The notes under the pieces: generated by a model | Database searches by the model: none | The model's input: only the letters and a program-made list of their open reading frames with translations | Told to the model about the DNA's origin: nothing | NCBI RefSeq assembly: GCF_019204045.1 | Contig: NZ_JAGSPC010000004.1 | Span: forward strand, 1-64,000 | Reading direction: 5' to 3' | DNA from: Erythrobacter crassostreae | Lineage (GTDB): Bacteria; Pseudomonadota; Alphaproteobacteria; Sphingomonadales; Sphingomonadaceae | DNA length: 64,000 bases | Position numbers and translations under genes: made by a program | In this document: positions 1 to 64,000 of the stretch, piece after piece | Numbering within the stretch: position 1 is the stretch's first letter | Layout of the letters: every line of letters begins with the position of its first letter

Positions 1-167
1 AGAGAGCGATGATCAGATTCAGGCAGATGAAGAGCTTACAAAAATTCGCCTCAGTCCATGCCAATGTCCACAACCACTTCAACGCCCAACGCCATCTAGT
101 CGACAGAGAAACCTACAAGACCTCCCGCTCAGTCGCACTGGCTGAGTGGCAAAACCTCATGGCCTGA
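1..167 (+). CDS. IS6-family transposase, 3' end only (5' part lies outside the window)
   Basis: The reading frame starting at base 3 gives the last 54 residues of an IS6-type DDE transposase (RFRQMKSLQKFASVHANVH, ending EWQNLMA). It is nearly identical to the C-termini of the copies ending at 1721 and 2484. The catalytic residues lie upstream of the window, so activity cannot be judged. A right terminal inverted repeat ending in ctgacagcacc follows at about 202-231. Confidence 0.9.
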   Translation, partial: RAMIRFRQMKSLQKFASVHANVHNHFNAQRHLVDRETYKTSRSVALAEWQNLMA

Positions 168-201
168 ACTCAAATCCGGTAAGGGAGAGCTTTGCCAGTC
201 G

Positions 202-231
202 GAGACAAGTTGCGATTAGACTGACAGCACC
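202..231 (+). repeat. Right terminal inverted repeat of the first IS6 copy
   Basis: The sequence from ggagacaagttgcgatt to ctgacagcacc recurs at about 1756-1785, 2519-2548 and 16922-16951. Its reverse complement resembles the left end at 945 (ggcactgtcagagcaaatgc), as expected for IS6-family ends. Confidence 0.8.
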
Positions 232-620
232 GCCACCTACCCCCAGCACCAATCTCTGATTACAGGGCGCCTGCGCAAAGCGGCGGTGTGCGCGGGTTTG
301 AACAGGCCAAACCGCCGTTCGCTGGATCTTCAGCATCAGTCTCTGCGCAGATCAGGCCAAATTTGCGCGGCCAGTCTCTTGGCCAATCGCAATCAGATGA
401 GTTTCCCTGTTTAACAGGCAATAACAGGGAAAATTGCTCATTTGAGGCCGAAAACAGAGCTTTTTTGGGACAATTCGCCCGCATGCCTCTGGATAAAAAA
501 CCCAGATTACAGAGGGTTAGTCTCTGTAAAATGGGGTTTCCCTGTTAATCGCCGGAACAGGGTATTTATTGGGGTGTAACAGGGGCTTTTATAGCAGGAA
601 CAGGCCCTGCTCTTTGCTGG
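232..620. repeat. Non-coding dispersed repeat flanking the IS copy, rich in 'cctgtt'/'aacagg' motifs
   Basis: No credible gene is seen here. The stretch begins with a 'ccacc-acccccagcaccaat' segment that also follows the IS ends at 2549 and 16952. It continues with 'gcgcaaagcggcggtg' and several short 'ccctgtt...aacaggg' units, which recur in shorter form at 16952-17130. Such motifs are common next to recombinase genes in alphaproteobacteria (recollection, not verified here). I read it as the downstream flank of the recombinase at 627-944, duplicated elsewhere with the IS. Confidence 0.6.
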
Positions 621-626
621 AACAGG

Positions 627-944
627 CTATTTGGAATGCGGCCAATTGAGCACTTCGCGCTGCTCTTTCCAGCTTAGCGGGATGTGCATTTTGATAAGCT
701 GCTGCAGGTTGAGGGATTGCGGCTGGCGGCCTTCCATAATGCCGCGCTGAATATCCGGAGCCAGAAACGCAAGCCGGAGAATGTTGCGGTTATGGGCAAT
801 GGGCGGAGAAACCTCGATCACCGGCATGCCCTTGCGGTCGCGGCCCAGTAAAGAATGAGCGCGGCGGAGCGCTGCGATCAGTGTCGGGTCCGGCGTCACG
901 TCTGGCTTATCGTCTGCGATGATGAGCCGCTGACCTCCTCGCAG
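627..944 (-). pseudogene. C-terminal fragment of a large serine recombinase (resolvase family)
   Basis: Read leftwards from the IS end at 945, this frame encodes about 105 residues including RLAFLAPDIQRGIMEGRQP and HIPLSWKEQREVL. That pattern is typical of the C-terminal end of large serine recombinases in alphaproteobacteria. The catalytic N-terminal resolvase domain and the zinc-ribbon region are missing: the frame runs straight into the left end of the IS6 copy. An isolated ATG at 899 could start a 90-residue product, but a functional recombinase is impossible. It is best read as a gene broken by the insertion sequence. Confidence 0.75.
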
Positions 945-1785
945 GGCACTGTCAGAGCAAATGCACCTGTTTGACGATTGAGGTGGTGAGGGTAGGGCGG
1001 TGCGATGCCCAGACCTCGCAAACCAGCCAGTCCGTTCCGCTATTTCAATTCGTCGCCTGAGATCATCCGCTTGGTCGTGATGATGTATGTGCGGTTTCCG
1101 CTCAGCTTGCGGAACGTCGAGGACCTGCTGTCAGAGCGCGGGATCGACATTTGCCACGAGACTGTGCGGCACTGGTGGAACCGATTTGGTCCACTGTTCG
1201 CAGCCGATGTGCAGCGCCAACGAGTAAGCCGGATGCGCGGTTTTCGGCTATGGAAATGGCATCTCGACGAGGTCTACGTGAAGATCAACGGCGAGCTGCA
1301 TTACCTCTGGCGTGCGGTCGACCAAGAGGGCGAGATCCTGGAGAGTTACGTCACCAAGAAACGGGACAAAAAGGCCGCGCTGCGGTTCATGAGAAAGGCG
1401 CTGAAGCGCCACGGCTCGCCCAAAGAGATCACCACAGACGGTCTCACTTCATACAAAGCGGCGATGCGTGAGCTGGGCAACATGAGCAAACAGGAGGTGG
1501 GACGCTGGGCCAACAACCGAGCGGAGAACAGCCATCTACCGTTCCGGCGAAGAGAATGGGCCATGCTTAGATTTCGACAGATGAAATCGCTACAGAAATT
1601 CGCTTCCGTCCACGCCAACGTCCACAATCACTTCAATTCCCAACGTCACCTCGTCGACAGAGAAACCTACAAGACCTCCCGCTTAGTCGCCTTGGCTCAG
1701 TGGCAAAACCTTATGGCTTGAACTGACACCGGGTAAGGGATAGCCGCGCCGGTCAGAGACAAGTTGCGATTAGACTGACAGCACC
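945..1785 (+). mobile_element. Complete IS6-family insertion sequence, 841 bp
   Basis: The left end ggcactgtcagagcaaatgc (945) and the right end, ctgacagcacc at 1775-1785, form imperfect inverted repeats. They bracket one intact transposase at 1005-1721. Length and 'ggcactgt' tips fit the IS6 family. The 8 bp outside the left end (cctcgcag, 937-944) and right end (cctgccag, 1786-1793) match at 6 of 8 positions, a possible decayed target duplication; IS6 elements make 8-bp duplications. The right end abuts a second, 5'-truncated copy. Confidence 0.85.
1005..1721 (+). CDS. IS6-family DDE transposase, intact
   Basis: This 238-residue protein catalyses replicative transposition of the element at 945-1785. 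An N-terminal zinc-finger/HTH-like region (about 1-75, with ETVRHWWNRFGPLF) precedes the DDE core. The three acidic residues are visible in WHLDEVY, TTDGLTSY and NNRAENSHLP. Length is normal for IS6/IS26-type transposases. It appears intact and could drive movement of related copies in the window. Confidence 0.95.
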   Translation: MPRPRKPASPFRYFNSSPEIIRLVVMMYVRFPLSLRNVEDLLSERGIDICHETVRHWWNRFGPLFAADVQRQRVSRMRGFRLWKWHLDEVYVKINGELHYLWRAVDQEGEILESYVTKKRDKKAALRFMRKALKRHGSPKEITTDGLTSYKAAMRELGNMSKQEVGRWANNRAENSHLPFRRREWAMLRFRQMKSLQKFASVHANVHNHFNSQRHLVDRETYKTSRLVALAQWQNLMA

Positions 1786-2548
1786 CCTGCCAGTCCATTC
1801 CGCTATTTCAACTCATCGCCGGAGGTCATCCGCTTGGTTGTGATGATGTACGTTCGCTTTCCGCTGAGCCTGCGCAATGTCGAAGACCTACTTTCAGAGC
1901 GCGGGATCGACATTAGCCATGAGACCGTTCGCATGTGGTGGAACCGGTTCGGTCCGCTGTTCGCTGCCGATGTGCAGCGCCAGCGGGTCAGCCGGATGCG
2001 GGGTTTTAGGCAGTGGAAATGGCACCTCGACGAGGTCTATGTGAAGATCAACGGCGAACTGCATTACCTGTGGCGCGCGGTCGACCAGGAGGGCGAGATC
2101 CTCGAGAGCTACGTCACCAAGACGCGCGACAAGAAGGCGGCACTTCGGTTCATGCGGAAAGCGCTGAAGCGGCATGGCTCGCCCGCGGAGATCACGACCA
2201 GCGGTCTGACTTCCTACAAAGCCGCCATGAAAGAACTCGGCAACCGAGACAAACAGGAGGTGGGACGCTGGGCCAACAACAGGGTGGAGAACTCGCACTT
2301 ACCCTTCCGGCGACGAGAGCGAGCGATGCTCAGATTTCGACAGATGAAGTCGCTGCAGAAGTTCGCTTCAGTCCACGCCAACGTCCACAATCACTTCAAC
2401 TCTCAACGCCACCTCATTGATAGACAGACTTATAAGACCGCCCGCTCAGCCGCCTTGGCTGAGTGGCAAAACCTTATGGCCTGAATCAACTTTGGGTAAG
2501 GGGCAGATGCGCCGATCAGAGACTAGCTGCGATTAGACTGACAGCACC
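1786..2548 (+). mobile_element. 5'-truncated IS6 copy
   Basis: The left terminal repeat is absent and the right repeat (about 2519-2548) is present. The element lies head-to-tail behind the intact copy, an arrangement often produced by IS6 replicative transposition. About 40 bp beyond its right end match the flank of the copy ending at 231. Confidence 0.8.
1789..2484 (+). pseudogene. IS6-family transposase, 5'-truncated and with a lost catalytic Asp
   Basis: From 1789 the frame resumes at the ninth or tenth residue of the transposase (SPFRYFNSSPEVIRL), so the start codon and left end of this copy are missing. The reading frame is otherwise open; an internal TTG at 1834 could give 216 residues. 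The second DDE aspartate is replaced: codons 'acc agc ggt' (about 2197-2205) encode Ser where the intact copy has Asp in TTDGLTS. The protein should therefore be inactive even if made. The right inverted repeat ends at 2548. This copy is the host for the downstream junction of the intact element. Confidence 0.85.
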
Positions 2549-2748
2549 GCCACCCACCCCCAGCACCAATCTCTGACTACAGGGCGAGACGCGTAGAGAA
2601 GAGGTTTCTAGTCTAGCGCATCGTTTGCAGTTCCCGGCCAATGCGTTCAGATCACCCTTTGCTATGCCGCGGCCCCGGTCTAAATTTGCGGGTTTTGCCG
2701 TAGCCACTCTCTGTTTCTCGATTGCAATTTAATGTGTACATTCGCGCG

Positions 2749-3627
2749 ATGCGAATTCGTCACATTGAAGTGTTTTACCACGTCTACCGCGAGGGCTCGA
2801 TCAGCGAGGCTGCACGCAATCTTTTCGTGTCCCAGCCGTCCGTCAGCAAGGTTTTACGTCACGCAGAAGACCAGCTTGGTTTTCCACTGTTTGACCGGCG
2901 AAAAGGCAGGCTTTACCCAACGGATGCCGGCACCGAGCTGTTTCGCGAAGTCAGCGAGATATATGATCGCGTCTCAGCCTTGAACCGAACAGCGAGCAAT
3001 ATTCGCGGGCGCAAAGGAGGGCATTTGCGGATCGGTGTTCTGCCGTCGCTTGGCTTTGCAATTGTCCCGCCAATGGTCGCCAAACTGCGTGCGGCCAATC
3101 CAGATGCCAGCTTTGATCTAAGCACACTTCACAGCGAAGAGATCACTACCGCGCTGTTGGAAAAGCGGTTTGATCTATGCATAGGTTTTGATGACGAGTT
3201 CGATGACAGAATTCGCTGCCAGACGATCAATGCGGTGGGTATCGCATTGCTCGCTCAGCGCGGCATGTTTGATGACAACGCCAAGGCGATATCTCCTGAT
3301 ACATTAGACCGCAAAGAAATGATCGGACTGCGCGATAGCGGGCCGGTCGCCGACCGGATTGAGGTTTATCTCGCAAACGCCGGTGTTGAGCCTGTCGTAG
3401 CGATATCTGCGCAGACATACTACGTCGCAGCCGAGCTGGTAAAATTGGGCGCGGGCTTTGCAATCGTTGATGGCTTTACGGCCAAACGCTTTGCAAACGA
3501 AGACGTGCAATCATTTGCCTTGGATAGATCACCAACTTTACCCTTCGTCGCGATGACGCTGGCTGAGGAAAGCGGAAATGCGTTGGTCGAAGATGCAATC
3601 GCGACGCTAACCAGCTTGTTCGGATAG
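2749..3627 (+). CDS. LysR-family transcriptional regulator
   Basis: A 292-residue LysR-type regulator. The winged HTH occupies about residues 1-62 (MRIRHIEVFYHVYREGSIS, with SEAARNLFVSQPSVSKVLRH). A type-2 periplasmic-binding-protein-like effector domain fills the rest (HLRIGVLPSLGFAIVPPMV onwards). I prefer the ATG at 2749 because it places the HTH at the usual distance from the start; an in-frame start at 2722 would add nine residues. It lies upstream of, and co-oriented with, the TonB receptor and peptidase genes, so it probably controls the scavenging locus at 3817-11070. The effector is unknown. Confidence 0.9.
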   Translation: MRIRHIEVFYHVYREGSISEAARNLFVSQPSVSKVLRHAEDQLGFPLFDRRKGRLYPTDAGTELFREVSEIYDRVSALNRTASNIRGRKGGHLRIGVLPSLGFAIVPPMVAKLRAANPDASFDLSTLHSEEITTALLEKRFDLCIGFDDEFDDRIRCQTINAVGIALLAQRGMFDDNAKAISPDTLDRKEMIGLRDSGPVADRIEVYLANAGVEPVVAISAQTYYVAAELVKLGAGFAIVDGFTAKRFANEDVQSFALDRSPTLPFVAMTLAEESGNALVEDAIATLTSLFG

Positions 3628-3816
3628 GCGCCGGAAGCAAGGCATCACCCGCTCGTCGAGTGCCGGTTTCCATAACGCTAGGCTATAGGTCTATTGGGAT
3701 ATGATTTTGAAATGGTGTTGCGTGATGAGCCGGATTGACGTCTAATCAAGCAACAAAAGGGGGCGCAGTTCGTTTTTTGAAGGCGGAATGTGCAAAACAA
3801 TCAGGGGAAGACATTC
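3628..3816 (+). promoter_or_regulatory. Presumed promoter/operator region between the LysR gene and the TonB receptor
   Basis: This 189-bp non-coding stretch separates the regulator from its likely target operon. It holds an SD-like 'aggggaag' (3803-3810) before the receptor start. I see no convincing -35/-10 pair, so the call rests on position. Confidence 0.35.
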
Positions 3817-6800
3817 ATGAAAACCGGACCGCGTTTATTCTCGTTCGTAGGCGCATCTGTTCTGGCGCTTGCCAGTGCCAGCGCGCAGGCTCAGTCAACC
3901 GATACGGGAACCGGTGATCAGCCCGCCGACGTCACCACGCAAGGCGCCTCTGACCAGCCAGAAATCGTCGTGACAGGCACGCAAATCCGCGGCGCGCAAG
4001 TGGATGACGTATTGCCGGTTACGGTCATTGGTGAAGACCTAATTGATTCTATCGACCCTTCATCTGGTGACGAAATTTTCCGGGCAATCCCGCAGGCGGG
4101 CTCGGTAGAATTCAACGAACAGAGTACAGCGGGCGGCGTCAACGGAGCGCGCGGCGACATCGCCTCGATCAACCTGCGCGGCCTTGGAACGGGTAACACA
4201 CTTCTTCTAGTCAATGGCCGTCGGATGCTGTTGAACCCGGGCTTTCAAACAGAGCTGTTTGTCCCTGTCGTATCGCCGGACACCAACACAATTGCGCCGG
4301 GAAGCGTTCGCCGCGTTGAAGTTCTGCGCGACGGTGCATCGGCTGTCTATGGCGCTGATGCTGTCGCGGGTGTCGTCAACACGATCCTGCGTGGCAACCG
4401 CGATGGCGGCTTCTTGCAGGCCAATTACCGCGCCTCAGACGGCACAGGCCTATTCAGCTACAGGATCAATGGCGGTGTCGGTTTCGATTTTGCTGATGAT
4501 CGCGGCAACCTGACCTTGTATGGCGGCTATTTCTATGAAAACGGCCTGCGTGCCGAAGACCGGCCGTATTCTGCTTCGAGCGATCTGCGTCCGTTCCTTG
4601 TCGGCACTGATTTCGAAGGCGACACGCAGTTTGACAACCGCTCGATCAACAGCCCTTGGGGTGCATTTGACATCCAGGGGTCGAGCGCGACGTCTTCGAA
4701 CACCACCGCTCTTCGCGATGATGACTTTCACATTCAACCTTGTGTCCTCTTCGGTCCGGCCGGCGCTGCAGATAGCGATGGCCGGGTAATCGATCTGGGC
4801 AATGGAATTTGCGCCGATAATGGCGGTACAATCGACCGCGCATTGCGCCATGATCTGGGCGCAAACCGGTTCCTTTATTCAGAAAAGAAACGTTACAATG
4901 CGCAGGCTTTGTTCAACTATGAACTGAGCGATACTGCCGAGTTTTACTTCGAGGGTTCATATTACCGCTCGGAAAACTTCCGTGAACGTGAACAGAGTAC
5001 GATGCTCAGCGCGGTACCGCTCGGTATCGAAGCTACGGCGTTCTACAATCCTTTGGGCGCGACATTGCTGCCGGATGGATCGCCAAACCCCAACCGTGTT
5101 GATAACGGCATCGGGTCGGGTGTGACCGATGCTGGACGCGCGCTCCTGATTGAGGATTATCGCTGGGTCGATGCGGGCCCGCGTCTCGGCTCTGTGACTA
5201 AAGACGAATTCCGTCTGGTCGCCGGTATGCGCGGCGAGTTTGGCGGGTGGGATTATGACACCGGCTTCCTGTACGCTCAGGCGAACACAACCGACCTGAC
5301 CCGCAACCGCATTTCGAGCACGCTTGCTCAAGATGCAATCAACCGCACCGATGCGAGCGCTTACAATCCGTTCAACGGTGGCTGTTTCACTGATCAATTC
5401 GGCATCAATATCGCCGATTGCACGCCGAACCCACAAAGCGTGATCGATGCGATCAGTATCGACGTGTTCCGCAAGGGCGAGACGACATTGGCGCTGGCGG
5501 ATTTCAAGGTTTCGCGCCCTGATCTGTTCGTATTGCCAGGCGGCGGTGTCGGCATCGCAGCAGGCGTGGAATTCCGCCGCGAGACTTTCGATGATGACCG
5601 TGACGATCGGCTTGATGGAACAATCACATTCACCAACGCGGTGAATGGTGACACATTCGGCAGCGATGTCGTGGGCTCCAGCCCGTCGCCTGATACCAGT
5701 GGCAACCGCGAAGTGTATTCGGCCTTTGCCGAGGCGCTGGTGCCGCTTGTTTCGCCAGACATGGGCATCCCGCTGATCGACACGCTTGAATTGCAGTTGG
5801 CTGCCCGCTTTGAGGATTTCTCAGATTCGTCCAGCGCGTTCGTTCCTCGTGCAGCGGTGGCGTGGCGCCCATTCGGCGATCTGCTGTTGCGCGGTGCTTG
5901 GTCACAAGGCTTCCGCGCGCCGAACCTTATCCAGATCAACGACGCTGGTACCACTCGCTCGAACTCGGTTGTGCAAGCCGTCGAATGCGTTGCCGAGATT
6001 ATCAAAGGTGACGAGGATGACGTTCCGGATTGCGGCACGCGCGGTACAATCGATTTCCGCTCCGGTGCGCGGGATCTGGAACCGGAGAACACCGAGAGTA
6101 TCAATTTCGGAGCCGTTCTGACGCCAAGCTTTATCCCAGGTCTGACGCTGACTGCCGATTACTGGCAGGTTGAGCAGGAAGGCATCATCGGTATCTTTGG
6201 CAACCGCAATGCACTGCTGCTGGACCTACTTCTGCGTTTGCAGGGCAGTTCGAACCCCAATGTTGTTCGCGACGCACCCGATGCGGGCCAATTGGACTTG
6301 TATTCCGGAACTGGAATCAATCCGGCTGGCGACATTCAGCAAATTCTGAACCCGTACCGCAATCTTGACCAGCGGACCTCCGAAGGTCTGGATTTCAGTG
6401 TGATGTATGAATTCGGCACTGGTTTTGGTGATTTCGATTTTCAGATCAATGCCGCGCGCTTGCTTGGTTTCGAGCAACAGGCCGGCCCGGATGCTGAACT
6501 GCTGTTCTCTGAACTGACACCTGCGCTTCAGCAAATTCAGGAACTGTCTGTCGGAGACGTTGCGGCGCTCACGCCGTTCGGCTTTGGCGAACTGCTTGAA
6601 ATCGATGGCCGGCCGCGCTGGCGGCTTAGTGGCTCGGCCGCATGGGAAAGCGGACCTGTTCGGATCAACTTCTTCGGGCGATATGTCGACCGCGTGTTTG
6701 ATCCCGGCGCTCAGCAAGATGACACCGCAGAACTTTTCGAAGTAGGCGATTGGTTCACGCTCAATTTCGGCATCAGCTATTCGATCGATGATACGAATAC

Positions 6801-6948
6801 CGGGCTTGACGGAACACGGCTTCGGTTTGGTGTGAACAACATTCTGGATGAAGACCCACCGCTCGCTGATGAAAGCTTTGGCTTCTACGGCAGCCTGCAC
6901 AGCGGACGCGGACGTCAATTCTCATTCGATATTCGCAAGAACTTCTAA
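3817..6948 (+). CDS. TonB-dependent outer-membrane receptor, probably for peptides or modified amino acids
   Basis: A 1043-residue receptor. The ATG at 3817 follows 'aggggaag' at good spacing and begins a signal peptide (FVGASVLALASASAQAQ). A plug domain starts near EIVVTGTQIRG and contains INLRGLGTGNTLLLVNGRR and VEVLRDGASAVYGADAVAG. The rest is a long 22-strand-type barrel ending in a terminal Phe (FDIRKNF). This NRRL-type architecture is frequent in Sphingomonadales and Xanthomonadales. A terminator hairpin separates it from the M14 peptidase and deacylase operon, which suggests that the ligand is a peptide or N-acylated amino acid. The ligand itself is inference. Confidence 0.92.
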   Translation: MKTGPRLFSFVGASVLALASASAQAQSTDTGTGDQPADVTTQGASDQPEIVVTGTQIRGAQVDDVLPVTVIGEDLIDSIDPSSGDEIFRAIPQAGSVEFNEQSTAGGVNGARGDIASINLRGLGTGNTLLLVNGRRMLLNPGFQTELFVPVVSPDTNTIAPGSVRRVEVLRDGASAVYGADAVAGVVNTILRGNRDGGFLQANYRASDGTGLFSYRINGGVGFDFADDRGNLTLYGGYFYENGLRAEDRPYSASSDLRPFLVGTDFEGDTQFDNRSINSPWGAFDIQGSSATSSNTTALRDDDFHIQPCVLFGPAGAADSDGRVIDLGNGICADNGGTIDRALRHDLGANRFLYSEKKRYNAQALFNYELSDTAEFYFEGSYYRSENFREREQSTMLSAVPLGIEATAFYNPLGATLLPDGSPNPNRVDNGIGSGVTDAGRALLIEDYRWVDAGPRLGSVTKDEFRLVAGMRGEFGGWDYDTGFLYAQANTTDLTRNRISSTLAQDAINRTDASAYNPFNGGCFTDQFGINIADCTPNPQSVIDAISIDVFRKGETTLALADFKVSRPDLFVLPGGGVGIAAGVEFRRETFDDDRDDRLDGTITFTNAVNGDTFGSDVVGSSPSPDTSGNREVYSAFAEALVPLVSPDMGIPLIDTLELQLAARFEDFSDSSSAFVPRAAVAWRPFGDLLLRGAWSQGFRAPNLIQINDAGTTRSNSVVQAVECVAEIIKGDEDDVPDCGTRGTIDFRSGARDLEPENTESINFGAVLTPSFIPGLTLTADYWQVEQEGIIGIFGNRNALLLDLLLRLQGSSNPNVVRDAPDAGQLDLYSGTGINPAGDIQQILNPYRNLDQRTSEGLDFSVMYEFGTGFGDFDFQINAARLLGFEQQAGPDAELLFSELTPALQQIQELSVGDVAALTPFGFGELLEIDGRPRWRLSGSAAWESGPVRINFFGRYVDRVFDPGAQQDDTAELFEVGDWFTLNFGISYSIDDTNTGLDGTRLRFGVNNILDEDPPLADESFGFYGSLHSGRGRQFSFDIRKNF

Positions 6949-6958
6949 TCCGGCATTG

Positions 6959-6993
6959 GGCCGCAGCTATGCGCTGCGGCCCTCCACCTTTTT
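6959..6993 (+). terminator. Rho-independent terminator after the TonB receptor
   Basis: A perfect 9-bp stem ggccgcagc/gctgcggcc with loop tatgc is followed after a few bases by a T5 run at 6989-6993. It lies 10 bp after the receptor stop and 24 bp before the peptidase start, so it may attenuate rather than fully end transcription. Confidence 0.75.
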
Positions 6994-7016
6994 AAGTCTC
7001 AAGGGAGCAGGACGCG

Positions 7017-8255
7017 ATGCGCATGCCAGCGATGATTATCGGGCTGTTTCTAAGTCTCGGAGTGATGCCATCCTCCGCTTTGGCCAACAACAGCGAAAGA
7101 GCGTCCACAGACGCACCCTCTGGCTGCCAAACGGAAACGGCGCGCATTGATCAGAATTTCCCGACGGGTGCCTATCAATCTTGCGAGGTTAACGGAAACA
7201 AGAGTTTCAAGCTGACAATCGCCCCTGAAGACGAAGGCGATATCAATTGCAGCGCCTGGTATGCTTTCCGCGTCAATGCGGCACGCAAGGCGCGCATCAC
7301 CGTTGATCTCGACTACACCAAATGCGGCCACCGCTACTGGCCAAAGACCAGCACAGACGGCGTGAACTGGGAATTCATGAAGCCAAAATATGTGAAGGTC
7401 GAAGGCGAACGCGGGGAGCGTTCGGCGCGATTAACGCTGAAAGTGGATGAGACGCCGCTGTTTGTTGCTGCGCAGGAAATTTTCCCGCCTTCGATCTATG
7501 ATGCGTGGCTGGATAAACTTGAGCAGATGTCGTCTGCGACAGTCAGTTTGCTCGGCCGCTCTGCTCAGGGCCGCAAGATTGAGCTGCTTCGGATCGCTGA
7601 CCCCGAAACGACCCCGCGCGAAACGGTTGTGTTGGTCGGCCGCCAGCACCCGCCAGAGGTTACAGGCGCGCTTGCGATGCTTCCATTTGTAGAGACAATA
7701 ATGGGAGAAAGCGATCTGGCCAAAGCGTACCGTTCGCGATTTGAGACCCTCGCTGTGCCCCTCTTGAACCCGGACGGCGTTGTCCATGGCCATTGGCGTC
7801 ACAACACCGGCGGGGTTGATTTAAACCGCGATTGGGGTCCGTTCACGCAGCCTGAAACGCGGTTGCTGGGCAATATGCTAAAATGGATCGAGGATGATCC
7901 GGTTCGCGATATGCGCGTCCTGATCGACTTTCATTCAACCAATCGTGACGTATTCTATACCATCCCTGATGAACTTCCGACTGATCCCGAGTTGTTCACG
8001 AAGAAATGGCTGGAGCTCTATCAGGAGCGCATGCCGGATTACGAGGTGAACCGCGACGCACGGCACACAGAAGGTCGCCCGATCTCTAAGGCACACGCCT
8101 TTGACGTTTACGGCGCGCCCGGAATAACTTTCGAGATCGGAGACGATACTGATCGCAAGCTGATCAAGCGTATTGGCCGCGAATCTGCTATCGCGATGAT
8201 GGAGACGCTGTTGCAAACGCCCGAGCCGGCGAATTCCGTTCCAACAGAAAAATGA
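7017..8255 (+). CDS. M14-family zinc carboxypeptidase, secreted
   Basis: A 412-residue protein with a signal peptide (MRMPAMIIGLFLSLGVMPSSALA) behind a strong SD (aagggag). After an N-terminal beta-rich domain (about 40-150), the M14 domain carries the zinc ligands H211 and E214 (GRQHPPEVTG) and H306 (IDFHST), substrate-binding N270/R271 (VDLNRDWG) and the catalytic E373 (ITFEIGD). It probably trims C-terminal residues from peptides in the periplasm. The next gene overlaps it by 4 bp (ATGA), so the deacylase is translationally coupled. Confidence 0.9.
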   Translation: MRMPAMIIGLFLSLGVMPSSALANNSERASTDAPSGCQTETARIDQNFPTGAYQSCEVNGNKSFKLTIAPEDEGDINCSAWYAFRVNAARKARITVDLDYTKCGHRYWPKTSTDGVNWEFMKPKYVKVEGERGERSARLTLKVDETPLFVAAQEIFPPSIYDAWLDKLEQMSSATVSLLGRSAQGRKIELLRIADPETTPRETVVLVGRQHPPEVTGALAMLPFVETIMGESDLAKAYRSRFETLAVPLLNPDGVVHGHWRHNTGGVDLNRDWGPFTQPETRLLGNMLKWIEDDPVRDMRVLIDFHSTNRDVFYTIPDELPTDPELFTKKWLELYQERMPDYEVNRDARHTEGRPISKAHAFDVYGAPGITFEIGDDTDRKLIKRIGRESAIAMMETLLQTPEPANSVPTEK

Positions 8256-9838
8256 CGAAGCGGATTGACGCTCCGGTATCGCTCTTCATTCTAGCGAGTC
8301 TGGCTGGGTGTCAGACTACGTCAGAGCCTGAGGCCGCAGATACAATCATTGCAGGCGGACAAGTGTTTGACGGGTCAGGTGTCGCCGGGCGCAATGCGGA
8401 TATCGCCATTCGCGATGGCATGATCCTTTATATCGGGCCGGATGCGTCCTCGCGGTACTCAGCCAAGAACACAGTCAACGCGAACGGCCTGATCGTTGCG
8501 CCCGGCTTTATCGATCCGCACACCCATGCCGGATCAGACCTCGCCTCGGACACAGCCAAACGGCGGGCCAATCTGCCATTCGCTTTTCAGGGAGTGACCA
8601 CTGTTGTTATCGGCAATGATGGCGGCGGTAAGCCAGAAATTGCGGCGCTTGCGCAGGCGGCAAGAGCCGATGGGATCGGTACGAACGCCGCCTACCTGGT
8701 GGGTTTTGGATCGGTGCGAGAAGCCGTTCTTGCTAAGGAGAACCGCGCGCCTTCCCAAGCTGAACTGGCGAAAATGAAGAGTATCACCCGCACCGCCATG
8801 TGCGAAGGCGCATGGGGATTTTCAGCCGGGCTGTATTATGTCCCGCAAAGCTATTCCCAGACGGATGAAGTCGTCGCGCTTGCCAAAATCGCGGGCGAAG
8901 CAGGTGGGTATTTTGACACTCATATGCGTGATGAGAGCACCTACAATGTTACAGTCACAGGCGCGGTTGCTGAGACGCTTGAAATTGGACGCCGAGCCAA
9001 TCTGCCCGTTCATATCGCGCATATCAAAGCGCTTGGCCCAGCCGTTTGGGGACATAGTGCGCGCATGATCGCGATGATCGAAGAGGCGCAGGCTGCCGGA
9101 CAGCGCGTCACCGCCGATCAATATCCATGGGAAGCATCGGGAACCCGCATATCAAGCGCGCTCGTCCCGAGGAAGGCGCTCGAAGGAGGGCTTCCGGCTC
9201 TGCGTGTGCGGCTCGGTGATCCGGCGCAGCTTGCCGTTATCCGCACCGGTATCGCGACAGCAATCGAGCGACGCGGCGGGGCCGACCGGTTGCTGATTAC
9301 AGGTCAGCTATCAGGTTCTGATGCACCGGTTGGGAAAACGCTCGCGCAGCTGGCCGAATTGCGCGAACTCTCGCCGGCAGACGCCGCCATTGAGGTTTTG
9401 CGCAAGGGCGATGCTCGATTGGCATCCTTCAATATGAGCGCCGAAGACATCGCTGCCTTTGCCAGTCAAGAATGGGTCGTCACCGGTTCAGATGGGTCAA
9501 ATGGTCATCCGCGCAAGTATGGCAGCTTTCCCAAGGCCTACCGCGACCTTGTTCAGGGAGAGGCGCAGATGAGCCTGGCCCGGTTTATCCGGCGGTCCAG
9601 CGGTAAAACTGCGGACATTATCGGCATTGATCGGCGCGGTTATCTTAAGGTCGACTATCACGCAGATGTAGTGATCTTTGATCCTTCGGCATTCGCGCCG
9701 AACGCCGACTATTCGGCCCCGCGTAAGCTTTCGAGCGGGGTGGCGCACCTTTACGTCAACGGCGTTCCTGTCATTACCGGCGGGTCATACACCGGCGCGC
9801 TCCCTGGCGAGCCGCTGCTTAAGGATACGCAATGCTAA
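8252..9838 (+). CDS. N-acyl-D-amino-acid deacylase (amidohydrolase), lipoprotein
   Basis: A 528-residue metal-dependent amidohydrolase of the D-aminoacylase family. It has a lipobox (LASLAGC) near residue 20, so it is probably anchored in the periplasm. The metal site begins with GFIDPHTHAGSD; further family landmarks are WGFSAGLYYVP, YFDTHMRDES, PVHIAHIKALG and VVTGSDGSNGHPRKYGSF. It should release free D-amino acids from N-acyl derivatives or act on related peptides. It overlaps both the M14 gene (4 bp) and the symporter gene (7 bp), forming one operon that hydrolyses substrates and then imports the products. Confidence 0.85.
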   Translation: MTKRIDAPVSLFILASLAGCQTTSEPEAADTIIAGGQVFDGSGVAGRNADIAIRDGMILYIGPDASSRYSAKNTVNANGLIVAPGFIDPHTHAGSDLASDTAKRRANLPFAFQGVTTVVIGNDGGGKPEIAALAQAARADGIGTNAAYLVGFGSVREAVLAKENRAPSQAELAKMKSITRTAMCEGAWGFSAGLYYVPQSYSQTDEVVALAKIAGEAGGYFDTHMRDESTYNVTVTGAVAETLEIGRRANLPVHIAHIKALGPAVWGHSARMIAMIEEAQAAGQRVTADQYPWEASGTRISSALVPRKALEGGLPALRVRLGDPAQLAVIRTGIATAIERRGGADRLLITGQLSGSDAPVGKTLAQLAELRELSPADAAIEVLRKGDARLASFNMSAEDIAAFASQEWVVTGSDGSNGHPRKYGSFPKAYRDLVQGEAQMSLARFIRRSSGKTADIIGIDRRGYLKVDYHADVVIFDPSAFAPNADYSAPRKLSSGVAHLYVNGVPVITGGSYTGALPGEPLLKDTQC

Positions 9839-11070
9839 AAGCATGGTTCGGCATCAAATTGTGGCAGCGCGTTCTGGGTGCGCTGCTCCTTGGCGTGCTC
9901 GCAGGGCTTTATCTGGGCGAGGGCGCCGAAAGTATCCGGTGGATCGGTGACCTGTTTATCCGTGCGATTCGGATGTTGATCGTCCCGCTGATTTTCTTCT
10001 CGCTGGTGTCGGGCATTGCGGCACTGGGCGATCTGAAGAAGCTTGGGAATGTCGGTGGCAAGGCGCTGGGCTTGTTCCTCTTCACCGCCCTCACATCGAT
10101 CACCCTTGGCCTAACCATGGGCACTATTTTTGAACCGGGCGTTGGACTGGACGTGTCACTGGCTGAGGGCGCGGATATCATCACTCCGCCCGATCTTAGC
10201 TGGACCCAGCGGTTGCTGGACTTAATCCCTGAAAATCCCATCATGACGATGGCTGAGGGGCAAATCCTGCCGCTGATCGTATTCGCCGTGTTGTTCGGCG
10301 TATCCCTGTTAATGGCTGGGGAAGAAACCGCACCCATCGTTAGAGCCGTGGATGCGGGCGCGGCTGTTATGCAGCAGATGACCATGATCGTGATGGAGCT
10401 GACCCCGTTTGGTGTGTTCGCATTGATGGCGTGGGTCACAGGCACGTTTGGATTTGAGGCGCTGCTGCCGCTCGCCACTATGGTGGCGCTGAACTACGCG
10501 GGCTGTTTCATCATCATCTTGGTTGTCTACCCGCTGATCCTACGCACAATCGCAAAGCTGCCGGTAATGGATTTCTACCGCGGTATTTTCGACGCGCAGG
10601 CGGTGGCGTTTTCAACTGCGTCCTCCAACGCAGCGCTTCCCGTGACGCTACGCTGTGTCCAGCGGAACCTCGGGGTTTCGCGGTCGGTTTCGAGCTTTGT
10701 CATCGCGCTGGGTGCAACTATCAATATGAACGGCACGGCCATGTATCTTGGGCTGGTCGCGGTGTTTGGAGCGCAGCTCTTCGGGATCGAGTTAACGATG
10801 ACGTCGTACTTGCTGATCGCGCTCACCGCGACGCTGGGATCTGTTGGAGCGGCAGGGATTCCGGGATCCGGCCTAATCATGATGAGCCTAGTTCTAAGTG
10901 CGATCGGGGTGCCGTTGGAAACCATCGCCTTTGTCGCAGGGATCAATCACATAATGGATATGATGCGCACGATGACGAACGTAACGGGCGATGCGACTGT
11001 GGCGGTTGCTGTTGGCCGCATGGCGGGTGAAATTGACGTAGAAGAGTACGAATCCGCCGACGATATTTGA
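9832..11070 (+). CDS. Na+/H+:dicarboxylate (glutamate/aspartate) symporter, DAACS family
   Basis: A 412-residue membrane protein with about eight transmembrane segments plus re-entrant loops. Family marks are FSTASSNAALPVTLRC (hairpin HP1), ATINMNGTAMYLG (TM7 NMDGT-like, here NMNGT) and GSVGAAGIPGSGLIMMSLVL (HP2). It is probably the inner-membrane importer for the acidic amino acids freed by the peptidase and deacylase. It overlaps the deacylase gene by 7 bp and ends 3 bp from the convergent D-amino-acid dehydrogenase gene. Confidence 0.9.
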   Translation: MLKAWFGIKLWQRVLGALLLGVLAGLYLGEGAESIRWIGDLFIRAIRMLIVPLIFFSLVSGIAALGDLKKLGNVGGKALGLFLFTALTSITLGLTMGTIFEPGVGLDVSLAEGADIITPPDLSWTQRLLDLIPENPIMTMAEGQILPLIVFAVLFGVSLLMAGEETAPIVRAVDAGAAVMQQMTMIVMELTPFGVFALMAWVTGTFGFEALLPLATMVALNYAGCFIIILVVYPLILRTIAKLPVMDFYRGIFDAQAVAFSTASSNAALPVTLRCVQRNLGVSRSVSSFVIALGATINMNGTAMYLGLVAVFGAQLFGIELTMTSYLLIALTATLGSVGAAGIPGSGLIMMSLVLSAIGVPLETIAFVAGINHIMDMMRTMTNVTGDATVAVAVGRMAGEIDVEEYESADDI

Positions 11071-11073
11071 GGT

Positions 11074-12288
11074 CTAACGCTCGACCAATTCCGCAAGCCG
11101 CTCCGCGGAACCCATGGCCAGAGTCCAGCCCAGCGCGCCGTGTCCTGTGTTGATGGCAATCGCCCTGCTCGCCCGACGGATGACGGGCTGAGAGTTGGGC
11201 GTCACCGGCCGCAATCCTGCCCAGAATTTGCCAGCCATCGTGTAGTTGCCAGCATCCGGCATGCAATCGCGCGCCGCGTCGATCAGCCATTGTATTTTCG
11301 CCGGATCGATATGGTTTGACCCGTTACCCAGTTCTGCAATGCCCGCGACGCGCATCCTGTCCCCCAAATGCGTGAAGACGAGGCGGCGTTTGCCGTCAGT
11401 CACAGAAATGCTGGGCGAGCCTTGTGAAAGAGGCATCTCGAATGAGTACCCTTTCATCGGCTGTATAGTGATGGCTTGGCGCAGTGGGCCAAGCAAACGA
11501 TTGCTATCCGTGGCCGCCGCAACAACCAGAAGATCGGCTGTCAGCACGTTGCCATCGCCAAACGTCACTCTTGCCCCGTCCGGTCTGTCTTCCAAAGCGG
11601 AGGCGACGCAATTGAACTGCGTTTTGACACCGTAATCGCGGGTGAGAATGCTCAACAGTTCGCGGCAAAACAGAAATGGATCGCCAACCATTTCAGAAGG
11701 TGTGGAGATCGCGCCGACCACTTGGCTGTCAAGCGCGCGATTGCTTGCCAATGCTGGATCAAGCTGCGCCAGATCGCTACGATCCAGAATATGCTGTTCG
11801 CAACCACTCGTTGATTTGAGGGCCTGCATTTGCATTGCATGTGCACGATCTCTTTCAGAATAGAGCAGATGGATTTTCCCTGCGACCCGGTGAGCAAATT
11901 GCAAATCGTGCTTTTCACACAACGCGTCCATCGCCCGCCGCGACTGCTGCGCCAGATCGAGAACGGCTAGTGTGTTTTCCTGAAATTTTGCTGCCGAACA
12001 ATTCAGCGCAAATTGGGCAAGCCAACACGCATAATCGGTGCTCGTGGGCATTCGGAAAGACACACCGCCGCCGCCAAACACAAATCGCGGCAGTGAAGCC
12101 AGTGCGGCTGGGCTTCCAAGCGCATCGGTGTAGCAATAGCTGAGCTGAGCGCCATTCGCGCGGGAGGTCTCCATCGCTGGGCTGCTTGACCGGTCGACAA
12201 TCGTCACCTGCCACCCGCGCCGCGCCAGCGCGTAAGCGGATGTGACGCCGATAACGCCCCCGCCGATAATGATCGCGCTTCGCCCCAA
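11074..12288 (-). CDS. dadA: D-amino-acid dehydrogenase (FAD-dependent, DadA-like)
   Basis: A 404-residue DAO-family flavoprotein. The FAD-binding motif IIIGGGVIGVTSAYALARR lies at the N-terminus, and the C-terminal WAGLRPVTPNSQPVI and NTGHGALGWTLAMGS segments are typical of DadA. It should oxidise D-amino acids to 2-oxo acids at the inner membrane. The start is a TTG at 12288, supported by 'ggagggg' six bases upstream. It is transcribed towards the DAACS gene and divergently from the lyase at 12416. Its job fits the D-amino acids released by the deacylase; the exact substrate is not visible. Confidence 0.85.
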   Translation of the reverse strand: MGRSAIIIGGGVIGVTSAYALARRGWQVTIVDRSSSPAMETSRANGAQLSYCYTDALGSPAALASLPRFVFGGGGVSFRMPTSTDYACWLAQFALNCSAAKFQENTLAVLDLAQQSRRAMDALCEKHDLQFAHRVAGKIHLLYSERDRAHAMQMQALKSTSGCEQHILDRSDLAQLDPALASNRALDSQVVGAISTPSEMVGDPFLFCRELLSILTRDYGVKTQFNCVASALEDRPDGARVTFGDGNVLTADLLVVAAATDSNRLLGPLRQAITIQPMKGYSFEMPLSQGSPSISVTDGKRRLVFTHLGDRMRVAGIAELGNGSNHIDPAKIQWLIDAARDCMPDAGNYTMAGKFWAGLRPVTPNSQPVIRRASRAIAINTGHGALGWTLAMGSAERLAELVER

Positions 12289-12415
12289 AGTGCACCCCTC
12301 CTACCGACATTGTCAGCCAGCGAGCATTGACTGTGAAGCGGGTATGGCATGCGAGCCATGAGCGATTGACGAGACGGCCATAAATACGGTCTATAGGACG
12401 CAGGAGGGGCGCATC
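12289..12415. promoter_or_regulatory. Divergent promoter region between dadA-like gene and lyase
   Basis: 127 bp separate the divergent genes. Each gene has a 'ggagggg'-type SD followed by a TTG start. A weak rightward promoter is possible (ttgacg at 12366-12371, tctata at 12390-12395, 18-bp spacing). No clear operator is seen. Confidence 0.4.
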
Positions 12416-13822
12416 TTGAAAAGCAGTACTGCAAAATCCGTATGCATGATCCCAGCAGCTGCTCTTGGTTTGTTGGCATCTCCTGTCAGCGCCTCGGAGT
12501 GCCGGGTCGGTCCGGTGCGCGCGCTGTTTGAATACGAAGCGCAAACCCAGATCATTCTCGATGTAGAAGCCGCCATGGCCCGCGCTCAGGCACAGCATGG
12601 CGTGATCCCAGCAGAGGCTGCGCAAGAGATCACTGATAAAGCGCTGGTCGAACTAATTCCGCAGGTGAAGTTTGATGCAACCTACAGCATGGTTCGCCAC
12701 CGCATGGTTGCTCTGCTGACCGTTTGGCGGGAGAGCCTGAACGATAGCGGCGATCAATATGTTCACTACGGCGCGACGACGGTCGACATCTATGGCACGG
12801 CAACCGTGATCCAGATCGATCAAGCTATAGAGCATCTGGACCGCTGTCTGGCTCAGAGCATCGATGTCATGTCCACCCTAGCCGAGGCGCATGAAGAAAC
12901 TCCCATGATCGGACGGACACTGGGCCAGCACGCGCAGCCGATTACTTTCGGCAAGAAAGTGAGCGCTTGGATTGGCGAATATTCGCGCCACCGCGAACGC
13001 TTGGCACAATTGCGCAGCCGGGTGCGACAATCTGCCACGTTGAAAGGGCCAGTGGGCAATTACTCTGGCCTCGGCAACAAAGCGATTGAGGTCGAGCAGA
13101 GCTTCGCCTCCGAACTGGGTTTGGACGGCGCATATCTGTCTGACTGGAGCGGAACGCGCGATGTGATCGCCGAGTATGGGCTGACTCTCGGCCTGATTGC
13201 GCGATCGCATCAACGCATCGGACAGGAATTGTTTCTGCTGCAGGGCACCGACATTGCCGAAGTCCGCGAAGCTCAGCCTTCCGGAGTGGTTGGTTCCAGC
13301 TCTATGCCCCACAAACGCAACCCGCGCGCGCCGGAGCGGCTTATCCATGCTGGCCGGACGATCCCACGCCTTGCAGAAGTTCTGGGCGACGATGTCGTGA
13401 ACATGTTCGAGCGGGACAACACCTCGCGGCTCACACCGATTGTCGAGGAAATTTCGATCACGTCGGTGGACGCTGTTCGCAGGCTCAATGCGCTGATCGC
13501 AGGGCTTGAAGTCGATACTGCAAAAATGCGCGCGAACATTGATCGCACGCGCGGCTTTGCAATGTCGCAGCGCATCGCTTTCGCCTTGTCGAACCATATG
13601 CCGCGTGCAGATGCGGAGGCCTTGACCAAATCGGTGATCACGAAGGCGTTGGAAGAAGAGACTGATTTCATCACCGCCTTGTTATCTGAGCCAGCGGTGA
13701 CCGCGCATTTTGATCTGGAGGCGCTTGCGAAGTTGCTTGATCCAGCTCGCATCGATCCACCCGCAATTGAGCAGGTCGAACGTGTCATTAATCAAGCCAA
13801 GACTTCTGGAGCGGATCAATAG
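12416..13822 (+). CDS. Fumarase/aspartase-superfamily lyase with an apparent signal peptide
   Basis: A 468-residue class-II fumarase/aspartase (adenylosuccinate-lyase-like) enzyme. The superfamily signature is GVVGSSSMPHKRNP; HYGATTVDIYG and RTLGQHAQPITFGKK are further active-site regions. Such enzymes eliminate fumarate from N- or C-succinyl compounds. The TTG start at 12416 has 'aggagggg' six bases upstream. The first 27 residues (KSSTAKSVC, IPAAALGLLASPVSA) look like a Sec signal peptide joined just before the usual enzyme start (CRVGPVRALFEYEAQ). Most relatives are cytosolic, so periplasmic export is unusual. The next gene encodes a DASS carboxylate symporter, which suggests import of the released fumarate. 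The substrate is unknown. Confidence 0.8.
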   Translation: MKSSTAKSVCMIPAAALGLLASPVSASECRVGPVRALFEYEAQTQIILDVEAAMARAQAQHGVIPAEAAQEITDKALVELIPQVKFDATYSMVRHRMVALLTVWRESLNDSGDQYVHYGATTVDIYGTATVIQIDQAIEHLDRCLAQSIDVMSTLAEAHEETPMIGRTLGQHAQPITFGKKVSAWIGEYSRHRERLAQLRSRVRQSATLKGPVGNYSGLGNKAIEVEQSFASELGLDGAYLSDWSGTRDVIAEYGLTLGLIARSHQRIGQELFLLQGTDIAEVREAQPSGVVGSSSMPHKRNPRAPERLIHAGRTIPRLAEVLGDDVVNMFERDNTSRLTPIVEEISITSVDAVRRLNALIAGLEVDTAKMRANIDRTRGFAMSQRIAFALSNHMPRADAEALTKSVITKALEEETDFITALLSEPAVTAHFDLEALAKLLDPARIDPPAIEQVERVINQAKTSGADQ

Positions 13823-13890
13823 ACGACGATACAAATCTGCGCCCAGCTTGGGCGATATGGGCGTTTCGTCTTGGCGGGATCGTTGCTGCC

Positions 13891-15342
13891 ATGCTCGTCT
13901 ACGCGCTGCTCGCGCCTGCTGATCTTTCGGGTGATGCGCGGATTGTCGCCGCAATTGCATCCCTGATGGCTGTGTGGTGGATGACCGAAGCTGTGCCGCT
14001 CGCGGCAACATCACTGCTTCCGATTATCTTGATCCCCGCATTGACCGAGCGGAGCGTAGGCGAAACCACTGCATCCTATGCCAGTCCGATCGTGTTCCTG
14101 TTTTTGGGCGGTTTCCTGATCGCGATTGCGATGGAGAAATGGGGGCTCCACCGGCGAATTGCGCTGTGGACGCTCAGCAAAGTCGGAATTTCTCCCCGGC
14201 GAATAGTGCTTGGTATGATGCTCGCCACGGGCTTTCTGTCGATGTGGGTGTCAAACACAGCGACGACTTTAATGATGCTGCCCATCGGCTTTTCAGTGTT
14301 GGCATTGGTGTCGGGGCGCAGCATGGCGGACGGCGTACCTGCCGCGAATGAAGCGCTTGATCCTGAAGTTACCAATTTCGGCATTTGCCTCGTGCTGGCG
14401 ATTGCATGGTCGGCCAGTATGGGCGGGCTTGGGACGCTGCTAGGCAGTCCGCCAAACGCAATCATAGCAGGGTATGCGAGCGACGAGCTGGGCATTGATA
14501 TCGGCTTTGTCGATTGGATGATGCTGGGCGTGCCTTTGGCATTCACATTCATTGGTATTGGCTGGGTGATGATGACCCGCATTCTTTACCGCTTTGAGTT
14601 GGATGAAATTCCGGGCGGCGAGAACTTGATCGCTGGCGAGATCGCAAAGTTGGGCGAAATGTCCCAGGGCGAAAAAATGGTGGCATTGGTTTTCGGCGGC
14701 GCAGCCTTCCTTTGGATCGTTCCGGGCCTGCTTTCCGAACTTCCTTCAGTCACTGCCTCTGCCCCATGGCTCGGCGGCTTAAGCGATGCAGCGATTGCTA
14801 TCGCGGCAGGCCTCGCTTTGTTTATGCTGCCGGGCGAAGGCAGCAAACGGATGGTGCTCGATTGGCAAGACGCCGAGCGCGGCCTGCCATGGGGGGTGCT
14901 GCTGCTGTTTGGAGGGGGCTTGAGCCTCGCAGGAGCCGTTGCAGGAACCGGGCTCGACGATTGGTTTGGCCAGCAGGTCTCAGGGTTGGCCACACTGCCA
15001 ACGGCTCTGATCATTGGATGCGTCGTGGCGATTGTCCTGTTTCTCACAGAAGTGACCAGCAACACCGCCACGGCTGCAACATTTATCCCTGTTCTGGGCG
15101 GGGTTGCTCTAGGCGTTGGGATGGACCCGATGGGCCTGCTCGTGCCTGCCGCGTTTGCCGCGACCTGCGCATTTATGTTGCCCGTTGGCACGCCGCCCAA
15201 TGCCATTGCTTTCAGCACGGGCGTCGTCACAATTCCGCAAATGGCGCGCGGTGGGTTTGTGCTAAATCTGATCGGGATCGCGCTGGTGACAGGCTTTGTC
15301 TATTGGCTGGGCGGCTGGGCCATGGGCCTCGATTTCAGTTAG
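13891..15342 (+). CDS. SLC13/DASS-family Na+:dicarboxylate symporter
   Basis: A membrane protein of 483 residues if it starts at the ATG 13891. Family signatures are WVSNTATTLMMLPIGFSVL, GTLLGSPPNAIIAGYAS, TEVTSNTATAATFIPVL and LPVGTPPNAIAFSTG, the duplicated Ser-Asn-Thr motifs that bind Na+ and carboxylate. The frame stays open upstream to the end of the lyase gene and encodes more hydrophobic residues (AIWAFRLGGIVAAM). There is no ATG/GTG/TTG there, so the first helix may be shortened or start from a rarer codon. It probably imports fumarate, succinate or a similar acid made by the preceding lyase. Confidence 0.88.
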   Translation: MLVYALLAPADLSGDARIVAAIASLMAVWWMTEAVPLAATSLLPIILIPALTERSVGETTASYASPIVFLFLGGFLIAIAMEKWGLHRRIALWTLSKVGISPRRIVLGMMLATGFLSMWVSNTATTLMMLPIGFSVLALVSGRSMADGVPAANEALDPEVTNFGICLVLAIAWSASMGGLGTLLGSPPNAIIAGYASDELGIDIGFVDWMMLGVPLAFTFIGIGWVMMTRILYRFELDEIPGGENLIAGEIAKLGEMSQGEKMVALVFGGAAFLWIVPGLLSELPSVTASAPWLGGLSDAAIAIAAGLALFMLPGEGSKRMVLDWQDAERGLPWGVLLLFGGGLSLAGAVAGTGLDDWFGQQVSGLATLPTALIIGCVVAIVLFLTEVTSNTATAATFIPVLGGVALGVGMDPMGLLVPAAFAATCAFMLPVGTPPNAIAFSTGVVTIPQMARGGFVLNLIGIALVTGFVYWLGGWAMGLDFS

Positions 15343-15345
15343 GCT

Positions 15346-16269
15346 TCATTCGACGAGATCGTAAGCACCTTCAGCTATTCCGCCATTGGAATGCGCGACG
15401 CCCGGGATTACCCGCAGCGACCAACCGAAATCCCAACCGTTCTTCTCGGCTATTGCTTGGGCAGCGACGTAAAATGATTGTCCGCGCGCAAACCTATGTG
15501 GACCCTGAAGCATCGCCCCTTCGCTTCGGTTGAGCGAAGAGTGATCGGGGTCAGTGTCCTGATCACCCAGCAGAATGATAACATCCTTGGCGAGCGCCTG
15601 CCTAAGCGCCTTTTCATCTGCTGGTGTTCCAGCCAGGCCAAATGGATAAGCGACACCCAAATCAACGAAGGTGTACCAGCCGGCATTGGCGGCGAGATAA
15701 CGTTTCGCGCGCGTTTCGGGCTTCATCAGTAAGAAGCGGTGGACGAACTGCGAACCTGCCGAATGGCCAAAGATCGTATAGTCTGTTTGCTTCCCATTTA
15801 GCTGCGCGACGACCTCGTCAAAGATCGGTTCAATTGCGGAAAAGCTCCATGATTTCTCGTGACGTAAATCCGTGCTCTCTTGGTCAAACATGGCACCCAG
15901 ATTGTAGTTACGAGATCCGCGAAAATCCTTGCGCGAAAACTCGGGTGCAATCACGATGAAGCTGCCTTTATCAGCTTTGTCAGTCCATTGATCCCGGTAA
16001 CGCTTAGGATCGCGGCGTGCGCCGTGCATGACGAACAGAATCGGTGCCGTCTTCGGGTCGACAGAGGCGGGGACATATGTCCAAACCGGCAAGCTAGGCC
16101 CGGGCCAGTTTCTGAATTCGAACATGTCCAGCCCGGCTGAGATTTGCGTCTGCTGCGATTGGTGGGGTTTTTCAGATGCGGCAATCGAGGGCGACACGGC
16201 GCCAACTATGGTGGCGAAGGCTGCGAAATGCAGTGTCCGAAGCGGAATTTTGAAAATCGCCAATCTCAT
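15346..16269 (-). CDS. Secreted alpha/beta hydrolase (esterase/PHB-depolymerase-like)
   Basis: A 307-residue alpha/beta-hydrolase. I chose the ATG at 16269, which starts a signal peptide (RTLHFAAFATIVGAVSPSIA); a GTG at 16305 lacks an SD. The fold is shown by the oxyanion region FVMHGARRDP, nucleophile elbow IFGHSAGSQF, acid region LLGDQDTD and histidine GVAHSNGG. The enzyme is likely periplasmic or extracellular. It ends 3 bp from the convergent DASS gene. The substrate cannot be told from the sequence. Confidence 0.82.
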   Translation of the reverse strand: MRLAIFKIPLRTLHFAAFATIVGAVSPSIAASEKPHQSQQTQISAGLDMFEFRNWPGPSLPVWTYVPASVDPKTAPILFVMHGARRDPKRYRDQWTDKADKGSFIVIAPEFSRKDFRGSRNYNLGAMFDQESTDLRHEKSWSFSAIEPIFDEVVAQLNGKQTDYTIFGHSAGSQFVHRFLLMKPETRAKRYLAANAGWYTFVDLGVAYPFGLAGTPADEKALRQALAKDVIILLGDQDTDPDHSSLNRSEGAMLQGPHRFARGQSFYVAAQAIAEKNGWDFGWSLRVIPGVAHSNGGIAEGAYDLVE

Positions 16270-16358
16270 CCAATCACACCATGCCTTTCCAATAGGGATG
16301 GACACTAAAGCGCGAAGAAGTTTCTGTCGAATAGGCGTTGCATTGAATGCTTGTCGCC

Positions 16359-16951
16359 GGAGGCTTTCAGAGCAAATGCACCGTCTAGCGCGTAGCGGCT
16401 ACTTGGCGAGGGCGGGGCATTAGCCAGACCTCGCAAACCAGCCAGTCCGTTCCGTTACTTTAACTCCTCGCCTGAGATCATCCGCGCGGTAGTAATGATG
16501 TATGTGCGTTTTCCGCTGAGCATACGGAATGTGGAAGACTTGCTGGCGATGCGCGGCATCGACATTTATTATGGGACGGCTCGTTTGTGGTGGAACAGAT
16601 TTTGCCCTCTGTTTGCAGCGGGTATCAAGCATTCGCGGATCAGCCGAATGCGGGCCTCCAGAAACTGGCGCTGGCCTAACAATTGAGCGGAGAACTCGCA
16701 CCCTTCTTTCCGACGACAAGAGCGAGCGATGTCCAGATTTCAACAGATGAGGTCTTTACAAAAGTTCGCCTCCGTCCACGCCAACATCCACAATCACTTC
16801 AACTCAGAACACCATTTCACCGACCCCCAAATTAACAAGACTGGACGCTCAGCCGCATTGGCTGAATGGCAAAATCTTGTCGCTTAGGAACCTAACGGTG
16901 TAGGGGCACTCGCGCCGATCGGAGACAAGTTGCGATTGGACTGACAGCACC
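16359..16951 (+). mobile_element. Decayed IS6 copy with internal deletion
   Basis: A left end related to that at 945 (tttcagagcaaatgcacc) and a right end at 16922-16951 frame a defective transposase. The N-terminal part reads from about 16429 (ASPFRYFNSSPEIIRA) to about 16675. Some 250 bp covering the DDE core are then missing, and the frame resumes at AENSHP with a CGA-to-TGA nonsense change at about 16683. The C-terminal end (WQNLVA) is at about 16888. It cannot encode a transposase. Confidence 0.85.
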
Positions 16952-17130
16952 GCCACCCACCCCCAGCACCATTCTTTCTTTACAGGGCGTCCGCGCAAAG
17001 CGGCGGTGCGCGCGGTTAGTCTCTGCACCCATCCTAGTCAGATGAGTTTCCCTGTTAATCGCCGAAACAGGCTATTTGGTGACGCAGAACAGGGGACTTA
17101 AAGTCGAAAACAGCCCCTTTTTGGGTGTTT
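16952..17130. repeat. Flanking repeat, second copy of the sequence at 232-620
   Basis: It has the same order of motifs as the flank of the first IS copy: 'ccacccacccccagcacca', 'gcgcaaagcggcggtg', 'cagatgagtttccctgtt' and 'aacaggctatttgg', with gaps. This shows that a segment larger than the IS was duplicated or moved together. It contains no gene and lies directly upstream of the Slam gene, where it may have displaced the native promoter. Confidence 0.65.
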
Positions 17131-17156
17131 GACTCGGCCAATTTGGGCTGTCAGTC

Positions 17157-18524
17157 ATGCCGCCCTCTCTTCTCGATTTAAGGCGCTTGTTCAGAATGTT
17201 GTTGGCAGTCACTGCTTTGGCAGGCAGCCCATTGACTTTGGTCGATCCCATTGAGCGGCTGGATCAGCCGGTCGCTGCGCAGCAGGCGAGCTTAACACCG
17301 GCCCAACTCTTCCAGTTGGCAGAGGAAGCCGTCCAAAAGGGCGATCTGGAATTGGCGAAAACCGCCTATCGCGCACTTGCCGAGAACGCCGACATCGAAA
17401 TCCGTACAGAGGCGCGGTTCAGGCTCGCGATGCTGATTGCTGATCGAGACAAGAACTATTCAGACGCCGCAGTTCTGTTGCGTCAAATTCTTGATGAAAA
17501 GCCCGATGCGGCAAGGGTCCGGATCGAATTAGCGCGGATGCAATTGTTGCTTGGCAACCTGCGCAGCGCCGAGCGCGAATTCCGTGCAGCGCAAGCAGGT
17601 GGTTTGCCGCCCGACGTGGAACGTCTTGTGCGCTTCTACGCGCAGCAACTCTCGGCAGAAAAACCTATCGGCTTCAACTTCGAAGTTGCGATCGCCCCCG
17701 ATAGCAACATTAACCGAGCAACGAATTCCGAGACGCTCGGGACCATTATTGGCGATTTCACGCTCAGCGAAGACGCGCAGGCGAATTCTGGTGTGGGGCT
17801 GGCGCTGCGCGGTCAGGCGTCTGCGAAGCAGCGACTTGGCGAGGGCGCGGATCTGTTGGTTCGGGCCTCTGCGAGCGGAGATTTCTATCGGACCAACGAA
17901 TTCGATGATTACTCCGTCGTGGTTCAAGCCGGGCCCCAATACCGACTTGGGCGGGACCGCATAAACTTTTCGGCACTTGCAGGATGGAGGTGGTTTGGGC
18001 GCCAGCCGTTCTCCTTCACCTATGGAGCGAATGCCGAATATATCCACCCGCTCGGCAAGCGCGCGCAAGTGCGATTGAATGGAGCTATCACACATCGCGA
18101 TGATAGGCTTAATGCGAACCGATCTGCAGAAAATTTCGCGCTCACGGTCGGATATGATCGCGCGATTTCACAGCGTTTCGGAGTTGGGTTGAGGTTACAG
18201 GCCCAACGCGATGCTGCACGCGATGCGGGGTTCTCCACGGCTCTTGGCGGAGTGCAGGCCCTCGCATTTCGCGAGTTTGGCCAAACCACAGCAGTGGTGA
18301 ATGTCGGATATTCGCGGTTGGAGGCAGATCAACGCCTGCAGCTGTTTCCGGAAAGGCGGGTCGACAACCGCTATGCCGCATCGCTTGCCGGAACGTTTCG
18401 CGCGCTTCGGGTGGGGCGCTTCGCCCCGATCGTGCGCCTAAATTACGAACGCAATCAATCGACAGTCGAGATCAACGATTTCAGCCGCTTTGCAGCCGAG
18501 TTTGGAGTTACTGCCGCTTTCTGA
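17157..18524 (+). CDS. Surface lipoprotein assembly modifier (Slam, DUF560), outer-membrane translocon
   Basis: A 455-residue protein with an N-terminal hydrophobic signal (LLAVTALAGSPLTLV), then TPR-like helices (about 45-150; AQLFQLAEEAVQKGDLELA, VRIELARMQLLLGNLRSAE). A C-terminal beta-barrel runs from about 170 to a terminal Phe. FNFEVAIAPDSNINRAT at the domain junction is a strong Slam landmark. Slams (type XI secretion) move lipoproteins to the cell surface. The next gene encodes a lipoprotein with TbpB-like lobes, the expected client. The start at 17157 has no clear SD; ATG 17196 is an alternative. Confidence 0.85.
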   Translation: MPPSLLDLRRLFRMLLAVTALAGSPLTLVDPIERLDQPVAAQQASLTPAQLFQLAEEAVQKGDLELAKTAYRALAENADIEIRTEARFRLAMLIADRDKNYSDAAVLLRQILDEKPDAARVRIELARMQLLLGNLRSAEREFRAAQAGGLPPDVERLVRFYAQQLSAEKPIGFNFEVAIAPDSNINRATNSETLGTIIGDFTLSEDAQANSGVGLALRGQASAKQRLGEGADLLVRASASGDFYRTNEFDDYSVVVQAGPQYRLGRDRINFSALAGWRWFGRQPFSFTYGANAEYIHPLGKRAQVRLNGAITHRDDRLNANRSAENFALTVGYDRAISQRFGVGLRLQAQRDAARDAGFSTALGGVQALAFREFGQTTAVVNVGYSRLEADQRLQLFPERRVDNRYAASLAGTFRALRVGRFAPIVRLNYERNQSTVEINDFSRFAAEFGVTAAF

Positions 18525-18796
18525 CCGGACACACGGACAGGTTATGGCGCGGCAGCGCATTTGGAGTGCAATAAATCAGCCGGCGACACCTTCGCGGAAG
18601 CACAAATTGAGCGGAATTTTTGATAATATGGCGCACCTATAGAGTGCCAGAATTCCGCAACGAGGTCTTCCCTACGATTGACACTATTGCTAGCAACTTC
18701 AATGGCTTCAAATTGGCCAAGGGGCGGGCATCGAACAGTCTTCGATCTTCCGACAACTACGCAAAGTGAATGAGCGATACGAGGGCGGAAGAAAAA
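18525..18796 (+). promoter_or_regulatory. Intergenic region between Slam and its client
   Basis: A 272-bp non-coding stretch. No terminator, Fur-like box or clear promoter could be recognised. A weak 'attgacactattgctag' sits near 18680. Confidence 0.25.
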
Positions 18797-21427
18797 ATGG
18801 GCAAATATACTCTTCAAACTGCTGCTTCAGCTGCAAGCATGGCGTTTCTGCTGAGTGCATGCGGTGGCGGAGGGGTTAGCAGCACCCCGACGCCAATCTC
18901 ATCCCCGGCGCCTTCTCCATCTCCAACCCCGTCACCAACTCCCTCGCCAACCCCGCCTCCGACCGGGGTCAATGATGACCTGCTTGGCATACTTGAAAGT
19001 GAAACTTTCGCGAACGAGGGCGCGCGTATTACGGCGCGCTTCGATGCGAACGGCACCACTGGCACTGCAGACGGGATTACCGCGACCATAAGCTACGACG
19101 CGGATAGCGATAGCTACTCGCTTTCCTCGCCGGGCGGATCGATCACTTTCGGTCCAAGCGACATTGACCAGTCACAGTCGGACGACACAATCGTGGTCTA
19201 CGTACAGACCAACGGTACCACGACCCATTCACTAACTCTGACAAGAGCGGGAACTTCGGGTCCTTTGACATATCAGTATGTTGGCGGAGCTTTTTGGCAG
19301 ACTACAAATGAGGAAAGCCCAACGCTCGTAACCGGCTCACTTGATGCGCTGGTCTACGGCGCGCCAACCCCATTGGCAGCCATCCCGCAAACCGGCACCG
19401 CCAATTACGATATCGAGCTGATTGGCGCGAGGACGACATCGACGTCGATCAATCCGATGGCCGGTGCTGGGAGTGCTACTGTCGATTTTCCGACCGGGAC
19501 GATCCTGTTCCTTGGAACGATCACGCTGGGCGGCATTCAGGACGGCGGCGACTTTTTCGGCAAGGCTGATTTGTCGGCTGACGACAACACCTTTGTCGGA
19601 ACTTTCACATTTACTGATTTCCAGAGTTTCAACGGCGTCTTGCAAGGCAAGCTTTTCGGTCCCGCAGCCGAAGAAATCGGCGCCAGCTTTGCGACCACCG
19701 ATGGAACCGGCGCGGTCGCTGTTGGCGCGATTCTGGGCAGGCGCGGCGGCGGCGATCCGCCTAACACACAGTTTGAACCTGTCAGTGGTGTCGCGAGGCT
19801 TGAAAACAGCCAGACATTTGTAGCGCAGGAAACAGTGCTTGAAGCGGACATCGCTGGTCAAGACGGATTCATCCAGGACCTTGGTGCATTCAGCAATATC
19901 ACGACCAGCACAGGTCCCCTCGGAATCCGGTATGATGCCGATCAGGATCGATATGTGCTGTTCAATGATGACCGCAGTCTGATTTTTAGCGGCAGTGATC
20001 CCTTGAACAACCTGCTCGGCGGAAGCGAAAGTTCGTCCCTCACGACATTCGCTTTTGATCCTTCATTCGGTCAGCGCGAGACTGAATTTGTGCGTCATCG
20101 CAGCTGGCTTTTTGCGCGCGGGACCGGGAGCATCGCCGAAACACGTTTTGGACATCACGTATTCGGTTTTGCAACCGCGGATGCGGCCATCGCACGCACC
20201 GGGAGCGCGGGGTATGCGATCCGCGTGGATGGAACGGCGATCGACGATGCGTTCCGTAATACGATGGGCTTTAACGGCGCCGGCGACTTTTTCGTCGATC
20301 TTGAGACCGGAGAAATATCCGCTTTCGCCGAGCTCGACTATGGCGAGAACACAATAAATGCGGCGATCACAGCCGAGACGCGGCGCGGATCATTCCGCTT
20401 TGCAGGTGATCTTTCGGCAGCCCAGAATGCCTTCGACGGCACCGTCACATTGGACGGCCTCGGTGACTACACTGGTGCCGGCAGCGGCCAATTCTTCGGG
20501 CCAAACGCCGAAGAGGTCGGAGGAACCTTTACTGCAAGCAGAGGCGCGGGTGGTTCGCTGGTCGGTGGCTTTGCCGGCTTGCTCGATGGCTCCGTCACCG
20601 ATCCAAATGCGCCAGATGTGACGTTGGCTGATTATAATTGGTCAAGCGACTTGCCCTTTTATGTCCAGCAAACGGCGCAGTTCCGCAGCGATGTGACGGG
20701 CTTCCGGTTTGATCCAGACACCGGCAATTACATTGTCGAGCTCGCTCCTATTGGGGGCACAACCGTCGACAACGCGGTCTTTGCGCCAGCAGACGCCGAT
20801 GCGGCTGAAAGCACGCCCACGCTCGATGCAAGAACCATCAATGCTGGCGCAGATGCCACGTTGACCCGCTTGAGAATTCCAAGCAGCACTCCAGCAATCG
20901 ATCTGACCTACACCTCTTTCGCAGAGGTCGGACAACGACAGTTTTCCTCCGGGGAGAATTTCAATGATCGGGCCTATATCGTCTACGGCCTGCCTACCCG
21001 GCAAATGCCGCGGACGGGCGAAGGGGCCTATTCGGGCATAGCAGTCGGTTTTGCGGCTGTGCGCGAGTTTGAAACCCAAGGGATCGACAATTTCAATTTC
21101 ACCGGGAGCAGCGGTCTCACTGCGAATTTCGGTGACGGAACTTTCGATCTCACCATCAGCTCGCTGGTCGGTACCTTCGAAGACCAAGGCTTCGCCCGCG
21201 GCACATCGTTCGATGGCAATTTCGCTGATATCAACTTCACCGGCAGTATCGTCGGAACCGATCTGGTTCCAACGATATCAGGGAACGGCTTTTCGTTCCG
21301 GGGCGGGTTCTTCGGCCCGGATGCAGCCGAATTCGGCGGTGTGTTCGACGTATTCCAAAACTTCCAACGCGGCGGTTTTGAATACAACATAGACATGGAC
21401 GGCATCGTGGTGGGCGAACGCGACTGA
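18797..21427 (+). CDS. Slam-dependent surface lipoprotein with three TbpB-like barrel lobes
   Basis: This is an 876-residue protein from ATG 18797; an in-frame ATG at 18770 is possible. It has a signal peptide with lipobox (AFLLSACGGGG), then a Pro/Ser/Thr-rich linker (SPTPSPTPSPTPPPT). Three similar lobes follow, each ending with the TbpB barrel signature: LFGPAAEEIGASF (about 19652-19690), FFGPNAEEVGGTF (about 20491-20529) and FFGPDAAEFGGVF (about 21307-21345). Known TbpB has two lobes. The protein should be displayed on the cell surface by the upstream Slam. No host transferrin is expected for this bacterium, so the ligand is unknown; haem, metals or a surface polymer are possible. Confidence 0.82.
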   Translation: MGKYTLQTAASAASMAFLLSACGGGGVSSTPTPISSPAPSPSPTPSPTPSPTPPPTGVNDDLLGILESETFANEGARITARFDANGTTGTADGITATISYDADSDSYSLSSPGGSITFGPSDIDQSQSDDTIVVYVQTNGTTTHSLTLTRAGTSGPLTYQYVGGAFWQTTNEESPTLVTGSLDALVYGAPTPLAAIPQTGTANYDIELIGARTTSTSINPMAGAGSATVDFPTGTILFLGTITLGGIQDGGDFFGKADLSADDNTFVGTFTFTDFQSFNGVLQGKLFGPAAEEIGASFATTDGTGAVAVGAILGRRGGGDPPNTQFEPVSGVARLENSQTFVAQETVLEADIAGQDGFIQDLGAFSNITTSTGPLGIRYDADQDRYVLFNDDRSLIFSGSDPLNNLLGGSESSSLTTFAFDPSFGQRETEFVRHRSWLFARGTGSIAETRFGHHVFGFATADAAIARTGSAGYAIRVDGTAIDDAFRNTMGFNGAGDFFVDLETGEISAFAELDYGENTINAAITAETRRGSFRFAGDLSAAQNAFDGTVTLDGLGDYTGAGSGQFFGPNAEEVGGTFTASRGAGGSLVGGFAGLLDGSVTDPNAPDVTLADYNWSSDLPFYVQQTAQFRSDVTGFRFDPDTGNYIVELAPIGGTTVDNAVFAPADADAAESTPTLDARTINAGADATLTRLRIPSSTPAIDLTYTSFAEVGQRQFSSGENFNDRAYIVYGLPTRQMPRTGEGAYSGIAVGFAAVREFETQGIDNFNFTGSSGLTANFGDGTFDLTISSLVGTFEDQGFARGTSFDGNFADINFTGSIVGTDLVPTISGNGFSFRGGFFGPDAAEFGGVFDVFQNFQRGGFEYNIDMDGIVVGERD

Positions 21428-21461
21428 TTTCAGTGCCGGGCTAAATGCCCTGATCGTCGGT

Positions 21462-21950
21462 TAGGGTGCGAGGGTGATGCGGCGCTTCGCCCATTTCTCG
21501 CCAACCGGCCAGTGCGTTCCGATGTTTCAACTCATCTCAGCAGATCAACTGCGTAGTGGTATGATTTAAGTCGGCTCTCCGCCGCGCTTGCCTGGTGCTG
21601 TAGATGTGCTCGCTGAATGCAGGAGCGAGTCCTCGCGTAAGACTTCGCAGCAATAATGGAGCAGATTCGGTCCGCGGGCCTTATGTGATCACAGGTTTCA
21701 GTGAGTGAGCCGGTTGACCAGATGTGAGGCGTTAGGCAGCGGAACTTGTGCATCGATCAGGGTGCCGAGAAGAAAAACTGCAAGCGCCATTGTCTCTGGC
21801 GCCAACGCCTCACGGTTCGCCCTCGCAGATGATTGTAAGCAGCCTACGGTTCTGAGTTGCAAGCCGCAGAGCCGCGACAGATTAGGAGATCGTAGGTTAA
21901 GCGCCCTCCGGGATGCCGGCTGTATCGCCTCAAGGCTCTCGATAACGGCC
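21462..21950 (+). pseudogene. Highly decayed IS6 transposase relic
   Basis: Base-level similarity to the intact element is visible without an open frame. 'tctcgccaaccggccagtgc' matches 'cctcgcaaaccagccagtcc', 'ggagcagattcggtcc' matches 'tggaaccgatttggtcc', and 'attgtctctggcg' matches 'attacctctggcg'. Homology is good to about 21805 and weak beyond. Multiple frameshifts and substitutions show that it is old. It lies between the Slam client and the thiopeptide-type cluster. Confidence 0.6.
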
Positions 21951-22355
21951 GGCAAATGACGATCAAGTTCCAACCCCGTTCAAGATGGATAGTCTCTTTT
22001 TACCTTTGGCCGCTCCGACCGAAAATATGCTCAACTGAATAGATTATGCGGACTGTCAGTTATTTCGAATTTGTGTACAATGTTTATTGTTGCGCAGGCC
22101 TGTAATAATAAAATAGAGCTACGGTTAATTAATTTCGCATTTTTAAATTTGCCACAGGTCGAACTATTTCGGTTCGACCCTTATGTCATTCTCAAAAACA
22201 TTCGTATTGAAATATATTACCCATGTAATACGGTCATGTCGTGAGTGATTGTAATAAACTATATTCATACCAAACTTGATCAAAATAAATTCTTGTTTAA
22301 GAATGGATTCGTTTTCCTACATCCAGTGGGAAAGCATAAGCCTGAGGAGGTAAAT
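21951..22355 (+). promoter_or_regulatory. AT-rich upstream region of the peptide precursor gene
   Basis: About 400 bp without a gene, clearly more AT-rich than the surroundings from about 22020. It must contain the promoter for the precursor gene, but I cannot assign -35/-10 boxes with confidence. The SD gaggagg at 22344-22350 lies five bases before the precursor ATG. Confidence 0.45.
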
Positions 22356-22535
22356 ATGAAAAATGCTGAATTAGATATTTCATTTGATTTAGACGATCTC
22401 GGAGATCTCGGCGACTTTGAAGTCGTGTCACTTGGTGATGCGATGGCTATGCCGGAAACTGGTGCATCTAGCGGCATCAGTTCTTGCAACTCGTCGTCTT
22501 GCTGCCTCTCGACGTCGACTTGTCAGCTCACCTAA
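22356..22535 (+). CDS. Thiopeptide-type RiPP precursor peptide
   Basis: A 59-residue peptide behind a near-perfect SD (gaggagg, spacing 5). The leader (1-37) is acidic, with LDISFDLDDLGDLGDFEVV and then LGDAMAMPETGA. The core begins at S38 in the junction ETGA/SS and is almost entirely Ser, Thr and Cys: Ser at 38, 39, 42, 43, 46-48, 52 and 54, Cys at 44, 49, 50 and 56, Thr at 53, 55 and 59. Thiopeptide precursors such as TbtA and TclE also end their leaders at 'GA' before a Ser. S48 is followed by two Cys, like the second pyridine-forming Ser in known thiopeptides. S38 to S48 has the 1-to-11 spacing that I recall for TbtA. The start is chosen by the SD; longer in-frame starts exist. Confidence 0.88.
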   Translation: MKNAELDISFDLDDLGDLGDFEVVSLGDAMAMPETGASSGISSCNSSSCCLSTSTCQLT

Positions 22536-22544
22536 GGCGAATAC

Positions 22545-22582
22545 TGGGTGACTGGCTTTGATTTATCTGGGTCAGTCACCCA
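22545..22582 (+). terminator. Hairpin behind the precursor gene, probable attenuator
   Basis: A perfect 10-bp stem tgggtgactg/cagtcaccca lies 9 bp after the precursor stop and is followed by 'atttcatcatc', a poor T-run. Partial termination here would give more precursor mRNA than enzyme mRNA, a common arrangement in RiPP operons. The 290 bp to the next gene (22583-22872) are AT-rich, hold no gene, and could contain a second promoter. Confidence 0.6.
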
Positions 22583-22872
22583 ATTTCATCATCATGCGCT
22601 TCGGCTTGATGTGGGTTTGGATTGAAAATAGTATATTACATTCAAAGTTCATCAAACGAGATGATCTGGTTTGTGGATTTCAATATTAATTTGGATTGTG
22701 GATGGGCTTGATTCGATAGCTCTTAGTAAATTGTTCGTATGAGATTCAAAAAATTTGATTTTCGAACTATTGAAGTTTCCAGACTCAATTAGAAATTTCA
22801 TATTCTTCATTGACGCCGATCAGATTAAGTGTTTGATTGCATTTAGTCATTGGGTCGGGAGCAGAATCAATA

Positions 22873-23604
22873 ATGTCAAAAGGCGTTGCCCTAGAGATTG
22901 TTGGTCTACAAAAAAGTTATCCTGACGCATTAGCGTTATCGAATGTTTCACTTCAAATTGAAAATGGTCAAGCCGTTGGTATTATTGGGCCAAACGGAGC
23001 GGGTAAGACGACGTTAATTGAAATAATCATGGGTCTTACCAAGCCTGACTTGGGGTCTGTTTCAATCAATGGCCAAGATATTCGTGATGATGCCAATTTG
23101 ACCGCTACCCTTGGGGTGCAGTTGCAAGAGGCAAACCTCTTTCCCCGTGTGACAGTGGGCAAATATATAGACCTCTTCGGCAAGCTCTACGATACTCAGG
23201 CCAATCGCGATAAGATCTTGGCCGATCTCGATTTACTTAGCCATGTCGATAAGAAGTTTGGCGATTTATCGGGCGGCCTGAAGCAGCGTGTTTTGCTGGC
23301 TTTGTCTCTCATCAACAATCCGGACATCCTGCTGCTCGATGAGCCTACGACGGGTCTTGATCCTGTTGCGCGCGAAGACTTGTGGTCCTTCATAAAGGAG
23401 TGGCACGTCGGGTCGCGAACTCTGCTTTTGACGTCCCATTTTATGGATGAGGTTGAGCGGCTTTGCGACCGGGTGGTTGTGCTGAATCGAGGGCGGGTGG
23501 TCGCCGATGACACCGTGCCGAACCTGCTGTCGCATGCGCCGGCCGGCAAGGATACCTTGCAATCAGCCTATTCATTTCTGCTGGAGGGGGTTGGGCATGA
23601 ATAG
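22873..23604 (+). CDS. ABC transporter ATP-binding protein (ABC-2 type exporter)
   Basis: A 243-residue ATPase with Walker A GPNGAGKTT, Q-loop LGVQLQEANLF, signature LSGGLKQR, Walker B ILLLDEPTTGLDP and H-loop TSHFMDE. It pairs with the permease that overlaps its 3' end by 8 bp. Its place directly after the precursor and before the modification enzymes suggests export of, or self-protection against, the peptide product. The ATG at 22873 gives the normal N-terminus (SKGVALEIVGLQKSY). Confidence 0.9.
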   Translation: MSKGVALEIVGLQKSYPDALALSNVSLQIENGQAVGIIGPNGAGKTTLIEIIMGLTKPDLGSVSINGQDIRDDANLTATLGVQLQEANLFPRVTVGKYIDLFGKLYDTQANRDKILADLDLLSHVDKKFGDLSGGLKQRVLLALSLINNPDILLLDEPTTGLDPVAREDLWSFIKEWHVGSRTLLLTSHFMDEVERLCDRVVVLNRGRVVADDTVPNLLSHAPAGKDTLQSAYSFLLEGVGHE

Positions 23605-24328
23605 CCGTGCGTTAATCGCGTTTTCACTGTTCGAGCTGTCGCTTTTTTTCAAAGCTTTTCTGGCGGTTCTGTTTACGTTCGTGATGCCTTGTGTGATTTT
23701 GGCGGTGGTCGTTTCTTCAAGCGAAGACCCTGTCGCGATGGCGACAGAACTTGTGCCTGTTCTGGTTGGTTTGATCATCGTTTTTGTGGCGGTGTTTACG
23801 CTGGCGGTTCAGCTCGTGATCTACACAGAGACGGGGTTCTATAAGAGGCTTCTCGTCACGTATATCGACAGCACTGCAATCGCGCTTTCCAACGCGATCA
23901 GGGGGTATTCTGTTGTCTTGATTGGCCTGACGTTGATCCTGGCCGAATGCCTGATTTTGACCGGTGTTTTCCCTGACATCAATATCTTCTGGGGTCTTGT
24001 TGCCATTCTCATCGGGGGCGGCGGGTTCTTCTTGCTCGCCATAATACCGGCCTGTTTCGTGAAGAGCGCCAATACGATGTTCACGATGTCTACCGTTCTT
24101 AGTTACGTCATTATTTTCTTCTCTGGAACGATGCCTCCGTTTGGTGGGATCGGAATTGCAGTCAACGTGATTTCGCAATTCATGCCTGGGTACCATTTGC
24201 TTGGCGTCCTTCGCGCCGGTTTCGAAGGGGACCTGCTGACCACAAGCGCCATGATTAGCACCGCCTATATGCTGGGTTGCGCCGCGCTCGGTATTTTTGT
24301 GGTGCGTCGTAACCTGAGCTGGAGATAG
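23597..24328 (+). CDS. ABC-2 type permease
   Basis: A 243-residue membrane protein with about six transmembrane helices (FKAFLAVLFTFVMPCVILAVV first). The ATG at 23597 lies inside the end of the ATPase gene, so the two are translationally coupled. The region with FSGTMPPFGG and the last helices fits the ABC-2 fold. With the ATPase it forms a drug- or peptide-type exporter for the cluster. Substrate and direction are inferred from context. Confidence 0.85.
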   Translation: MNSRALIAFSLFELSLFFKAFLAVLFTFVMPCVILAVVVSSSEDPVAMATELVPVLVGLIIVFVAVFTLAVQLVIYTETGFYKRLLVTYIDSTAIALSNAIRGYSVVLIGLTLILAECLILTGVFPDINIFWGLVAILIGGGGFFLLAIIPACFVKSANTMFTMSTVLSYVIIFFSGTMPPFGGIGIAVNVISQFMPGYHLLGVLRAGFEGDLLTTSAMISTAYMLGCAALGIFVVRRNLSWR

Positions 24329-24334
24329 GTTGCG

Positions 24335-27082
24335 ATGAACGTTGTGCCTTCCAATGCAGGATTGAGAGCTCCGTCCGTCCACGCGGAAGCCTCCGAGGCG
24401 CCAGATCAGGAGTATTTCTGTCATCCCAATATGTTTTTCAGGGTGGCCGGATTACCATTTCAGGCATTCGATGCCATGTGCCCAGGGCATACATTCGCAA
24501 AGCTGACCCAATTGCGCGCGATGAACGAAAATCTGGCACCGCTCATCGATCAAGCGAGCTCGATTCTGGAGCGCGCCATCGGCCACGATGCTCTGACAGA
24601 TCAAGAGCGGCGGAGCCTGATTAAGTTGAGGCGCGATATCTTTAACCAGCGCGTCGCAGGATTGCAGCCGGCGCAAATCTCTGTGAATGTGTTTGCAGAT
24701 GGCGAGCTGGAAATTGTTAGTCAGGCCTGCGATGAGATCGCAGAAGTCGTTCGTATCGAAAAGGCTCTGGCTGACGAATTCGCTTCTGAAATCGCAGAAA
24801 TCGGGTCGGCGACAAGATATCAGAGCCTCGCCTCGGAAAATTTTCTCAAAGCGCTCTCGATCAGCGCGCCCAAATGCATCGATGATCTTTACGCCTCGCA
24901 AGCCAATCCTGCGAAATACACGGGTAAACGGGGGCGCAACCTCAACGCGGCTCTGTTCAATTACCTTATGCGTGCTTCCACCAAGGTAAGCCCGTTATCG
25001 TATTTTACTCCAATCGGTGTCGCGAAGCTTAGCGATGGACCGCACGGTTCGGTGACGGAGCTGACCGAGGCATCCATCAACAATGAAGTCCAGATCAGTC
25101 GCCGTGCGATGGACCAGATATTGTTCTTGCTCACGCGCCGGATTCAATTCTGGGGGCAGGATTTCCCGCTAAAGCTCAATCCAACTGTCAAGGAAATGGA
25201 TGGCTACCTGCAGTTTGCAAAACTGTGGGACAAGGGTGAGGCTGGGCCGCGGGTTTGGGGAACAATGCTGCCTTTTGGTCGTGTGCCCAACAGTCCGGGT
25301 ATCGGCGCGTTGGTTGCTGCATTTACCGACGATCAGAGCGCTCTTAATGTTGGTGAAATCTATTCTCGCATCGCAGGATCATCCCCTGGGTTTGACCAAA
25401 AAGCTTTTGTGCGTCTGGTCGCACAGTCTCTTGCTGCCGGGCTGTTACTCCCTGACTTGCCAATTTTGGATCAGGAAAGCGATCTGAACTGGTTGGCCGG
25501 TTTTGTTAAGCCGCGTTTCCCTGAGTTGGGAGAAGAGCTTGAACAGCTGGAAGCGAAATGCGAGGCCTATTCGCGTTGCGATGCCGCTGATCGTGTCCAG
25601 ATAAGCCGTCAGCTTCACGGTCACTTTGCGAAGTGTCTTGACCTTCTCAAAGCCGAGGAAAACAAAGAGCCGAAAGGCGTTCTCTTCTATGAAGACTGCT
25701 TCCTGGCGGGGCCGCCAGCAGAAGTGGGCACTGGTTCCCTTGGCTCAGTTATTGAAGACACTCACGTCTTTTCTGAGTTATTTCCGCTCCTTGATTTCAC
25801 TCATATGGTGCAGTCAATAACGGCGTCGTTGTTCGCGGAGAAATACGGCGCAGGGGTTCGTGTTAGGGCTTCGGATTGTGTCGATGAATTGTCGCAGGAA
25901 GCCACAGCCTATGCGCAGTCCGTTTCTCCGCTGCCTCTAGAGGAGCAGCGCAAAGAAGTCGGCAAGACAAATGCGAATGCAGATAAGCTTCTTGCCCTCA
26001 AAGCCGAGTTGCTTGGGGAGCTTGCAGAGCTGCTTCGTCAGGGCGAACCGGTCGATCTGGATGAAGCCTTTATTGCGAGTTACCGCGATCGCATCCCTAA
26101 TGTGGTGCGCAATCGCGCGACTTCGTACACGGTTATCGGACAGCTTGATGACTGGGGCGGATCGGCTGAGGAAAAACGCCATCCGGCGTTCGCCATCAAT
26201 CGCTTGTATTCCGGGCATTCGATGCTCGCCTCACGGTTTCTTTCGAACCTATCGGAAGGAGATTTGGAAGACGTTAGGGGATACATTTCGAGGATCGCGG
26301 AGCACCGCCATCCTTTTGAAATGCCTGGAGCATTCGGTTTCAATGCAAACCTTCATCCGCGCTTTGTTGATACCGAGCTGAAGGTACCCGGGCGACGTCC
26401 GAATTATGGCGAGACCGAGAAGTTATCCTTGGATGATATCTTTGTGGAGTATGATGAAGCGTTAGACCGGCTGTGCCTTACGCATGAACGGCTTGGTGAA
26501 CTTGCCCCTCACTATTTTGGCTTTCTGGTTTTGAGGATGCTTCCTAGCGAGCACCAACTGCTTGTCCGCATGAACATGCAGGGTCTCATAATAGATCTCT
26601 GGCAGGACCTCGATTATGCGGGGCATGTTGATCCTGACGAGGTCGTGCTGTTGCCACGTGTGACATTTGGTTCGCTCATATTGATGCGGCGCAGCCTTTT
26701 TATTCCGCCAGCAATGCAGCCCGATCCCGGCTTGGACGAGTTTCAGTATTTCCGCGCTTTTGAAGAATTGCTCCACGAATTGGGCGGCGATGCAGACTAC
26801 TTTGCTCGGCTCATGGCTAACCAGGAGGACATCATCGGTGGACAGGAAGGGCTTGGCGGAATGGGTGAAACCACGGACTTCAAACCGAGCTACCTTTCGC
26901 TGAAATCGCCGCCAACGATCGCGGGCCTCCAGCGGCGTTTACGCCGTCGGCCCCGCCGGATTGTGCTTCAAGAGACTTTGCCAGCAATCAACAAAGGCGG
27001 GGTGCTTTGGAATGGCGATCGGCATGCTTGCGAAATCCAGTTCGAAGTTTCGAAAGCCAAGGCCTGTGAGGCAAGCGAATGA
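24335..27082 (+). CDS. LanB-type dehydratase, glutamylation subunit (thiopeptide TbtB-like)
   Basis: A 915-residue protein of the lantibiotic-dehydratase N-terminal family, which uses glutamyl-tRNA to glutamylate Ser/Thr of the precursor. The stretch NYLMRASTKVSPLSYFTPIG (about residue 208) matches the conserved 'RASxRxTPFG' region. The C-terminal elimination domain of full-length LanB is absent. This is the split arrangement of thiopeptide and goadsporin clusters, with separate SpaB_C proteins at 27079 and 37650. The start follows the permease stop by 6 bp with SD 'ggagataggt'; its stop overlaps the next start (ATGA). Activity is inferred from family and context. Confidence 0.85.
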   Translation: MNVVPSNAGLRAPSVHAEASEAPDQEYFCHPNMFFRVAGLPFQAFDAMCPGHTFAKLTQLRAMNENLAPLIDQASSILERAIGHDALTDQERRSLIKLRRDIFNQRVAGLQPAQISVNVFADGELEIVSQACDEIAEVVRIEKALADEFASEIAEIGSATRYQSLASENFLKALSISAPKCIDDLYASQANPAKYTGKRGRNLNAALFNYLMRASTKVSPLSYFTPIGVAKLSDGPHGSVTELTEASINNEVQISRRAMDQILFLLTRRIQFWGQDFPLKLNPTVKEMDGYLQFAKLWDKGEAGPRVWGTMLPFGRVPNSPGIGALVAAFTDDQSALNVGEIYSRIAGSSPGFDQKAFVRLVAQSLAAGLLLPDLPILDQESDLNWLAGFVKPRFPELGEELEQLEAKCEAYSRCDAADRVQISRQLHGHFAKCLDLLKAEENKEPKGVLFYEDCFLAGPPAEVGTGSLGSVIEDTHVFSELFPLLDFTHMVQSITASLFAEKYGAGVRVRASDCVDELSQEATAYAQSVSPLPLEEQRKEVGKTNANADKLLALKAELLGELAELLRQGEPVDLDEAFIASYRDRIPNVVRNRATSYTVIGQLDDWGGSAEEKRHPAFAINRLYSGHSMLASRFLSNLSEGDLEDVRGYISRIAEHRHPFEMPGAFGFNANLHPRFVDTELKVPGRRPNYGETEKLSLDDIFVEYDEALDRLCLTHERLGELAPHYFGFLVLRMLPSEHQLLVRMNMQGLIIDLWQDLDYAGHVDPDEVVLLPRVTFGSLILMRRSLFIPPAMQPDPGLDEFQYFRAFEELLHELGGDADYFARLMANQEDIIGGQEGLGGMGETTDFKPSYLSLKSPPTIAGLQRRLRRRPRRIVLQETLPAINKGGVLWNGDRHACEIQFEVSKAKACEASE

Positions 27083-28173
27083 CAGCAATTCGAATAGACT
27101 ATCATGATCCCGAGCGGCTCGGTTTGATTGCAGGTCCGTTGAAAGAATCTTTTGACGCTTTGCGAGAACAGAACCGCGACGCCGCCATATTCCTTCGCTC
27201 GGGTTGGAAGCATGGGCCACACCTTAGTCTTTGCGTGATTGGCGACACCATCAATGACGATGCAATCGCACGCGAGTGCGAGAAGCTGCGGGAATGGGTT
27301 GATACCAATCCGTCAGATGTCAGGCTGACCGAAGACGCGTATCTGGCAAACGCGCGGAAGCTCGGTACGTTAGAGGGGATCGAAGGGCCTTATCTTCCGC
27401 TCAATCCCGATAATACTGTTCAGGTGGTGGAGCACTCACCCCCAAGATTGGTCGATGGTCATGATGTTCTGCAGCCTCTGTACCTACGTTACCTTTCAGA
27501 CACTGCGCCGTTGCTGTTCGAGATATCCAGTCTGAAACAGAACAACAATAATCTCGCTAGCCTTCTACTCATGGCGATGCTCGCGAAATCCGCCTCTCAC
27601 TATCGGCCTTACGGTATCGAAAGAGGGTTCATTTCCTTGAGAGCCCATGCGGACTTCTTCTTTGCCAATTTTGACCAAAGCGGGAAGATCAAGCAGCGGT
27701 TTGACACTCTCGCGACTGGCACCGCGTCGCTTCTTGATGACGCTATAGGTAACGCGCAAGAAATCGGCAAAGCCGAGGGCAAGCAAGATACAGTCCAAAG
27801 CGTGCTGCGGCGATGGTCTGAGATACTCGAAGAAACGCGCGTGTCCATCGATGCAGCTGCCGATGCTGACGATGGTTGGTACAGTTACACGCCTATGAGC
27901 TTTCCCGAAGAGCAAGAGGAAGCTTTGGCCGGCCAATTCCAAGATGCAGGAATAGACGCCACGGTTAGCAAGGGCGACACACTTACCAAAGTGCATGAAG
28001 CTCATGCCGAAGGGCTCGACACGAGCTTCTTCTCTTCTCGCGAATTTCAAACATTCCGTATCATTGTGAACATGTTTTACTCGATCCTTCCGCCGCTCGG
28101 GATCTCGCCAGTGGAACGGTTCGGGATGTGCCATCTTGTCGCGAGCGCGGTGGAACGGAAATTGAAGCAGTGA
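27079..28173 (+). CDS. SpaB_C-family protein, likely thiopeptide pyridine synthase (TbtD-like)
   Basis: A 364-residue member of the thiopeptide-type SpaB_C family. The N-terminus IRIDYHDPERLGLI, then GWKHGPHLSLCV, GTLEGIEGPYLPLNPDNTV and YGIERGFISLRAHADFF resemble the divergent paralogues that build the central pyridine by formal [4+2] cycloaddition and release the leader (TbtD, TclM). The RYGG motif of true eliminases is missing; the copy at 37650 has it. This makes the cyclase role more likely for this gene. It overlaps the LanB gene by 4 bp and the next gene (GTGA) by 4 bp. An eliminase role remains possible. Confidence 0.72.
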   Translation: MTAIRIDYHDPERLGLIAGPLKESFDALREQNRDAAIFLRSGWKHGPHLSLCVIGDTINDDAIARECEKLREWVDTNPSDVRLTEDAYLANARKLGTLEGIEGPYLPLNPDNTVQVVEHSPPRLVDGHDVLQPLYLRYLSDTAPLLFEISSLKQNNNNLASLLLMAMLAKSASHYRPYGIERGFISLRAHADFFFANFDQSGKIKQRFDTLATGTASLLDDAIGNAQEIGKAEGKQDTVQSVLRRWSEILEETRVSIDAAADADDGWYSYTPMSFPEEQEEALAGQFQDAGIDATVSKGDTLTKVHEAHAEGLDTSFFSSREFQTFRIIVNMFYSILPPLGISPVERFGMCHLVASAVERKLKQ

Positions 28174-29873
28174 CGGAACATGCCGAACCAAAAATCGCGC
28201 TGAAGTCTGGGGTGTTCTACTCGGCTTTCGATCAAGGCGTAGTGTTCCGCGGCGGTGAAACGCCTGTCATCCTTCGCGGAAAGAATGCACTGCGGCTTGT
28301 CACTCCGGTCGTGGCGGCAATGGAAAATGGCGTTACGAAATCCGGCCTGCTTGAACTCTTGCCCGAACCGGTCCGACCGGTGGTTCTCAACCTTCTCAAT
28401 GATCTGCAAGAGTCGAATTTGCTTCGTCAGCGGAGGCCCACGGATTCAAACTGTGAAGATGATCTTGATGCCAACTTTAACTCATTCTGGTTGTTCCTCC
28501 GGGACAATCTGAAAAGCCCGGGGGATGCGCTCCAAAAATGGCTTAGCACTCAATTTGTCATTCAAGGTGATCTTGATGCTGTTGCATGGATGGTTGAAGC
28601 GCTCGCCGATACCGCAGCTCGCAATATTGCCATCATGCCTTTGCCTAAGGGCGATCTTGATGAGGTTGATCGCTTGCTTACCGATCTGCGCGCTCGGCAC
28701 CCACATATCCAGTTTGATAAGGGGGCGGATGCGCCAGAATTCTCGTCGACAGTCCGGATCCTTGCAGGTGGAAGAACACCTGACCTAGCGCGCGAATGCG
28801 ACTGGTCTGATGGTTGGTATTTCGGAGTGCTGTCCGGTCATCTGGTTTCTGCAAAAGTCGACGGGAGCTTTGCAGAACGGCTTTCCGATTGGAACGCCAG
28901 ACTAACTGAACCGGAACGCGCCGTCCGTAGCGGCAGAGTTGCTGACAACAGGTTTAAGCTGGCCGCATCAAGTCTGGCATTCGGCATTCTGTGTGATGAG
29001 GTCGGCATGGCGAATACAGATCAATCAGACGACTGGCTGTTCGTGACGCAACCTGCTCTTCGATTAAGGGCCCTTTCCTTGCCTCGGCCCGTTTCCTTTG
29101 CGGCTTCTGCCGAGGAAGCGGCTGTCGCGGACGAAGAGCTCGATATCGATGCCAAGATTGATCTGATGAGCTGTGTTCTTGATCCGGTGACGGGGTTTCT
29201 TGATCGTCTTGATGATGAGGAGCAAGTGCCATTGTCTGTGGTACGGTACCGGGTTCGCGGCCTGAGTGACGGAGCACAAAACGAATTGATTGTCTCTGGT
29301 TGGGGGATGACCCATCAGGAGGCAACGCTCGCGGGGCTACAAGCCGGTGTCGAAGTGTTTCTTACCGACAAAGCGAGAGAACAGGGATTGGACGGCTTCG
29401 CAGGGGTCGGTTGGTCTCCTGAGGACGCGATCGCTGCATCAAACCGCAGAATTGTCGAAGAAGGTCTCGTCGCTTCTAGTGAACATCCATGGGAGGCGCT
29501 GCCTCTCGAAGATATTGATGATGCGGAATGCTGGCGCTTGGCACGGCTGTTGGAAATGGTTTCAGGCGCCACAGTAACACTGAAAAGGAGCGTACTAGAC
29601 GGCGGCTATTTCGCTGCAAAATGCGCAGTTGGAGATCACCCAGAGCAAGTTGCGGCCGCCCCGCAAATTGCAGAAGCAGCGTGGCAGGCATTGGGCACAG
29701 CTGCTTGCGCGCTCCAGCAAGTTTCCGCCCAGCCAGCCGGTTCTTTTGCAGGGCCAGTCAATCAATCCGGTGGCTCGGTTGATCTGCAAGTCGGCCTTCT
29801 CACCGCAGATCTCGGCTATTCGGAGCTCGACGGCAAGTTCATCTGCAAGCTCAGCGAGCGCCGCAGGCCGTGA
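28170..29873 (+). CDS. Ocin-ThiF-like partner of the azoline-forming YcaO (TbtF-like)
   Basis: A 567-residue protein starting at GTG 28170, which overlaps the previous stop. The N-terminal 90 residues (LKSGVFYSAFDQGVVFRGG and the helices after it) look like the winged-helix leader-binding region (RRE) of F-type proteins. The middle is a degenerate ThiF-like Rossmann domain without a catalytic Cys or ATP loop (FVIQGDLDAVAWMVEALAD). A C-terminal domain includes SGWGMTHQEATLAGLQAGVE. Such proteins bind the leader and present the core to the YcaO enzyme. It sits directly before that gene with a 4-bp overlap. Assignment rests on architecture and context. Confidence 0.72.
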   Translation: MTEHAEPKIALKSGVFYSAFDQGVVFRGGETPVILRGKNALRLVTPVVAAMENGVTKSGLLELLPEPVRPVVLNLLNDLQESNLLRQRRPTDSNCEDDLDANFNSFWLFLRDNLKSPGDALQKWLSTQFVIQGDLDAVAWMVEALADTAARNIAIMPLPKGDLDEVDRLLTDLRARHPHIQFDKGADAPEFSSTVRILAGGRTPDLARECDWSDGWYFGVLSGHLVSAKVDGSFAERLSDWNARLTEPERAVRSGRVADNRFKLAASSLAFGILCDEVGMANTDQSDDWLFVTQPALRLRALSLPRPVSFAASAEEAAVADEELDIDAKIDLMSCVLDPVTGFLDRLDDEEQVPLSVVRYRVRGLSDGAQNELIVSGWGMTHQEATLAGLQAGVEVFLTDKAREQGLDGFAGVGWSPEDAIAASNRRIVEEGLVASSEHPWEALPLEDIDDAECWRLARLLEMVSGATVTLKRSVLDGGYFAAKCAVGDHPEQVAAAPQIAEAAWQALGTAACALQQVSAQPAGSFAGPVNQSGGSVDLQVGLLTADLGYSELDGKFICKLSERRRP

Positions 29874-31762
29874 AGCAAACGACCATCCAACTTTCGCCTT
29901 TGGAAGAGCTGATCGAAGAGATCCGTTTGGATGAGGCAGTGCGCCAGAATTACGGAGACGATCTACGGGTTTTGATTGGTGCGGACCTAGGCGATAGGGG
30001 GGGCAGTGAGGGGGCTGAACCGGTCCTTTTGCTGGACTTTGAAGGCGGTCGGGCCAGGATAGGTCCAGTAATCGGTTCCGGTGCAAACGGTTGCCGTCAT
30101 TGCCTTCAATATTGGCTGGACCACAACCGTCCTGACCGCGAGTTGTGGGCAGAATTTGCAGACAAATTAGAGCCAGTGCCTGTTAGCGCTGAAATGCCTT
30201 GGACTGGTTTTTTCAGTCAGACCGTTAAGCAGGCCGCAATCGACTATCTGACGCTGCGAGACTTCCGCAGCTTTGTCGACGTGTCTTTTCAGCCGGTCCA
30301 TGTCGAACGCCATGGCTACCTTACCGCACCGCATTGCCCGACTTGCTCTTCGTCAAAAAAGGATGCGCCGGAACAGGAGTTCCTGGAAGCCGGAGCGTTG
30401 CCGAAGCTTTCCGCAGACACTTACCGGACCTCTTCTAAGTCATTGGATGGAAGCCGGCTTCGTGCAGCTTATGTCAGCTATCGTAGCGGGCTCGTCAAAC
30501 ACATGTATAGGGACTCTTCTTCTGTGATGTTGCCGATGTGGGTCGCCGAAACCAATGTGTCGGGCACCTCTATAGTTGAAGCCGGATATGGTCGTCATGA
30601 GAGCGCTCAGAAATCCGAAGCGATCGCGATACTGGAGGCCCTGGAGCGTTTTTGCGGCCAATCTCCACGCTCGCGGCATGGCTTTTTGAGAGCGTCTTTT
30701 AGCGAATGCCTGGAGCGCGGATTGAATGTAGCAGATCCTCAATCGATGATCTTGTGCCCCGAGGCGCAGCGTGGCGAGCCCAGTCACAATCTTCAGGCGT
30801 TTTCGCCCGATCAGGCATACGATTGGATTTGGGGGTATTCACTGCTCCAGGATGAAGCGGTTCTGGTCCCGCTGCAGTTCGGTTTCTACAGCCAAAGACT
30901 TACAGATCCGCAGGAACGGTTTGTTCAGGAATCGTCCAATGGCTGTGCGCTCGGCAATTCACGGGTTGAGGCCATTTTCCACGGATTGCTCGAGACGATT
31001 GAGCGCGATGCTTATATGACACGGTGGCATGTGAAGGGTGAACCAGTGCGGCTTGATCTGGAATCTTGCGCCTCTGCCGAAATCAGAAACCTTCATGCAA
31101 GGGCGAAAGCTCAAGGTTTCGAACTGTTCGCTTTCGACATCGGTATCGAAGCACAACTGCCGACGGTGCTGGCCATGATTGTCGATCCTGACGATGATGC
31201 CCCGGTTAAGAGCTATTGCGCAAGCGCCTGCAATCCAGTGGCGCGCGATGCGATCTATGCCGCCATTGTCGAGGTGACATCTTCAATCGCTGTATATCAG
31301 GGGCAATTTGGCAAAGAGCGCAAAAGGGCGCGAGAGCTTTATGAAGACGGCTCACGTGCAACAGAAATGCGCGATCACGTGCTGCTCTATTCGCTACCCG
31401 AAACGATCGAGCGGCTCGACTTTCTGGATCGGAAAGCTGCGCCTGTCGACGCGGATCGCCACTTTGCAGATATGGAACGCAATTGGGGCAGCACCGACCT
31501 GAAACGGGATCTCGATACGCTTATCAAAGAGGTCGCGAAGGTATCCGATGACATCATAGTTATCGATCAGACAGCCGAGCATATTGAGCAGATAGGTCTG
31601 CACTGCGTGAAGACGCTGGCGCCTGGAATGCATCCGGTGACCTTTGGACATCAATATCGGCGCATCAGCAAGAAAAGGCTGCAATCGGCGCGGGATGTTC
31701 TCGCGGCAAAAGGAGAAAGGGTGGTCGAAGGTGAAAATCCATTCCCCCATAACTTCCCCTGA
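29870..31762 (+). CDS. YcaO cyclodehydratase for azoline formation (TbtG-like)
   Basis: A 630-residue protein from GTG 29870. The N-terminal region holds two CxxC pairs (C75/C78 in NGCRHC and C156/C159 in PHCPTC), probably a structural zinc site. The YcaO domain has EAGYGRHESAQKSEAIAILE and the diagnostic ATP-site run ESSNGCALGNSRVEAIFHGL followed by ETIERDAY. The C-terminus is proline-rich (NPFPHNFP), as in azoline-forming YcaO enzymes, whose last residues are catalytic. It should convert Cys, and possibly Ser/Thr, of the core to azolines using ATP. The next gene begins within its end. Confidence 0.88.
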   Translation: MKQTTIQLSPLEELIEEIRLDEAVRQNYGDDLRVLIGADLGDRGGSEGAEPVLLLDFEGGRARIGPVIGSGANGCRHCLQYWLDHNRPDRELWAEFADKLEPVPVSAEMPWTGFFSQTVKQAAIDYLTLRDFRSFVDVSFQPVHVERHGYLTAPHCPTCSSSKKDAPEQEFLEAGALPKLSADTYRTSSKSLDGSRLRAAYVSYRSGLVKHMYRDSSSVMLPMWVAETNVSGTSIVEAGYGRHESAQKSEAIAILEALERFCGQSPRSRHGFLRASFSECLERGLNVADPQSMILCPEAQRGEPSHNLQAFSPDQAYDWIWGYSLLQDEAVLVPLQFGFYSQRLTDPQERFVQESSNGCALGNSRVEAIFHGLLETIERDAYMTRWHVKGEPVRLDLESCASAEIRNLHARAKAQGFELFAFDIGIEAQLPTVLAMIVDPDDDAPVKSYCASACNPVARDAIYAAIVEVTSSIAVYQGQFGKERKRARELYEDGSRATEMRDHVLLYSLPETIERLDFLDRKAAPVDADRHFADMERNWGSTDLKRDLDTLIKEVAKVSDDIIVIDQTAEHIEQIGLHCVKTLAPGMHPVTFGHQYRRISKKRLQSARDVLAAKGERVVEGENPFPHNFP

Positions 31763-33158
31763 TCCTGACGATCAAGAAAGAGGCGAAGACCTTTTGAAGG
31801 ACCTGATTGTAATCAGTTCTTATGATCAGATATCGGCGCTTGACGCACCTGTTTTCGATCCGTCCGCAACGGTAAAACTTGTGCCCTACAAGGAAGAGTT
31901 AGCTGTGGGCCTGTTGCTGGGCGGTGATGAACGCATGGCTCTGGGCATTTTTGCCGAAGCATTGAGGCAGGTCATGCAGTGCTTTTCACGGTTTGAGCCG
32001 ATGAATCAGACCCCAATTCATCGTTCGTATCCATCGCCGCGCTCGCTGTTTCCTGCAACCGCCCAGATCGTATTTGTAAGAGATGGTGTAGACCACCCGT
32101 TTACATATGAGCCCGAGCATCATGCTTTGTGCGGCGGCTTCGAAACCCTCACGGAAGGCGAGTATGACCTGCGACTTGACATCGTCGGAGATCTACAGAG
32201 GATTTCGCCACTATATGGCGATCTGGGTCCGACATTATGCGCCCTTGAAACCGGGCATCTTCTAGAGCAGTTGCGAGACACCCTCGGCGCTCTTGGGCAT
32301 ACTGTGCGTAGCGAGCTGAGCGGATCTGATTGGTTTGGCCCGCATTCTCAAAACGGAAATTCGCTAGAGAGCATTTTCCCTATTGCCTCGCTGATCTTGG
32401 AAGATGGACGCTTCAACTGGTCGCCCGAGGAAAGCGGGCGTCTGGCCAAATTGCGCGTTCCAGTCCCCCAATTGAACAAGGCCGATCGGGGAAGGGTGGC
32501 AACAGCGATTGGGCGGCTTGTCTGTCCGCCCGCTCCGGCAGTGAGCCTTAAACCAGGTCGATCAGCGGGATTGGGCGCCACTCTGTCAGCCAGCGAGGCG
32601 CAAGGCTTTCAGCGAAGTTCGGGGCATTTCCCGTTTGGCATATTTGGCGCGCCGACCGGAAGCGAAGAACGTGATGCCTTGATCGATCAATGCCATCAGG
32701 CTTTCCAAGACCTGTGTTCGGAATGGCCGGACCACCAGATTTCCGCTCATCTCTTGATGCCGCAACCGGGCGATCAAGTTCGGAAAATCAACCTTCGCGA
32801 TAAACAATCATATGCGTTTCCAGAGGCAAATCAGCAGAAACTTGCTGATGCATTCGGTACGTCCTTCAACATCGATCTGAATACGATCCCGGCAATTCTT
32901 CTTTTCTCCGCCCGCTTCGCTGATTTCGTCAATGCCAAGTCCAGTTGGCCTTACATTCAGACGCTTGGCGCTGCGGGAACAGTTGCCCAACGGATCTGCG
33001 TGAATGCTTCGAGCCTCGGCTTTTTTGCGCGGCCATTTAAAGGCGTAATGGCAAAGAAAATCGAGAACGGTTTCGCGATGGACGGCCAAGTGTTTTATTC
33101 GGTTATCTTGGGCAAAAGACGCGCCTGGCAACCGTATTATTCGTTTGAGCAGATTTGA
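31731..33158 (+). CDS. SagB-type azoline dehydrogenase (nitroreductase fold, TbtE-like)
   Basis: A 475-residue protein with two half-domains resembling FMN-dependent nitroreductases. Visible landmarks are HRSYPSPRSLFPATAQIVF and the C-terminal GAAGTVAQRICVNASSLGFF and AWQPYYSFEQ. In this pathway it should oxidise thiazolines and oxazolines to azoles. The GTG at 31731, behind 'aaaggag', gives the usual compact N-terminus and overlaps the YcaO gene by 32 bp; an ATG at 31695 is an alternative. FMN binding is inferred from the family. Confidence 0.8.
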   Translation: MKIHSPITSPDPDDQERGEDLLKDLIVISSYDQISALDAPVFDPSATVKLVPYKEELAVGLLLGGDERMALGIFAEALRQVMQCFSRFEPMNQTPIHRSYPSPRSLFPATAQIVFVRDGVDHPFTYEPEHHALCGGFETLTEGEYDLRLDIVGDLQRISPLYGDLGPTLCALETGHLLEQLRDTLGALGHTVRSELSGSDWFGPHSQNGNSLESIFPIASLILEDGRFNWSPEESGRLAKLRVPVPQLNKADRGRVATAIGRLVCPPAPAVSLKPGRSAGLGATLSASEAQGFQRSSGHFPFGIFGAPTGSEERDALIDQCHQAFQDLCSEWPDHQISAHLLMPQPGDQVRKINLRDKQSYAFPEANQQKLADAFGTSFNIDLNTIPAILLFSARFADFVNAKSSWPYIQTLGAAGTVAQRICVNASSLGFFARPFKGVMAKKIENGFAMDGQVFYSVILGKRRAWQPYYSFEQI

Positions 33159-33163
33159 GGAGA

Positions 33164-33613
33164 ATGGAGTTGCATTCGCCTTTTGCTCTGACGGTCTCGG
33201 CAAATCTTGATGAGGATCTGAAGCGCCTGTTTGACGAGGCTTTTCCGAATGAATGCTGCGGCGCTCTGTTCGGTTCGGTGGGCCGGGACGGCGATTGGCA
33301 CATAGATAAGGCGGTCGGGCTAACAAACTGTTTCGGCGGAGATCGCACAAAAGCATTTGCGATCGCTCCTCAAGAGCTATCGCAGGCAGTGCGGCGAGAG
33401 CGGACCTACGACCTTGTCGGGTTCTTTCACAGTCATCCCCGCGGATCACACCGGCCATCAATCAAAGACATCGCCGAGGCTGGGCCATGGCCCGGATATA
33501 TTCAGGCAATCATCGCATCAATTGACGGCAAGGGCCCTAAGCCATTCTTCTATTTTGCAACCGCAGATTTGTGGCAGCCGGTGCCAATTAGGGAGCTGAT
33601 TTTAGATGATTGA
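33164..33613 (+). CDS. JAMM/MPN metalloprotease, probable processor of a sulfur-carrier domain
   Basis: A 149-residue JAB/MPN protein with the full metal-protease motif: E30 (PNECCGALFG), H89-S90-H91, S99 and D102 (FFHSHPRGSHRPSIKD). Prokaryotic relatives cut after the C-terminal Gly-Gly of ubiquitin-like sulfur carriers (Mec+ with CysO, QbsD with QbsE). The next gene overlaps it by 8 bp and encodes a MoaD-like domain whose Gly-Gly is buried in a fusion, so cleavage there would free the carrier. The start is ATG 33164 after 'tgaggaga'; TTG codons at 33155 and 33170 are alternatives. Confidence 0.85.
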   Translation: MELHSPFALTVSANLDEDLKRLFDEAFPNECCGALFGSVGRDGDWHIDKAVGLTNCFGGDRTKAFAIAPQELSQAVRRERTYDLVGFFHSHPRGSHRPSIKDIAEAGPWPGYIQAIIASIDGKGPKPFFYFATADLWQPVPIRELILDD

Positions 33614-35009
33614 ACTGTCGATCCCGCTGCCGCTTCGCCGATATTGCAACGGTGCAGAGCGTGTGCCTCTTGAGCCGACGACAGTCGGTGAGGCTCTCAC
33701 CCAACTGATTGATAAGTATCCTGATATTGAGCCGCTGCTGATGGCGCCTGATGGCGGATTGCGCCCGTTCGTGAATATCTTTGTCAGCGGGGAGGATATT
33801 CGCTTGAGAGACGGGCTCGAAACTGACCTGAAAAGCACAGACGAACTTGAAATACTGCCCGCCATCGCAGGTGGCAGCGAAGCGTTGGAGAGGGACAGGC
33901 CCGCCTCGGACGGGGTTTCGCTTGTCACGCCGGACGAATGTGATGCGAGTAGCGACAATCCTGTCCTGATCGATGTTCGAACTGACGAAGAATGGCGGCT
34001 GGGCTACATCCCGAATGCCGAACATATTGATCGGGGCTTTCTCGAGCTACGGATTGATCAGGTTGTCGCGGACAAGACGCGAATGATCGTGTGTTATTGC
34101 CAGTCGGGGGTCCGATCCAAACTCGCTGCTCAAACCTTGATCAATATGGGTTACGGTCGAACGGTCAGTCTAGACGGTGGGATCGAGCGCTGGAAAGCAG
34201 AGGGGCGCAACCTTGAAGTTCCACCGCGCGTGTCAGACGAAATGGCGGCGCGGTACCAGCGTCACCTGACGATTCCTGAGGTCGGGGCCGAGGGTCAAGT
34301 AAAGCTCGCGAATGCTCGCGTGGCTGTGATCGGTATGGGCGGGCTTGGGTGCCCTGTTAGCACTTATTTGGCTGCGGCCGGGGTCGGTCATATCGGGCTT
34401 GTCGACGACGACGACATCGATCTTTCCAACCTTCAGCGCCAGTTTCTCTACACCCCGGATATGGTCGGGCGTAGCAAAGCAATGAGCGCCGAGGCGGAAT
34501 TGGCACGCTTCAATCCAACAATTTCGTTTCAGCCGCTCAAGGCAAGGCTTGATGACGGAAACATCCGGGATATCTTCGAGTCGTACGATCTGATCGTCGA
34601 TTGCACAGACAATTTCACCGCTCGCTATCTCATCAATGATGAGGCGGTGCATCAGGGCAAGCCCGTGGTGCATGGCGCAGTTTACCGGTTCGACGCGCAG
34701 GTGAGTGTATTCGGTCTGGATGATGGCCCTTGTTATCGGTGTTTTCTGCCTGAACCGCCCCCGCCGGAGCTGGCTCCCAGTTGTGCTGATGCCGGAGTGC
34801 TCGGAGTTCTGCCCGGTGTTGCGGGCCTTCTAATGGCGACCGAAGCTATCAAGGTGATTGTGGGTTTTGGGGAAGCGTTATCGGGCCGGATGCTGTGTTA
34901 CGAAGCGAAGAGCGGGAGTGTTCGCGAAGTTAAGTTCCCTCGCGATCCCAATTGCTCCGTGTGTTCGGAACGCCAAAATGCGTTTGCAGCGGATCAATCA
35001 GAGGTTTGA
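33606..35009 (+). CDS. MoaD-rhodanese-E1 (ThiF/MoeB) fusion, sulfur-activation protein
   Basis: A 467-residue three-domain protein. Residues 1-90 form a MoaD/ThiS-like carrier ending in AIAGG (G89-G90). Residues about 110-205 are a rhodanese with persulfide loop CYCQSGVRS (C165). Residues about 213-455 are an E1 adenylating enzyme with GMGGLG (243-248), catalytic C393 in PSCADAGVLG and zinc pairs C376/C379 and C450/C453. Together they could adenylate a carrier Gly-Gly, load sulfur and make a thiocarboxylate. Because the Gly-Gly is internal, the upstream JAMM protease probably releases it first. Placed directly before the YcaO/TfuA pair, it likely supplies their sulfur. A housekeeping MoeB role is less likely in this operon. 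Confidence 0.88.
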   Translation: MIELSIPLPLRRYCNGAERVPLEPTTVGEALTQLIDKYPDIEPLLMAPDGGLRPFVNIFVSGEDIRLRDGLETDLKSTDELEILPAIAGGSEALERDRPASDGVSLVTPDECDASSDNPVLIDVRTDEEWRLGYIPNAEHIDRGFLELRIDQVVADKTRMIVCYCQSGVRSKLAAQTLINMGYGRTVSLDGGIERWKAEGRNLEVPPRVSDEMAARYQRHLTIPEVGAEGQVKLANARVAVIGMGGLGCPVSTYLAAAGVGHIGLVDDDDIDLSNLQRQFLYTPDMVGRSKAMSAEAELARFNPTISFQPLKARLDDGNIRDIFESYDLIVDCTDNFTARYLINDEAVHQGKPVVHGAVYRFDAQVSVFGLDDGPCYRCFLPEPPPPELAPSCADAGVLGVLPGVAGLLMATEAIKVIVGFGEALSGRMLCYEAKSGSVREVKFPRDPNCSVCSERQNAFAADQSEV

Positions 35010-36274
35010 TGGGCACTTCGGCAAAAACTCTTGATGCATGCCACCTTCTTGAAGGAACAAAGCGCGCCCGTCGCTTAGACGAGACTTGGGAATGGCTGAC
35101 TGATAAAAAGGCGATGGCCGGCGTTACGCGTGTCGGCAACGTCACCGGGCTTGATACTATCGGAATTCCTGTTTGGGTTTCGGTGCGCCCAAATTCGCGC
35201 GGTCTAGCGGTTTCTCAGGGCAAAGGCGCGACGCACGAGGCGGCCAAGGTTTCAGCCTTGATGGAATCGATTGAGAATTGGCACGCCGAGGAGATTGACG
35301 CCCCGCTGCGTGTGGGCAGCTATGAAACTTTAAAGTCTTTGGTTTCCCCTATCGACCCGCGCTCCTTCACTCATTGGGGGCGAGTGGCTTTGCGCGATGA
35401 TCTCGCGCTTACATGGATCGAAGGTCACGAGCATTTCTCAGACCAAAAGGTCTGGATCCCATATGAAATGGTCAGTGGCGACTATGTCGTCCCGGCGAGT
35501 AAATCTGTCACTGCCGCGGTGTTCGTTCAATCCAGCAACGGGCTGGCAGGGGGCAATACGTATTGGGAAGCGGCAACCCATGCGCTGAGCGAGGTGATTG
35601 AACGCCACACAATCTATCAGAACGAAAGAAAAATACGCGAGTTTTCGGACGAGATAAAGCTGTCACCCGATGCGGTGCGGGAGCCATTTCTAAAGCAGCT
35701 TCTTGAACGGCTGCGGCAGGCCGGCATGCTTGTTCGCCTTTTTGCGCTGGGGTCTGACATTGATCCGAGCGGGACCCGTATACCCGTAATCGCTTGCTCG
35801 ATCCTTTCTGCGGATGACGGCACCTACTGGCGCAACTTGCCTCCCTTTAATGGCTATGGCTGCCATCTTGACCCAGCGATTGCGATGGCCCGCGCCATTA
35901 CCGAGGCGGCTCAAAGCCGATTGACTTACATCGCCGGCGGACGAGATGACATTAATCCGGGGCAATATCGCGCGGGCGCTCATCCGGACGATCTGGTTGC
36001 GTATCGCAAGCTGTTTTCAGACGGTGACGCAGGCCGGTCAATCAGGTTTGAAAGGCCGGATACTGGGCAAGAATTCGATTCTGACTTCAACACCATTGCG
36101 GCGCTTTTGAAATCACGCGGATACAATAAAATTGTTATCGTGGACCTTGCCAAACCCGATGTCGGTATTCCGGTTGTCAAAGTTGTCGTGCCCGGATTGC
36201 AGGTCCCCTCATCGCTCGTCGGCGGGGCCGAAATCGTTCAACCTAATCCAGTTTCGCCGGTGGGCGGCCCATGA
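35009..36274 (+). CDS. YcaO protein of the TfuA-associated (thioamidating) type
   Basis: A 421-residue stand-alone YcaO. ATP-site motifs are VSQGKGATHEAAKVSALMES and SSNGLAGGNTYWEAATHALS followed by EVIERH. It lacks both the CxxC region and the proline-rich tail of the azoline-forming YcaO at 29870, so it is a second, distinct enzyme. YcaO proteins encoded beside TfuA install backbone thioamides, as in methyl-coenzyme M reductase and thioamitides. The ATG at 35009 overlaps the E1 stop (TGATG). The target is probably the same precursor peptide; this is inference. Confidence 0.85.
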   Translation: MGTSAKTLDACHLLEGTKRARRLDETWEWLTDKKAMAGVTRVGNVTGLDTIGIPVWVSVRPNSRGLAVSQGKGATHEAAKVSALMESIENWHAEEIDAPLRVGSYETLKSLVSPIDPRSFTHWGRVALRDDLALTWIEGHEHFSDQKVWIPYEMVSGDYVVPASKSVTAAVFVQSSNGLAGGNTYWEAATHALSEVIERHTIYQNERKIREFSDEIKLSPDAVREPFLKQLLERLRQAGMLVRLFALGSDIDPSGTRIPVIACSILSADDGTYWRNLPPFNGYGCHLDPAIAMARAITEAAQSRLTYIAGGRDDINPGQYRAGAHPDDLVAYRKLFSDGDAGRSIRFERPDTGQEFDSDFNTIAALLKSRGYNKIVIVDLAKPDVGIPVVKVVVPGLQVPSSLVGGAEIVQPNPVSPVGGP

Positions 36275-37653
36275 CAGACTACGTATTTCTGGGCCCATCA
36301 CTGCCGCAAAAAGCAGCCAGCGAAATCTGCGATGCGGTATATTTGCCGCCCGTTGCAATGGGCGACATCTACAAAATCGTTCAGACGCAGTGCAAACCTG
36401 GCGACAGGATTGCAATCATCGATGGGCTGTTCGAGCAGGTTCCGGCCGTTTGGCACAAAGAGATACTGTTTGCGATTGACCAGGGTTATCCGGTTTTTGG
36501 TGCATCAAGCATGGGCGCGCTTCGCGCGGCTGAGCTACACCCTTATGGTATGATCGGTGTAGGCCGGATTTACGAGGCCTATCGGGATGGGACGATTGAA
36601 GACGACGATGAAGTCGCTGTATCCCACGCACTGCGAGAACACGGCTATCGAAGCCTATCGACATCGATGGCCAGCATTCGTTTTGCGTTAGAGGATGCGC
36701 TTGAGCGTCAGGAAATCGATCCGGCTTCGGCAGTCGCACTTATCGATCACGCGAAGAAGCAGCACTATTTTGAGCGCAACTGGGGCGATCTTCTGGAGGT
36801 CGCTAAAGGCCTTGAGGGCTTTTCAGAACAACGCGAGGTCTTGCTTCGTCTTGCGAGACAGCCTGATGCAAAAGCGATCGACGCGGAGCGACTGCTCAAG
36901 CTGCTCAGCGCCGACGAGAAGAAGGTTCCACCGCCTGGCAACTTCACTTTTCAACACACAACGTTCTGGCAGGCCTTTTCAATGGACCGGTCGCTTGATG
37001 GTGATGGTTCTCGGGACATCTTGAGCGATCATATACCCAGCACCTTCTCGTCCGGGATCCCCGAGTATTTCAGGGCTGCTGGCCCTGAGCGGACGCACGT
37101 ACTTGATTTGGCGTTACTCGATAGGCTGATCGAAGTGTTCGCAGCTGAATACAAACCCACGGGGCGGGATATTGCATTGGCCGCAGCGAATCTAAATCGC
37201 GAATTGCCGAAAGACGTTTTGGGTGGACCCTTAGGGCAGCTTGGGAAAGTCGCCCTTCGAGAACAGGCCGAATTTGCAGCGCAGCGTGATTGGCTGCTTT
37301 CCCGGCTTGCTGCGGGGCTGGATCCCCACATTTTGCGGCGCCTTGTCCTGAGAGGCGATTTTGCGGAATTTGCCTCGCTTGTGACGGATGAAATCGATGA
37401 CCAGCGGAAAAACGGCGCGGAAAAAGCATCGCTTGAATCGCTTGGTCTGGGCGTTGCAGAATTGGAGGATTGGTATCGCGAACGCTGCGGGCGGATGACA
37501 CCTGATCCCGAAGGACATGCAAAGCGCTTGGGCTTCGAAAGCCTACGCCAATTCGTCGATTGCGCCACGGTCGTGTTCCTCGCTGACCGCAAAAAAGACC
37601 CGCAAAAATCCTTTGCCAATGATTTGTCACACACTTTTGAGGATCAAGAATGA
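36271..37653 (+). CDS. TfuA-like protein, YcaO partner for thioamidation
   Basis: A 460-residue protein whose first 200 residues are a TfuA domain (FLGPSLP, YLPPVAMGDIYKI, IAIIDGLFEQVPAVWHKEIL, GYPVFGASSMGALRAAEL, DDDEVAVSHA). The C-terminal part (about 210-460) is a helical extension that I do not recognise and is longer than usual. TfuA proteins help YcaO enzymes use a sulfur donor. It overlaps the YcaO gene by 4 bp and the next gene by 4 bp. TfuA was first named from trifolitoxin production. Confidence 0.88.
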   Translation: MTDYVFLGPSLPQKAASEICDAVYLPPVAMGDIYKIVQTQCKPGDRIAIIDGLFEQVPAVWHKEILFAIDQGYPVFGASSMGALRAAELHPYGMIGVGRIYEAYRDGTIEDDDEVAVSHALREHGYRSLSTSMASIRFALEDALERQEIDPASAVALIDHAKKQHYFERNWGDLLEVAKGLEGFSEQREVLLRLARQPDAKAIDAERLLKLLSADEKKVPPPGNFTFQHTTFWQAFSMDRSLDGDGSRDILSDHIPSTFSSGIPEYFRAAGPERTHVLDLALLDRLIEVFAAEYKPTGRDIALAAANLNRELPKDVLGGPLGQLGKVALREQAEFAAQRDWLLSRLAAGLDPHILRRLVLRGDFAEFASLVTDEIDDQRKNGAEKASLESLGLGVAELEDWYRERCGRMTPDPEGHAKRLGFESLRQFVDCATVVFLADRKKDPQKSFANDLSHTFEDQE

Positions 37654-38642
37654 ACTCCACTGTTAACCTGAAAAAGTGTGAAGAACTGAAGGCCGAAATG
37701 CGCATCGGCGATTGGCGCGCTTGGCATGTTTTCGTTCATAATCCAGTCGCGTCGGAAGAGGTGCTCGTAAGGTGCTTAGGCTCTGAGATTGCATCTTTAA
37801 GTCAAGAATTTGATGAGCTGAAATGGTTCTTTATCCGGTATTGGGAAAATGGTCCGCATCTGCGCATCCGGTTGTGCAACGCACAGGACACCGCGTTCTC
37901 TCGCTTGGGCGAGAAGCTTTCAGAGGCAGCCAGTTCAGCGGCAGAAAGAACGCCGTCTACCATATCTAGCTTTCCCGAAGATATGCCGGTTGATGGCTGG
38001 CACAGTTCAGCCAATGCCGCGCCTTGGTTCGATGAAGGCGCCGTTTTGGAAGTCGCCTATGAGCCGGAGATCCGGCGTTATGGAGGGTCGGTAGCGATTG
38101 ATCTCGCTCATAAGGTTTTTCAAAGCTCTTCGAAAATTGCGATACCCATCGTTGGGCAGACGCTCGGCGATATGAGCCGTCGTCAATCGGTTGGATTGGA
38201 ACTCACCGCGACAGCAATCGGCGTGCTCGCATCCGATCGGGAAGAGTTCACATTATTTGCACAATCGATGAGCGAAGGTTGGAAAGGGTTTTTAACCGAT
38301 CCCGATGGTGCAACCGCTCAAATCGATGCGATCCACAATGCGGCCTCTGATCGTATCAGAGCTTGGATAAACAACGCGCTCGACAGTGAAAGCAGCGAAC
38401 TTTCAAAAGTCGCTACTTTATGGCGCACGCTCCTTGTCAATTATTTTGATGCTTTGAGAGATTTGTACAATCAGGGTTTGCTTATTTCTCCACTGACCGG
38501 GGTTCGGCCGAAAGATGAAAGCGAATTATCTGACGCTTTGCATAATATTCTTTTCTCACAAATTCATATGATGAATAATAGGTTGGGCTTAACTCCCGCT
38601 AATGAGTATATATTTGCGAACGCTTTTATAAAGGCGTCTTGA
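37650..38642 (+). CDS. SpaB_C-family glutamate eliminase (TbtC-like)
   Basis: A 330-residue protein with the classic lantibiotic-dehydratase C-terminal motifs: WHVFVHNP, FFIRYWENGPHLRIRL and YEPEIRRYGGSVAIDLAHK. It should remove glutamate from glutamylated Ser/Thr to give dehydroalanine and dehydrobutyrine, completing the reaction begun by the LanB subunit at 24335. It lies 10 kb from that gene but in the same operon, overlapping tfuA by 4 bp. GC content falls towards its 3' end. Confidence 0.82.
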   Translation: MNSTVNLKKCEELKAEMRIGDWRAWHVFVHNPVASEEVLVRCLGSEIASLSQEFDELKWFFIRYWENGPHLRIRLCNAQDTAFSRLGEKLSEAASSAAERTPSTISSFPEDMPVDGWHSSANAAPWFDEGAVLEVAYEPEIRRYGGSVAIDLAHKVFQSSSKIAIPIVGQTLGDMSRRQSVGLELTATAIGVLASDREEFTLFAQSMSEGWKGFLTDPDGATAQIDAIHNAASDRIRAWINNALDSESSELSKVATLWRTLLVNYFDALRDLYNQGLLISPLTGVRPKDESELSDALHNILFSQIHMMNNRLGLTPANEYIFANAFIKAS

Positions 38643-38685
38643 GAATATAATTATTCGCTGAAACTAGGGATCGGATTAAGTCGAG

Positions 38686-39747
38686 ATGGAAGGCACAGAA
38701 AACGATCGTGGCAAACTTTTGCGATCTCTTTCTCTTGATCGCGAAGAGTTCGACGGTGATGAAGTCAGCAAGGTGCGGCCCAACTGGCTATTCTTGCTGA
38801 TCGCTGGCTTGGTGGGGATAATCTTAGGCGCAGGGATTGTATCCGCCTGGAGCGTTGACGAAAGCGAAGGCTCCTCTGAAAGTGAAGTGGCGGAAGCTTC
38901 GTCTTCTACCAATCAATCTCAACCGGCTGCAGCCGAGCCGGCTGGATTGGTTGCTTCGGGTTATGTTGTGGCGCGAAACCAAGCCACTGTTGCAGCCCAG
39001 GTCACTGGCCGGATAACCGAAATCCGGATTGAAGAAGGTCAATCAGTGACCCGCGGACAGATTCTCGCTGTTCTTGATCGCGACGTCATAGCGTCAGAAG
39101 TGTCAACGGCATCAGCCAGGTTGGCTTCCTCACGCTCTAACCTCGATGCTCTGAAGGCGGAGCTCAAAGAGGCCGAGGCCGATCTTGGGCGAGCCATAGC
39201 TTTGGATGAACGCGGTTTCGTTACCAAAGCGGAGCTTGGTCGTAAGCAAGCATCGGTAGATAGCCTTGGCGCCCGAATCCGCGGAGCTAAGGCCGACATT
39301 TTGGCTGCCAGTGAAAGTCGAAAAGGCGTGCAGAACCGCGCTGAGCAGTACTTCATCCGCGCCCCGTTTTCCGGCGTGGTGGTCGGACAGAATGCGCAGG
39401 TCGGTGAAGTAATCTCACCAATTTCGGCCGGGGGCGGATTCACCAGAACCGGCATCTGCACAATTGTTGACATGTCTAGTCTGGAAATCGAAGTCGACGT
39501 GAACGAGCAGTATATCGAACGTGTTGCCGTGGGTCAGGCTGCGGAGGTGTCTTTTGATGCCTACCCATCCCTGAAGGCGGATGCGCGCGTGATCGCGATC
39601 GTTCCAACAGTGGACCGGGCGCGGTCTACGCTTCGGGTTCGCATCGCATTCGATGAAACAAACCCGCGTTTCATTCCCAATCTGTCGGTCAAGGTGCAGT
39701 TTCGCCCAGTCTCCGAGACCCGCAATCCAAACTCAGATGGAGCCTGA
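38686..39747 (+). CDS. Periplasmic adaptor (membrane fusion protein, MacA/HlyD-like)
   Basis: A 353-residue protein with a cytoplasmic start, one transmembrane helix (about 31-55, WLFLLIAGLVGIILGAGIV), then the lipoyl half-motif (ASGYVVARNQATVAAQVTGR), a coiled-coil hairpin (about 130-215, ASARLASSRSNLDALKAELK), the second lipoyl half (FIRAPFSGVVVG) and a beta-barrel. It would link the ABC permeases to an outer-membrane channel of TolC type, not encoded in the window. It begins 43 bp after the eliminase gene and probably belongs to the same transcript. Confidence 0.85.
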   Translation: MEGTENDRGKLLRSLSLDREEFDGDEVSKVRPNWLFLLIAGLVGIILGAGIVSAWSVDESEGSSESEVAEASSSTNQSQPAAAEPAGLVASGYVVARNQATVAAQVTGRITEIRIEEGQSVTRGQILAVLDRDVIASEVSTASARLASSRSNLDALKAELKEAEADLGRAIALDERGFVTKAELGRKQASVDSLGARIRGAKADILAASESRKGVQNRAEQYFIRAPFSGVVVGQNAQVGEVISPISAGGGFTRTGICTIVDMSSLEIEVDVNEQYIERVAVGQAAEVSFDAYPSLKADARVIAIVPTVDRARSTLRVRIAFDETNPRFIPNLSVKVQFRPVSETRNPNSDGA

Positions 39748-39750
39748 CAT

Positions 39751-40443
39751 ATGGCCAATATTTTCGAACTTCGAGATATCACTAAGGTCTATAGTCGCGG
39801 GCGAGAGAAGATCGAAATCTTCTACGGTTTGGATTTCGCCGTTCCCGAAGGAGACTATGTTTCGTTGATGGGGCCGTCGGGTTCGGGAAAGACAACGCTT
39901 TTGAATTTGCTAGGCGGGATTGACCGGGCAGACGGCGGAACGATTGAGTTTCGCGACCAGCGGATCGATACCTTTTCAGAGAGCCAATTGTCAGGCTGGC
40001 GGGCGAGCAATATTGGCTTTGTTTTCCAATTCTACAATCTCATGCCGATGCTGGATGCCGCACAGAACGTTGAACTGCCGCTACTGCTGACAAAGCTAGG
40101 CGCCAAGGAAAGAAAAAGGAGAGTGGCTTCCGCATTGGAAGCCGTCGGCCTAACCGCAAGATCCGGCCATCGCCCCAACGAAATGTCTGGCGGACAGCAA
40201 CAGCGAGTGGCCATTGCACGCGCTTTGATCGCCGATCCTCCGGTTCTGCTTTGCGACGAACCAACCGGCGATCTGGACCGCAAGAGCGCGGAGGAAGTCC
40301 TTGAAATTCTGAATTTCTTGAATGACGATATGGGTAAGACAATCGTCATGGTTACTCATGACCCGGCCGCCGCCGGACGCGCGCGCAGATTGCTCAAGCT
40401 GGACAAGGGACGGTTTGTCGCGACCGAGAAAGCTGATGCATAA
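39751..40443 (+). CDS. ABC transporter ATPase (MacB/LolD-type)
   Basis: A 230-residue ATPase: Walker A GPSGSGKTT, signature MSGGQQQRVAIARAL, Walker B PVLLCDEPTGDLD and H-loop MVTHDPAAA. This is the class that drives FtsX-like permeases of the MacB/LolCDE type. It follows the adaptor gene after 3 bp and overlaps the first permease gene by 8 bp. Confidence 0.9.
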   Translation: MANIFELRDITKVYSRGREKIEIFYGLDFAVPEGDYVSLMGPSGSGKTTLLNLLGGIDRADGGTIEFRDQRIDTFSESQLSGWRASNIGFVFQFYNLMPMLDAAQNVELPLLLTKLGAKERKRRVASALEAVGLTARSGHRPNEMSGGQQQRVAIARALIADPPVLLCDEPTGDLDRKSAEEVLEILNFLNDDMGKTIVMVTHDPAAAGRARRLLKLDKGRFVATEKADA

Positions 40444-41584
40444 CAGTACCCTCGTCGTGCGCAATTTGCTGCACAATAAATTGAGAACTGCGCTGCTTTG
40501 CATTGCTGTTGCCAGCAGCTTTCTGTTGTTCGGGTTGCTCGCCAGTTTCCATTTCAGCGCACTGAATACTGACACAAGCGGCAGTGACCGGTTGATTGTT
40601 GCCAATAAAATCAGTTTCACGCAGCCATTGCCGATCTCATATTACGAACAAGTGGCGCAGACAGAGGGCGTGGATGCGGCAACGCATAGCACCTGGTTCG
40701 GCGGGTATTACCGCGAACCCAGCAATTTCATCGTCTCGTTCGCGATTGATTTCGAGAGCTACTTTGATGTTTTCAGCGAGCTTGAGATTGCACCATCCGA
40801 CCTCCAAAAATGCTCTGCAACGCGTGATGGTATCGCTGTGGGCCAGGCCATGGCTGATGCATTGGGCTGGCAGAGAGGGGACAGGATCGGCCTGAACAGC
40901 GCAATCTTTATGAACCGCGACGGAGGACGGACTTGGGAATTCGAAATATGTGGTTTCTTTTCTGATACCAACGAGCGCGGTGCCGATAATGCGGTCTATT
41001 TCGGTTTCGAATACCTCAACGAGACACGCAACCTTGGCGTCGACACGATCGGGCTTGTCACGCTGACCCCGCAGTCGCCTGATCGCAACGCTAAGATCAT
41101 CAATGCGATTGATACCCGCTATACGAATTCACCGGCTGAAACCGAAACAGTGACAGAACAGCAATTTGCGGCCTCCTTTGCGCAGCAATTCGGCGATTTG
41201 AGGTTGATTATCGCGTTGGTGGTCGGCTGTTCATTCTTAACGAGTCTGATCATTGTCGGGACAACAATGGCCTCTGTGATCCGATCGCGCACCCGTGAGT
41301 TAGGCTTGCTGAAAACTCTCGGGTTCTCTGATAGTTCGATTGTGCGTTTGCTGTTGGGGGAAACGCTCGCAATCGCTCTCATCGGCGGGGCGGCTGGCCT
41401 TTTTCTCGCGCAAGTGATCTTATTGTTGGCTGGTCAGTATGCGGACCTTGGCGGCATCGATATGCGTTGGCAAGTATGGGCGACAGGCATGATTTTTGTG
41501 CTTCTGCTTGGCCTCGTAACGGCCGTGACCCCATCGATTACAGCGTTGCGTCTCACCATCCTCGAAGCATTGGGCAGGCGGTAA
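40436..41584 (+). CDS. FtsX-like ABC permease, first subunit
   Basis: A 382-residue permease starting at ATG 40436 inside the ATPase gene. One N-terminal helix (LLCIAVASSFLLFGLLA) is followed by a periplasmic domain (about 45-255), then three helices with the FtsX motif VIRSRTRELGLLKTLGFSDS. Together with the second permease it should form a heterodimeric MacB/LolCE-like mechanotransmission transporter, probably for the peptide product. Confidence 0.85.
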   Translation: MHNSTLVVRNLLHNKLRTALLCIAVASSFLLFGLLASFHFSALNTDTSGSDRLIVANKISFTQPLPISYYEQVAQTEGVDAATHSTWFGGYYREPSNFIVSFAIDFESYFDVFSELEIAPSDLQKCSATRDGIAVGQAMADALGWQRGDRIGLNSAIFMNRDGGRTWEFEICGFFSDTNERGADNAVYFGFEYLNETRNLGVDTIGLVTLTPQSPDRNAKIINAIDTRYTNSPAETETVTEQQFAASFAQQFGDLRLIIALVVGCSFLTSLIIVGTTMASVIRSRTRELGLLKTLGFSDSSIVRLLLGETLAIALIGGAAGLFLAQVILLLAGQYADLGGIDMRWQVWATGMIFVLLLGLVTAVTPSITALRLTILEALGRR

Positions 41585-41585
41585 A

Positions 41586-42767
41586 ATGACAAGTCAGTTC
41601 CGACAATTCCTTGCCGTTTCCCGTATCATTCTGGCGAGCGTTCCCAAAAGGCTCTGGGTCGCTTTGTCGATGGTTGTGGCTATCGCGATGGTCGTGTTTG
41701 TTCTGTTGGGCGCGCTTGCACTGGATAAAGGCATGCAAGCAACGTTGGACAGGGCCGGCGCAGATGACGTTGTCGTCATCCTTAGTGAAGGAGCGAGCAG
41801 CGAGGCGAGTAGCGGCCTAACAAAGGAGCAATATAGCCTTTTGGCGGAAGCTCCAGGCATCGCCACTTCCGGCAACGAATTGCTGATTTCCTATGAATTT
41901 GTGGTCGCAGTTGATGGTATTAAAAGGTCGACCGGGACCGAGGTGAATTTGCCATTGCGAGGCATCGATCCGGCAGGAGCGGCTCTTCGGACCAACTTCA
42001 ACATTGTCGAAGGGCGCAATTTTGAACCGGGTTCCAATGAGATTGTTGTCGGCAAGCATGTGATCGAAAATTTTGACGGCTTTGCTCTTGGAGAGAAGAC
42101 CCGGCTCGGAGCCTCCGAATGGGAGGTGGTAGGCGTCTTCGAAACTGGTGGTTCGGTATATGACACAGAGATGTGGGCTGATCGCCTAATCCTGCAAAAC
42201 CTCTTCAATCGCGGCGACACGGTGCAAAGCGTTCGGGCGAAGATTGACAACATAGGGTCTATCGAAGGTCTCAAGAATTTCATTGAGGAAGATCCTCGAC
42301 TGAATGCGACAGTATCGACTGAAACCGAGTTTTTCGCGAGCCAAAGCGAAGCGGTTAGCGATTTGATTACAATGATCGGTCGCCCTTTGGCGATCCTAAT
42401 GTCGTTCGGTGCGCTGGCTGGCGCGGTGAATGCGGCATTCAACTCGGTTAGCCAGCGTAGCGTCGAAATCGCGACCCTTAGAACGATCGGTTTCGGCCGG
42501 TCTGCCGTCTTTTTCGGGACCCTTGCAGAGATTGTGGTTCTTGGCGTCGTCGGCGGCGCCGTAGGCGTTCTGTTCTCCTTGCTGATCTTCAACGGGCTGA
42601 GCGCGAGCACTCTGGGAAGCAATTTCACCCAGATTGTATTTGAGCTGAGACTTACATGGAGAGAAGCGCTTACAGGTGTGACTTGGGCACTTGCGCTCGC
42701 TTTGCTGGGCGGTGTCTACCCTGCATGGCAAGCGGCCAGAAAACCTATACGCGAAATTCTGGCTTGA
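41586..42767 (+). CDS. FtsX-like ABC permease, second subunit
   Basis: A 393-residue permease of the same fold: N-terminal helix (VALSMVVAIAMVVFVLLGALA), periplasmic MacB-PCD-like domain, and three C-terminal helices with SVSQRSVEIATLRTIGFGRS. Its start lies 2 bp after the first permease stop. It is the last gene of the operon; a perfect hairpin follows at 42852. Confidence 0.85.
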   Translation: MTSQFRQFLAVSRIILASVPKRLWVALSMVVAIAMVVFVLLGALALDKGMQATLDRAGADDVVVILSEGASSEASSGLTKEQYSLLAEAPGIATSGNELLISYEFVVAVDGIKRSTGTEVNLPLRGIDPAGAALRTNFNIVEGRNFEPGSNEIVVGKHVIENFDGFALGEKTRLGASEWEVVGVFETGGSVYDTEMWADRLILQNLFNRGDTVQSVRAKIDNIGSIEGLKNFIEEDPRLNATVSTETEFFASQSEAVSDLITMIGRPLAILMSFGALAGAVNAAFNSVSQRSVEIATLRTIGFGRSAVFFGTLAEIVVLGVVGGAVGVLFSLLIFNGLSASTLGSNFTQIVFELRLTWREALTGVTWALALALLGGVYPAWQAARKPIREILA

Positions 42768-42851
42768 TCCGGGCGAACTTCGCAAGCGCCATGCCGGGCA
42801 GTTCTGGCAAGATGCGCTCCCCGTTTTGGGCGACACATCGCTGAGCGAAGA

Positions 42852-42882
42852 AACCCCCGGCGCGTTTCGCACACCGGGGGTT
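42852..42882 (+). terminator. Hairpin at the end of the biosynthetic operon
   Basis: A perfect 9-bp stem aacccccgg/ccgggggtt with a 13-base loop starts 84 bp after the last permease gene. There is no T-run, so termination may be weak or serve the convergent HTH transcript too. Confidence 0.5.
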
Positions 42883-42920
42883 CCAACGAGGGCATTTCTC
42901 ACAGCCTGAGGAAGTTGTGA

Positions 42921-43148
42921 TTAATCTTCGCCCTCTAACGAACTGTGATCGCGTGCTAGGATATCTCCTGGTTCGCAATCCAGCTCGGAGCAGATTGATG
43001 AAAGCGTGCTGAAACGAATACCTTTCGACCGCCCGTTTTTTAGAATGGAAAGGTTGGTCAAACTTATTCCAACCCTTCCGGAAAGCTCGGTGAGTGTCAT
43101 GCGTCTTTGATGAAGCATTTCATCCAGATTGACTTTGATGCCCATCAA
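42921..43148 (-). CDS. Small Cro/C1-type HTH regulator (YozG-like)
   Basis: A 75-residue XRE-type regulator: MTLTELSGRVGISLTNLSIL is the HTH, followed by FSTLSSICSELDCEPGDIL. Such proteins are typically encoded directly behind a DUF2975 membrane protein, as here (ATGA overlap). It probably represses its own operon through the palindrome at 43735-43752. Confidence 0.88.
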   Translation of the reverse strand: MMGIKVNLDEMLHQRRMTLTELSGRVGISLTNLSILKNGRSKGIRFSTLSSICSELDCEPGDILARDHSSLEGED

Positions 43149-43678
43149 ACGAACTCGCCAAGCTCTTGCCGATTGGCAAGACCAACTGAAAAGGCTTGCG
43201 CGATGACGAAAAAGGTCAACGCCAGAACCGGGCCAGCGATGTCAAATTGATACGGAGGCGCGGTCATATCGGGCAGGCCTTCGAACAAATTCGCCTTGGT
43301 GACGCTTACAAGCATTCCCAATATCGAAATCGCAATCGCAAACCATCCAAGACGCTTGAGGCGGGTAATGTTCTGGCTCGTAAAAGGGCCGTTCTCCCGA
43401 ATGGCAGTCACCAAATTTGACAGGATGCGAAGCGCGATGGCGGTGACTGCGAGCTGTGCGAACAAACTCGTCAGGTACAGCGGCAGCGCCACCGGAGAGG
43501 TAACATCAGCCGCGCTGCCCAAGTCGCTGAAGATGAACTGCAGGACTGACTGAGAATTGACGATTGCCAGGCCAAGAACCAGCAGGGCTGCAACGGCCAA
43601 TACAGAAAAGAGTGCAACAGAAGCTTTAACAACTGCGGCGGTCAGACGAAACAGGTTCTGGTTTTCAGCTTGAGACAT
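43145..43678 (-). CDS. DUF2975 four-helix membrane protein
   Basis: A 177-residue protein with four predicted transmembrane helices (VALFSVLAVAALLVLGLAIV first) and FTSQNITRLKRLGWFAIAIS between helices 2 and 3, a typical DUF2975 feature. The ATG at 43678 has 'aaggag' upstream; an earlier in-frame start at 43708 lacks one. Its function is unknown in general. The HTH partner is coupled to it. Confidence 0.85.
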   Translation of the reverse strand: MSQAENQNLFRLTAAVVKASVALFSVLAVAALLVLGLAIVNSQSVLQFIFSDLGSAADVTSPVALPLYLTSLFAQLAVTAIALRILSNLVTAIRENGPFTSQNITRLKRLGWFAIAISILGMLVSVTKANLFEGLPDMTAPPYQFDIAGPVLALTFFVIAQAFSVGLANRQELGEFV

Positions 43679-43734
43679 CTGCTCTTCTCCTTTGTTGATG
43701 CAAGACATATAGAAGCTTGTCGAAATACATCAAG

Positions 43735-43752
43735 ATGTTTTATGTAAAACAT
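43735..43752. promoter_or_regulatory. Palindromic operator upstream of the DUF2975-HTH operon
   Basis: Atgttttatgtaaaacat is a perfect 8-bp inverted repeat around two central bases. It lies 57 bp upstream of the DUF2975 start, where a homodimeric HTH regulator would bind. The cognate factor is probably the small HTH protein at 42921. Confidence 0.55.
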
Positions 43753-43915
43753 AAAGGCACTTAACTTAAAACGTTGCGGTTGACGCCAATTTCGTCGCCT
43801 CTGGCGTCTGACTAAGGGGCAATTCTCGTGATTTGAAGTTAATCCAGCGAACGGCTATCTGCGCCCCGCAGGCGCTTAGCGTGCTCTATGCGGCGTGAGC
43901 GGTGCCACTCCGTCT
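43753..43915. other. Intergenic stretch with no recognised feature
   Basis: 163 bp between the DUF2975 promoter side and the 3' end of the tail tube gene. I see no gene and no convincing terminator. Confidence 0.3.
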
Positions 43916-44479
43916 TTAGCTTAACGGCTCGATATCGCTCGGCCCTGACGGTTCGGGAAAAGAGGTGTCTTTCTCCCAACCTTCATTTTCAAGCTTGAGC
44001 AATGAAATCGCCACCGCATTTCCATTGGCGTCAAGCTCGGGCAGGGCTTCGAATTCGGAAGGCCAGCAGCGATAGATGTTGTAGGCCATCACTTTCTGCC
44101 CTGCCTCGTTATAGACCTCGAGGATGATGTTCTTACGGAAATCCTTGATCGAGACGTCTTTGTTGCCGGTGCCGCCTTGTTGATTATCAGCGGGCGAATT
44201 GTGGTAGTCCCAAACCTTGTTTGCCCACCGCTCAAACGCTGGATCATGGGTGACTCCGCGTTCGAGCGTGATCGCGGTATATTCGCTTTGTCTTGGCATC
44301 CGGCGGGGCAACGACGGATCGCCGCCTGATCGATGGGTGACGGTTTTAGTCGATCGCGAAAGCGCGCTGACTTTGGAAATGCCAGCCACATATTTCCCGT
44401 CCCATTTGAGGCGGAATTTGTAGCTGCGATACGGATCGAGGCGGTATGTCGCCTTTGGGAAATCTGTGTTCTTTGTCAT
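43916..44479 (-). CDS. Contractile-tail tube protein (T4 gp19/TIGR02241-like)
   Basis: A 187-residue protein of the phage/eCIS tail-tube family. The N-terminal YRSYKFRLKWDGKYVAGISK and the central TLERGVTHDPAFERWANKVW are family landmarks, as is YNIYRCWPSEFEALPELDAN near the end. Tube proteins stack into the inner tube of contractile injection systems. It is encoded 61 bp downstream of the sheath gene, but no baseplate, spike, terminator cap or ATPase gene is present nearby. Confidence 0.85.
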   Translation of the reverse strand: MTKNTDFPKATYRLDPYRSYKFRLKWDGKYVAGISKVSALSRSTKTVTHRSGGDPSLPRRMPRQSEYTAITLERGVTHDPAFERWANKVWDYHNSPADNQQGGTGNKDVSIKDFRKNIILEVYNEAGQKVMAYNIYRCWPSEFEALPELDANGNAVAISLLKLENEGWEKDTSFPEPSGPSDIEPLS

Positions 44480-44540
44480 GGCTGCTTCTCAGTCCTTGGC
44501 GAAGGATTTCGGTGCGATAGTGTTGCAATGATCGTATTCG

Positions 44541-46136
44541 CTAAACCGGCAGGACGCTGTGTTGAATTTGTAAGGTGATAAACTCAGTCGGATCGACAGG
44601 GGCAATGCGCACGGTGATTATCACGATCCCTTGTTCGATTGAATCCAAGGTGTTGTTCGTCGCGTCGCATTGGACCGTGTAGTTGTAGAGCGCCCCTTGC
44701 TTCCCGAGGCCCGCGAGAAAGGTGCCGACTCCCAGCCGCAATGAAGACCATAAGGCTTCATTATTGGGCTGGAAAACAGCCCATTGCGTGCCGCAATAGA
44801 GGGCTTCTTCCACAAACAGGCAAAGCCGCCGAATTGCAATGTATTGGAATTCATCTTCATTGGCGTCGGCACCTCGCAATGTGCGAGCTCCCCAGATTGT
44901 CGGCCCAATTTTCGGGAAAGTCCGAAGGCAATTGATCCCTAAACTGTTCAAGTGACTGTTGTCGTCATCTGACAGATCCAATTCCAGTCTGACAACTCCG
45001 CTGAGCCCAGCTGTCGCTCCTGCAGGAGAATTCCAGACCCCGCAGGCGACATCGTTGGAGGCTATGGCCCCTGAAATCGCGCCGCATGCTGGGAAGAGTG
45101 CCTCGTCCCCGTTCACCGGGTCTTCTTTGATGATCCGCGGGAAATAGACTGCGCAATTGCGACCAACCTTGCCATCTGATGGGGTGCCGCCGTCGATACC
45201 CAATTGTGAAGGGTGGATATCGGAAAGCTCGCCGCGCTTCGCCTTATCCACCCATTCAGAGATCGGATCGATTATATAAAAGGCCCGTGCCTCTGCGGCA
45301 TATTGCGCGGCCGCAGAGCGCACTGATGAGGGTAAATCCCACTCCGATTGCGGCAGGTCAGGCAGCAAACGACGATCAGGCGGGATACAAAGCAAGTTGA
45401 AAAGCTCGCATTTATCAAGCGCGTAAATCCCGGTCTTTGCCCGCCTGCTGCCAAGGTAGGTGCTGGGCTGCAGATAGGTCCCGTCATCGCCATCCACCCC
45501 TTGCGCGGTCTCGCCGTCGCCGGGCGGCGTTTCAGGCATGTGACTGACCCGTGCGAGCGAGCTTTCTGCCGCGAGAATTTTGTCGAGCCGATTGGGGAAG
45601 GTTCGTCTTTTCCCTTCCATGGAAACAGACAGGTTGAGGTACCGCTCTACCGAAACAGCCTTCCCTTTTGAATCGGTCAGCGTCAATGTGAGGTTGAACA
45701 AGTCATCCTTGCCAATGCCGTATTGGTCTTTGAATTGCGCTGCTGTTTGCTCGTTGATCCCGTTGGTATCGATCTTGGCACTCAGCATGTTGCCCCACCG
45801 CCCCGGATCGGCTGCTTGCAAGGTCAGCGGACACTGAAAACTCAGCCTTGCGGCTCCGCGCCCGATCGCAGGCTCAAACAACCGGATTATGAGCGCCTGG
45901 CCCCCGCCGTTCTCGAAAAAATCCTGAACCGCATAACTCATTGGATAGTCATGCTGGAGGCCGCCGAAATAGCGGCGGAAATCCTGAAAGTTGAAAATAG
46001 GGGTTGGCTCTTCGACTGCTCCGGAGATTGCTCGTCCAACGAAAGCGGTGATGTTGGTAACGACCGGGGCTATCGAGTGCGAATTGCTTGGAAGCTCTTC
46101 AGCATACACACCCGGATAGGACACTTCGATTGGCAT
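44541..46136 (-). CDS. Contractile-tail sheath protein
   Basis: A 531-residue sheath protein. It starts with EVSYPGVYAEELPSNSHSI and VVTNITAFVGRA and has the C-terminal sheath core FVEEALYCGTQWAVFQPNNE, ALWSSLRLGVGTFLAGLG and ITVRIAPVDPTEFI. Sheath proteins of phages and eCIS contract around the tube. Together with the tube gene it forms a two-gene set. It is divergent from the Crp/Fnr gene across 246 bp. Confidence 0.88.
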   Translation of the reverse strand: MPIEVSYPGVYAEELPSNSHSIAPVVTNITAFVGRAISGAVEEPTPIFNFQDFRRYFGGLQHDYPMSYAVQDFFENGGGQALIIRLFEPAIGRGAARLSFQCPLTLQAADPGRWGNMLSAKIDTNGINEQTAAQFKDQYGIGKDDLFNLTLTLTDSKGKAVSVERYLNLSVSMEGKRRTFPNRLDKILAAESSLARVSHMPETPPGDGETAQGVDGDDGTYLQPSTYLGSRRAKTGIYALDKCELFNLLCIPPDRRLLPDLPQSEWDLPSSVRSAAAQYAAEARAFYIIDPISEWVDKAKRGELSDIHPSQLGIDGGTPSDGKVGRNCAVYFPRIIKEDPVNGDEALFPACGAISGAIASNDVACGVWNSPAGATAGLSGVVRLELDLSDDDNSHLNSLGINCLRTFPKIGPTIWGARTLRGADANEDEFQYIAIRRLCLFVEEALYCGTQWAVFQPNNEALWSSLRLGVGTFLAGLGKQGALYNYTVQCDATNNTLDSIEQGIVIITVRIAPVDPTEFITLQIQHSVLPV

Positions 46137-46382
46137 ATTGTTTCCTCAGTGCGGGTTGTTGTCAGATCCTGGTTGTGGGAGCGCAACGTCTATCACAATT
46201 CTAACATCTCGTTCGCCGCAACAGCATAGCACGCGATACCGAGTAACAAGCTGAGTAAAGCTGATCCCGTCATCGAGCGTAAGAATAAGATCGACGGATG
46301 ATGAGAAATCACCTTCCGCAACAATTGACGCAACCTGTAAGCCTCAGTTAGCTTCGCGGGTGTGTTCGGACGAGGGGCTTTG
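46137..46382. promoter_or_regulatory. Divergent intergenic region between sheath and Crp/Fnr genes
   Basis: 246 bp that must carry both promoters. I could not identify a clear Crp/Fnr half-site palindrome or promoter boxes. 'cgagggg' upstream of 46383 is the SD for the regulator. Confidence 0.3.
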
Positions 46383-47036
46383 ATGAATTTGGACCAACGA
46401 TCGGCTGTTCTTTCGGCCTTGCTCGATTGTTCTGTGGAGGCTGCGGCTGCGCTCGCAGCGCGGATGCAGAGCCGCGATTTCGATGCCCGCGACACACTTT
46501 GCCATCAGGGCAGCGTAAGGCGTCAACTCTGGCTTATCCTAGAGGGTACGGTCCAGCTTCAGGCGATCTCTGCAGAAGGGCAAGCGACTATCATCTCGGC
46601 CTTTGGTCCGGGAGAATTGATCGGCGGCGCGCCGGACGACTATGAAAGCGCCTACGACATTTGCGCTCTCACACCGGTTGAGGCTTTGGAAATCGATGGC
46701 CTTCAATTGCGACAGCTCTTGATGGATTGGCCGGAATTGGGAGCGGGCCTGTCGCGAATTTACGCAGGTCAATTGGATGCAGTGCTCGACCGGCTGGCAG
46801 CACGAGTGACGCTTTCCGCGGCAGGCCGGTTTTACAGAGAGCTTTTGCGGATTGCGGGCCCATCCGATACGATCTCACCGGCGCCCATCATCGCCGCCGT
46901 TGCTCTGTCAGCGCAAACAACGCGCGAGACCGGTTCACGCGCCACCAGCGCAATTGAACGACGCGGTATCATAGCGCGGGACAGCGTAAGCCTTACTATC
47001 GTCTCTCGTAGGCAGCTTGAGGATTTGGTCCTTTAA
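46383..47036 (+). CDS. Crp/Fnr-family transcriptional regulator
   Basis: A 217-residue protein with a cyclic-nucleotide-binding-like domain (about 15-120; LWLILEGTVQLQAISAEGQA, FGPGELIGGAPDDYES) and a C-terminal winged HTH (about 150-215; ALSAQTTRETGSRATSAIER). The Fnr cysteine cluster is absent. The ATG at 46383 follows 'cgagggg' at good spacing; a GTG at 46362 is also in frame. It is divergent from the sheath gene and convergent with a protein carrying a degenerate nucleotide-cyclase domain, which hints at a nucleotide signal. Confidence 0.85.
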   Translation: MNLDQRSAVLSALLDCSVEAAAALAARMQSRDFDARDTLCHQGSVRRQLWLILEGTVQLQAISAEGQATIISAFGPGELIGGAPDDYESAYDICALTPVEALEIDGLQLRQLLMDWPELGAGLSRIYAGQLDAVLDRLAARVTLSAAGRFYRELLRIAGPSDTISPAPIIAAVALSAQTTRETGSRATSAIERRGIIARDSVSLTIVSRRQLEDLVL

Positions 47037-47045
47037 GGAAGCGGA

Positions 47046-48530
47046 TCAAAAGCGCGCCTGCCAAAGCGAGATCGCGCCATAGAGCGACGGGATTTCGCCG
47101 ATCTCTTCCGTCTTGATTTCTTGATCGAGGGTCTTGGCGACAAACGCCGTCATTCGGTCAACGTGCAATTGACCCGGCTCGGCCGTCTTTGCGAGCAATT
47201 CTACCATTTCTATTACAGACCGCATCGGCGCGCTGTTATCGGTGACAGTGATCGCCATACCGATGTCGCACGTAGGGAAAGCCTGTAGGCACTTCCTAGC
47301 GAAGTTGAGGCAGTTTTCGAGCGGCACGTTGAAAAGACATCCATCGGGATGCACGATAACTCTGGCGCCATAGTCTTGAGCGATGCTGGTCAGGGTTGTC
47401 AGTTCACATCCAACAGCGAATGCTAGCCCGATCAATTGCATGTCTAGCTGATTTTCGGCGCTGTTGGGGTTCTTGCCCAATCGAGGCGTTTCAATCCGCA
47501 TCATAGAGCGATTTGCGCTCAGCCATTTTTCGATATGCGGCCGCTCCGCTTCTCCAGGAGCAGCGATTGTAAGGGCATGAGACTGGCTGCGCAGAACAAA
47601 GGACTGGCGCAGGCACTGGCCCATCGAAATCAGGCTCGCCAGTTCGATCCGAAGGGCGAAGGGACAGGTGTCGGGCAGCAGATAATCTGCCAGAACATCG
47701 ACCTGCGCTGCTTGGTTCAACAAAGCATCGAACCGAGCCGTCCAGTTTTCGCCGAATGGTTCAACCGAAGTCTTGCGGAACTCCCCAATCGCCATTGGAA
47801 GCGTCACATGCAGCTGCGCACCGGCCGCAACAGCAGCTTCGGCAATCATGATATCGGCACCTGCGGCGAGCGCGCCAAAGGCATAGCCGGGTCGCAGGGC
47901 GGCGATGGCTTCATCTATCGCCTCGTGTAAGCCAAACGCATTCGGATCAAGCCCGATCAGTCCGCTGAAATGGATTGATGCGGGAGGCCGGTAGCCATCT
48001 AGCCATTTTGCATCACCGTGTTGTGCGGCGATGATGCGCTCAAACTGGCCAATAGTCGCGGCAAGATCCTCATGCGCCAAAGGCTGTTTCGCGATCCCGG
48101 CGGAAAGCGCGGTCTTAGCCTGCGCATGATTGCCGAGCAGGAGCAAGGCTTCGGCGCGTGTCGCTTCCCGCCAGTACGGCGTTTCGCCTTCGTCAGGATC
48201 GGCGTTGAGCATGTCCAGCGTTTGCTGCGCATGCGTTCGGGATTGTTCGGCATCGCCGGCAAACATCGCGAGTGAAGCCGCGTTTATAAGCGGATAGGTA
48301 TCGCGCTCGCATTCAAACGCCGCAAGGTATGCCGCCAACGCTTTTTGATACAGATCATGCCGCTCAGGGACTGTCGCAAGCCGGGCATGATCCTTTAACA
48401 GCCTGCCATTCAGCGTTAGAAGCTTGGGATCATCCTTATGTTGATCGAGACCCTGCCCGCGAAACAAGCGCAAAGCCCGCGCCGGATTTCCGGCACGGGC
48501 GATACGCAGAATGGTGCTGTGTTTTTGCAT
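47046..48530 (-). CDS. TPR-SLOG protein with a degenerate class III cyclase-like C-terminus
   Basis: A 494-residue protein. Residues about 1-170 are TPR-like helices (AFECERDTYPLINAASLAMF). Residues about 185-290 resemble a SLOG nucleotide-sensing Rossmann domain (IHFSGLIGLD, YAFGALAAGADIMIAEAAV, AGAQLHVTLPM). The end (ARVIVHPDGCLFNVP, then AEPGQLHVDRMTAFVAK and SLYGAISLW) parallels class III adenylate cyclases but lacks the metal-binding Asp pattern, so it is probably a sensor rather than an enzyme. The ATG 48530 is preferred over TTG 48536. Homology of the two Rossmann/cyclase parts is by pattern only. Confidence 0.6.
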   Translation of the reverse strand: MQKHSTILRIARAGNPARALRLFRGQGLDQHKDDPKLLTLNGRLLKDHARLATVPERHDLYQKALAAYLAAFECERDTYPLINAASLAMFAGDAEQSRTHAQQTLDMLNADPDEGETPYWREATRAEALLLLGNHAQAKTALSAGIAKQPLAHEDLAATIGQFERIIAAQHGDAKWLDGYRPPASIHFSGLIGLDPNAFGLHEAIDEAIAALRPGYAFGALAAGADIMIAEAAVAAGAQLHVTLPMAIGEFRKTSVEPFGENWTARFDALLNQAAQVDVLADYLLPDTCPFALRIELASLISMGQCLRQSFVLRSQSHALTIAAPGEAERPHIEKWLSANRSMMRIETPRLGKNPNSAENQLDMQLIGLAFAVGCELTTLTSIAQDYGARVIVHPDGCLFNVPLENCLNFARKCLQAFPTCDIGMAITVTDNSAPMRSVIEMVELLAKTAEPGQLHVDRMTAFVAKTLDQEIKTEEIGEIPSLYGAISLWQARF

Positions 48531-48564
48531 CGTCAAATTCAGAGAACAGTTGCCCGAAACTCGC

Positions 48565-49245
48565 TCACCCTAAGTCCTGAACGAAGTAAGAGGCGGCCGC
48601 CAAATGAGGACCGCGATGAGCAAATTCATGACTATGATCTCTATCAAGGTGTTCGTGATCAGAGTGATCGGACAGGTGCCGTCCGGAATGGGAACCGGAG
48701 ACCATCACAACTGGCAGAGCGGTGTCTGACTCAAACTTGGCCACCAAATTCAGGCAGAAAGGGATCGCGATAGAGTCAAACTTAAGCTCCTTTAGCGCAC
48801 AGGCCGCCGGCGAAGATTGGATACGATCCGCGTCAATTACAACCTTTGCAAGTCTGCCGCCCTCCCAAACCTGCTGCTCTACTATGACGCTGCCAAAGTC
48901 CCGCCCGATGCTTTCTCCTGATGGAGCGATGCCGAAGGCCACTGGAGATGCAAACTTGACGCCGTGATCATGTGAATGGAGAACGTTTTCATGTTTGAAG
49001 GCGGTGTCGGCAATCAGGAAAATGTAGGTGTGCAGTTCTTTTGAACCGGATACAATATCAAGTGCCCGTTCCCCGCTTGGAGGTTCTGAATCTCTTGAGA
49101 AATTTTCAGAGTCTTCAAGTGTTTGAATATTGCCAACAGGATCTGCCAAGAACTCATCCAATTTGGCTTCTGAGTCGATTTTCTTGATGTTTCGGTACTT
49201 GAGCCAATCACCCGCTCTGTGTATCTCTAATACGGTGTAATCCAT
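48565..49245 (-). CDS. Uncharacterised protein with a His/Asp-rich tail, coupled to the TIR gene
   Basis: A 226-residue protein that I do not recognise. It starts MDYTVLEIHRAGDWLKYRN at ATG 49245, which overlaps the TIR stop by one base (TAATG) and has a 'ggagg' SD. Residues around 140-170 read like a beta-rich domain (GSVIVEQQVWEGGRLAKVVI). The C-terminus is unusual: SGSHSGRHLSDHSDHEHLDR and then DHSHEFAHRGPH, a possible metal-binding tail. The tight coupling to the TIR gene suggests a shared function. Confidence 0.75.
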   Translation of the reverse strand: MDYTVLEIHRAGDWLKYRNIKKIDSEAKLDEFLADPVGNIQTLEDSENFSRDSEPPSGERALDIVSGSKELHTYIFLIADTAFKHENVLHSHDHGVKFASPVAFGIAPSGESIGRDFGSVIVEQQVWEGGRLAKVVIDADRIQSSPAACALKELKFDSIAIPFCLNLVAKFESDTALPVVMVSGSHSGRHLSDHSDHEHLDRDHSHEFAHRGPHLAAASYFVQDLG

Positions 49246-50852
49246 TAATAATCCTCCATTTTTTTGTTCAAATCTAACCCTCGATCGCGATAGGCTACCC
49301 ATTTTTCATTCTTGGGTTCCAGTTCTGCGAGGGTGGCACTGATTGAAATAGCTTCTTTGAGAAGCTTACCAATTTGGGCTGTATCTAGATTGGCTTCATT
49401 CAGGATATCAGCGTGCCTGAATATCAACTCCATCCTCTGTTCCGCGATCCACGTGTCGTTCGGATTTTCAGCGAGTAGCGCTTCAGAGGTTGCAAGCGAC
49501 TCTTGCGAATATGAGTTGTAAGCATCGCGGTTCAACGCGATGAATTCGCCATGCGCTAGCCATATTAGGTGAAACGCTAAATCGTACTCAAATCCTTTCT
49601 GGTCTTCACCTAGCTTGAGGGCTTGTCGATTGAGGGACACGGCTTCTTCAAGCATTTCCCGGGCCTGTTGATTGAAAGTATCTTGCCGGACAAAGAGCGC
49701 GCCTTGATTCGCGTACACATATGCAGCCTCTCGGAGCCATTTTTGGCGGGTTTGACCCCATTGTTTGATTGAGGTGATTTGGCCTCTTGCCGAATCAAAC
49801 CAGTCTAACGCCTTCGCATAATTCCCAGTCCTAACCTCCAAGGCGCCAATCCGGTTCTCGCTAATTGCATGTTCCAATATCCGGGCGGGATCATCTGGAT
49901 TGGCTTTCAGATCTAGTTCTGTGGCTCTGAATGCCAACAGATAGTGCTGACGGGCCTGATCAAAATCGCCAAGCCGTTCATAGTCCATGCCCGTGATCTC
50001 CACGAGACGCGCGCACGTCCGTTGGCCGTCTTCAAGAGACTGAACAATACGTTCTTGTTCCTCGCAATAGCTCAGAATTCGGTCATAGAAGCCCATCGCG
50101 ATTTCAAGCTTCCCGATTGCCACCATTTCTTCTCGAAACTCGGTCAGAAAATAAGCATTAAACTCTTGGGTCGTCCTTGATTGTCGTTGCGCTTCGTTGC
50201 GCGCCTGAACTGCGATTGTCGTCATGGCGGTCATTACTATGGCTATGAAAGCGAGCATGCCCGTGATGGTCGTCACGCGGCGTAATTGCCTTTGACTGTC
50301 GCGCTGGATCAAAGCATCGAGCGGCACTCCGGCGATCCCTGCGACGACTTTTAGAAAGCCGAGCTTCCATCCGTCGCCCTCCCTGCGCAGGTCCGCGGCT
50401 AGCGGTTCGATTCCGCCCGTGGTCAATGCTGAAGGAAACGCCGCCTTCGGCTCGCCATCGACTATTGCGGCAAGGATAGGGCGGGTAGGGTGCTGCTCCC
50501 TGAAGTAAGCGATCTCTTGGCCGACCCAGTGGGATGATTTGGCAGCCGGCGAGCAGACAACAACCAGCACCTGAGAGCCATCCAAAGCCGCTCTAACCGC
50601 TCCTGACAGGTCTTCAGCCGCAGAAAGGTCCTCCCGGTCTCGGAATACCTTGCCAAGCTTACCGGGTTCGCCATTCAGCGATCGGACAGAACCAAGACCC
50701 TTGGGCAAGCGGTAGGCCTCGATTTGTCTATGAAGCTTACGAACAGCTTTGCCGTCGGCGTGACTGTAGCTGATGAATGCACCAAAATAATTCTGGTGCT
50801 CATCCTCTGTTTCGGACGTGACACTTGACTGATTTTCCAATGCAACCCCCAA
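49245..50852 (-). CDS. TIR-domain protein with one transmembrane helix and TPR repeats
   Basis: A 535-residue protein. The TIR domain (about 20-150) begins FGAFISYSHADGKAVRKLH and has VLVVVCSPAAKSSHWVGQEI, where E113 is at the place of the catalytic NADase Glu. A transmembrane helix lies at about 193-216 (TTITGMLAFIAIVMTAMTTI). A TPR-type helical region follows (about 240-520). The start is uncertain: TTG 50852 is used here and TTG 50840 lies just after 'gggggttgca'. TIR-TM-TPR proteins are frequent in sphingomonads; roles in defence or signalling are proposed for TIR proteins, but none is shown here. Confidence 0.82.
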   Translation of the reverse strand: MGVALENQSSVTSETEDEHQNYFGAFISYSHADGKAVRKLHRQIEAYRLPKGLGSVRSLNGEPGKLGKVFRDREDLSAAEDLSGAVRAALDGSQVLVVVCSPAAKSSHWVGQEIAYFREQHPTRPILAAIVDGEPKAAFPSALTTGGIEPLAADLRREGDGWKLGFLKVVAGIAGVPLDALIQRDSQRQLRRVTTITGMLAFIAIVMTAMTTIAVQARNEAQRQSRTTQEFNAYFLTEFREEMVAIGKLEIAMGFYDRILSYCEEQERIVQSLEDGQRTCARLVEITGMDYERLGDFDQARQHYLLAFRATELDLKANPDDPARILEHAISENRIGALEVRTGNYAKALDWFDSARGQITSIKQWGQTRQKWLREAAYVYANQGALFVRQDTFNQQAREMLEEAVSLNRQALKLGEDQKGFEYDLAFHLIWLAHGEFIALNRDAYNSYSQESLATSEALLAENPNDTWIAEQRMELIFRHADILNEANLDTAQIGKLLKEAISISATLAELEPKNEKWVAYRDRGLDLNKKMEDY

Positions 50853-51015
50853 TCAGCTTTGGAAAAGTGAGCGTATGCTATCGATTGTTAGTCTTGGGGT
50901 GTAGCGAATTCTTGATCTTGATGGGGATTGGGCAAGAGAATTCGGAAGACGAGATCGCTTGAACCGTCTTTATTGGACGCACGAGGCTATTTCTCACGGC
51001 GGGCAAAGCCGAACC

Positions 51016-51059
51016 TAAAAACCAAAAGAGGCGCCGCCAGGAGAGTTTGGCGACGCCTC
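51016..51059 (-). terminator. Rho-independent terminator of the leftward alginate receptor gene
   Basis: Read on the minus strand, a 12-bp stem (gaggcgtcgcca/tggcggcgcctc, one G-T wobble) with an 8-base loop is followed by ttttggttttt. It lies 44 bp after the receptor stop. Confidence 0.85.
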
Positions 51060-51102
51060 GAAACCAACCGAAGTCAGTCTTGGGTTCTATGTTCTTCTGG
51101 CG

Positions 51103-54100
51103 TTAGAAACGCAGCGTCGCACCAAAGGTGATCCGGCGATCCGGAAGTCCTTGGAAGCAGAGCAACGCGCCGGAGTTCACACAGCGCTGTGTGATATCCG
51201 ATTTGGTCAGGTTCACACCTTCCGCGCCGATATTCAGCCACTCGGTCACGTCGTAGGTGACGCTTGCGTTCAACTGGCCGCGAGCTTCCGTTACTGTCGG
51301 GAAGCCGAGGGTCGAGTTGAGCGATGCACCGCCAGCTGTATCCAGCGTACGGAACGCGTCACGCCATGTGTAGCGTGCACGAGCCGACAGGCCGTACTTC
51401 TCATAGTAAAGCGTCGCGTTGTACGCATTCTCTGAGAAGTCGAGCAGACCCTGAACCGCAGTCACAGGAACTGCGATGCCGGGGTTGATCGCTTGGAAGA
51501 TATCTTCGCCGCGGCCCGAGTTTTCATTGGTCGCCTGACCACCACCAAATTCCTGGTAGGTGTAGTTGGCGATCACACCAAAGCCCGATGCAAAGCCAAG
51601 TGTGTCTTCGAACTGCGACAAATCATACTGAAACGCGACTTCGATACCGGTTTGGGTCGTCGTTGCCGTGTCGTTGATGATTGTTTGCAGCGGAACACAC
51701 AGGCCGTTGCCGATCGTTGGCGACAGAACGTTGCGATCCGGAACCGGGTTAAAAATACCGCCACCTTCACACGGCGCAGTGATATCGCGGAAGCCATTGG
51801 CATCTTCGACGGCATCTTCAACTTGGGTCACGAACAGGTTCGTACGATCCTTGTGGAAGAAGCCGATGCTGATCAGCGAAGACGGTGCAAAATACCATGC
51901 CAAAGAAGCATCGTAAGATTGCACAGTTTCCGGAGCCAGGTTCGGGTTACCCAAAGACACTGGATTGTTCGGACCGGTCGGGAATGTCACGGAAAGCGAC
52001 AGATCGTCAAAGTCCGGGCGGTTGATGTCTTCGGTGTAGCTTGCGCGGAAGACAAGATCATCAGTGATATCAGCGATCAGGTTAACCCGTGGAAGCCACT
52101 CATCGTAGCTGCCGCGTGATGTGATCGGAGAAACCACTCCGTTGGCGACAGTGTTGCCGAACGAATCGATTTCCGAACTCACCCAGCGCAGGCCGATATT
52201 ACCGCGGATCGGGCCGGTTTCGAAGTTCAGCTGACCGTAAACGGCGTTGGTTGTCTCTTCGATACGGAACGAGCCTGACAGGTTGCCCGGTGCGTTCGGA
52301 TCGAGGTCCGAAAGAAGACGGTTCCCGTTGGCGATCTGTGCTTGGCCACCTGGGGTTGAATCAAGCGCGGCCTGAAGCTGCGCGAACACAGCGTCACGAT
52401 CAGAGAAAGCACGGTTTGGATCGATCAGAACGAAGTTGCGGAAGGCAAGTTCGCGGCCATCGGCATCCCCAAAGTTGCTTGGGCCAGCGACAAGCAAGTC
52501 GGCGAACAGCGTGCCGCTTGGGCTGTTTGCAATCGCCCCGGTTCCAAAGGTGGAACGGACTTGATCAAACTGTGTCGATGTATCGTTGAAACGATAACCC
52601 AGATCGAACGATGTGAAGAACGGAGTGAGGTCTTCCAGATCGAGCGTGGTGTCGATGCGGAAAGCGGTTTCTTCGTTCTGCGTGCGGTTGTTGCTGTTTG
52701 TAACCGCATCCAGGACAACGTTGGCGCCGCTGAGATCGGTTAGATCAGCGACTGTCGGTGCGAACGGCGAGTCAAAGTTCACACCGAATGTCAGCGAGCC
52801 GCCGGACAAATCGTAGCGGAATGGCACGCTGTTATCGTTGCTCGATCCATCCAGAGGTGTCAGCGGGTTTGGGTTGATGAAGTTTAGCGTGGTGCTGAGG
52901 TTCGGGTTGCTCGAATCCGACGTCGAACGCGACGCTTCGAGACGGGCGGAGAACCGGCCAGTTTCAAACTCGGTACCAAGGCGGTAGAGTTCGCTGGTCG
53001 TGACACGTGCGCCTGTGTCGCTTGAGAAGCGCAGGTTGGGATCATCATCGTCGCGCGCGATGTTCGGTTCGATTGCTCCGACCAACGCGGCCTCAATCGA
53101 TCCGAGCGCGACACCGTCGAGCGAACCGAAATTCACAGTTTCAAACTGGTTTGGCACATTGTTGAAACGGAGCGAGCTTACGCCCGAGCCTTGAACGCGC
53201 GAGCTATCTTGCGTGCGAGTTTGATCGTTGTAGATCGTGTCGAAAAAGAACATCAAATTGTCGTTCGGTGCGTATTCGATCGAACCAGCAAAGTTGATGG
53301 TCTCGTATTCGAAGTTTTCGAGTTCCTGATTGAGGAACTGAATACCGAGATAGTTGAATGCCGGTCCAGGTGACCCATCAGCAGCGACGCCCGCGCCTGT
53401 AAGAACCACAGTGTCACGGTCGACACGCGGACGGAACGATGTGGCTTCCTGTTCGGAATAGCTGCCGCTCAATACAATGCCGAGCTCTCCGTCACCAACT
53501 TGCCATACATCGCCAAAGCTTGCGGAGATGCGCGGTGTGATGCTGTCTGAAAGTTCGCTGTATTCGCCTTGTGCACGAACAGAGATGATCCGGTCGGCGA
53601 TGTCGAGCGGGCGGATCGTGCGCAGGTTGACGGTACCGCCGACAGAACCTTCGATAGTGTCAGCAGTTGGCGCCTTGATAACTTCAACGGAGCCGATGAT
53701 GGCCGGGTTGATGTCTTCAAAGCTGATGCCGCCGCGGCCTGTGCCGGCGGAAACGGTTTTAACGCCGTTGATCAGAACTTGGTTGTCATTGGTACCACGG
53801 ATCTGGACGCCGGTGCCGACGCCAGCAGTACGGGTGATTTGAACGCCGGTGACGTTCTCAAGAACCTCTGCAAGGTTTTGGTCAGGCAGTTTACCAATGT
53901 CTTCTGCCTGAATGACTTCAACAATGCTGTCTGCATTGCGCTGTTCATTCAGCGCGCTTGCGAGCGAGCTGCGAATGCCGGTCACGATGATTGTATTCTC
54001 ATCAGCGTCGCTAGCAACATCGGCTGGCGAATCGCTGTCTTGTGCGAAAGCGGCGCCTGGCGTGAACGCAATGGCCGAACCAGCCATCAAGCCTGCAACA

Positions 54101-54150
54101 ATACGCGCTTTCTTTGCGGACAGGCTTACGCCCCCGTTCCCGTACTTCAT
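51103..54150 (-). CDS. TonB-dependent receptor, probable alginate oligosaccharide importer
   Basis: A 1015-residue receptor from ATG 54150, which follows 'gagggg' and starts a signal peptide (AGLMAGSAIAFTPGAAFAQ). The TonB box is TIIVTGIRSSLASAL, followed by a plug (VIQAEDIGKLPDQNLAEVLE, VTGVQITRTAGVGTGVQIRG). The barrel ends GATLRF. This is the Caulobacter-type family used for carbohydrates. It is divergent from a second receptor, and both have the same promoter motif as the alginate lyase genes, so alginate oligomers are the likely ligand. Confidence 0.9.
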   Translation of the reverse strand: MKYGNGGVSLSAKKARIVAGLMAGSAIAFTPGAAFAQDSDSPADVASDADENTIIVTGIRSSLASALNEQRNADSIVEVIQAEDIGKLPDQNLAEVLENVTGVQITRTAGVGTGVQIRGTNDNQVLINGVKTVSAGTGRGGISFEDINPAIIGSVEVIKAPTADTIEGSVGGTVNLRTIRPLDIADRIISVRAQGEYSELSDSITPRISASFGDVWQVGDGELGIVLSGSYSEQEATSFRPRVDRDTVVLTGAGVAADGSPGPAFNYLGIQFLNQELENFEYETINFAGSIEYAPNDNLMFFFDTIYNDQTRTQDSSRVQGSGVSSLRFNNVPNQFETVNFGSLDGVALGSIEAALVGAIEPNIARDDDDPNLRFSSDTGARVTTSELYRLGTEFETGRFSARLEASRSTSDSSNPNLSTTLNFINPNPLTPLDGSSNDNSVPFRYDLSGGSLTFGVNFDSPFAPTVADLTDLSGANVVLDAVTNSNNRTQNEETAFRIDTTLDLEDLTPFFTSFDLGYRFNDTSTQFDQVRSTFGTGAIANSPSGTLFADLLVAGPSNFGDADGRELAFRNFVLIDPNRAFSDRDAVFAQLQAALDSTPGGQAQIANGNRLLSDLDPNAPGNLSGSFRIEETTNAVYGQLNFETGPIRGNIGLRWVSSEIDSFGNTVANGVVSPITSRGSYDEWLPRVNLIADITDDLVFRASYTEDINRPDFDDLSLSVTFPTGPNNPVSLGNPNLAPETVQSYDASLAWYFAPSSLISIGFFHKDRTNLFVTQVEDAVEDANGFRDITAPCEGGGIFNPVPDRNVLSPTIGNGLCVPLQTIINDTATTTQTGIEVAFQYDLSQFEDTLGFASGFGVIANYTYQEFGGGQATNENSGRGEDIFQAINPGIAVPVTAVQGLLDFSENAYNATLYYEKYGLSARARYTWRDAFRTLDTAGGASLNSTLGFPTVTEARGQLNASVTYDVTEWLNIGAEGVNLTKSDITQRCVNSGALLCFQGLPDRRITFGATLRF

Positions 54151-54191
54151 AAGTAATCCCCTCACTGTGAACTTCTTTTTATCTGTCACGT

Positions 54192-54232
54192 AACATAGTC
54201 GGGGCACATACTCTGTCAACCAGAGTGGCAGT
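54192..54232 (-). promoter_or_regulatory. Promoter with shared operator-like motif for the leftward receptor
   Basis: On the minus strand, ttgaca (54219-54214) and tatgtt (54197-54192) are 16 bp apart. The bases upstream (actgccactctgg) match the motif at 54449 and 58599, giving a common pattern ending TGgTTGACA. It overlaps the -35 box, as a repressor site would. Confidence 0.6.
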
Positions 54233-54448
54233 CCTATTTTTGCGAAGAAGTATACCAATTTGTAAGCCGGGTAAAGGCGTTTAAAATCAATGCAGTGATG
54301 ACATTTTGAGATGTGAGCTTTGACGTGACGCTCTGACCGAAAGGTCAGGAGTGTGGCAATTTTGCACAGTCTGCTGTCGGCCTGGTTTGTCGTCTGCGTC
54401 ATCCTTTGCTGTTGAGTTTGCGGACTCCCCACTTTTCTCACCAATTGG

Positions 54449-54470
54449 TATGATAGATTGGTTGACAATG
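54449..54470 (+). promoter_or_regulatory. Operator-like motif and -35 box for the rightward receptor
   Basis: Tatgatagattggttgacaa aligns with tatgccagattgattgacaa at 58600. The ttgaca (54462-54467) is a -35 box; the -10 near 54482-54489 (tatatccc) is weak. The likely binding protein is the FadR-type regulator at 57827. Confidence 0.55.
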
Positions 54471-54524
54471 CGGTGTAGGCCTATATCCCAAAGACCAACA
54501 AACATACCTCAGGGAGGGGGCTCA

Positions 54525-57500
54525 ATGACTTTTCGTGCAATCTCGCGCGGCGCTTCGGCGCGCATTTCGATCTCGGCTACGCTCATGGCCGGGGCTGCAT
54601 TTGTTGGGGCGCCTGCGTACGCGCAGGACGCGGATCCGGATGAGCAGCCAGTGGAAGTGGCTGACGGAGAGGGCGCTATTCTTGTCACCGGCATCCGCGG
54701 CACGATCCAGGGATCGATTGAAGAGAAGCGCAATTCGACTGAAGTCTTTGACGCGCTGTCAGCCACCGAAATCGGTGACCTTCCAGCGCTCTCAATTGGT
54801 GAGGCGCTTGAAACGCTGACCGGTGCGGGTTCGCACCGCGAGCAGGGCGGTGCCACCGAGATTTCGATTCGCGGCCTCGGTCCATTCCTTAGCTCGACAG
54901 TCATCAATGGCCGGGTCGCAACAAACGGCTCAGGCGATCGCTCGGTAAACTTCAGTCAGTTCCCTTCTGAGCTCTTTAGCAAAATTGGTATCTACAAGAC
55001 GCAGGCTGCGAGTTATGTTGAGGGCGGCGTCGCTGGTCAGATCGTTCTAGAGACGATCAAGCCTGTCGATTACGGGAAGCAGCGTATCCAGGGGGAGTTC
55101 AAACTGAACATCAACCCGGACAACCTTGATATTGATCCTGACCAACGGTTCCAGAAATTCGGTTACCGCGCGACCGGAAGCTATGTAGATCAGTTCCAGG
55201 TTGGTGATGGCGAATTCGGTATCGCAATCGGGTATCAGCGCAACTCTACAACCAATCCTGAGCAAGAGGCCAACGTTTCAAACACGATCCGCGCATGCGT
55301 GATCGACCCAAGCACGACCAGCGACGGCGTGTTTGATGATGGCAACTGCGATACAAGCAGCGGCACGATCGATGGTTTGCGTGATGGCAGTGTCGATCTG
55401 CCGTTTGTTATCGCACGCAACAGCTACGCACTCCGTTCAAACATCACCGAAGACACACGTGACGCGGTATTCGGCGCTATTCAGTACAAGCCGAGCCCGC
55501 GCGTCGATATCAATGCTGACTTCCAATATTCCAAGCGACTTTTCAAAGAGCAGCGCAGCGATTTGAACTTTGCTGAAGGTCGCCGGATTGACGGCCCTGG
55601 CGATCCGAACACAATTCCTGGCGTTGATCTGACGTTCACAGAAAGCGGCGCTTTGCGCTCGTTCACCAACGAGCAGCGTGTCGAAGCTGTCAGTGAATAT
55701 CTTGAGCGTGATGAAGAGTATTACGGTGGTGGCCTCTCGCTAGAGGCGCAGGTTAGCGATCGTCTCACAGTCTCGCTCGATGCTTCTTATTCGCGCACCC
55801 AGCGTGTCGAAGAAGCGGTTCAGATTCGTTTCCGGACTGAGGATGGAGAGAGCATTTTTGGCAACACAGATGCTGATGGCAATCCGTTCTTCCCGGAAGC
55901 TTTTGAAAGCGATCAGACTCCAAATGCCGGCCGTACCAACGGTACGGATGACCGTATCGAGACGGCTGTCTTGATCCAGCAAAACGGTTCTGAAGGTCTG
56001 AATTTCATCACTCAGAACTTCGATGTGACCGATTACACGCTGTTCGCAAATGATCCGCGCCTTCGCGCCGATCTCGAGCAGGATCGTTTCAATGAGATTT
56101 GGGCGGTTCGCGGCGATCTCGACTACGAGATGGACGGCTTTTTCAACTCCGTCATGTTTGGTGCGCGCTATCAGGAGCTCGTATATCGCGACGTGCCTGG
56201 TGCGCGAGGAAGCTCAGACGACAGCCTGAGCCGTTTCGAGGAAACTTATAACGACACCGACGGGTCAGGCGCGCTGTTCGTAGCTAACCAAGAGTGTCGT
56301 ACCAGCTTCCCTGAAGCCGGCTTCTTGGAGTCGGTTTCAGGCGGCAACGCGCTTGTGACCAATGTTGATCTTGATGGAAACGTCCTCAGCAGCTCGAATA
56401 GCTTTGCGACTTTCGATGCGCTCTGCATTGCGCAAGTGCTTGAGCGTGAAGATCCGCGCGGTCTGCAGTTCGACGAAGACGGCGTGCCGATCTATCTCAC
56501 TGGTGATTTTGACTCGATCGATAACACCGACGTCGAAGAAACAAGTTGGGCTGCTTATCTCCAGACCAACTTCGATGGTGATCTCGGTAGCCTGCCAATC
56601 CGCGGCAATGTCGGTGTTCGCATTGTGGGTACCGACATCACAACACGTGGCTTCCGCTCTGAATTGTCTGTGCTGTTTACGGCTGCAGACCCGACGGATC
56701 CCAACTCAGCCGATGAATTCACTGTCGTTCAGGACACGGACACTCTCGTTACGAACGTTACGCGTGGTTCCTACACCGAATTCCTGCCGAGCTTTAACTT
56801 GGTCGCGGAGTTCCAGCCTGACCTTCTTGGTCGTCTTGGTGTTTACCGTTCGCTCTCGCGTCCCGATCCTTCGGATCTCGGCAATGGTCGCACGTTCAAC
56901 ACCAACAACGATGAATTTACGTCCGCGCAGCAGGCTCTGACCGGCGGCATCGACAGCGTGACCGCTACCGGTAACCCAGCCACCGATCCATTGCTCTCAT
57001 GGAATATCGATGCAGGTCTCGAATGGTATCCGAATGACGATACGATTCTTGCCTTCAACGCTTACTACAAGAGCTTTAACGGCGGATTTGAAACGGCGGC
57101 TGTTACGGAAACCTTCAACATCGAAGGCAACCTGGTCGACCTGCCGGTTCTCACGATCAATACGACCGATGAAACCAGCACGATCTACGGCATCGAAGTG
57201 ACCGCTGCGCACCGCTTCAGCTATCTGCCTGCTCCGCTCGACGGATTGGGTTTCAAGCTCAGCTACAACTATGCGGATTCAAACTTCGAGTTCGAAGATG
57301 ACAGCCTTGGTGCGATTACAACGGTTGATGCGAACAACGTTCAGACGACCAGCAACGGACTGATCGCTCCTTCGAACCTGTTCGGTTTCTCCGAGCATGT
57401 GTTCTCGGGACAGGTCTATTACGAGATCGGCGACTTCGATTTCCAAGGTGTCTACAAATATCGCAGCGACTACTTCCAGCAGTTCGTCTCGACGCCGGGC

Positions 57501-57698
57501 CGGGTCCGCTACGTTGATGATGTGGGCGTATTCGAAGCGCGCATGTCTTACGAACTGAACAGCAATGTCCGGTTCTCGGTTGAAGGGATCAACCTATTCA
57601 ACGAGCCGCGCACCAACTTCCGCGGTGCGCCGGACGATTTTGGCGCTATCCAAGTCTATGGACCGCGCTACTTCGCAGGGGTCCGGGTCAAGTTTTGA
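54525..57698 (+). CDS. TonB-dependent receptor, probable alginate oligosaccharide importer
   Basis: A 1057-residue receptor. The ATG at 54525 follows 'agggaggggg' and opens a signal peptide (ISISATLMAGAAFVGAPAYAQ). The TonB box AILVTGIRGTIQGSI precedes a plug with TEIGDLPALSIGEALETLTG and TEISIRGLGPFLSSTVINGR. The barrel ends FAGVRVKF. It starts the rightward arm of the alginate locus, ahead of the regulator and lyases. A strong hairpin without T-run separates it from the regulator gene. Confidence 0.9.
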   Translation: MTFRAISRGASARISISATLMAGAAFVGAPAYAQDADPDEQPVEVADGEGAILVTGIRGTIQGSIEEKRNSTEVFDALSATEIGDLPALSIGEALETLTGAGSHREQGGATEISIRGLGPFLSSTVINGRVATNGSGDRSVNFSQFPSELFSKIGIYKTQAASYVEGGVAGQIVLETIKPVDYGKQRIQGEFKLNINPDNLDIDPDQRFQKFGYRATGSYVDQFQVGDGEFGIAIGYQRNSTTNPEQEANVSNTIRACVIDPSTTSDGVFDDGNCDTSSGTIDGLRDGSVDLPFVIARNSYALRSNITEDTRDAVFGAIQYKPSPRVDINADFQYSKRLFKEQRSDLNFAEGRRIDGPGDPNTIPGVDLTFTESGALRSFTNEQRVEAVSEYLERDEEYYGGGLSLEAQVSDRLTVSLDASYSRTQRVEEAVQIRFRTEDGESIFGNTDADGNPFFPEAFESDQTPNAGRTNGTDDRIETAVLIQQNGSEGLNFITQNFDVTDYTLFANDPRLRADLEQDRFNEIWAVRGDLDYEMDGFFNSVMFGARYQELVYRDVPGARGSSDDSLSRFEETYNDTDGSGALFVANQECRTSFPEAGFLESVSGGNALVTNVDLDGNVLSSSNSFATFDALCIAQVLEREDPRGLQFDEDGVPIYLTGDFDSIDNTDVEETSWAAYLQTNFDGDLGSLPIRGNVGVRIVGTDITTRGFRSELSVLFTAADPTDPNSADEFTVVQDTDTLVTNVTRGSYTEFLPSFNLVAEFQPDLLGRLGVYRSLSRPDPSDLGNGRTFNTNNDEFTSAQQALTGGIDSVTATGNPATDPLLSWNIDAGLEWYPNDDTILAFNAYYKSFNGGFETAAVTETFNIEGNLVDLPVLTINTTDETSTIYGIEVTAAHRFSYLPAPLDGLGFKLSYNYADSNFEFEDDSLGAITTVDANNVQTTSNGLIAPSNLFGFSEHVFSGQVYYEIGDFDFQGVYKYRSDYFQQFVSTPGRVRYVDDVGVFEARMSYELNSNVRFSVEGINLFNEPRTNFRGAPDDFGAIQVYGPRYFAGVRVKF

Positions 57699-57706
57699 CC
57701 CTTTCG

Positions 57707-57741
57707 GCTGTCGCCGCCGTAGGGGTACAGGCGGCGACAGC
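57707..57741 (+). terminator. Strong hairpin between receptor and regulator genes
   Basis: A perfect 12-bp stem gctgtcgccgcc/ggcggcgacagc with an 11-base loop starts 9 bp after the receptor stop. No T-run follows, so it may stabilise the receptor mRNA's 3' end instead of terminating. Confidence 0.55.
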
Positions 57742-57826
57742 TGACCACTTGGACTGGTAAAGCCCAGTTTTATTGTGCAAAGCGAGACGGAATGAGGGGA
57801 TGCCCTAAGCAGCGTAGAGGTATGGA

Positions 57827-58567
57827 ATGAGCGGAAAACGACTTTTCCAGTCTGTGGCCGAGCAAATTGCGGCGCTCATAGATGAGGGTGCATTCCCTCC
57901 GGGTACACGACTACCTGGAGAGCGTGAGCTTGCGGAAAAGCTTGGAGTAAGCCGCGTAACCATCCGCGAAGCAGAGATTGCATTGCAGGCCGTTGGACGG
58001 CTTGAGATCAAGACCGGCTCCGGCGTCTATGTTAGCGAAGAACAGCCGTCGGAAAGGGCTGCACTGCCTTCAGCAAGCGCATTTGAAGTTACTGAGGCGC
58101 GCTTGCTCGTAGAATCTGAAGCTGCTGCTCTCGCGGCCCATAATATTAGCGATGCGGGAATCGCGCGTCTCAAGTCGCTCCTTGAGCAGATGCGCAATGG
58201 CAATGAGGCAGAGGCTGATGCTGCAGATGAGCAGTTCCACCAGGTGATTGCCGAAGCATCCAACAACGCCGCGATGGTCCACACGGTGCAATCGCTTTGG
58301 CGGATGCGGGAAGAAATTCCTGATGTCAAAGCGACCTATCAAGCGGTGTGCGTCCACGATGCGGAATCGCGCACTGCAGAGCACGAGGCGGTGTTCTTTG
58401 CTCTGCGTGACCGCGACCCCGCTGGTGCGCGCAATGCGATGCGCGAACACTTTCATCGTCTGATCGAGGCGATGCTTGATGCGACCGAGCGGATGGCACT
58501 TGAAGAGGTGCAAGAGCAGGTTTTGAAAAGTCGCGAGCGCTTCACAGCCTCTGCTAAAATTGGTTAG
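57827..58567 (+). CDS. FadR-type GntR regulator (FCD domain)
   Basis: A 246-residue regulator: N-terminal winged HTH (GTRLPGERELAEKLGVSRVT) and a C-terminal FCD ligand domain (about 85-225) with DEQFHQVIAEASNNAAM and the metal-binding His pattern HEAVFFALRDRDPAGARNAM followed by REHF. Members near alginate genes usually sense the lyase product (the unsaturated uronate or KDG). It probably binds the TGgTTGACA motifs at 54216, 54449 and 58599 and represses until alginate monomers appear. Confidence 0.88.
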   Translation: MSGKRLFQSVAEQIAALIDEGAFPPGTRLPGERELAEKLGVSRVTIREAEIALQAVGRLEIKTGSGVYVSEEQPSERAALPSASAFEVTEARLLVESEAAALAAHNISDAGIARLKSLLEQMRNGNEAEADAADEQFHQVIAEASNNAAMVHTVQSLWRMREEIPDVKATYQAVCVHDAESRTAEHEAVFFALRDRDPAGARNAMREHFHRLIEAMLDATERMALEEVQEQVLKSRERFTASAKIG

Positions 58568-58599
58568 GCAAATTGGCTAGGCAATTGCTGCCATTTTGA

Positions 58600-58640
58600 T
58601 ATGCCAGATTGATTGACAATAGCTGCCTCCCCCTTATAGT
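58600..58640 (+). promoter_or_regulatory. Promoter of the alginate lyase operon with operator-like motif
   Basis: Ttgaca (58613-58618) and tatagt (58635-58640) are 16 bp apart, a good sigma-70 promoter. The preceding tatgccagattga matches the motif at 54449. The SD 'cgagggg' lies before the PL6 start. Confidence 0.75.
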
Positions 58641-58676
58641 TTCGACTCGTAAGAATTCGGACGAGGGGATTGAGAG

Positions 58677-60947
58677 ATGTTGGCAAGGCTGGGCCTTGTG
58701 CTGCTTGCTGTGTGGCTTGGGGCTTCGCCCGCGCTAGCAGAGCGCTACTTCGTTCGTGATCAAATCGAGTATGCTGATGCGTTGAAGCGCGTCGAAGCTG
58801 GTGATGTCATCGTCCTCGCTAATGGCGAGTGGCGTGATTTCGATCTCGTTGTGACCGGACAGGGGCGGGCGGACGCACTGATCACTGTCACATCCGAAGA
58901 TGCCGGCAAGGTGATCTTGACGGGTCAGTCGAATCTGAGGGTTGGCGGTCAGTACATCTTGGTGAAGGGACTTGTCTTCAAGGACGGCTACAGTCCGCGC
59001 GGAGAGGTCGTATCCTTCCGCCGGTCCAAGACGGATCAAGCGCGCAATAGCCGGGTGACCGAAGTGGTCATCGACAATTTCAGCAAGCCGGACCGCTACG
59101 AAAGCGACTACTGGGTAGGGATTTACGGCCACAACAATCGCTTCGATCACAACCATATGGTTGGCAAGACCAACAAGGGGGTAACGCTCGCAGTCCGGCT
59201 TGATAGCGAAGAGAGCCGCGAAAACGGCCACCGCATTGATCACAACTATTTCGGTCCGCGCCCTGTGCTGGGATCGAATGGCGGTGAGACTTTGCGGATC
59301 GGGACGAGCCGCTACTCGATGTATCGTTCCGAAAGCATTGTTGAGAACAACATTTTTGACCGGACCGATGGCGAGGTCGAGATCATCTCTTCCAAATCCG
59401 GCGGCAATATCTTTCGCGGCAATGTATTCCTGAAATCACGCGGTACTCTAACGCTTCGTCACGGCGACGATAATGTGGTCGAGCGCAATGTCTTTATGGG
59501 CGGCGGTAAGGATTACACCGGCGGTATCCGCGTTATCAATCGCGGTCAGACAATTCGCGATAATTACATTGAGGGTATGCGCGGTACAGCCTTTTCCAGC
59601 GCGCTTGCGATCATGAACGGCGTCCCCAACTCGCCTGTAAACCGTTACGTCGAAGTTGAAGGCGCGACGATCAAAAACAATACAATCATCGACAGCCGCC
59701 GGATCGGTTTCAATGTCGGCGCCGATGAAGAGCGCTCCGCTGCGCCAAGCAACAGCACATTCGCTAACAATCTGCTGGGTGGCATTCAGGGCGAAAGCTT
59801 CCTCGAAGTCTATGATGACGTGTCCGGTATTTCCTTTGCGGGCAATCGTGTGGTCGAGGGCGGCGTTGCTGATGAGCTGAGCCAGTTCACACAAGCATCG
59901 ATAGAAATGGAGCGCGCAGAGAACGGTCTGCTTTATCCGGTTGATCCAGAATTCGCTGCGCTCGGCGCTCCGCGCGATCTAAAGCCTGTTACGCTCGATC
60001 AAGTCGGTCCCGCTTGGTACGCGAAACCCGGCAGTGGCTCGGTATTCGGGTCATCAGGCACGATTGTTGAAGTTCATCCGGGCGAAGACACCTTAGTTGA
60101 CGCTGCGATGGCGGCAGGTGACGGCGATGTTCTGGTGCTTGGCACTGGCGAATACATCTCCAATCGCACCATTCCCTTGGATAAGGCGATCACCATCAAG
60201 GGAGCCGTTGAAGAAGGCGAGGATGCACCTGTTGTGATGTTCACGCGGCCGACGCTGATCGAGCTGCGCGAGGGTGGAAACCTGCAACTTGCAGGTGTGG
60301 TGATTGACGGCGCGCTTGCACCGGATTCTGTCGGCAACTCCGTGTTCCGAACGACTACCTATCCAATCAAATCGAATATGCAGATCGAGATGGACGGTGT
60401 GACCGTGCGGGGGCTTGTGGTGAACAAGTCATTCAATGTCCTTTCGCTCGGTAAAAGTTCGCTGGCGGACCGCGTGACGATCAAGAATAGCAGTTTTGCT
60501 GATATCACCGGCGCGGTTGTCTCTGCGGCGGCGGAGACAGAGGATTACGGCCAGTACAACGTCGAGTATCTCGAGATTACTGGCAGCTCGTTCGCGAGTA
60601 TCGGTGGTCCGATTGCCAATGTGTATCGCGGCGGACGAGATGAGAGCACCTTCGGCCCGCTCGTTACCTTTGCCGGAAATGCTGTCGCTGAGAGCGGTCA
60701 TGCCGCGACCAATTCGCTCGGTGCATCGCTTAACCTGCACGGCGTGCAGACAGCCAACATCACGCGCAACGTGGTGGCAGGATCGGCGCCAATACGTATC
60801 GTTCATACGGTCGGCACACCGAAGACCAGTATTACGGACAATCAATTCGCCGAGACACCGAAATTCGTGCTTGAAGAACTAAACTTCGAAGGCGAGCATC
60901 GGGCCCTACTTTCCGGCAACGTATTCGCAAATGAGGCCGGTCAATGA
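58677..60947 (+). CDS. Alginate lyase, polysaccharide lyase family 6
   Basis: A 756-residue secreted enzyme with a signal peptide (LGLVLLAVWLGASPALA). The N-terminal right-handed beta-helix (about 25-440) holds the PL6 catalytic pair K240 (EIISSKSGGN) and R261 (LTLRHGDDN). N201, E233 and E235 match the Ca2+ ligands that I recall for AlyGC, with a constant offset of 20. A second beta-helix half (about 460-750) has no such residues, as in AlyGC. It depolymerises alginate by beta-elimination, probably releasing unsaturated mono- or oligomers in the periplasm. Its stop overlaps the PL17 start (ATGA). Confidence 0.92.
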   Translation: MLARLGLVLLAVWLGASPALAERYFVRDQIEYADALKRVEAGDVIVLANGEWRDFDLVVTGQGRADALITVTSEDAGKVILTGQSNLRVGGQYILVKGLVFKDGYSPRGEVVSFRRSKTDQARNSRVTEVVIDNFSKPDRYESDYWVGIYGHNNRFDHNHMVGKTNKGVTLAVRLDSEESRENGHRIDHNYFGPRPVLGSNGGETLRIGTSRYSMYRSESIVENNIFDRTDGEVEIISSKSGGNIFRGNVFLKSRGTLTLRHGDDNVVERNVFMGGGKDYTGGIRVINRGQTIRDNYIEGMRGTAFSSALAIMNGVPNSPVNRYVEVEGATIKNNTIIDSRRIGFNVGADEERSAAPSNSTFANNLLGGIQGESFLEVYDDVSGISFAGNRVVEGGVADELSQFTQASIEMERAENGLLYPVDPEFAALGAPRDLKPVTLDQVGPAWYAKPGSGSVFGSSGTIVEVHPGEDTLVDAAMAAGDGDVLVLGTGEYISNRTIPLDKAITIKGAVEEGEDAPVVMFTRPTLIELREGGNLQLAGVVIDGALAPDSVGNSVFRTTTYPIKSNMQIEMDGVTVRGLVVNKSFNVLSLGKSSLADRVTIKNSSFADITGAVVSAAAETEDYGQYNVEYLEITGSSFASIGGPIANVYRGGRDESTFGPLVTFAGNAVAESGHAATNSLGASLNLHGVQTANITRNVVAGSAPIRIVHTVGTPKTSITDNQFAETPKFVLEELNFEGEHRALLSGNVFANEAGQ

Positions 60948-63127
60948 AGCGCTTGATGCTCCTTGCAGCAGCCGCTGCGCTGTGCACTTTCCAGCATGAT
61001 GCTGCGGCTGCATCCGTTCAGCCTCAAGCCGAGCAGATGTCGGAATTGCCGCCGCTTTACGCCGACGAATTGGCCCGCGCGAAAAACTTTGTCGATGAAA
61101 TGATGGCAGAGGGCCTCGTTGTCCCGCTGCCCAAAGATCCCGGTGGCGGTTACACTCACGAGCAGCACAAGCGGAATTACAAGGCGATCTATCTGGGCGG
61201 CCAGATCTACCGGGTCACTGGCGACGAGGCATACCGCGACTATGCGCGGGACATGCTGCTCGAATATGCCGAAATGTATCCGAAGTTGGGCGACCATCCT
61301 GCCAAGGCAAACCAGAATGTAGGCCGGTTGTTCTGGCAGGTGCTGAACGATGCAATGTGGCTGGTGCACGCTGTTCAAGGTTACGGCGATATCCGCGACA
61401 CGCTCACATCCGCTGAGCGCGCGATGATCGATGATAACGTATTCCGTCCTGCCGCGAAGTTCCTTTCGGTTGATTCCGAACGCACTTTCAACCTGATCCA
61501 CAACCATGCAACTTGGGCCACTGCGGGTGTCGGCATGACCGGTTACCTGTTGGGTGATCGGGATATGGTCGATCGTGCCTTGCTAGGATCAGACAAGAGC
61601 GGCGAGACCGGATTTATCCGCCAGACCGAACTGCTGTTTTCGCCGGACGGGTATTACACAGAAGGGCCGTATTATCAGCGGTTCGCTTTGCTGCCGTTCC
61701 TTGTGTTTGCGGACGCAATCGAACGCAACGAGCCAGAGCGCAAGATTTTCGAGCACCGCGATGGCATTCTGCTGAAGGCGCTGCGCACCACGGTTCAGCT
61801 TAGCTATCGCGGGTATTTCTTCCCGTTTAACGATGCGATCCGCGACAAGAGTTTGAAGACCGCAGAGCTCTATGACGGTATTGCCATCGCCTACGCCCAA
61901 ACAGGTGATCCATCGCTGTTATCGGTGGCGGAATTTCAGGATCGCACAGTTCTGAGCAAGAACGGCATGATGGTCGCCAGCGACTTGGCAGCGGGCAAGG
62001 CAAAGCCGTTTCCCTTCAAATCCCTGATGCTTTCCGATGGCCCCGAAGGAAAGCAGGGCGCTGTCGCTGTGCTGCGCGATGGTCCGACCAATGCCGAAGG
62101 CGAGCCCTCGACCGCTCTGATCGCGAAGAACACCTCGCAGGGCATGGGCCACGGCCACTTCGATAAGCTTGCCTGGCAAATGTACGATAACGGGAACGAG
62201 ATCGTCCGCGACTATGGTGCGGCCCGGTTCCTAAACATCGTTGCCAAAGAGGGAGGGCGTTACCTCCCCGAGAACGAGACTTGGGCAAAATCGTCTATCG
62301 CGCACAACACGTTGGTCGTTGATGAAAAGAGCCACTTCGACGGAGACGTGAAACTCGCGAGTGCCAAGGCCCCAAGTCAGCTCTACTTCTCGGATGCGGA
62401 CGGGTTGCAAGTTTCAAGCGGGCGGATTGCAGAGGCCTATCCGGGCGTTTTGATGCAGCGCACCCTTATCGTGCCAGACATTCCTGGCCTTGAGGCGCCC
62501 GTCGTACTCGATCTGGTGCGTGGCCGCAGCCGTGATGCGCACCAATATGATTTGCCGTTGCATTACAGCGGGCACATCATGGAGTTCGACTTTGCCGTCG
62601 ATAGCAATGTCGAAGCGCGGCCGGTCCTAGGCGAAGCCAATGGCTATCAGCATATCTGGGTGGATGCTCAGGCGAAGCGGGATGATGGCAAAGGCGCGCT
62701 TACATGGATTCTGGATGGGCGTTTTTACACCTACCGGTTCGCTGGCAACGGCCCGATTGATGTTGTGTTGGGTGAAACCGGGGCCAATGATCCGAATTTT
62801 AACTTGCGGCGCGAGCCGCTGATCATGCTCCGCGCCAGCCGTGAAAATGGGCAGGCGAGTTTCGCCAGTTTGCTCGAGGCGCACGGCAAATATGACGGAG
62901 CCGCCGAACAGACGGTAGCCAGTCGAAGCCGTGTAGCAGACCTTGACCATTCCTGGATTGAAGGCGTGGATATTGTGCGACTGACCCTGAAATCAGGGCA
63001 GCGTTTTGCGATTGCAGTGTCACATCAACCCGATCCCGAGGCGGCGCATAGCGTTACCATCGATGGCGAGACAATCGCCTGGACCGGCTTTGCTGCTGTG
63101 GTCGCCCTAACCGACGAGGGGAACTAG
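60944..63127 (+). CDS. Oligoalginate lyase, polysaccharide lyase family 17
   Basis: A 727-residue protein with a signal peptide (LMLLAAAAALCTF...). The (alpha/alpha) toroid domain carries N187/H188 (LIHNHATWATAG) and Y244 (DGYYTEGPYYQRFA). The C-terminal heparinase II/III-like beta-sandwich carries H403/H405 (GMGHGHFDKLAW), near the zinc site. These match the Alg17c active site and length. It cuts unsaturated alginate oligomers exolytically to the monomer. Translational coupling to PL6 and the following KdgF gene show one pathway. Confidence 0.92.
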   Translation: MKRLMLLAAAAALCTFQHDAAAASVQPQAEQMSELPPLYADELARAKNFVDEMMAEGLVVPLPKDPGGGYTHEQHKRNYKAIYLGGQIYRVTGDEAYRDYARDMLLEYAEMYPKLGDHPAKANQNVGRLFWQVLNDAMWLVHAVQGYGDIRDTLTSAERAMIDDNVFRPAAKFLSVDSERTFNLIHNHATWATAGVGMTGYLLGDRDMVDRALLGSDKSGETGFIRQTELLFSPDGYYTEGPYYQRFALLPFLVFADAIERNEPERKIFEHRDGILLKALRTTVQLSYRGYFFPFNDAIRDKSLKTAELYDGIAIAYAQTGDPSLLSVAEFQDRTVLSKNGMMVASDLAAGKAKPFPFKSLMLSDGPEGKQGAVAVLRDGPTNAEGEPSTALIAKNTSQGMGHGHFDKLAWQMYDNGNEIVRDYGAARFLNIVAKEGGRYLPENETWAKSSIAHNTLVVDEKSHFDGDVKLASAKAPSQLYFSDADGLQVSSGRIAEAYPGVLMQRTLIVPDIPGLEAPVVLDLVRGRSRDAHQYDLPLHYSGHIMEFDFAVDSNVEARPVLGEANGYQHIWVDAQAKRDDGKGALTWILDGRFYTYRFAGNGPIDVVLGETGANDPNFNLRREPLIMLRASRENGQASFASLLEAHGKYDGAAEQTVASRSRVADLDHSWIEGVDIVRLTLKSGQRFAIAVSHQPDPEAAHSVTIDGETIAWTGFAAVVALTDEGN

Positions 63128-63130
63128 AAC

Positions 63131-63493
63131 ATGGCAACACTGGTAAGCACTTCCAGCCCGGCCTTTGTGGTCGCGGACAAGACGCCAAGGGAAGAACTTG
63201 GCGGCGGTATCTCGCGCCAAATCCTCGGATATGGTCCAGAGATCATGATCGTGCGGGTTTGGTTTGAAAGAGGTTCGGTGGGTGATGTGCATTCGCATCC
63301 CCACAGCCAATCGACCTATGTCGAAAGCGGGCAATTTGAAGTCTTTATAGACGGAGAGAAAAAGGTGCTTGGCGCAGGCGACAGCTTCTACATCGCGCCG
63401 CACCTTGATCACGGCGCGGTGTGCCTTGAGAAAGGGGTGCTGCTCGACACGTTCAGCCCCGCACGCGAAGACTTTTTGAGCGAGGGGAACTAA
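63131..63493 (+). CDS. kdgF: KdgF-like cupin, unsaturated-uronate linearising protein
   Basis: A 120-residue single-domain cupin. The metal motif is VHSHPHSQSTYVESGQFEVF and the second cupin motif contains APHLDHGAV. KdgF proteins promote ring opening of 4,5-unsaturated uronates to the linear keto form (DEH in alginate breakdown). It follows PL17 by 3 bp and precedes the transporter by 2 bp. No signal peptide is seen, so it probably acts in the cytoplasm. Confidence 0.85.
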   Translation: MATLVSTSSPAFVVADKTPREELGGGISRQILGYGPEIMIVRVWFERGSVGDVHSHPHSQSTYVESGQFEVFIDGEKKVLGAGDSFYIAPHLDHGAVCLEKGVLLDTFSPAREDFLSEGN

Positions 63494-63495
63494 TC

Positions 63496-64000
63496 ATGTT
63501 GCGCTATGGGATTGTTATACTCGTCGCGGTCGCAACGGTCATCAACTACATTGATCGCGGCGCACTCGGGTTTTTATGGCCGGAAATTTCGCAAGATCTT
63601 GGGCTCACGGAGCTTGATTATGCGATCATTCTGAACGTTTTCACGTTTGCCTATGCGTTTGGTCAGTCACTGTTTGGCAAGATCTTTGATTGGATCGGGA
63701 CCCGCTTGGGCTTTGTTCTGTCTATTGTCGTTTGGTCTGCTGCCACGATGCTTCATGCAGCGGCGGCCGGCCTGACCAGCTTCGCGGTGTTCCGTGCGCT
63801 TTTGGGTGTATCCGAAGCAGGAAACTGGCCCGGCGCTACCAAGGCGAATGCCGAGTGGTTTCCGATCAACGAACGGGCGCTTGCGCAAGGTATCTTTAAC
63901 TCAGGTGCGGCCATTGGCGGTATCGTCTCCGCTCCGATAATCGGGCTCTTGTTCGTCTGGCTCGGTAGCTGGCAAGCAACCTTTGTTGCCATCGGCGCGC
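63496..64000 (+). CDS. MFS transporter (ExuT/ACS-type), 5' part, cut by window end
   Basis: From ATG 63496 the frame is open to the last base, giving 168 residues with about five transmembrane helices. NYIDRGALGFLWPEIS and FRALLGVSEAGNWPGATKAN are typical of anion:cation symporters that import hexuronates. It is probably the inner-membrane importer for the unsaturated uronate made by PL17. The 3' part lies outside the window. Confidence 0.88.
   Translation, partial: MLRYGIVILVAVATVINYIDRGALGFLWPEISQDLGLTELDYAIILNVFTFAYAFGQSLFGKIFDWIGTRLGFVLSIVVWSAATMLHAAAAGLTSFAVFRALLGVSEAGNWPGATKANAEWFPINERALAQGIFNSGAAIGGIVSAPIIGLLFVWLGSWQATFVAIGA

Follow-up and report, generated by a model that had tools for sequence, protein, structure and literature searches.

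A probable thioamidated thiopeptide operon with its own predicted sulfur-carrier machinery in the Gram-negative bacterium Erythrobacter crassostreae

The 64,000-nucleotide stretch of Erythrobacter crassostreae DNA analysed here (the window) contains, between positions 22356 and 42767, a run of 17 genes, all on the + strand, which probably directs the synthesis and export of a thioamidated thiopeptide and whose own protein-based sulfur supply likely feeds the thioamide-forming step. The assignment to a thiopeptide pathway is well supported by sequence comparison, through the match of the precursor, the set of TbtB- to TbtG-like enzymes and the tree position of the protein encoded at 27079. The initial annotation had described this co-oriented run, with a Ser/Cys/Thr-rich precursor, a split LanB, SpaB_C paralogues, an azoline YcaO, a YcaO/TfuA pair and two exporters, as coding for a thiopeptide or a close relative; all the genes that it listed were confirmed, but it had omitted a JAB protease (33164) and a ThiS-rhodanese-ThiF fusion (33606). 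At slightly less than even confidence, the run can be pictured as a self-contained, ubiquitin-like sulfur factory of a Gram-negative bacterium, in which ThiS, at the head of a polyprotein, would be cut off by a JAMM protease, be charged by its own parent body and give up its sulfur through TfuA to a YcaO thioamidating a pyridine-macrocyclic thiopeptide, with MacAB-type export of the product across both membranes.

The precursor gene (22356..22535; 59 aa), immediately preceded by AGGAGG, matches Pfam PF19409 (53.4 bits; cut-off 23.5) and NCBIfam NF033400 thiazolyl_B (55 bits; cut-off 30), and 42 relatives were found in the protein database. It has the acidic leader and the Ser/Cys/Thr core of the thiopeptide family, the putative cleavage point separating the leader MKNAELDISFDLDDLGDLGDFEVVSLGDAMAMPETGA from the 22-residue core SSGISSCNSSSCCLSTSTCQLT. 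The core is Ser-rich and opens with S1-S2, directly after the leader end MPETGA, and Ser6, Ser11 and Ser17 are the candidate partners of Ser1 for ring closure. Directly 3' of the gene, an RNA hairpin (22545..22582; dG -24.7 kcal/mol, z -5.2), equalled in stability by none of 200 shuffled sequences, is possibly an attenuator separating the precursor from the enzymes. Past the precursor, no intergenic gap exceeds 43 bases.

Two exporter sets were retrieved. An ABC exporter ATPase (22873..23604; PF00005, 116.3 bits against a cut-off of 25), with a counterpart in all six other clusters compared, is followed by an ABC-2 type permease (23597..24328; PF01061, 27.8 bits against 26.9 in a scan begun at 23507, an alternative start). 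The second set is composed of a HlyD/MacA-type periplasmic adaptor (38686..39747; TIGR01730, 128 against 94.9), a MacB/LolD/DarD-like ATPase (39751..40443; PF00005, 114 against 25; LolD, DarD and MacB models each matched below cut-off) and two FtsX/MacB-type permeases (40322..41584; PF02687, 48.4 against 25.5; and 41586..42767; PF02687 and PF12704 above cut-off). As listed, the first of these permeases overlaps the preceding gene by 122 bases, and it may in fact begin further downstream. Export of the product and self-protection would both fall to the MacA/MacB-like set and the separate ABC pair.

The core has Gly at position 3, which we take to be the place of the Asn of 29-membered EF-Tu thiopeptides. 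Since these thiopeptides keep their Asn (PMC3917276), the Gly favours a metal-binding or signalling peptide over a translation inhibitor, as do the canonical PSPP[IV]GPALGQ motif kept in the L11 of the host and of five other carriers, and the lack of a recognisable rRNA methylase among the 17 genes. Self-protection could nevertheless rest on the exporters, without requiring any target-site change, and a metal-binding or signalling function of the product is considered unlikely. EF-Tu of the host was not found in its assembly, which is 84% complete.

The predicted sulfur module is embedded between the TbtE- and TbtC-like genes. It begins, 5 bases after the former, with the JAMM/JAB metalloprotease (33164..33613; PF14464, 4.5e-16), and continues through successive overlaps of 8, 1, 4 and 4 bases with the ThiS-rhodanese-ThiF fusion (33606..35009; PF02597, PF00581 and PF00899 all above cut-off), a thioamide-type YcaO (YcaO2; 35009..36274; PF02624, 3e-70; TIGR00702, 217.9 against 75.65) and TfuA (36271..37653; PF07812, 148.7 against 30), up to TbtC. 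YcaO2 and TfuA, adjacent and overlapping by 4 bases, both exceed their Pfam cut-offs. Their scores with the McrA-thioamidation models stay below cut-off (TIGR03266, 207 bits against 365 for YcaO2; NF033432, 190 against 235 for TfuA), and another substrate is possible. The fusion is predicted to unite a beta-grasp sulfur carrier, a persulfide donor and an E1-like adenylating enzyme, the Gly-Gly of the carrier being internal and becoming C-terminal only after the predicted cleavage. Alignments of six clusters revealed in all of them the JAMM motif (E and HxHx7SxxD), the internal Gly-Gly and the Cys of the rhodanese CxSGxRS.

Sulfide for such YcaO enzymes comes, according to excerpts of PMC13063428, from thiocarboxylated ThiS homologues through the hydrolase TfuA. 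In the window, the JAMM protease would excise the ThiS domain after Gly-Gly, ThiF would adenylate the freed terminus and the rhodanese would hand over its sulfur to give a thiocarboxylate, which TfuA would hydrolyse to sulfide for YcaO2 to install in the peptide backbone. The presence of sulfur-carrier genes beside YcaO/TfuA points to a thioamidated product. The thioamide site is not readable from the core, because a core with SSG..SSC, or one nearly identical, is likewise carried by genomes lacking any TfuA match (L019, L022).

A control for the role given to the JAMM protease comes from two clusters encoding a free carrier, those of Paracoccus aminophilus pAMI4 and Rhizobium beringeri pRlX2, whereas plasmid records with TfuA or ThiF matches number in the hundreds. 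In both, ThiS is separate from MoeB and has AGG as its very last residues, and no JAB-profile match and no ORF with a JAMM motif was found within the 30-32 kb examined; the six fusion clusters, in contrast, combine a buried di-glycine with a JAMM protease. The pAMI4 cluster resembles the window in its ThiS, MoeB, TbtB, TbtC, YcaO, nitroreductase, ABC/FtsX, HlyD and YcaO-TfuA genes, but differs by the free ThiS with terminal GG, the JAMM protease not being found, the absence of a TbtD match and an additional site-2 protease, the last two features being consistent with TbtD as the leader-expelling enzyme. That the JAMM protease is instead a leader peptidase or a resistance factor is distinctly unlikely: RiPP operons frequently require a protease, and no protease-like gene besides JAB was recognised among the 17, but JAB is joined to ThiS-rhodanese-ThiF in a single 661-aa frame in Teredinibacter, it was not found beside the free-GG ThiS of the two control clusters, nor in the genome G653, which has the peptide genes and no ThiS, and leader removal is accomplished by the pyridine synthase step itself in excerpts of PMC7210931.

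Release of ThiS remains the preferred function, and the distribution of the module bears on its link to the peptide. The set of 17 functions also occurs, with altered gene order, in the relative G518 and in four Gammaproteobacteria of three orders, Aquimonas voraii, Bowmanella dokdonensis, Glaciecola sp. and Teredinibacter waterburyi. These four genomes were picked for full comparison after TfuA had been seen in them, so that their recurrence reflects co-occurrence and not frequency. In G653, thiopeptide genes are present without a match to JAB, the ThiS fusion, YcaO2 or TfuA, which is consistent with these four genes forming one module, but also with a non-thioamidated thiopeptide, the module thioamidating another protein or serving another sulfur pathway. 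The core motifs shared with genomes without a TfuA match and the resemblance of YcaO2 to the McrA-thioamidation YcaO, a protein modifier, go in the same direction. This reading is nonetheless distinctly improbable, considering the embedding of the module in the operon, its association with the peptide genes in six clusters and the location of the sole TfuA match within the cluster in all four gammaproteobacterial genomes.

The thioamidated thiopeptide favoured here would be built by a complete TbtB- to TbtG-like set, as judged from sequence and fold. Both parts of the split LanB dehydratase exceed Pfam cut-offs: the TbtB-like Glu-tRNA-dependent glutamylation part (24335..27082; LanB N; PF04738, Lant_dehydr_N 7e-13), which also matches PDB 6ec7, a lantibiotic-dehydratase-domain protein (7e-12), and the TbtC-like glutamate eliminase (SpaB_C; 37650..38642; Lant_dehydr_C PF14028, 123 against 24.4; TIGR03891 thiopep_ocin, 92.6 against 48.45), also placed by the tree. 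The TbtG-like azoline-forming YcaO (29870..31762) is above cut-off with TIGR03604 (275.6 against 219) and TIGR03882 (77 against 36.9). Pyritides being azole-free, with clusters lacking an azole YcaO (excerpts of PMC9247985), that azole-free class was set aside on account of this gene. The two partners of the YcaO, annotated at first as an ocin-ThiF-like protein and a SagB dehydrogenase, were upheld by family and fold, their own sequences giving little or nothing. The TbtF-like protein (28170..29873) matches no model itself; at a limit of E 0.1, TIGR03693 ocin_ThiF_like is matched by 4/7 family members, the window's protein not among them, and the N-terminal part of a low-confidence structure model (pLDDT 54.7) resembles the leader-binding RRE of PbtF (8t19; rank 32, E 1.7e-3, TMt 0.83). 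The TbtE-like SagB (31731..33158) matches TIGR03605 alone, at E 0.073 and not above cut-off, a model matched at the same limit of E 0.1 by 7/7 family members, and its structure model (pLDDT 72, pTM 0.80) retrieves nitroreductases, McbC and, more weakly, ThcOx with Foldseek.

The protein encoded at 27079..28173 is the predicted pyridine synthase, performing a [4+2] cycloaddition. It scores 171 bits with the TbtD/PbtD model NF045556 (cut-off 325), and 14 of 14 further TbtD-like proteins scanned also fall under this cut-off (115-203 bits), indicating a branch distant from the enzymes behind the model. It matches TbtD (PDB 5wa3) at 1.4e-18, or 3.5e-26 with a profile. The test set beforehand, whether it groups with eliminases, gave in its sequence part a clear separation: with 100/100 support, the tree (17 vs 9 rows) divides its side from that of the eliminases including 37650, placing it with the pyridine synthases. 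A linear azole/dehydroamino-acid peptide (goadsporin-like) or an azole-poor pyritide, 27079 then being an additional eliminase or a relative without activity, would fit its score below the equivalog cut-off and the dehydratase, azole and TfuA genes of pAMI4 found without a TbtD match, but is highly improbable given this tree, PDB matches restricted to TbtD and PbtD chains (at E 0.1, likewise at 0.01 with the profile), the eliminase role already held by 37650, the azoline YcaO and SagB of the operon and no protease other than JAB recognised among its 17 genes.

For the macrocyclic product, TbtF and TbtG would bind the acidic leader and convert Cys and some Ser/Thr of the core into azolines, which TbtE would oxidise to azoles. 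TbtB would glutamylate Ser using Glu-tRNA and TbtC eliminate the glutamate to give dehydroalanines, and TbtD would join Dha1 and a second Dha into the pyridine; this step would close the ring and release the leader in amide form, dispensing with any leader protease.

Thiopeptides are mostly translation inhibitors produced predominantly by Actinobacteria (excerpts of PMC7136475), and the cluster was initially presented as unusual for a Gram-negative bacterium. This view is tempered by the four gammaproteobacterial cassettes and by the putative thioamidated thiopeptide clusters of Proteobacteria in excerpts of PMC8120280, which make the class itself not new in this phylum; the novelty appears to lie in the processed sulfur-carrier arrangement, with a fused ThiS and a JAMM protease. 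The window and the four named carriers point to a Gram-negative source for an antibiotic class mostly known from Actinobacteria, in cells that would need to export their product and withstand it. Sulfur delivery for peptide thioamidation moreover becomes testable as a general question, since one genetic unit brings together the predicted sulfur donor, its carrier, the enzyme activating it, the protease releasing it, the hydrolase and the thioamide synthase, and natural controls exist, with free ThiS and no JAMM protease, or thiopeptide genes and no sulfur module.

Among known systems, thiomuracin (tbt) and GE2270 (pbt) share the six enzyme types TbtB-G with the window, and their TbtD/PbtD and PbtF structures match 27079 and the RRE of 28170, respectively. 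TbtA has MPEVGA-SC at its leader/core junction, which the MPETGA-Ser of the window resembles, but its core opens with S1-C2 and not S1-S2. The window further differs by a 27079 protein far below the TbtD equivalog cut-off and by the addition of the thioamide module, the JAMM protease and MacAB-like export; TbtB and TbtD form a single frame in 4/7 clusters compared, but are separate genes in the window. Lactazole (laz), as described in excerpts of PMC7210931, has in common a split YcaO, a split dehydratase and a pyridine synthase through which the leader leaves as an amide, but comes from a compact Streptomyces cluster; these excerpts mention no thioamide enzyme, and Ser1 is paired there with a Ser between azoles, Ser12, as opposed to Ser6, 11 or 17. 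Saalfelduracin, thiopeptin and Sch 18640 resemble the window in combining thiopeptide genes with YcaO-TfuA. Thiopeptide-like precursors with TfuA are reported for proteobacterial species in the excerpts of PMC8120280, where ThiS is named in a figure legend, while JAB and rhodanese have no occurrence in its main text. What distinguishes the window from these clusters is the fused carrier with its predicted release by a protease. JAMM-processed sulfur carriers are known as small proteins in QbsE/QbsD of thioquinolobactin and in CysO/Mec+, and these systems likewise place a JAMM protease beside a ThiS-like Gly-Gly carrier and a ThiF-type enzyme; in the window, the carrier instead forms the N-terminal domain of a fusion with rhodanese and ThiF, and peptide thioamidation is the step that it would supply.

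The region at 22356-42767 contains 17 genes, all on the + strand, separated by gaps of at most 43 bases except for the first one, and with 4-base overlaps at 5 of the 16 junctions (TbtB-TbtD, TbtD-TbtF, TbtF-TbtG, YcaO2-TfuA and TfuA-TbtC). This tight spacing and these overlaps match what is expected of an operon and the gene set was thus read as a single one, in agreement with the co-oriented run of genes proposed in the initial annotation. The first gap, of about 340 bases between the precursor and the ABC gene, begins with a hairpin directly 3' of the precursor (22545-22582; -24.7 kcal/mol, z -5.2), which none of 200 shuffles equalled in stability; together, the strong hairpin and the gap suggest a higher level of transcription for the precursor than for the rest of the operon. 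The window's contig belongs to a 2.59 Mb assembly of 7 contigs, 84% complete, whose only two YcaO matches both lie inside the operon. The cluster does not depend on this assembly alone, since it is also carried by a relative of the same family (G518), 99% complete in one contig.

The precursor (22356-22535, + strand, 59 aa) passed both PF19409 (53.4 bits for a threshold of 23.5) and NF033400 (55 for 30), which upholds its assignment to the thiopeptide type. The other enzymes named from the sequence, all on the + strand, were mostly recovered as proposed: the split LanB at 24335 (TbtB-like) matched PF04738 and PDB 6ec7, the azoline YcaO at 29870 scored above the cut-offs of TIGR03604 and TIGR03882, and the SpaB_C protein at 37650 (TbtC-like) above those of PF14028 and TIGR03891, with only 51.9 bits for NF045556, the TbtD/PbtD pyridine synthase model. 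The SagB assignment at 31731 stands on the family and on the fold, all seven family members matching and the predicted structure (pTM 0.80) resembling nitroreductases, McbC and, at E 6e-3, ThcOx, whereas the window's own sequence reached TIGR03605 at E 0.073 only. For the TbtD-like protein encoded at 27079 (+), NF045556 gave 171.5 bits, below its cut-off of 325; this cut-off misses all the relatives scanned and not the window's protein alone, since 14 further TbtD-like proteins (metagenomic proteins and those of G518, of the relative G653, of four Gammaproteobacteria and of two Actinobacteria) scored 115-203 bits, none above it. In a tree of 26 domain sequences, labelled by our own profiles and with an uncounted set of matches shorter than 150 residues dropped, 17 TbtD-like and 9 TbtC-like rows fell on opposite sides with a support of 100/100. 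The 27079 protein lies on the TbtD side, and its solved relatives in the PDB, at the limits used, are TbtD and PbtD only, which speaks against its being an eliminase.

With the TbtD alignment, searches of whole genomes gave matches in 3 of 396 from the order (the host, G518 and G653), 2 of 249 of the family (the host and G518) and, in the phylum, only the host among 398, while NF045556 matched 2 of 289 genomes of the class, the host and a 54-residue stretch of another genome (G180). Among 5.8 billion proteins, a word-based search returned 8 relatives of 27079 and 42 of the precursor, most without an organism name; searching proteins with the SagB alignment gave 4, the window's own included. 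The TbtD alignment scan of genome contigs gave 163 pattern matches, none of which was confirmed. That of the precursor family gave 10 loci, four of them in the Gammaproteobacteria Aquimonas voraii, Bowmanella dokdonensis, Glaciecola sp. MH2013 and Teredinibacter waterburyi, and the other six in two Catellatospora, Glycomyces, Hamadaea, a member of the Pseudonocardiales and an Acidobacteriaceae assembly. TfuA was found once each in exactly the four Gammaproteobacteria; two of the other six are metagenome assemblies, in which its absence is soft. A phage or plasmid origin of the operon is without support, as neither two viral-contig scans nor a search of plasmids for the precursor gave any match; weak TbtD relatives occur on three plasmid records, of Streptomyces and Clavibacter.

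Several neighbouring loci deserve mention in their own right. Upstream of the precursor, 17157-21427 (+) encodes a Slam-like outer-membrane protein, which 10 of the 41 genomes searched in the genus also match, the host included, followed by a Slam-dependent TbpB-like surface lipoprotein. Just downstream, 43916-46136 (-) holds a DUF2975 gene and, next to it, genes for a T4-gp19-like tail tube and a phage tail sheath, with no further tail genes recognised among the genes scanned; the sheath has a match in one genome besides the host among the 41, at 33% identity. Near these tail genes, the products of 47046-50852 (-), a TPR-S sensor protein and a TPR protein with a TIR domain (Thoeris ThsB-like), perhaps form a defence or conflict island, and the two TonB-receptor genes, GntR/FCD regulator, chondroitinase-B-like and alginate-lyase/heparinase-like genes of 51103-63127 probably represent a polyanionic-polysaccharide utilisation locus. 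Another TonB receptor, at 3790, matches 104 plasmid records, 44 of them from Novosphingobium, Sphingobium or Sphingomonas, which would suit a sphingomonad host, but with Pseudoalteromonas also among the best matches.

Seven clusters were compared, those of the window, G518, G653, Aquimonas, Bowmanella, Glaciecola and Teredinibacter. The presence of TfuA was the reason for fetching the four gammaproteobacterial ones in full, and for the actinobacterial and acidobacterial loci the mapping covered partial flanks only, so that the following counts represent co-occurrence and not frequency. All 17 functions are present in six of the seven clusters; G653 gave matches only to the precursor, TbtB-G and one ABC ATPase. 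The HlyD/ABC/FtsX set lies between TbtC and JAB in 5 of the 6, and in the window at the operon end, after TbtC; no FtsX/HlyD match came from G653, over the 37 kb fetched, or from five actinobacterial loci, over their partial flanks. A single frame encodes TbtB and TbtD in Aquimonas, Bowmanella, Glaciecola and G518. The YcaO2-TfuA pair of Teredinibacter is divergent and upstream of the precursor, and JAB shares one frame there with the ThiS fusion. The G653 cluster (L012/L013), of the same branch and without the sulfur module, has a very different core, SCCHNGSSCSGSTQTEITPG.

Two genes absent from the initial annotation, a Prok-JAB (33164-33613) and a 467-aa ThiS-rhodanese-ThiF fusion (33606-35009), lie between SagB and YcaO2, and with YcaO2 and TfuA they constitute a predicted sulfur module. 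According to PMC13063428, YcaO enzymes that form thioamides where sulfide is not abundant tend to rely on a TfuA hydrolase together with a thiocarboxylated homologue of ThiS, and YcaO-TfuA pairs are sometimes accompanied by ThiF and ThiS homologues (PMC9576775). In the alignment of the six module-bearing clusters, the ThiS domain always ends in PA[IV][AS]GG followed by a short linker and the rhodanese, and the rhodanese CxSGxRS loop and the JAMM motif are kept in all six. The ThiS of two other TfuA clusters, those of Paracoccus aminophilus pAMI4 and Rhizobium beringeri pRlX2, is separate from MoeB, and its protein terminates exactly in AGG; in pRlX2, ThiS makes up the end of a 378-aa product. 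Neither of the fetched stretches gave a JAB or JAMM ORF in profile and motif scans. Over these eight clusters, a putative JAMM protease accompanies the Gly-Gly when it is buried, and none was found in the clusters with a free terminal Gly-Gly, the free-ThiS controls being two clusters only, chosen among 353 and 528 plasmid records that have TfuA or ThiF matches. This link is also favoured by the JAB-ThiS fusion of Teredinibacter and by G653 without a JAB match, which agree with it. The pAMI4 cluster (L092) combines TfuA with TbtB, TbtC, two YcaO, a nitroreductase and free ThiS, and has a goadsporin-like precursor candidate of 62 aa (locus 7942-8127). TbtD is without a match there and a site-2 protease is encoded, in keeping with leader removal being normally the task of TbtD; the product of this cluster is likely a thioamidated, non-macrocyclic azole peptide.

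Among 55 precursors, 53 were analysed, L021 and L023, whose cores belong to the L015 type, being left out; setting aside L015 and G653, which follow another register, left 51 precursors with 23 distinct first-19 cores. Ser1, 5, 6, 11 and 17 are invariant, and an azole-Ser-azole pattern would fit residues 5-6-7 and 16-17-18 in all 23 cores and 10-11-12 in 22. Judging from this pattern, the ring partner of Ser1 could be Ser6, Ser11 or Ser17, with calculated sizes, at three atoms per residue, of 14, 29 and 47 members. The conserved Asn of EF-Tu-binding thiopeptides presumably stands at residue 3, where this core has Gly. According to PMC3917276, EF-Tu-binding 29-membered thiopeptides keep Asn and classical rings have 26, 29 or 35 atoms. 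In lactazole, Ser1 pairs with Ser12, with azoles on both sides of the latter (PMC7210931), and pyritide precursors have a dehydrated Ser1 and Ser6 or Ser7 (PMC9247985). The sequences do not decide, and we lean towards Ser11 because a 29-membered ring is a classical size. Reading the thioamide site from the core was ruled out, as SSG..SSC-type cores also occur without a TfuA match. Among the database precursors P0019-P0060 and L016, one core, SSGISSCNSCSCCASTSCC, recurs (19 of the 53 analysed, with close variants beside it); a Vulcanimicrobiaceae variant and the Acidobacteriaceae assembly show it as well, and we know of no product for it.

Self-resistance at the target site receives no support from L11, whose canonical motif is present in all 13 genomes read of 15 (Aquimonas and the compared genome G415 left out). 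No full-length EF-Tu was recovered from the 84% complete host assembly; among 12 EF-Tu rows, two columns separate the 4 carriers from the 8 genomes without a TbtD match.

In a literature search covering few subscription journals, a JAMM-released ThiS-rhodanese-ThiF carrier for thioamidation was not found described. PMC8120280 reports more than 1000 TfuA clusters from Proteobacteria, some of them with thiopeptide-like precursors, and names ThiS in a figure legend, and thiopeptides are among the cluster classes counted in shipworm symbionts (PMC7329324). Thiopeptide-like TfuA clusters in Proteobacteria are therefore already known, and the predicted JAMM-released fused carrier appears to be the new part.
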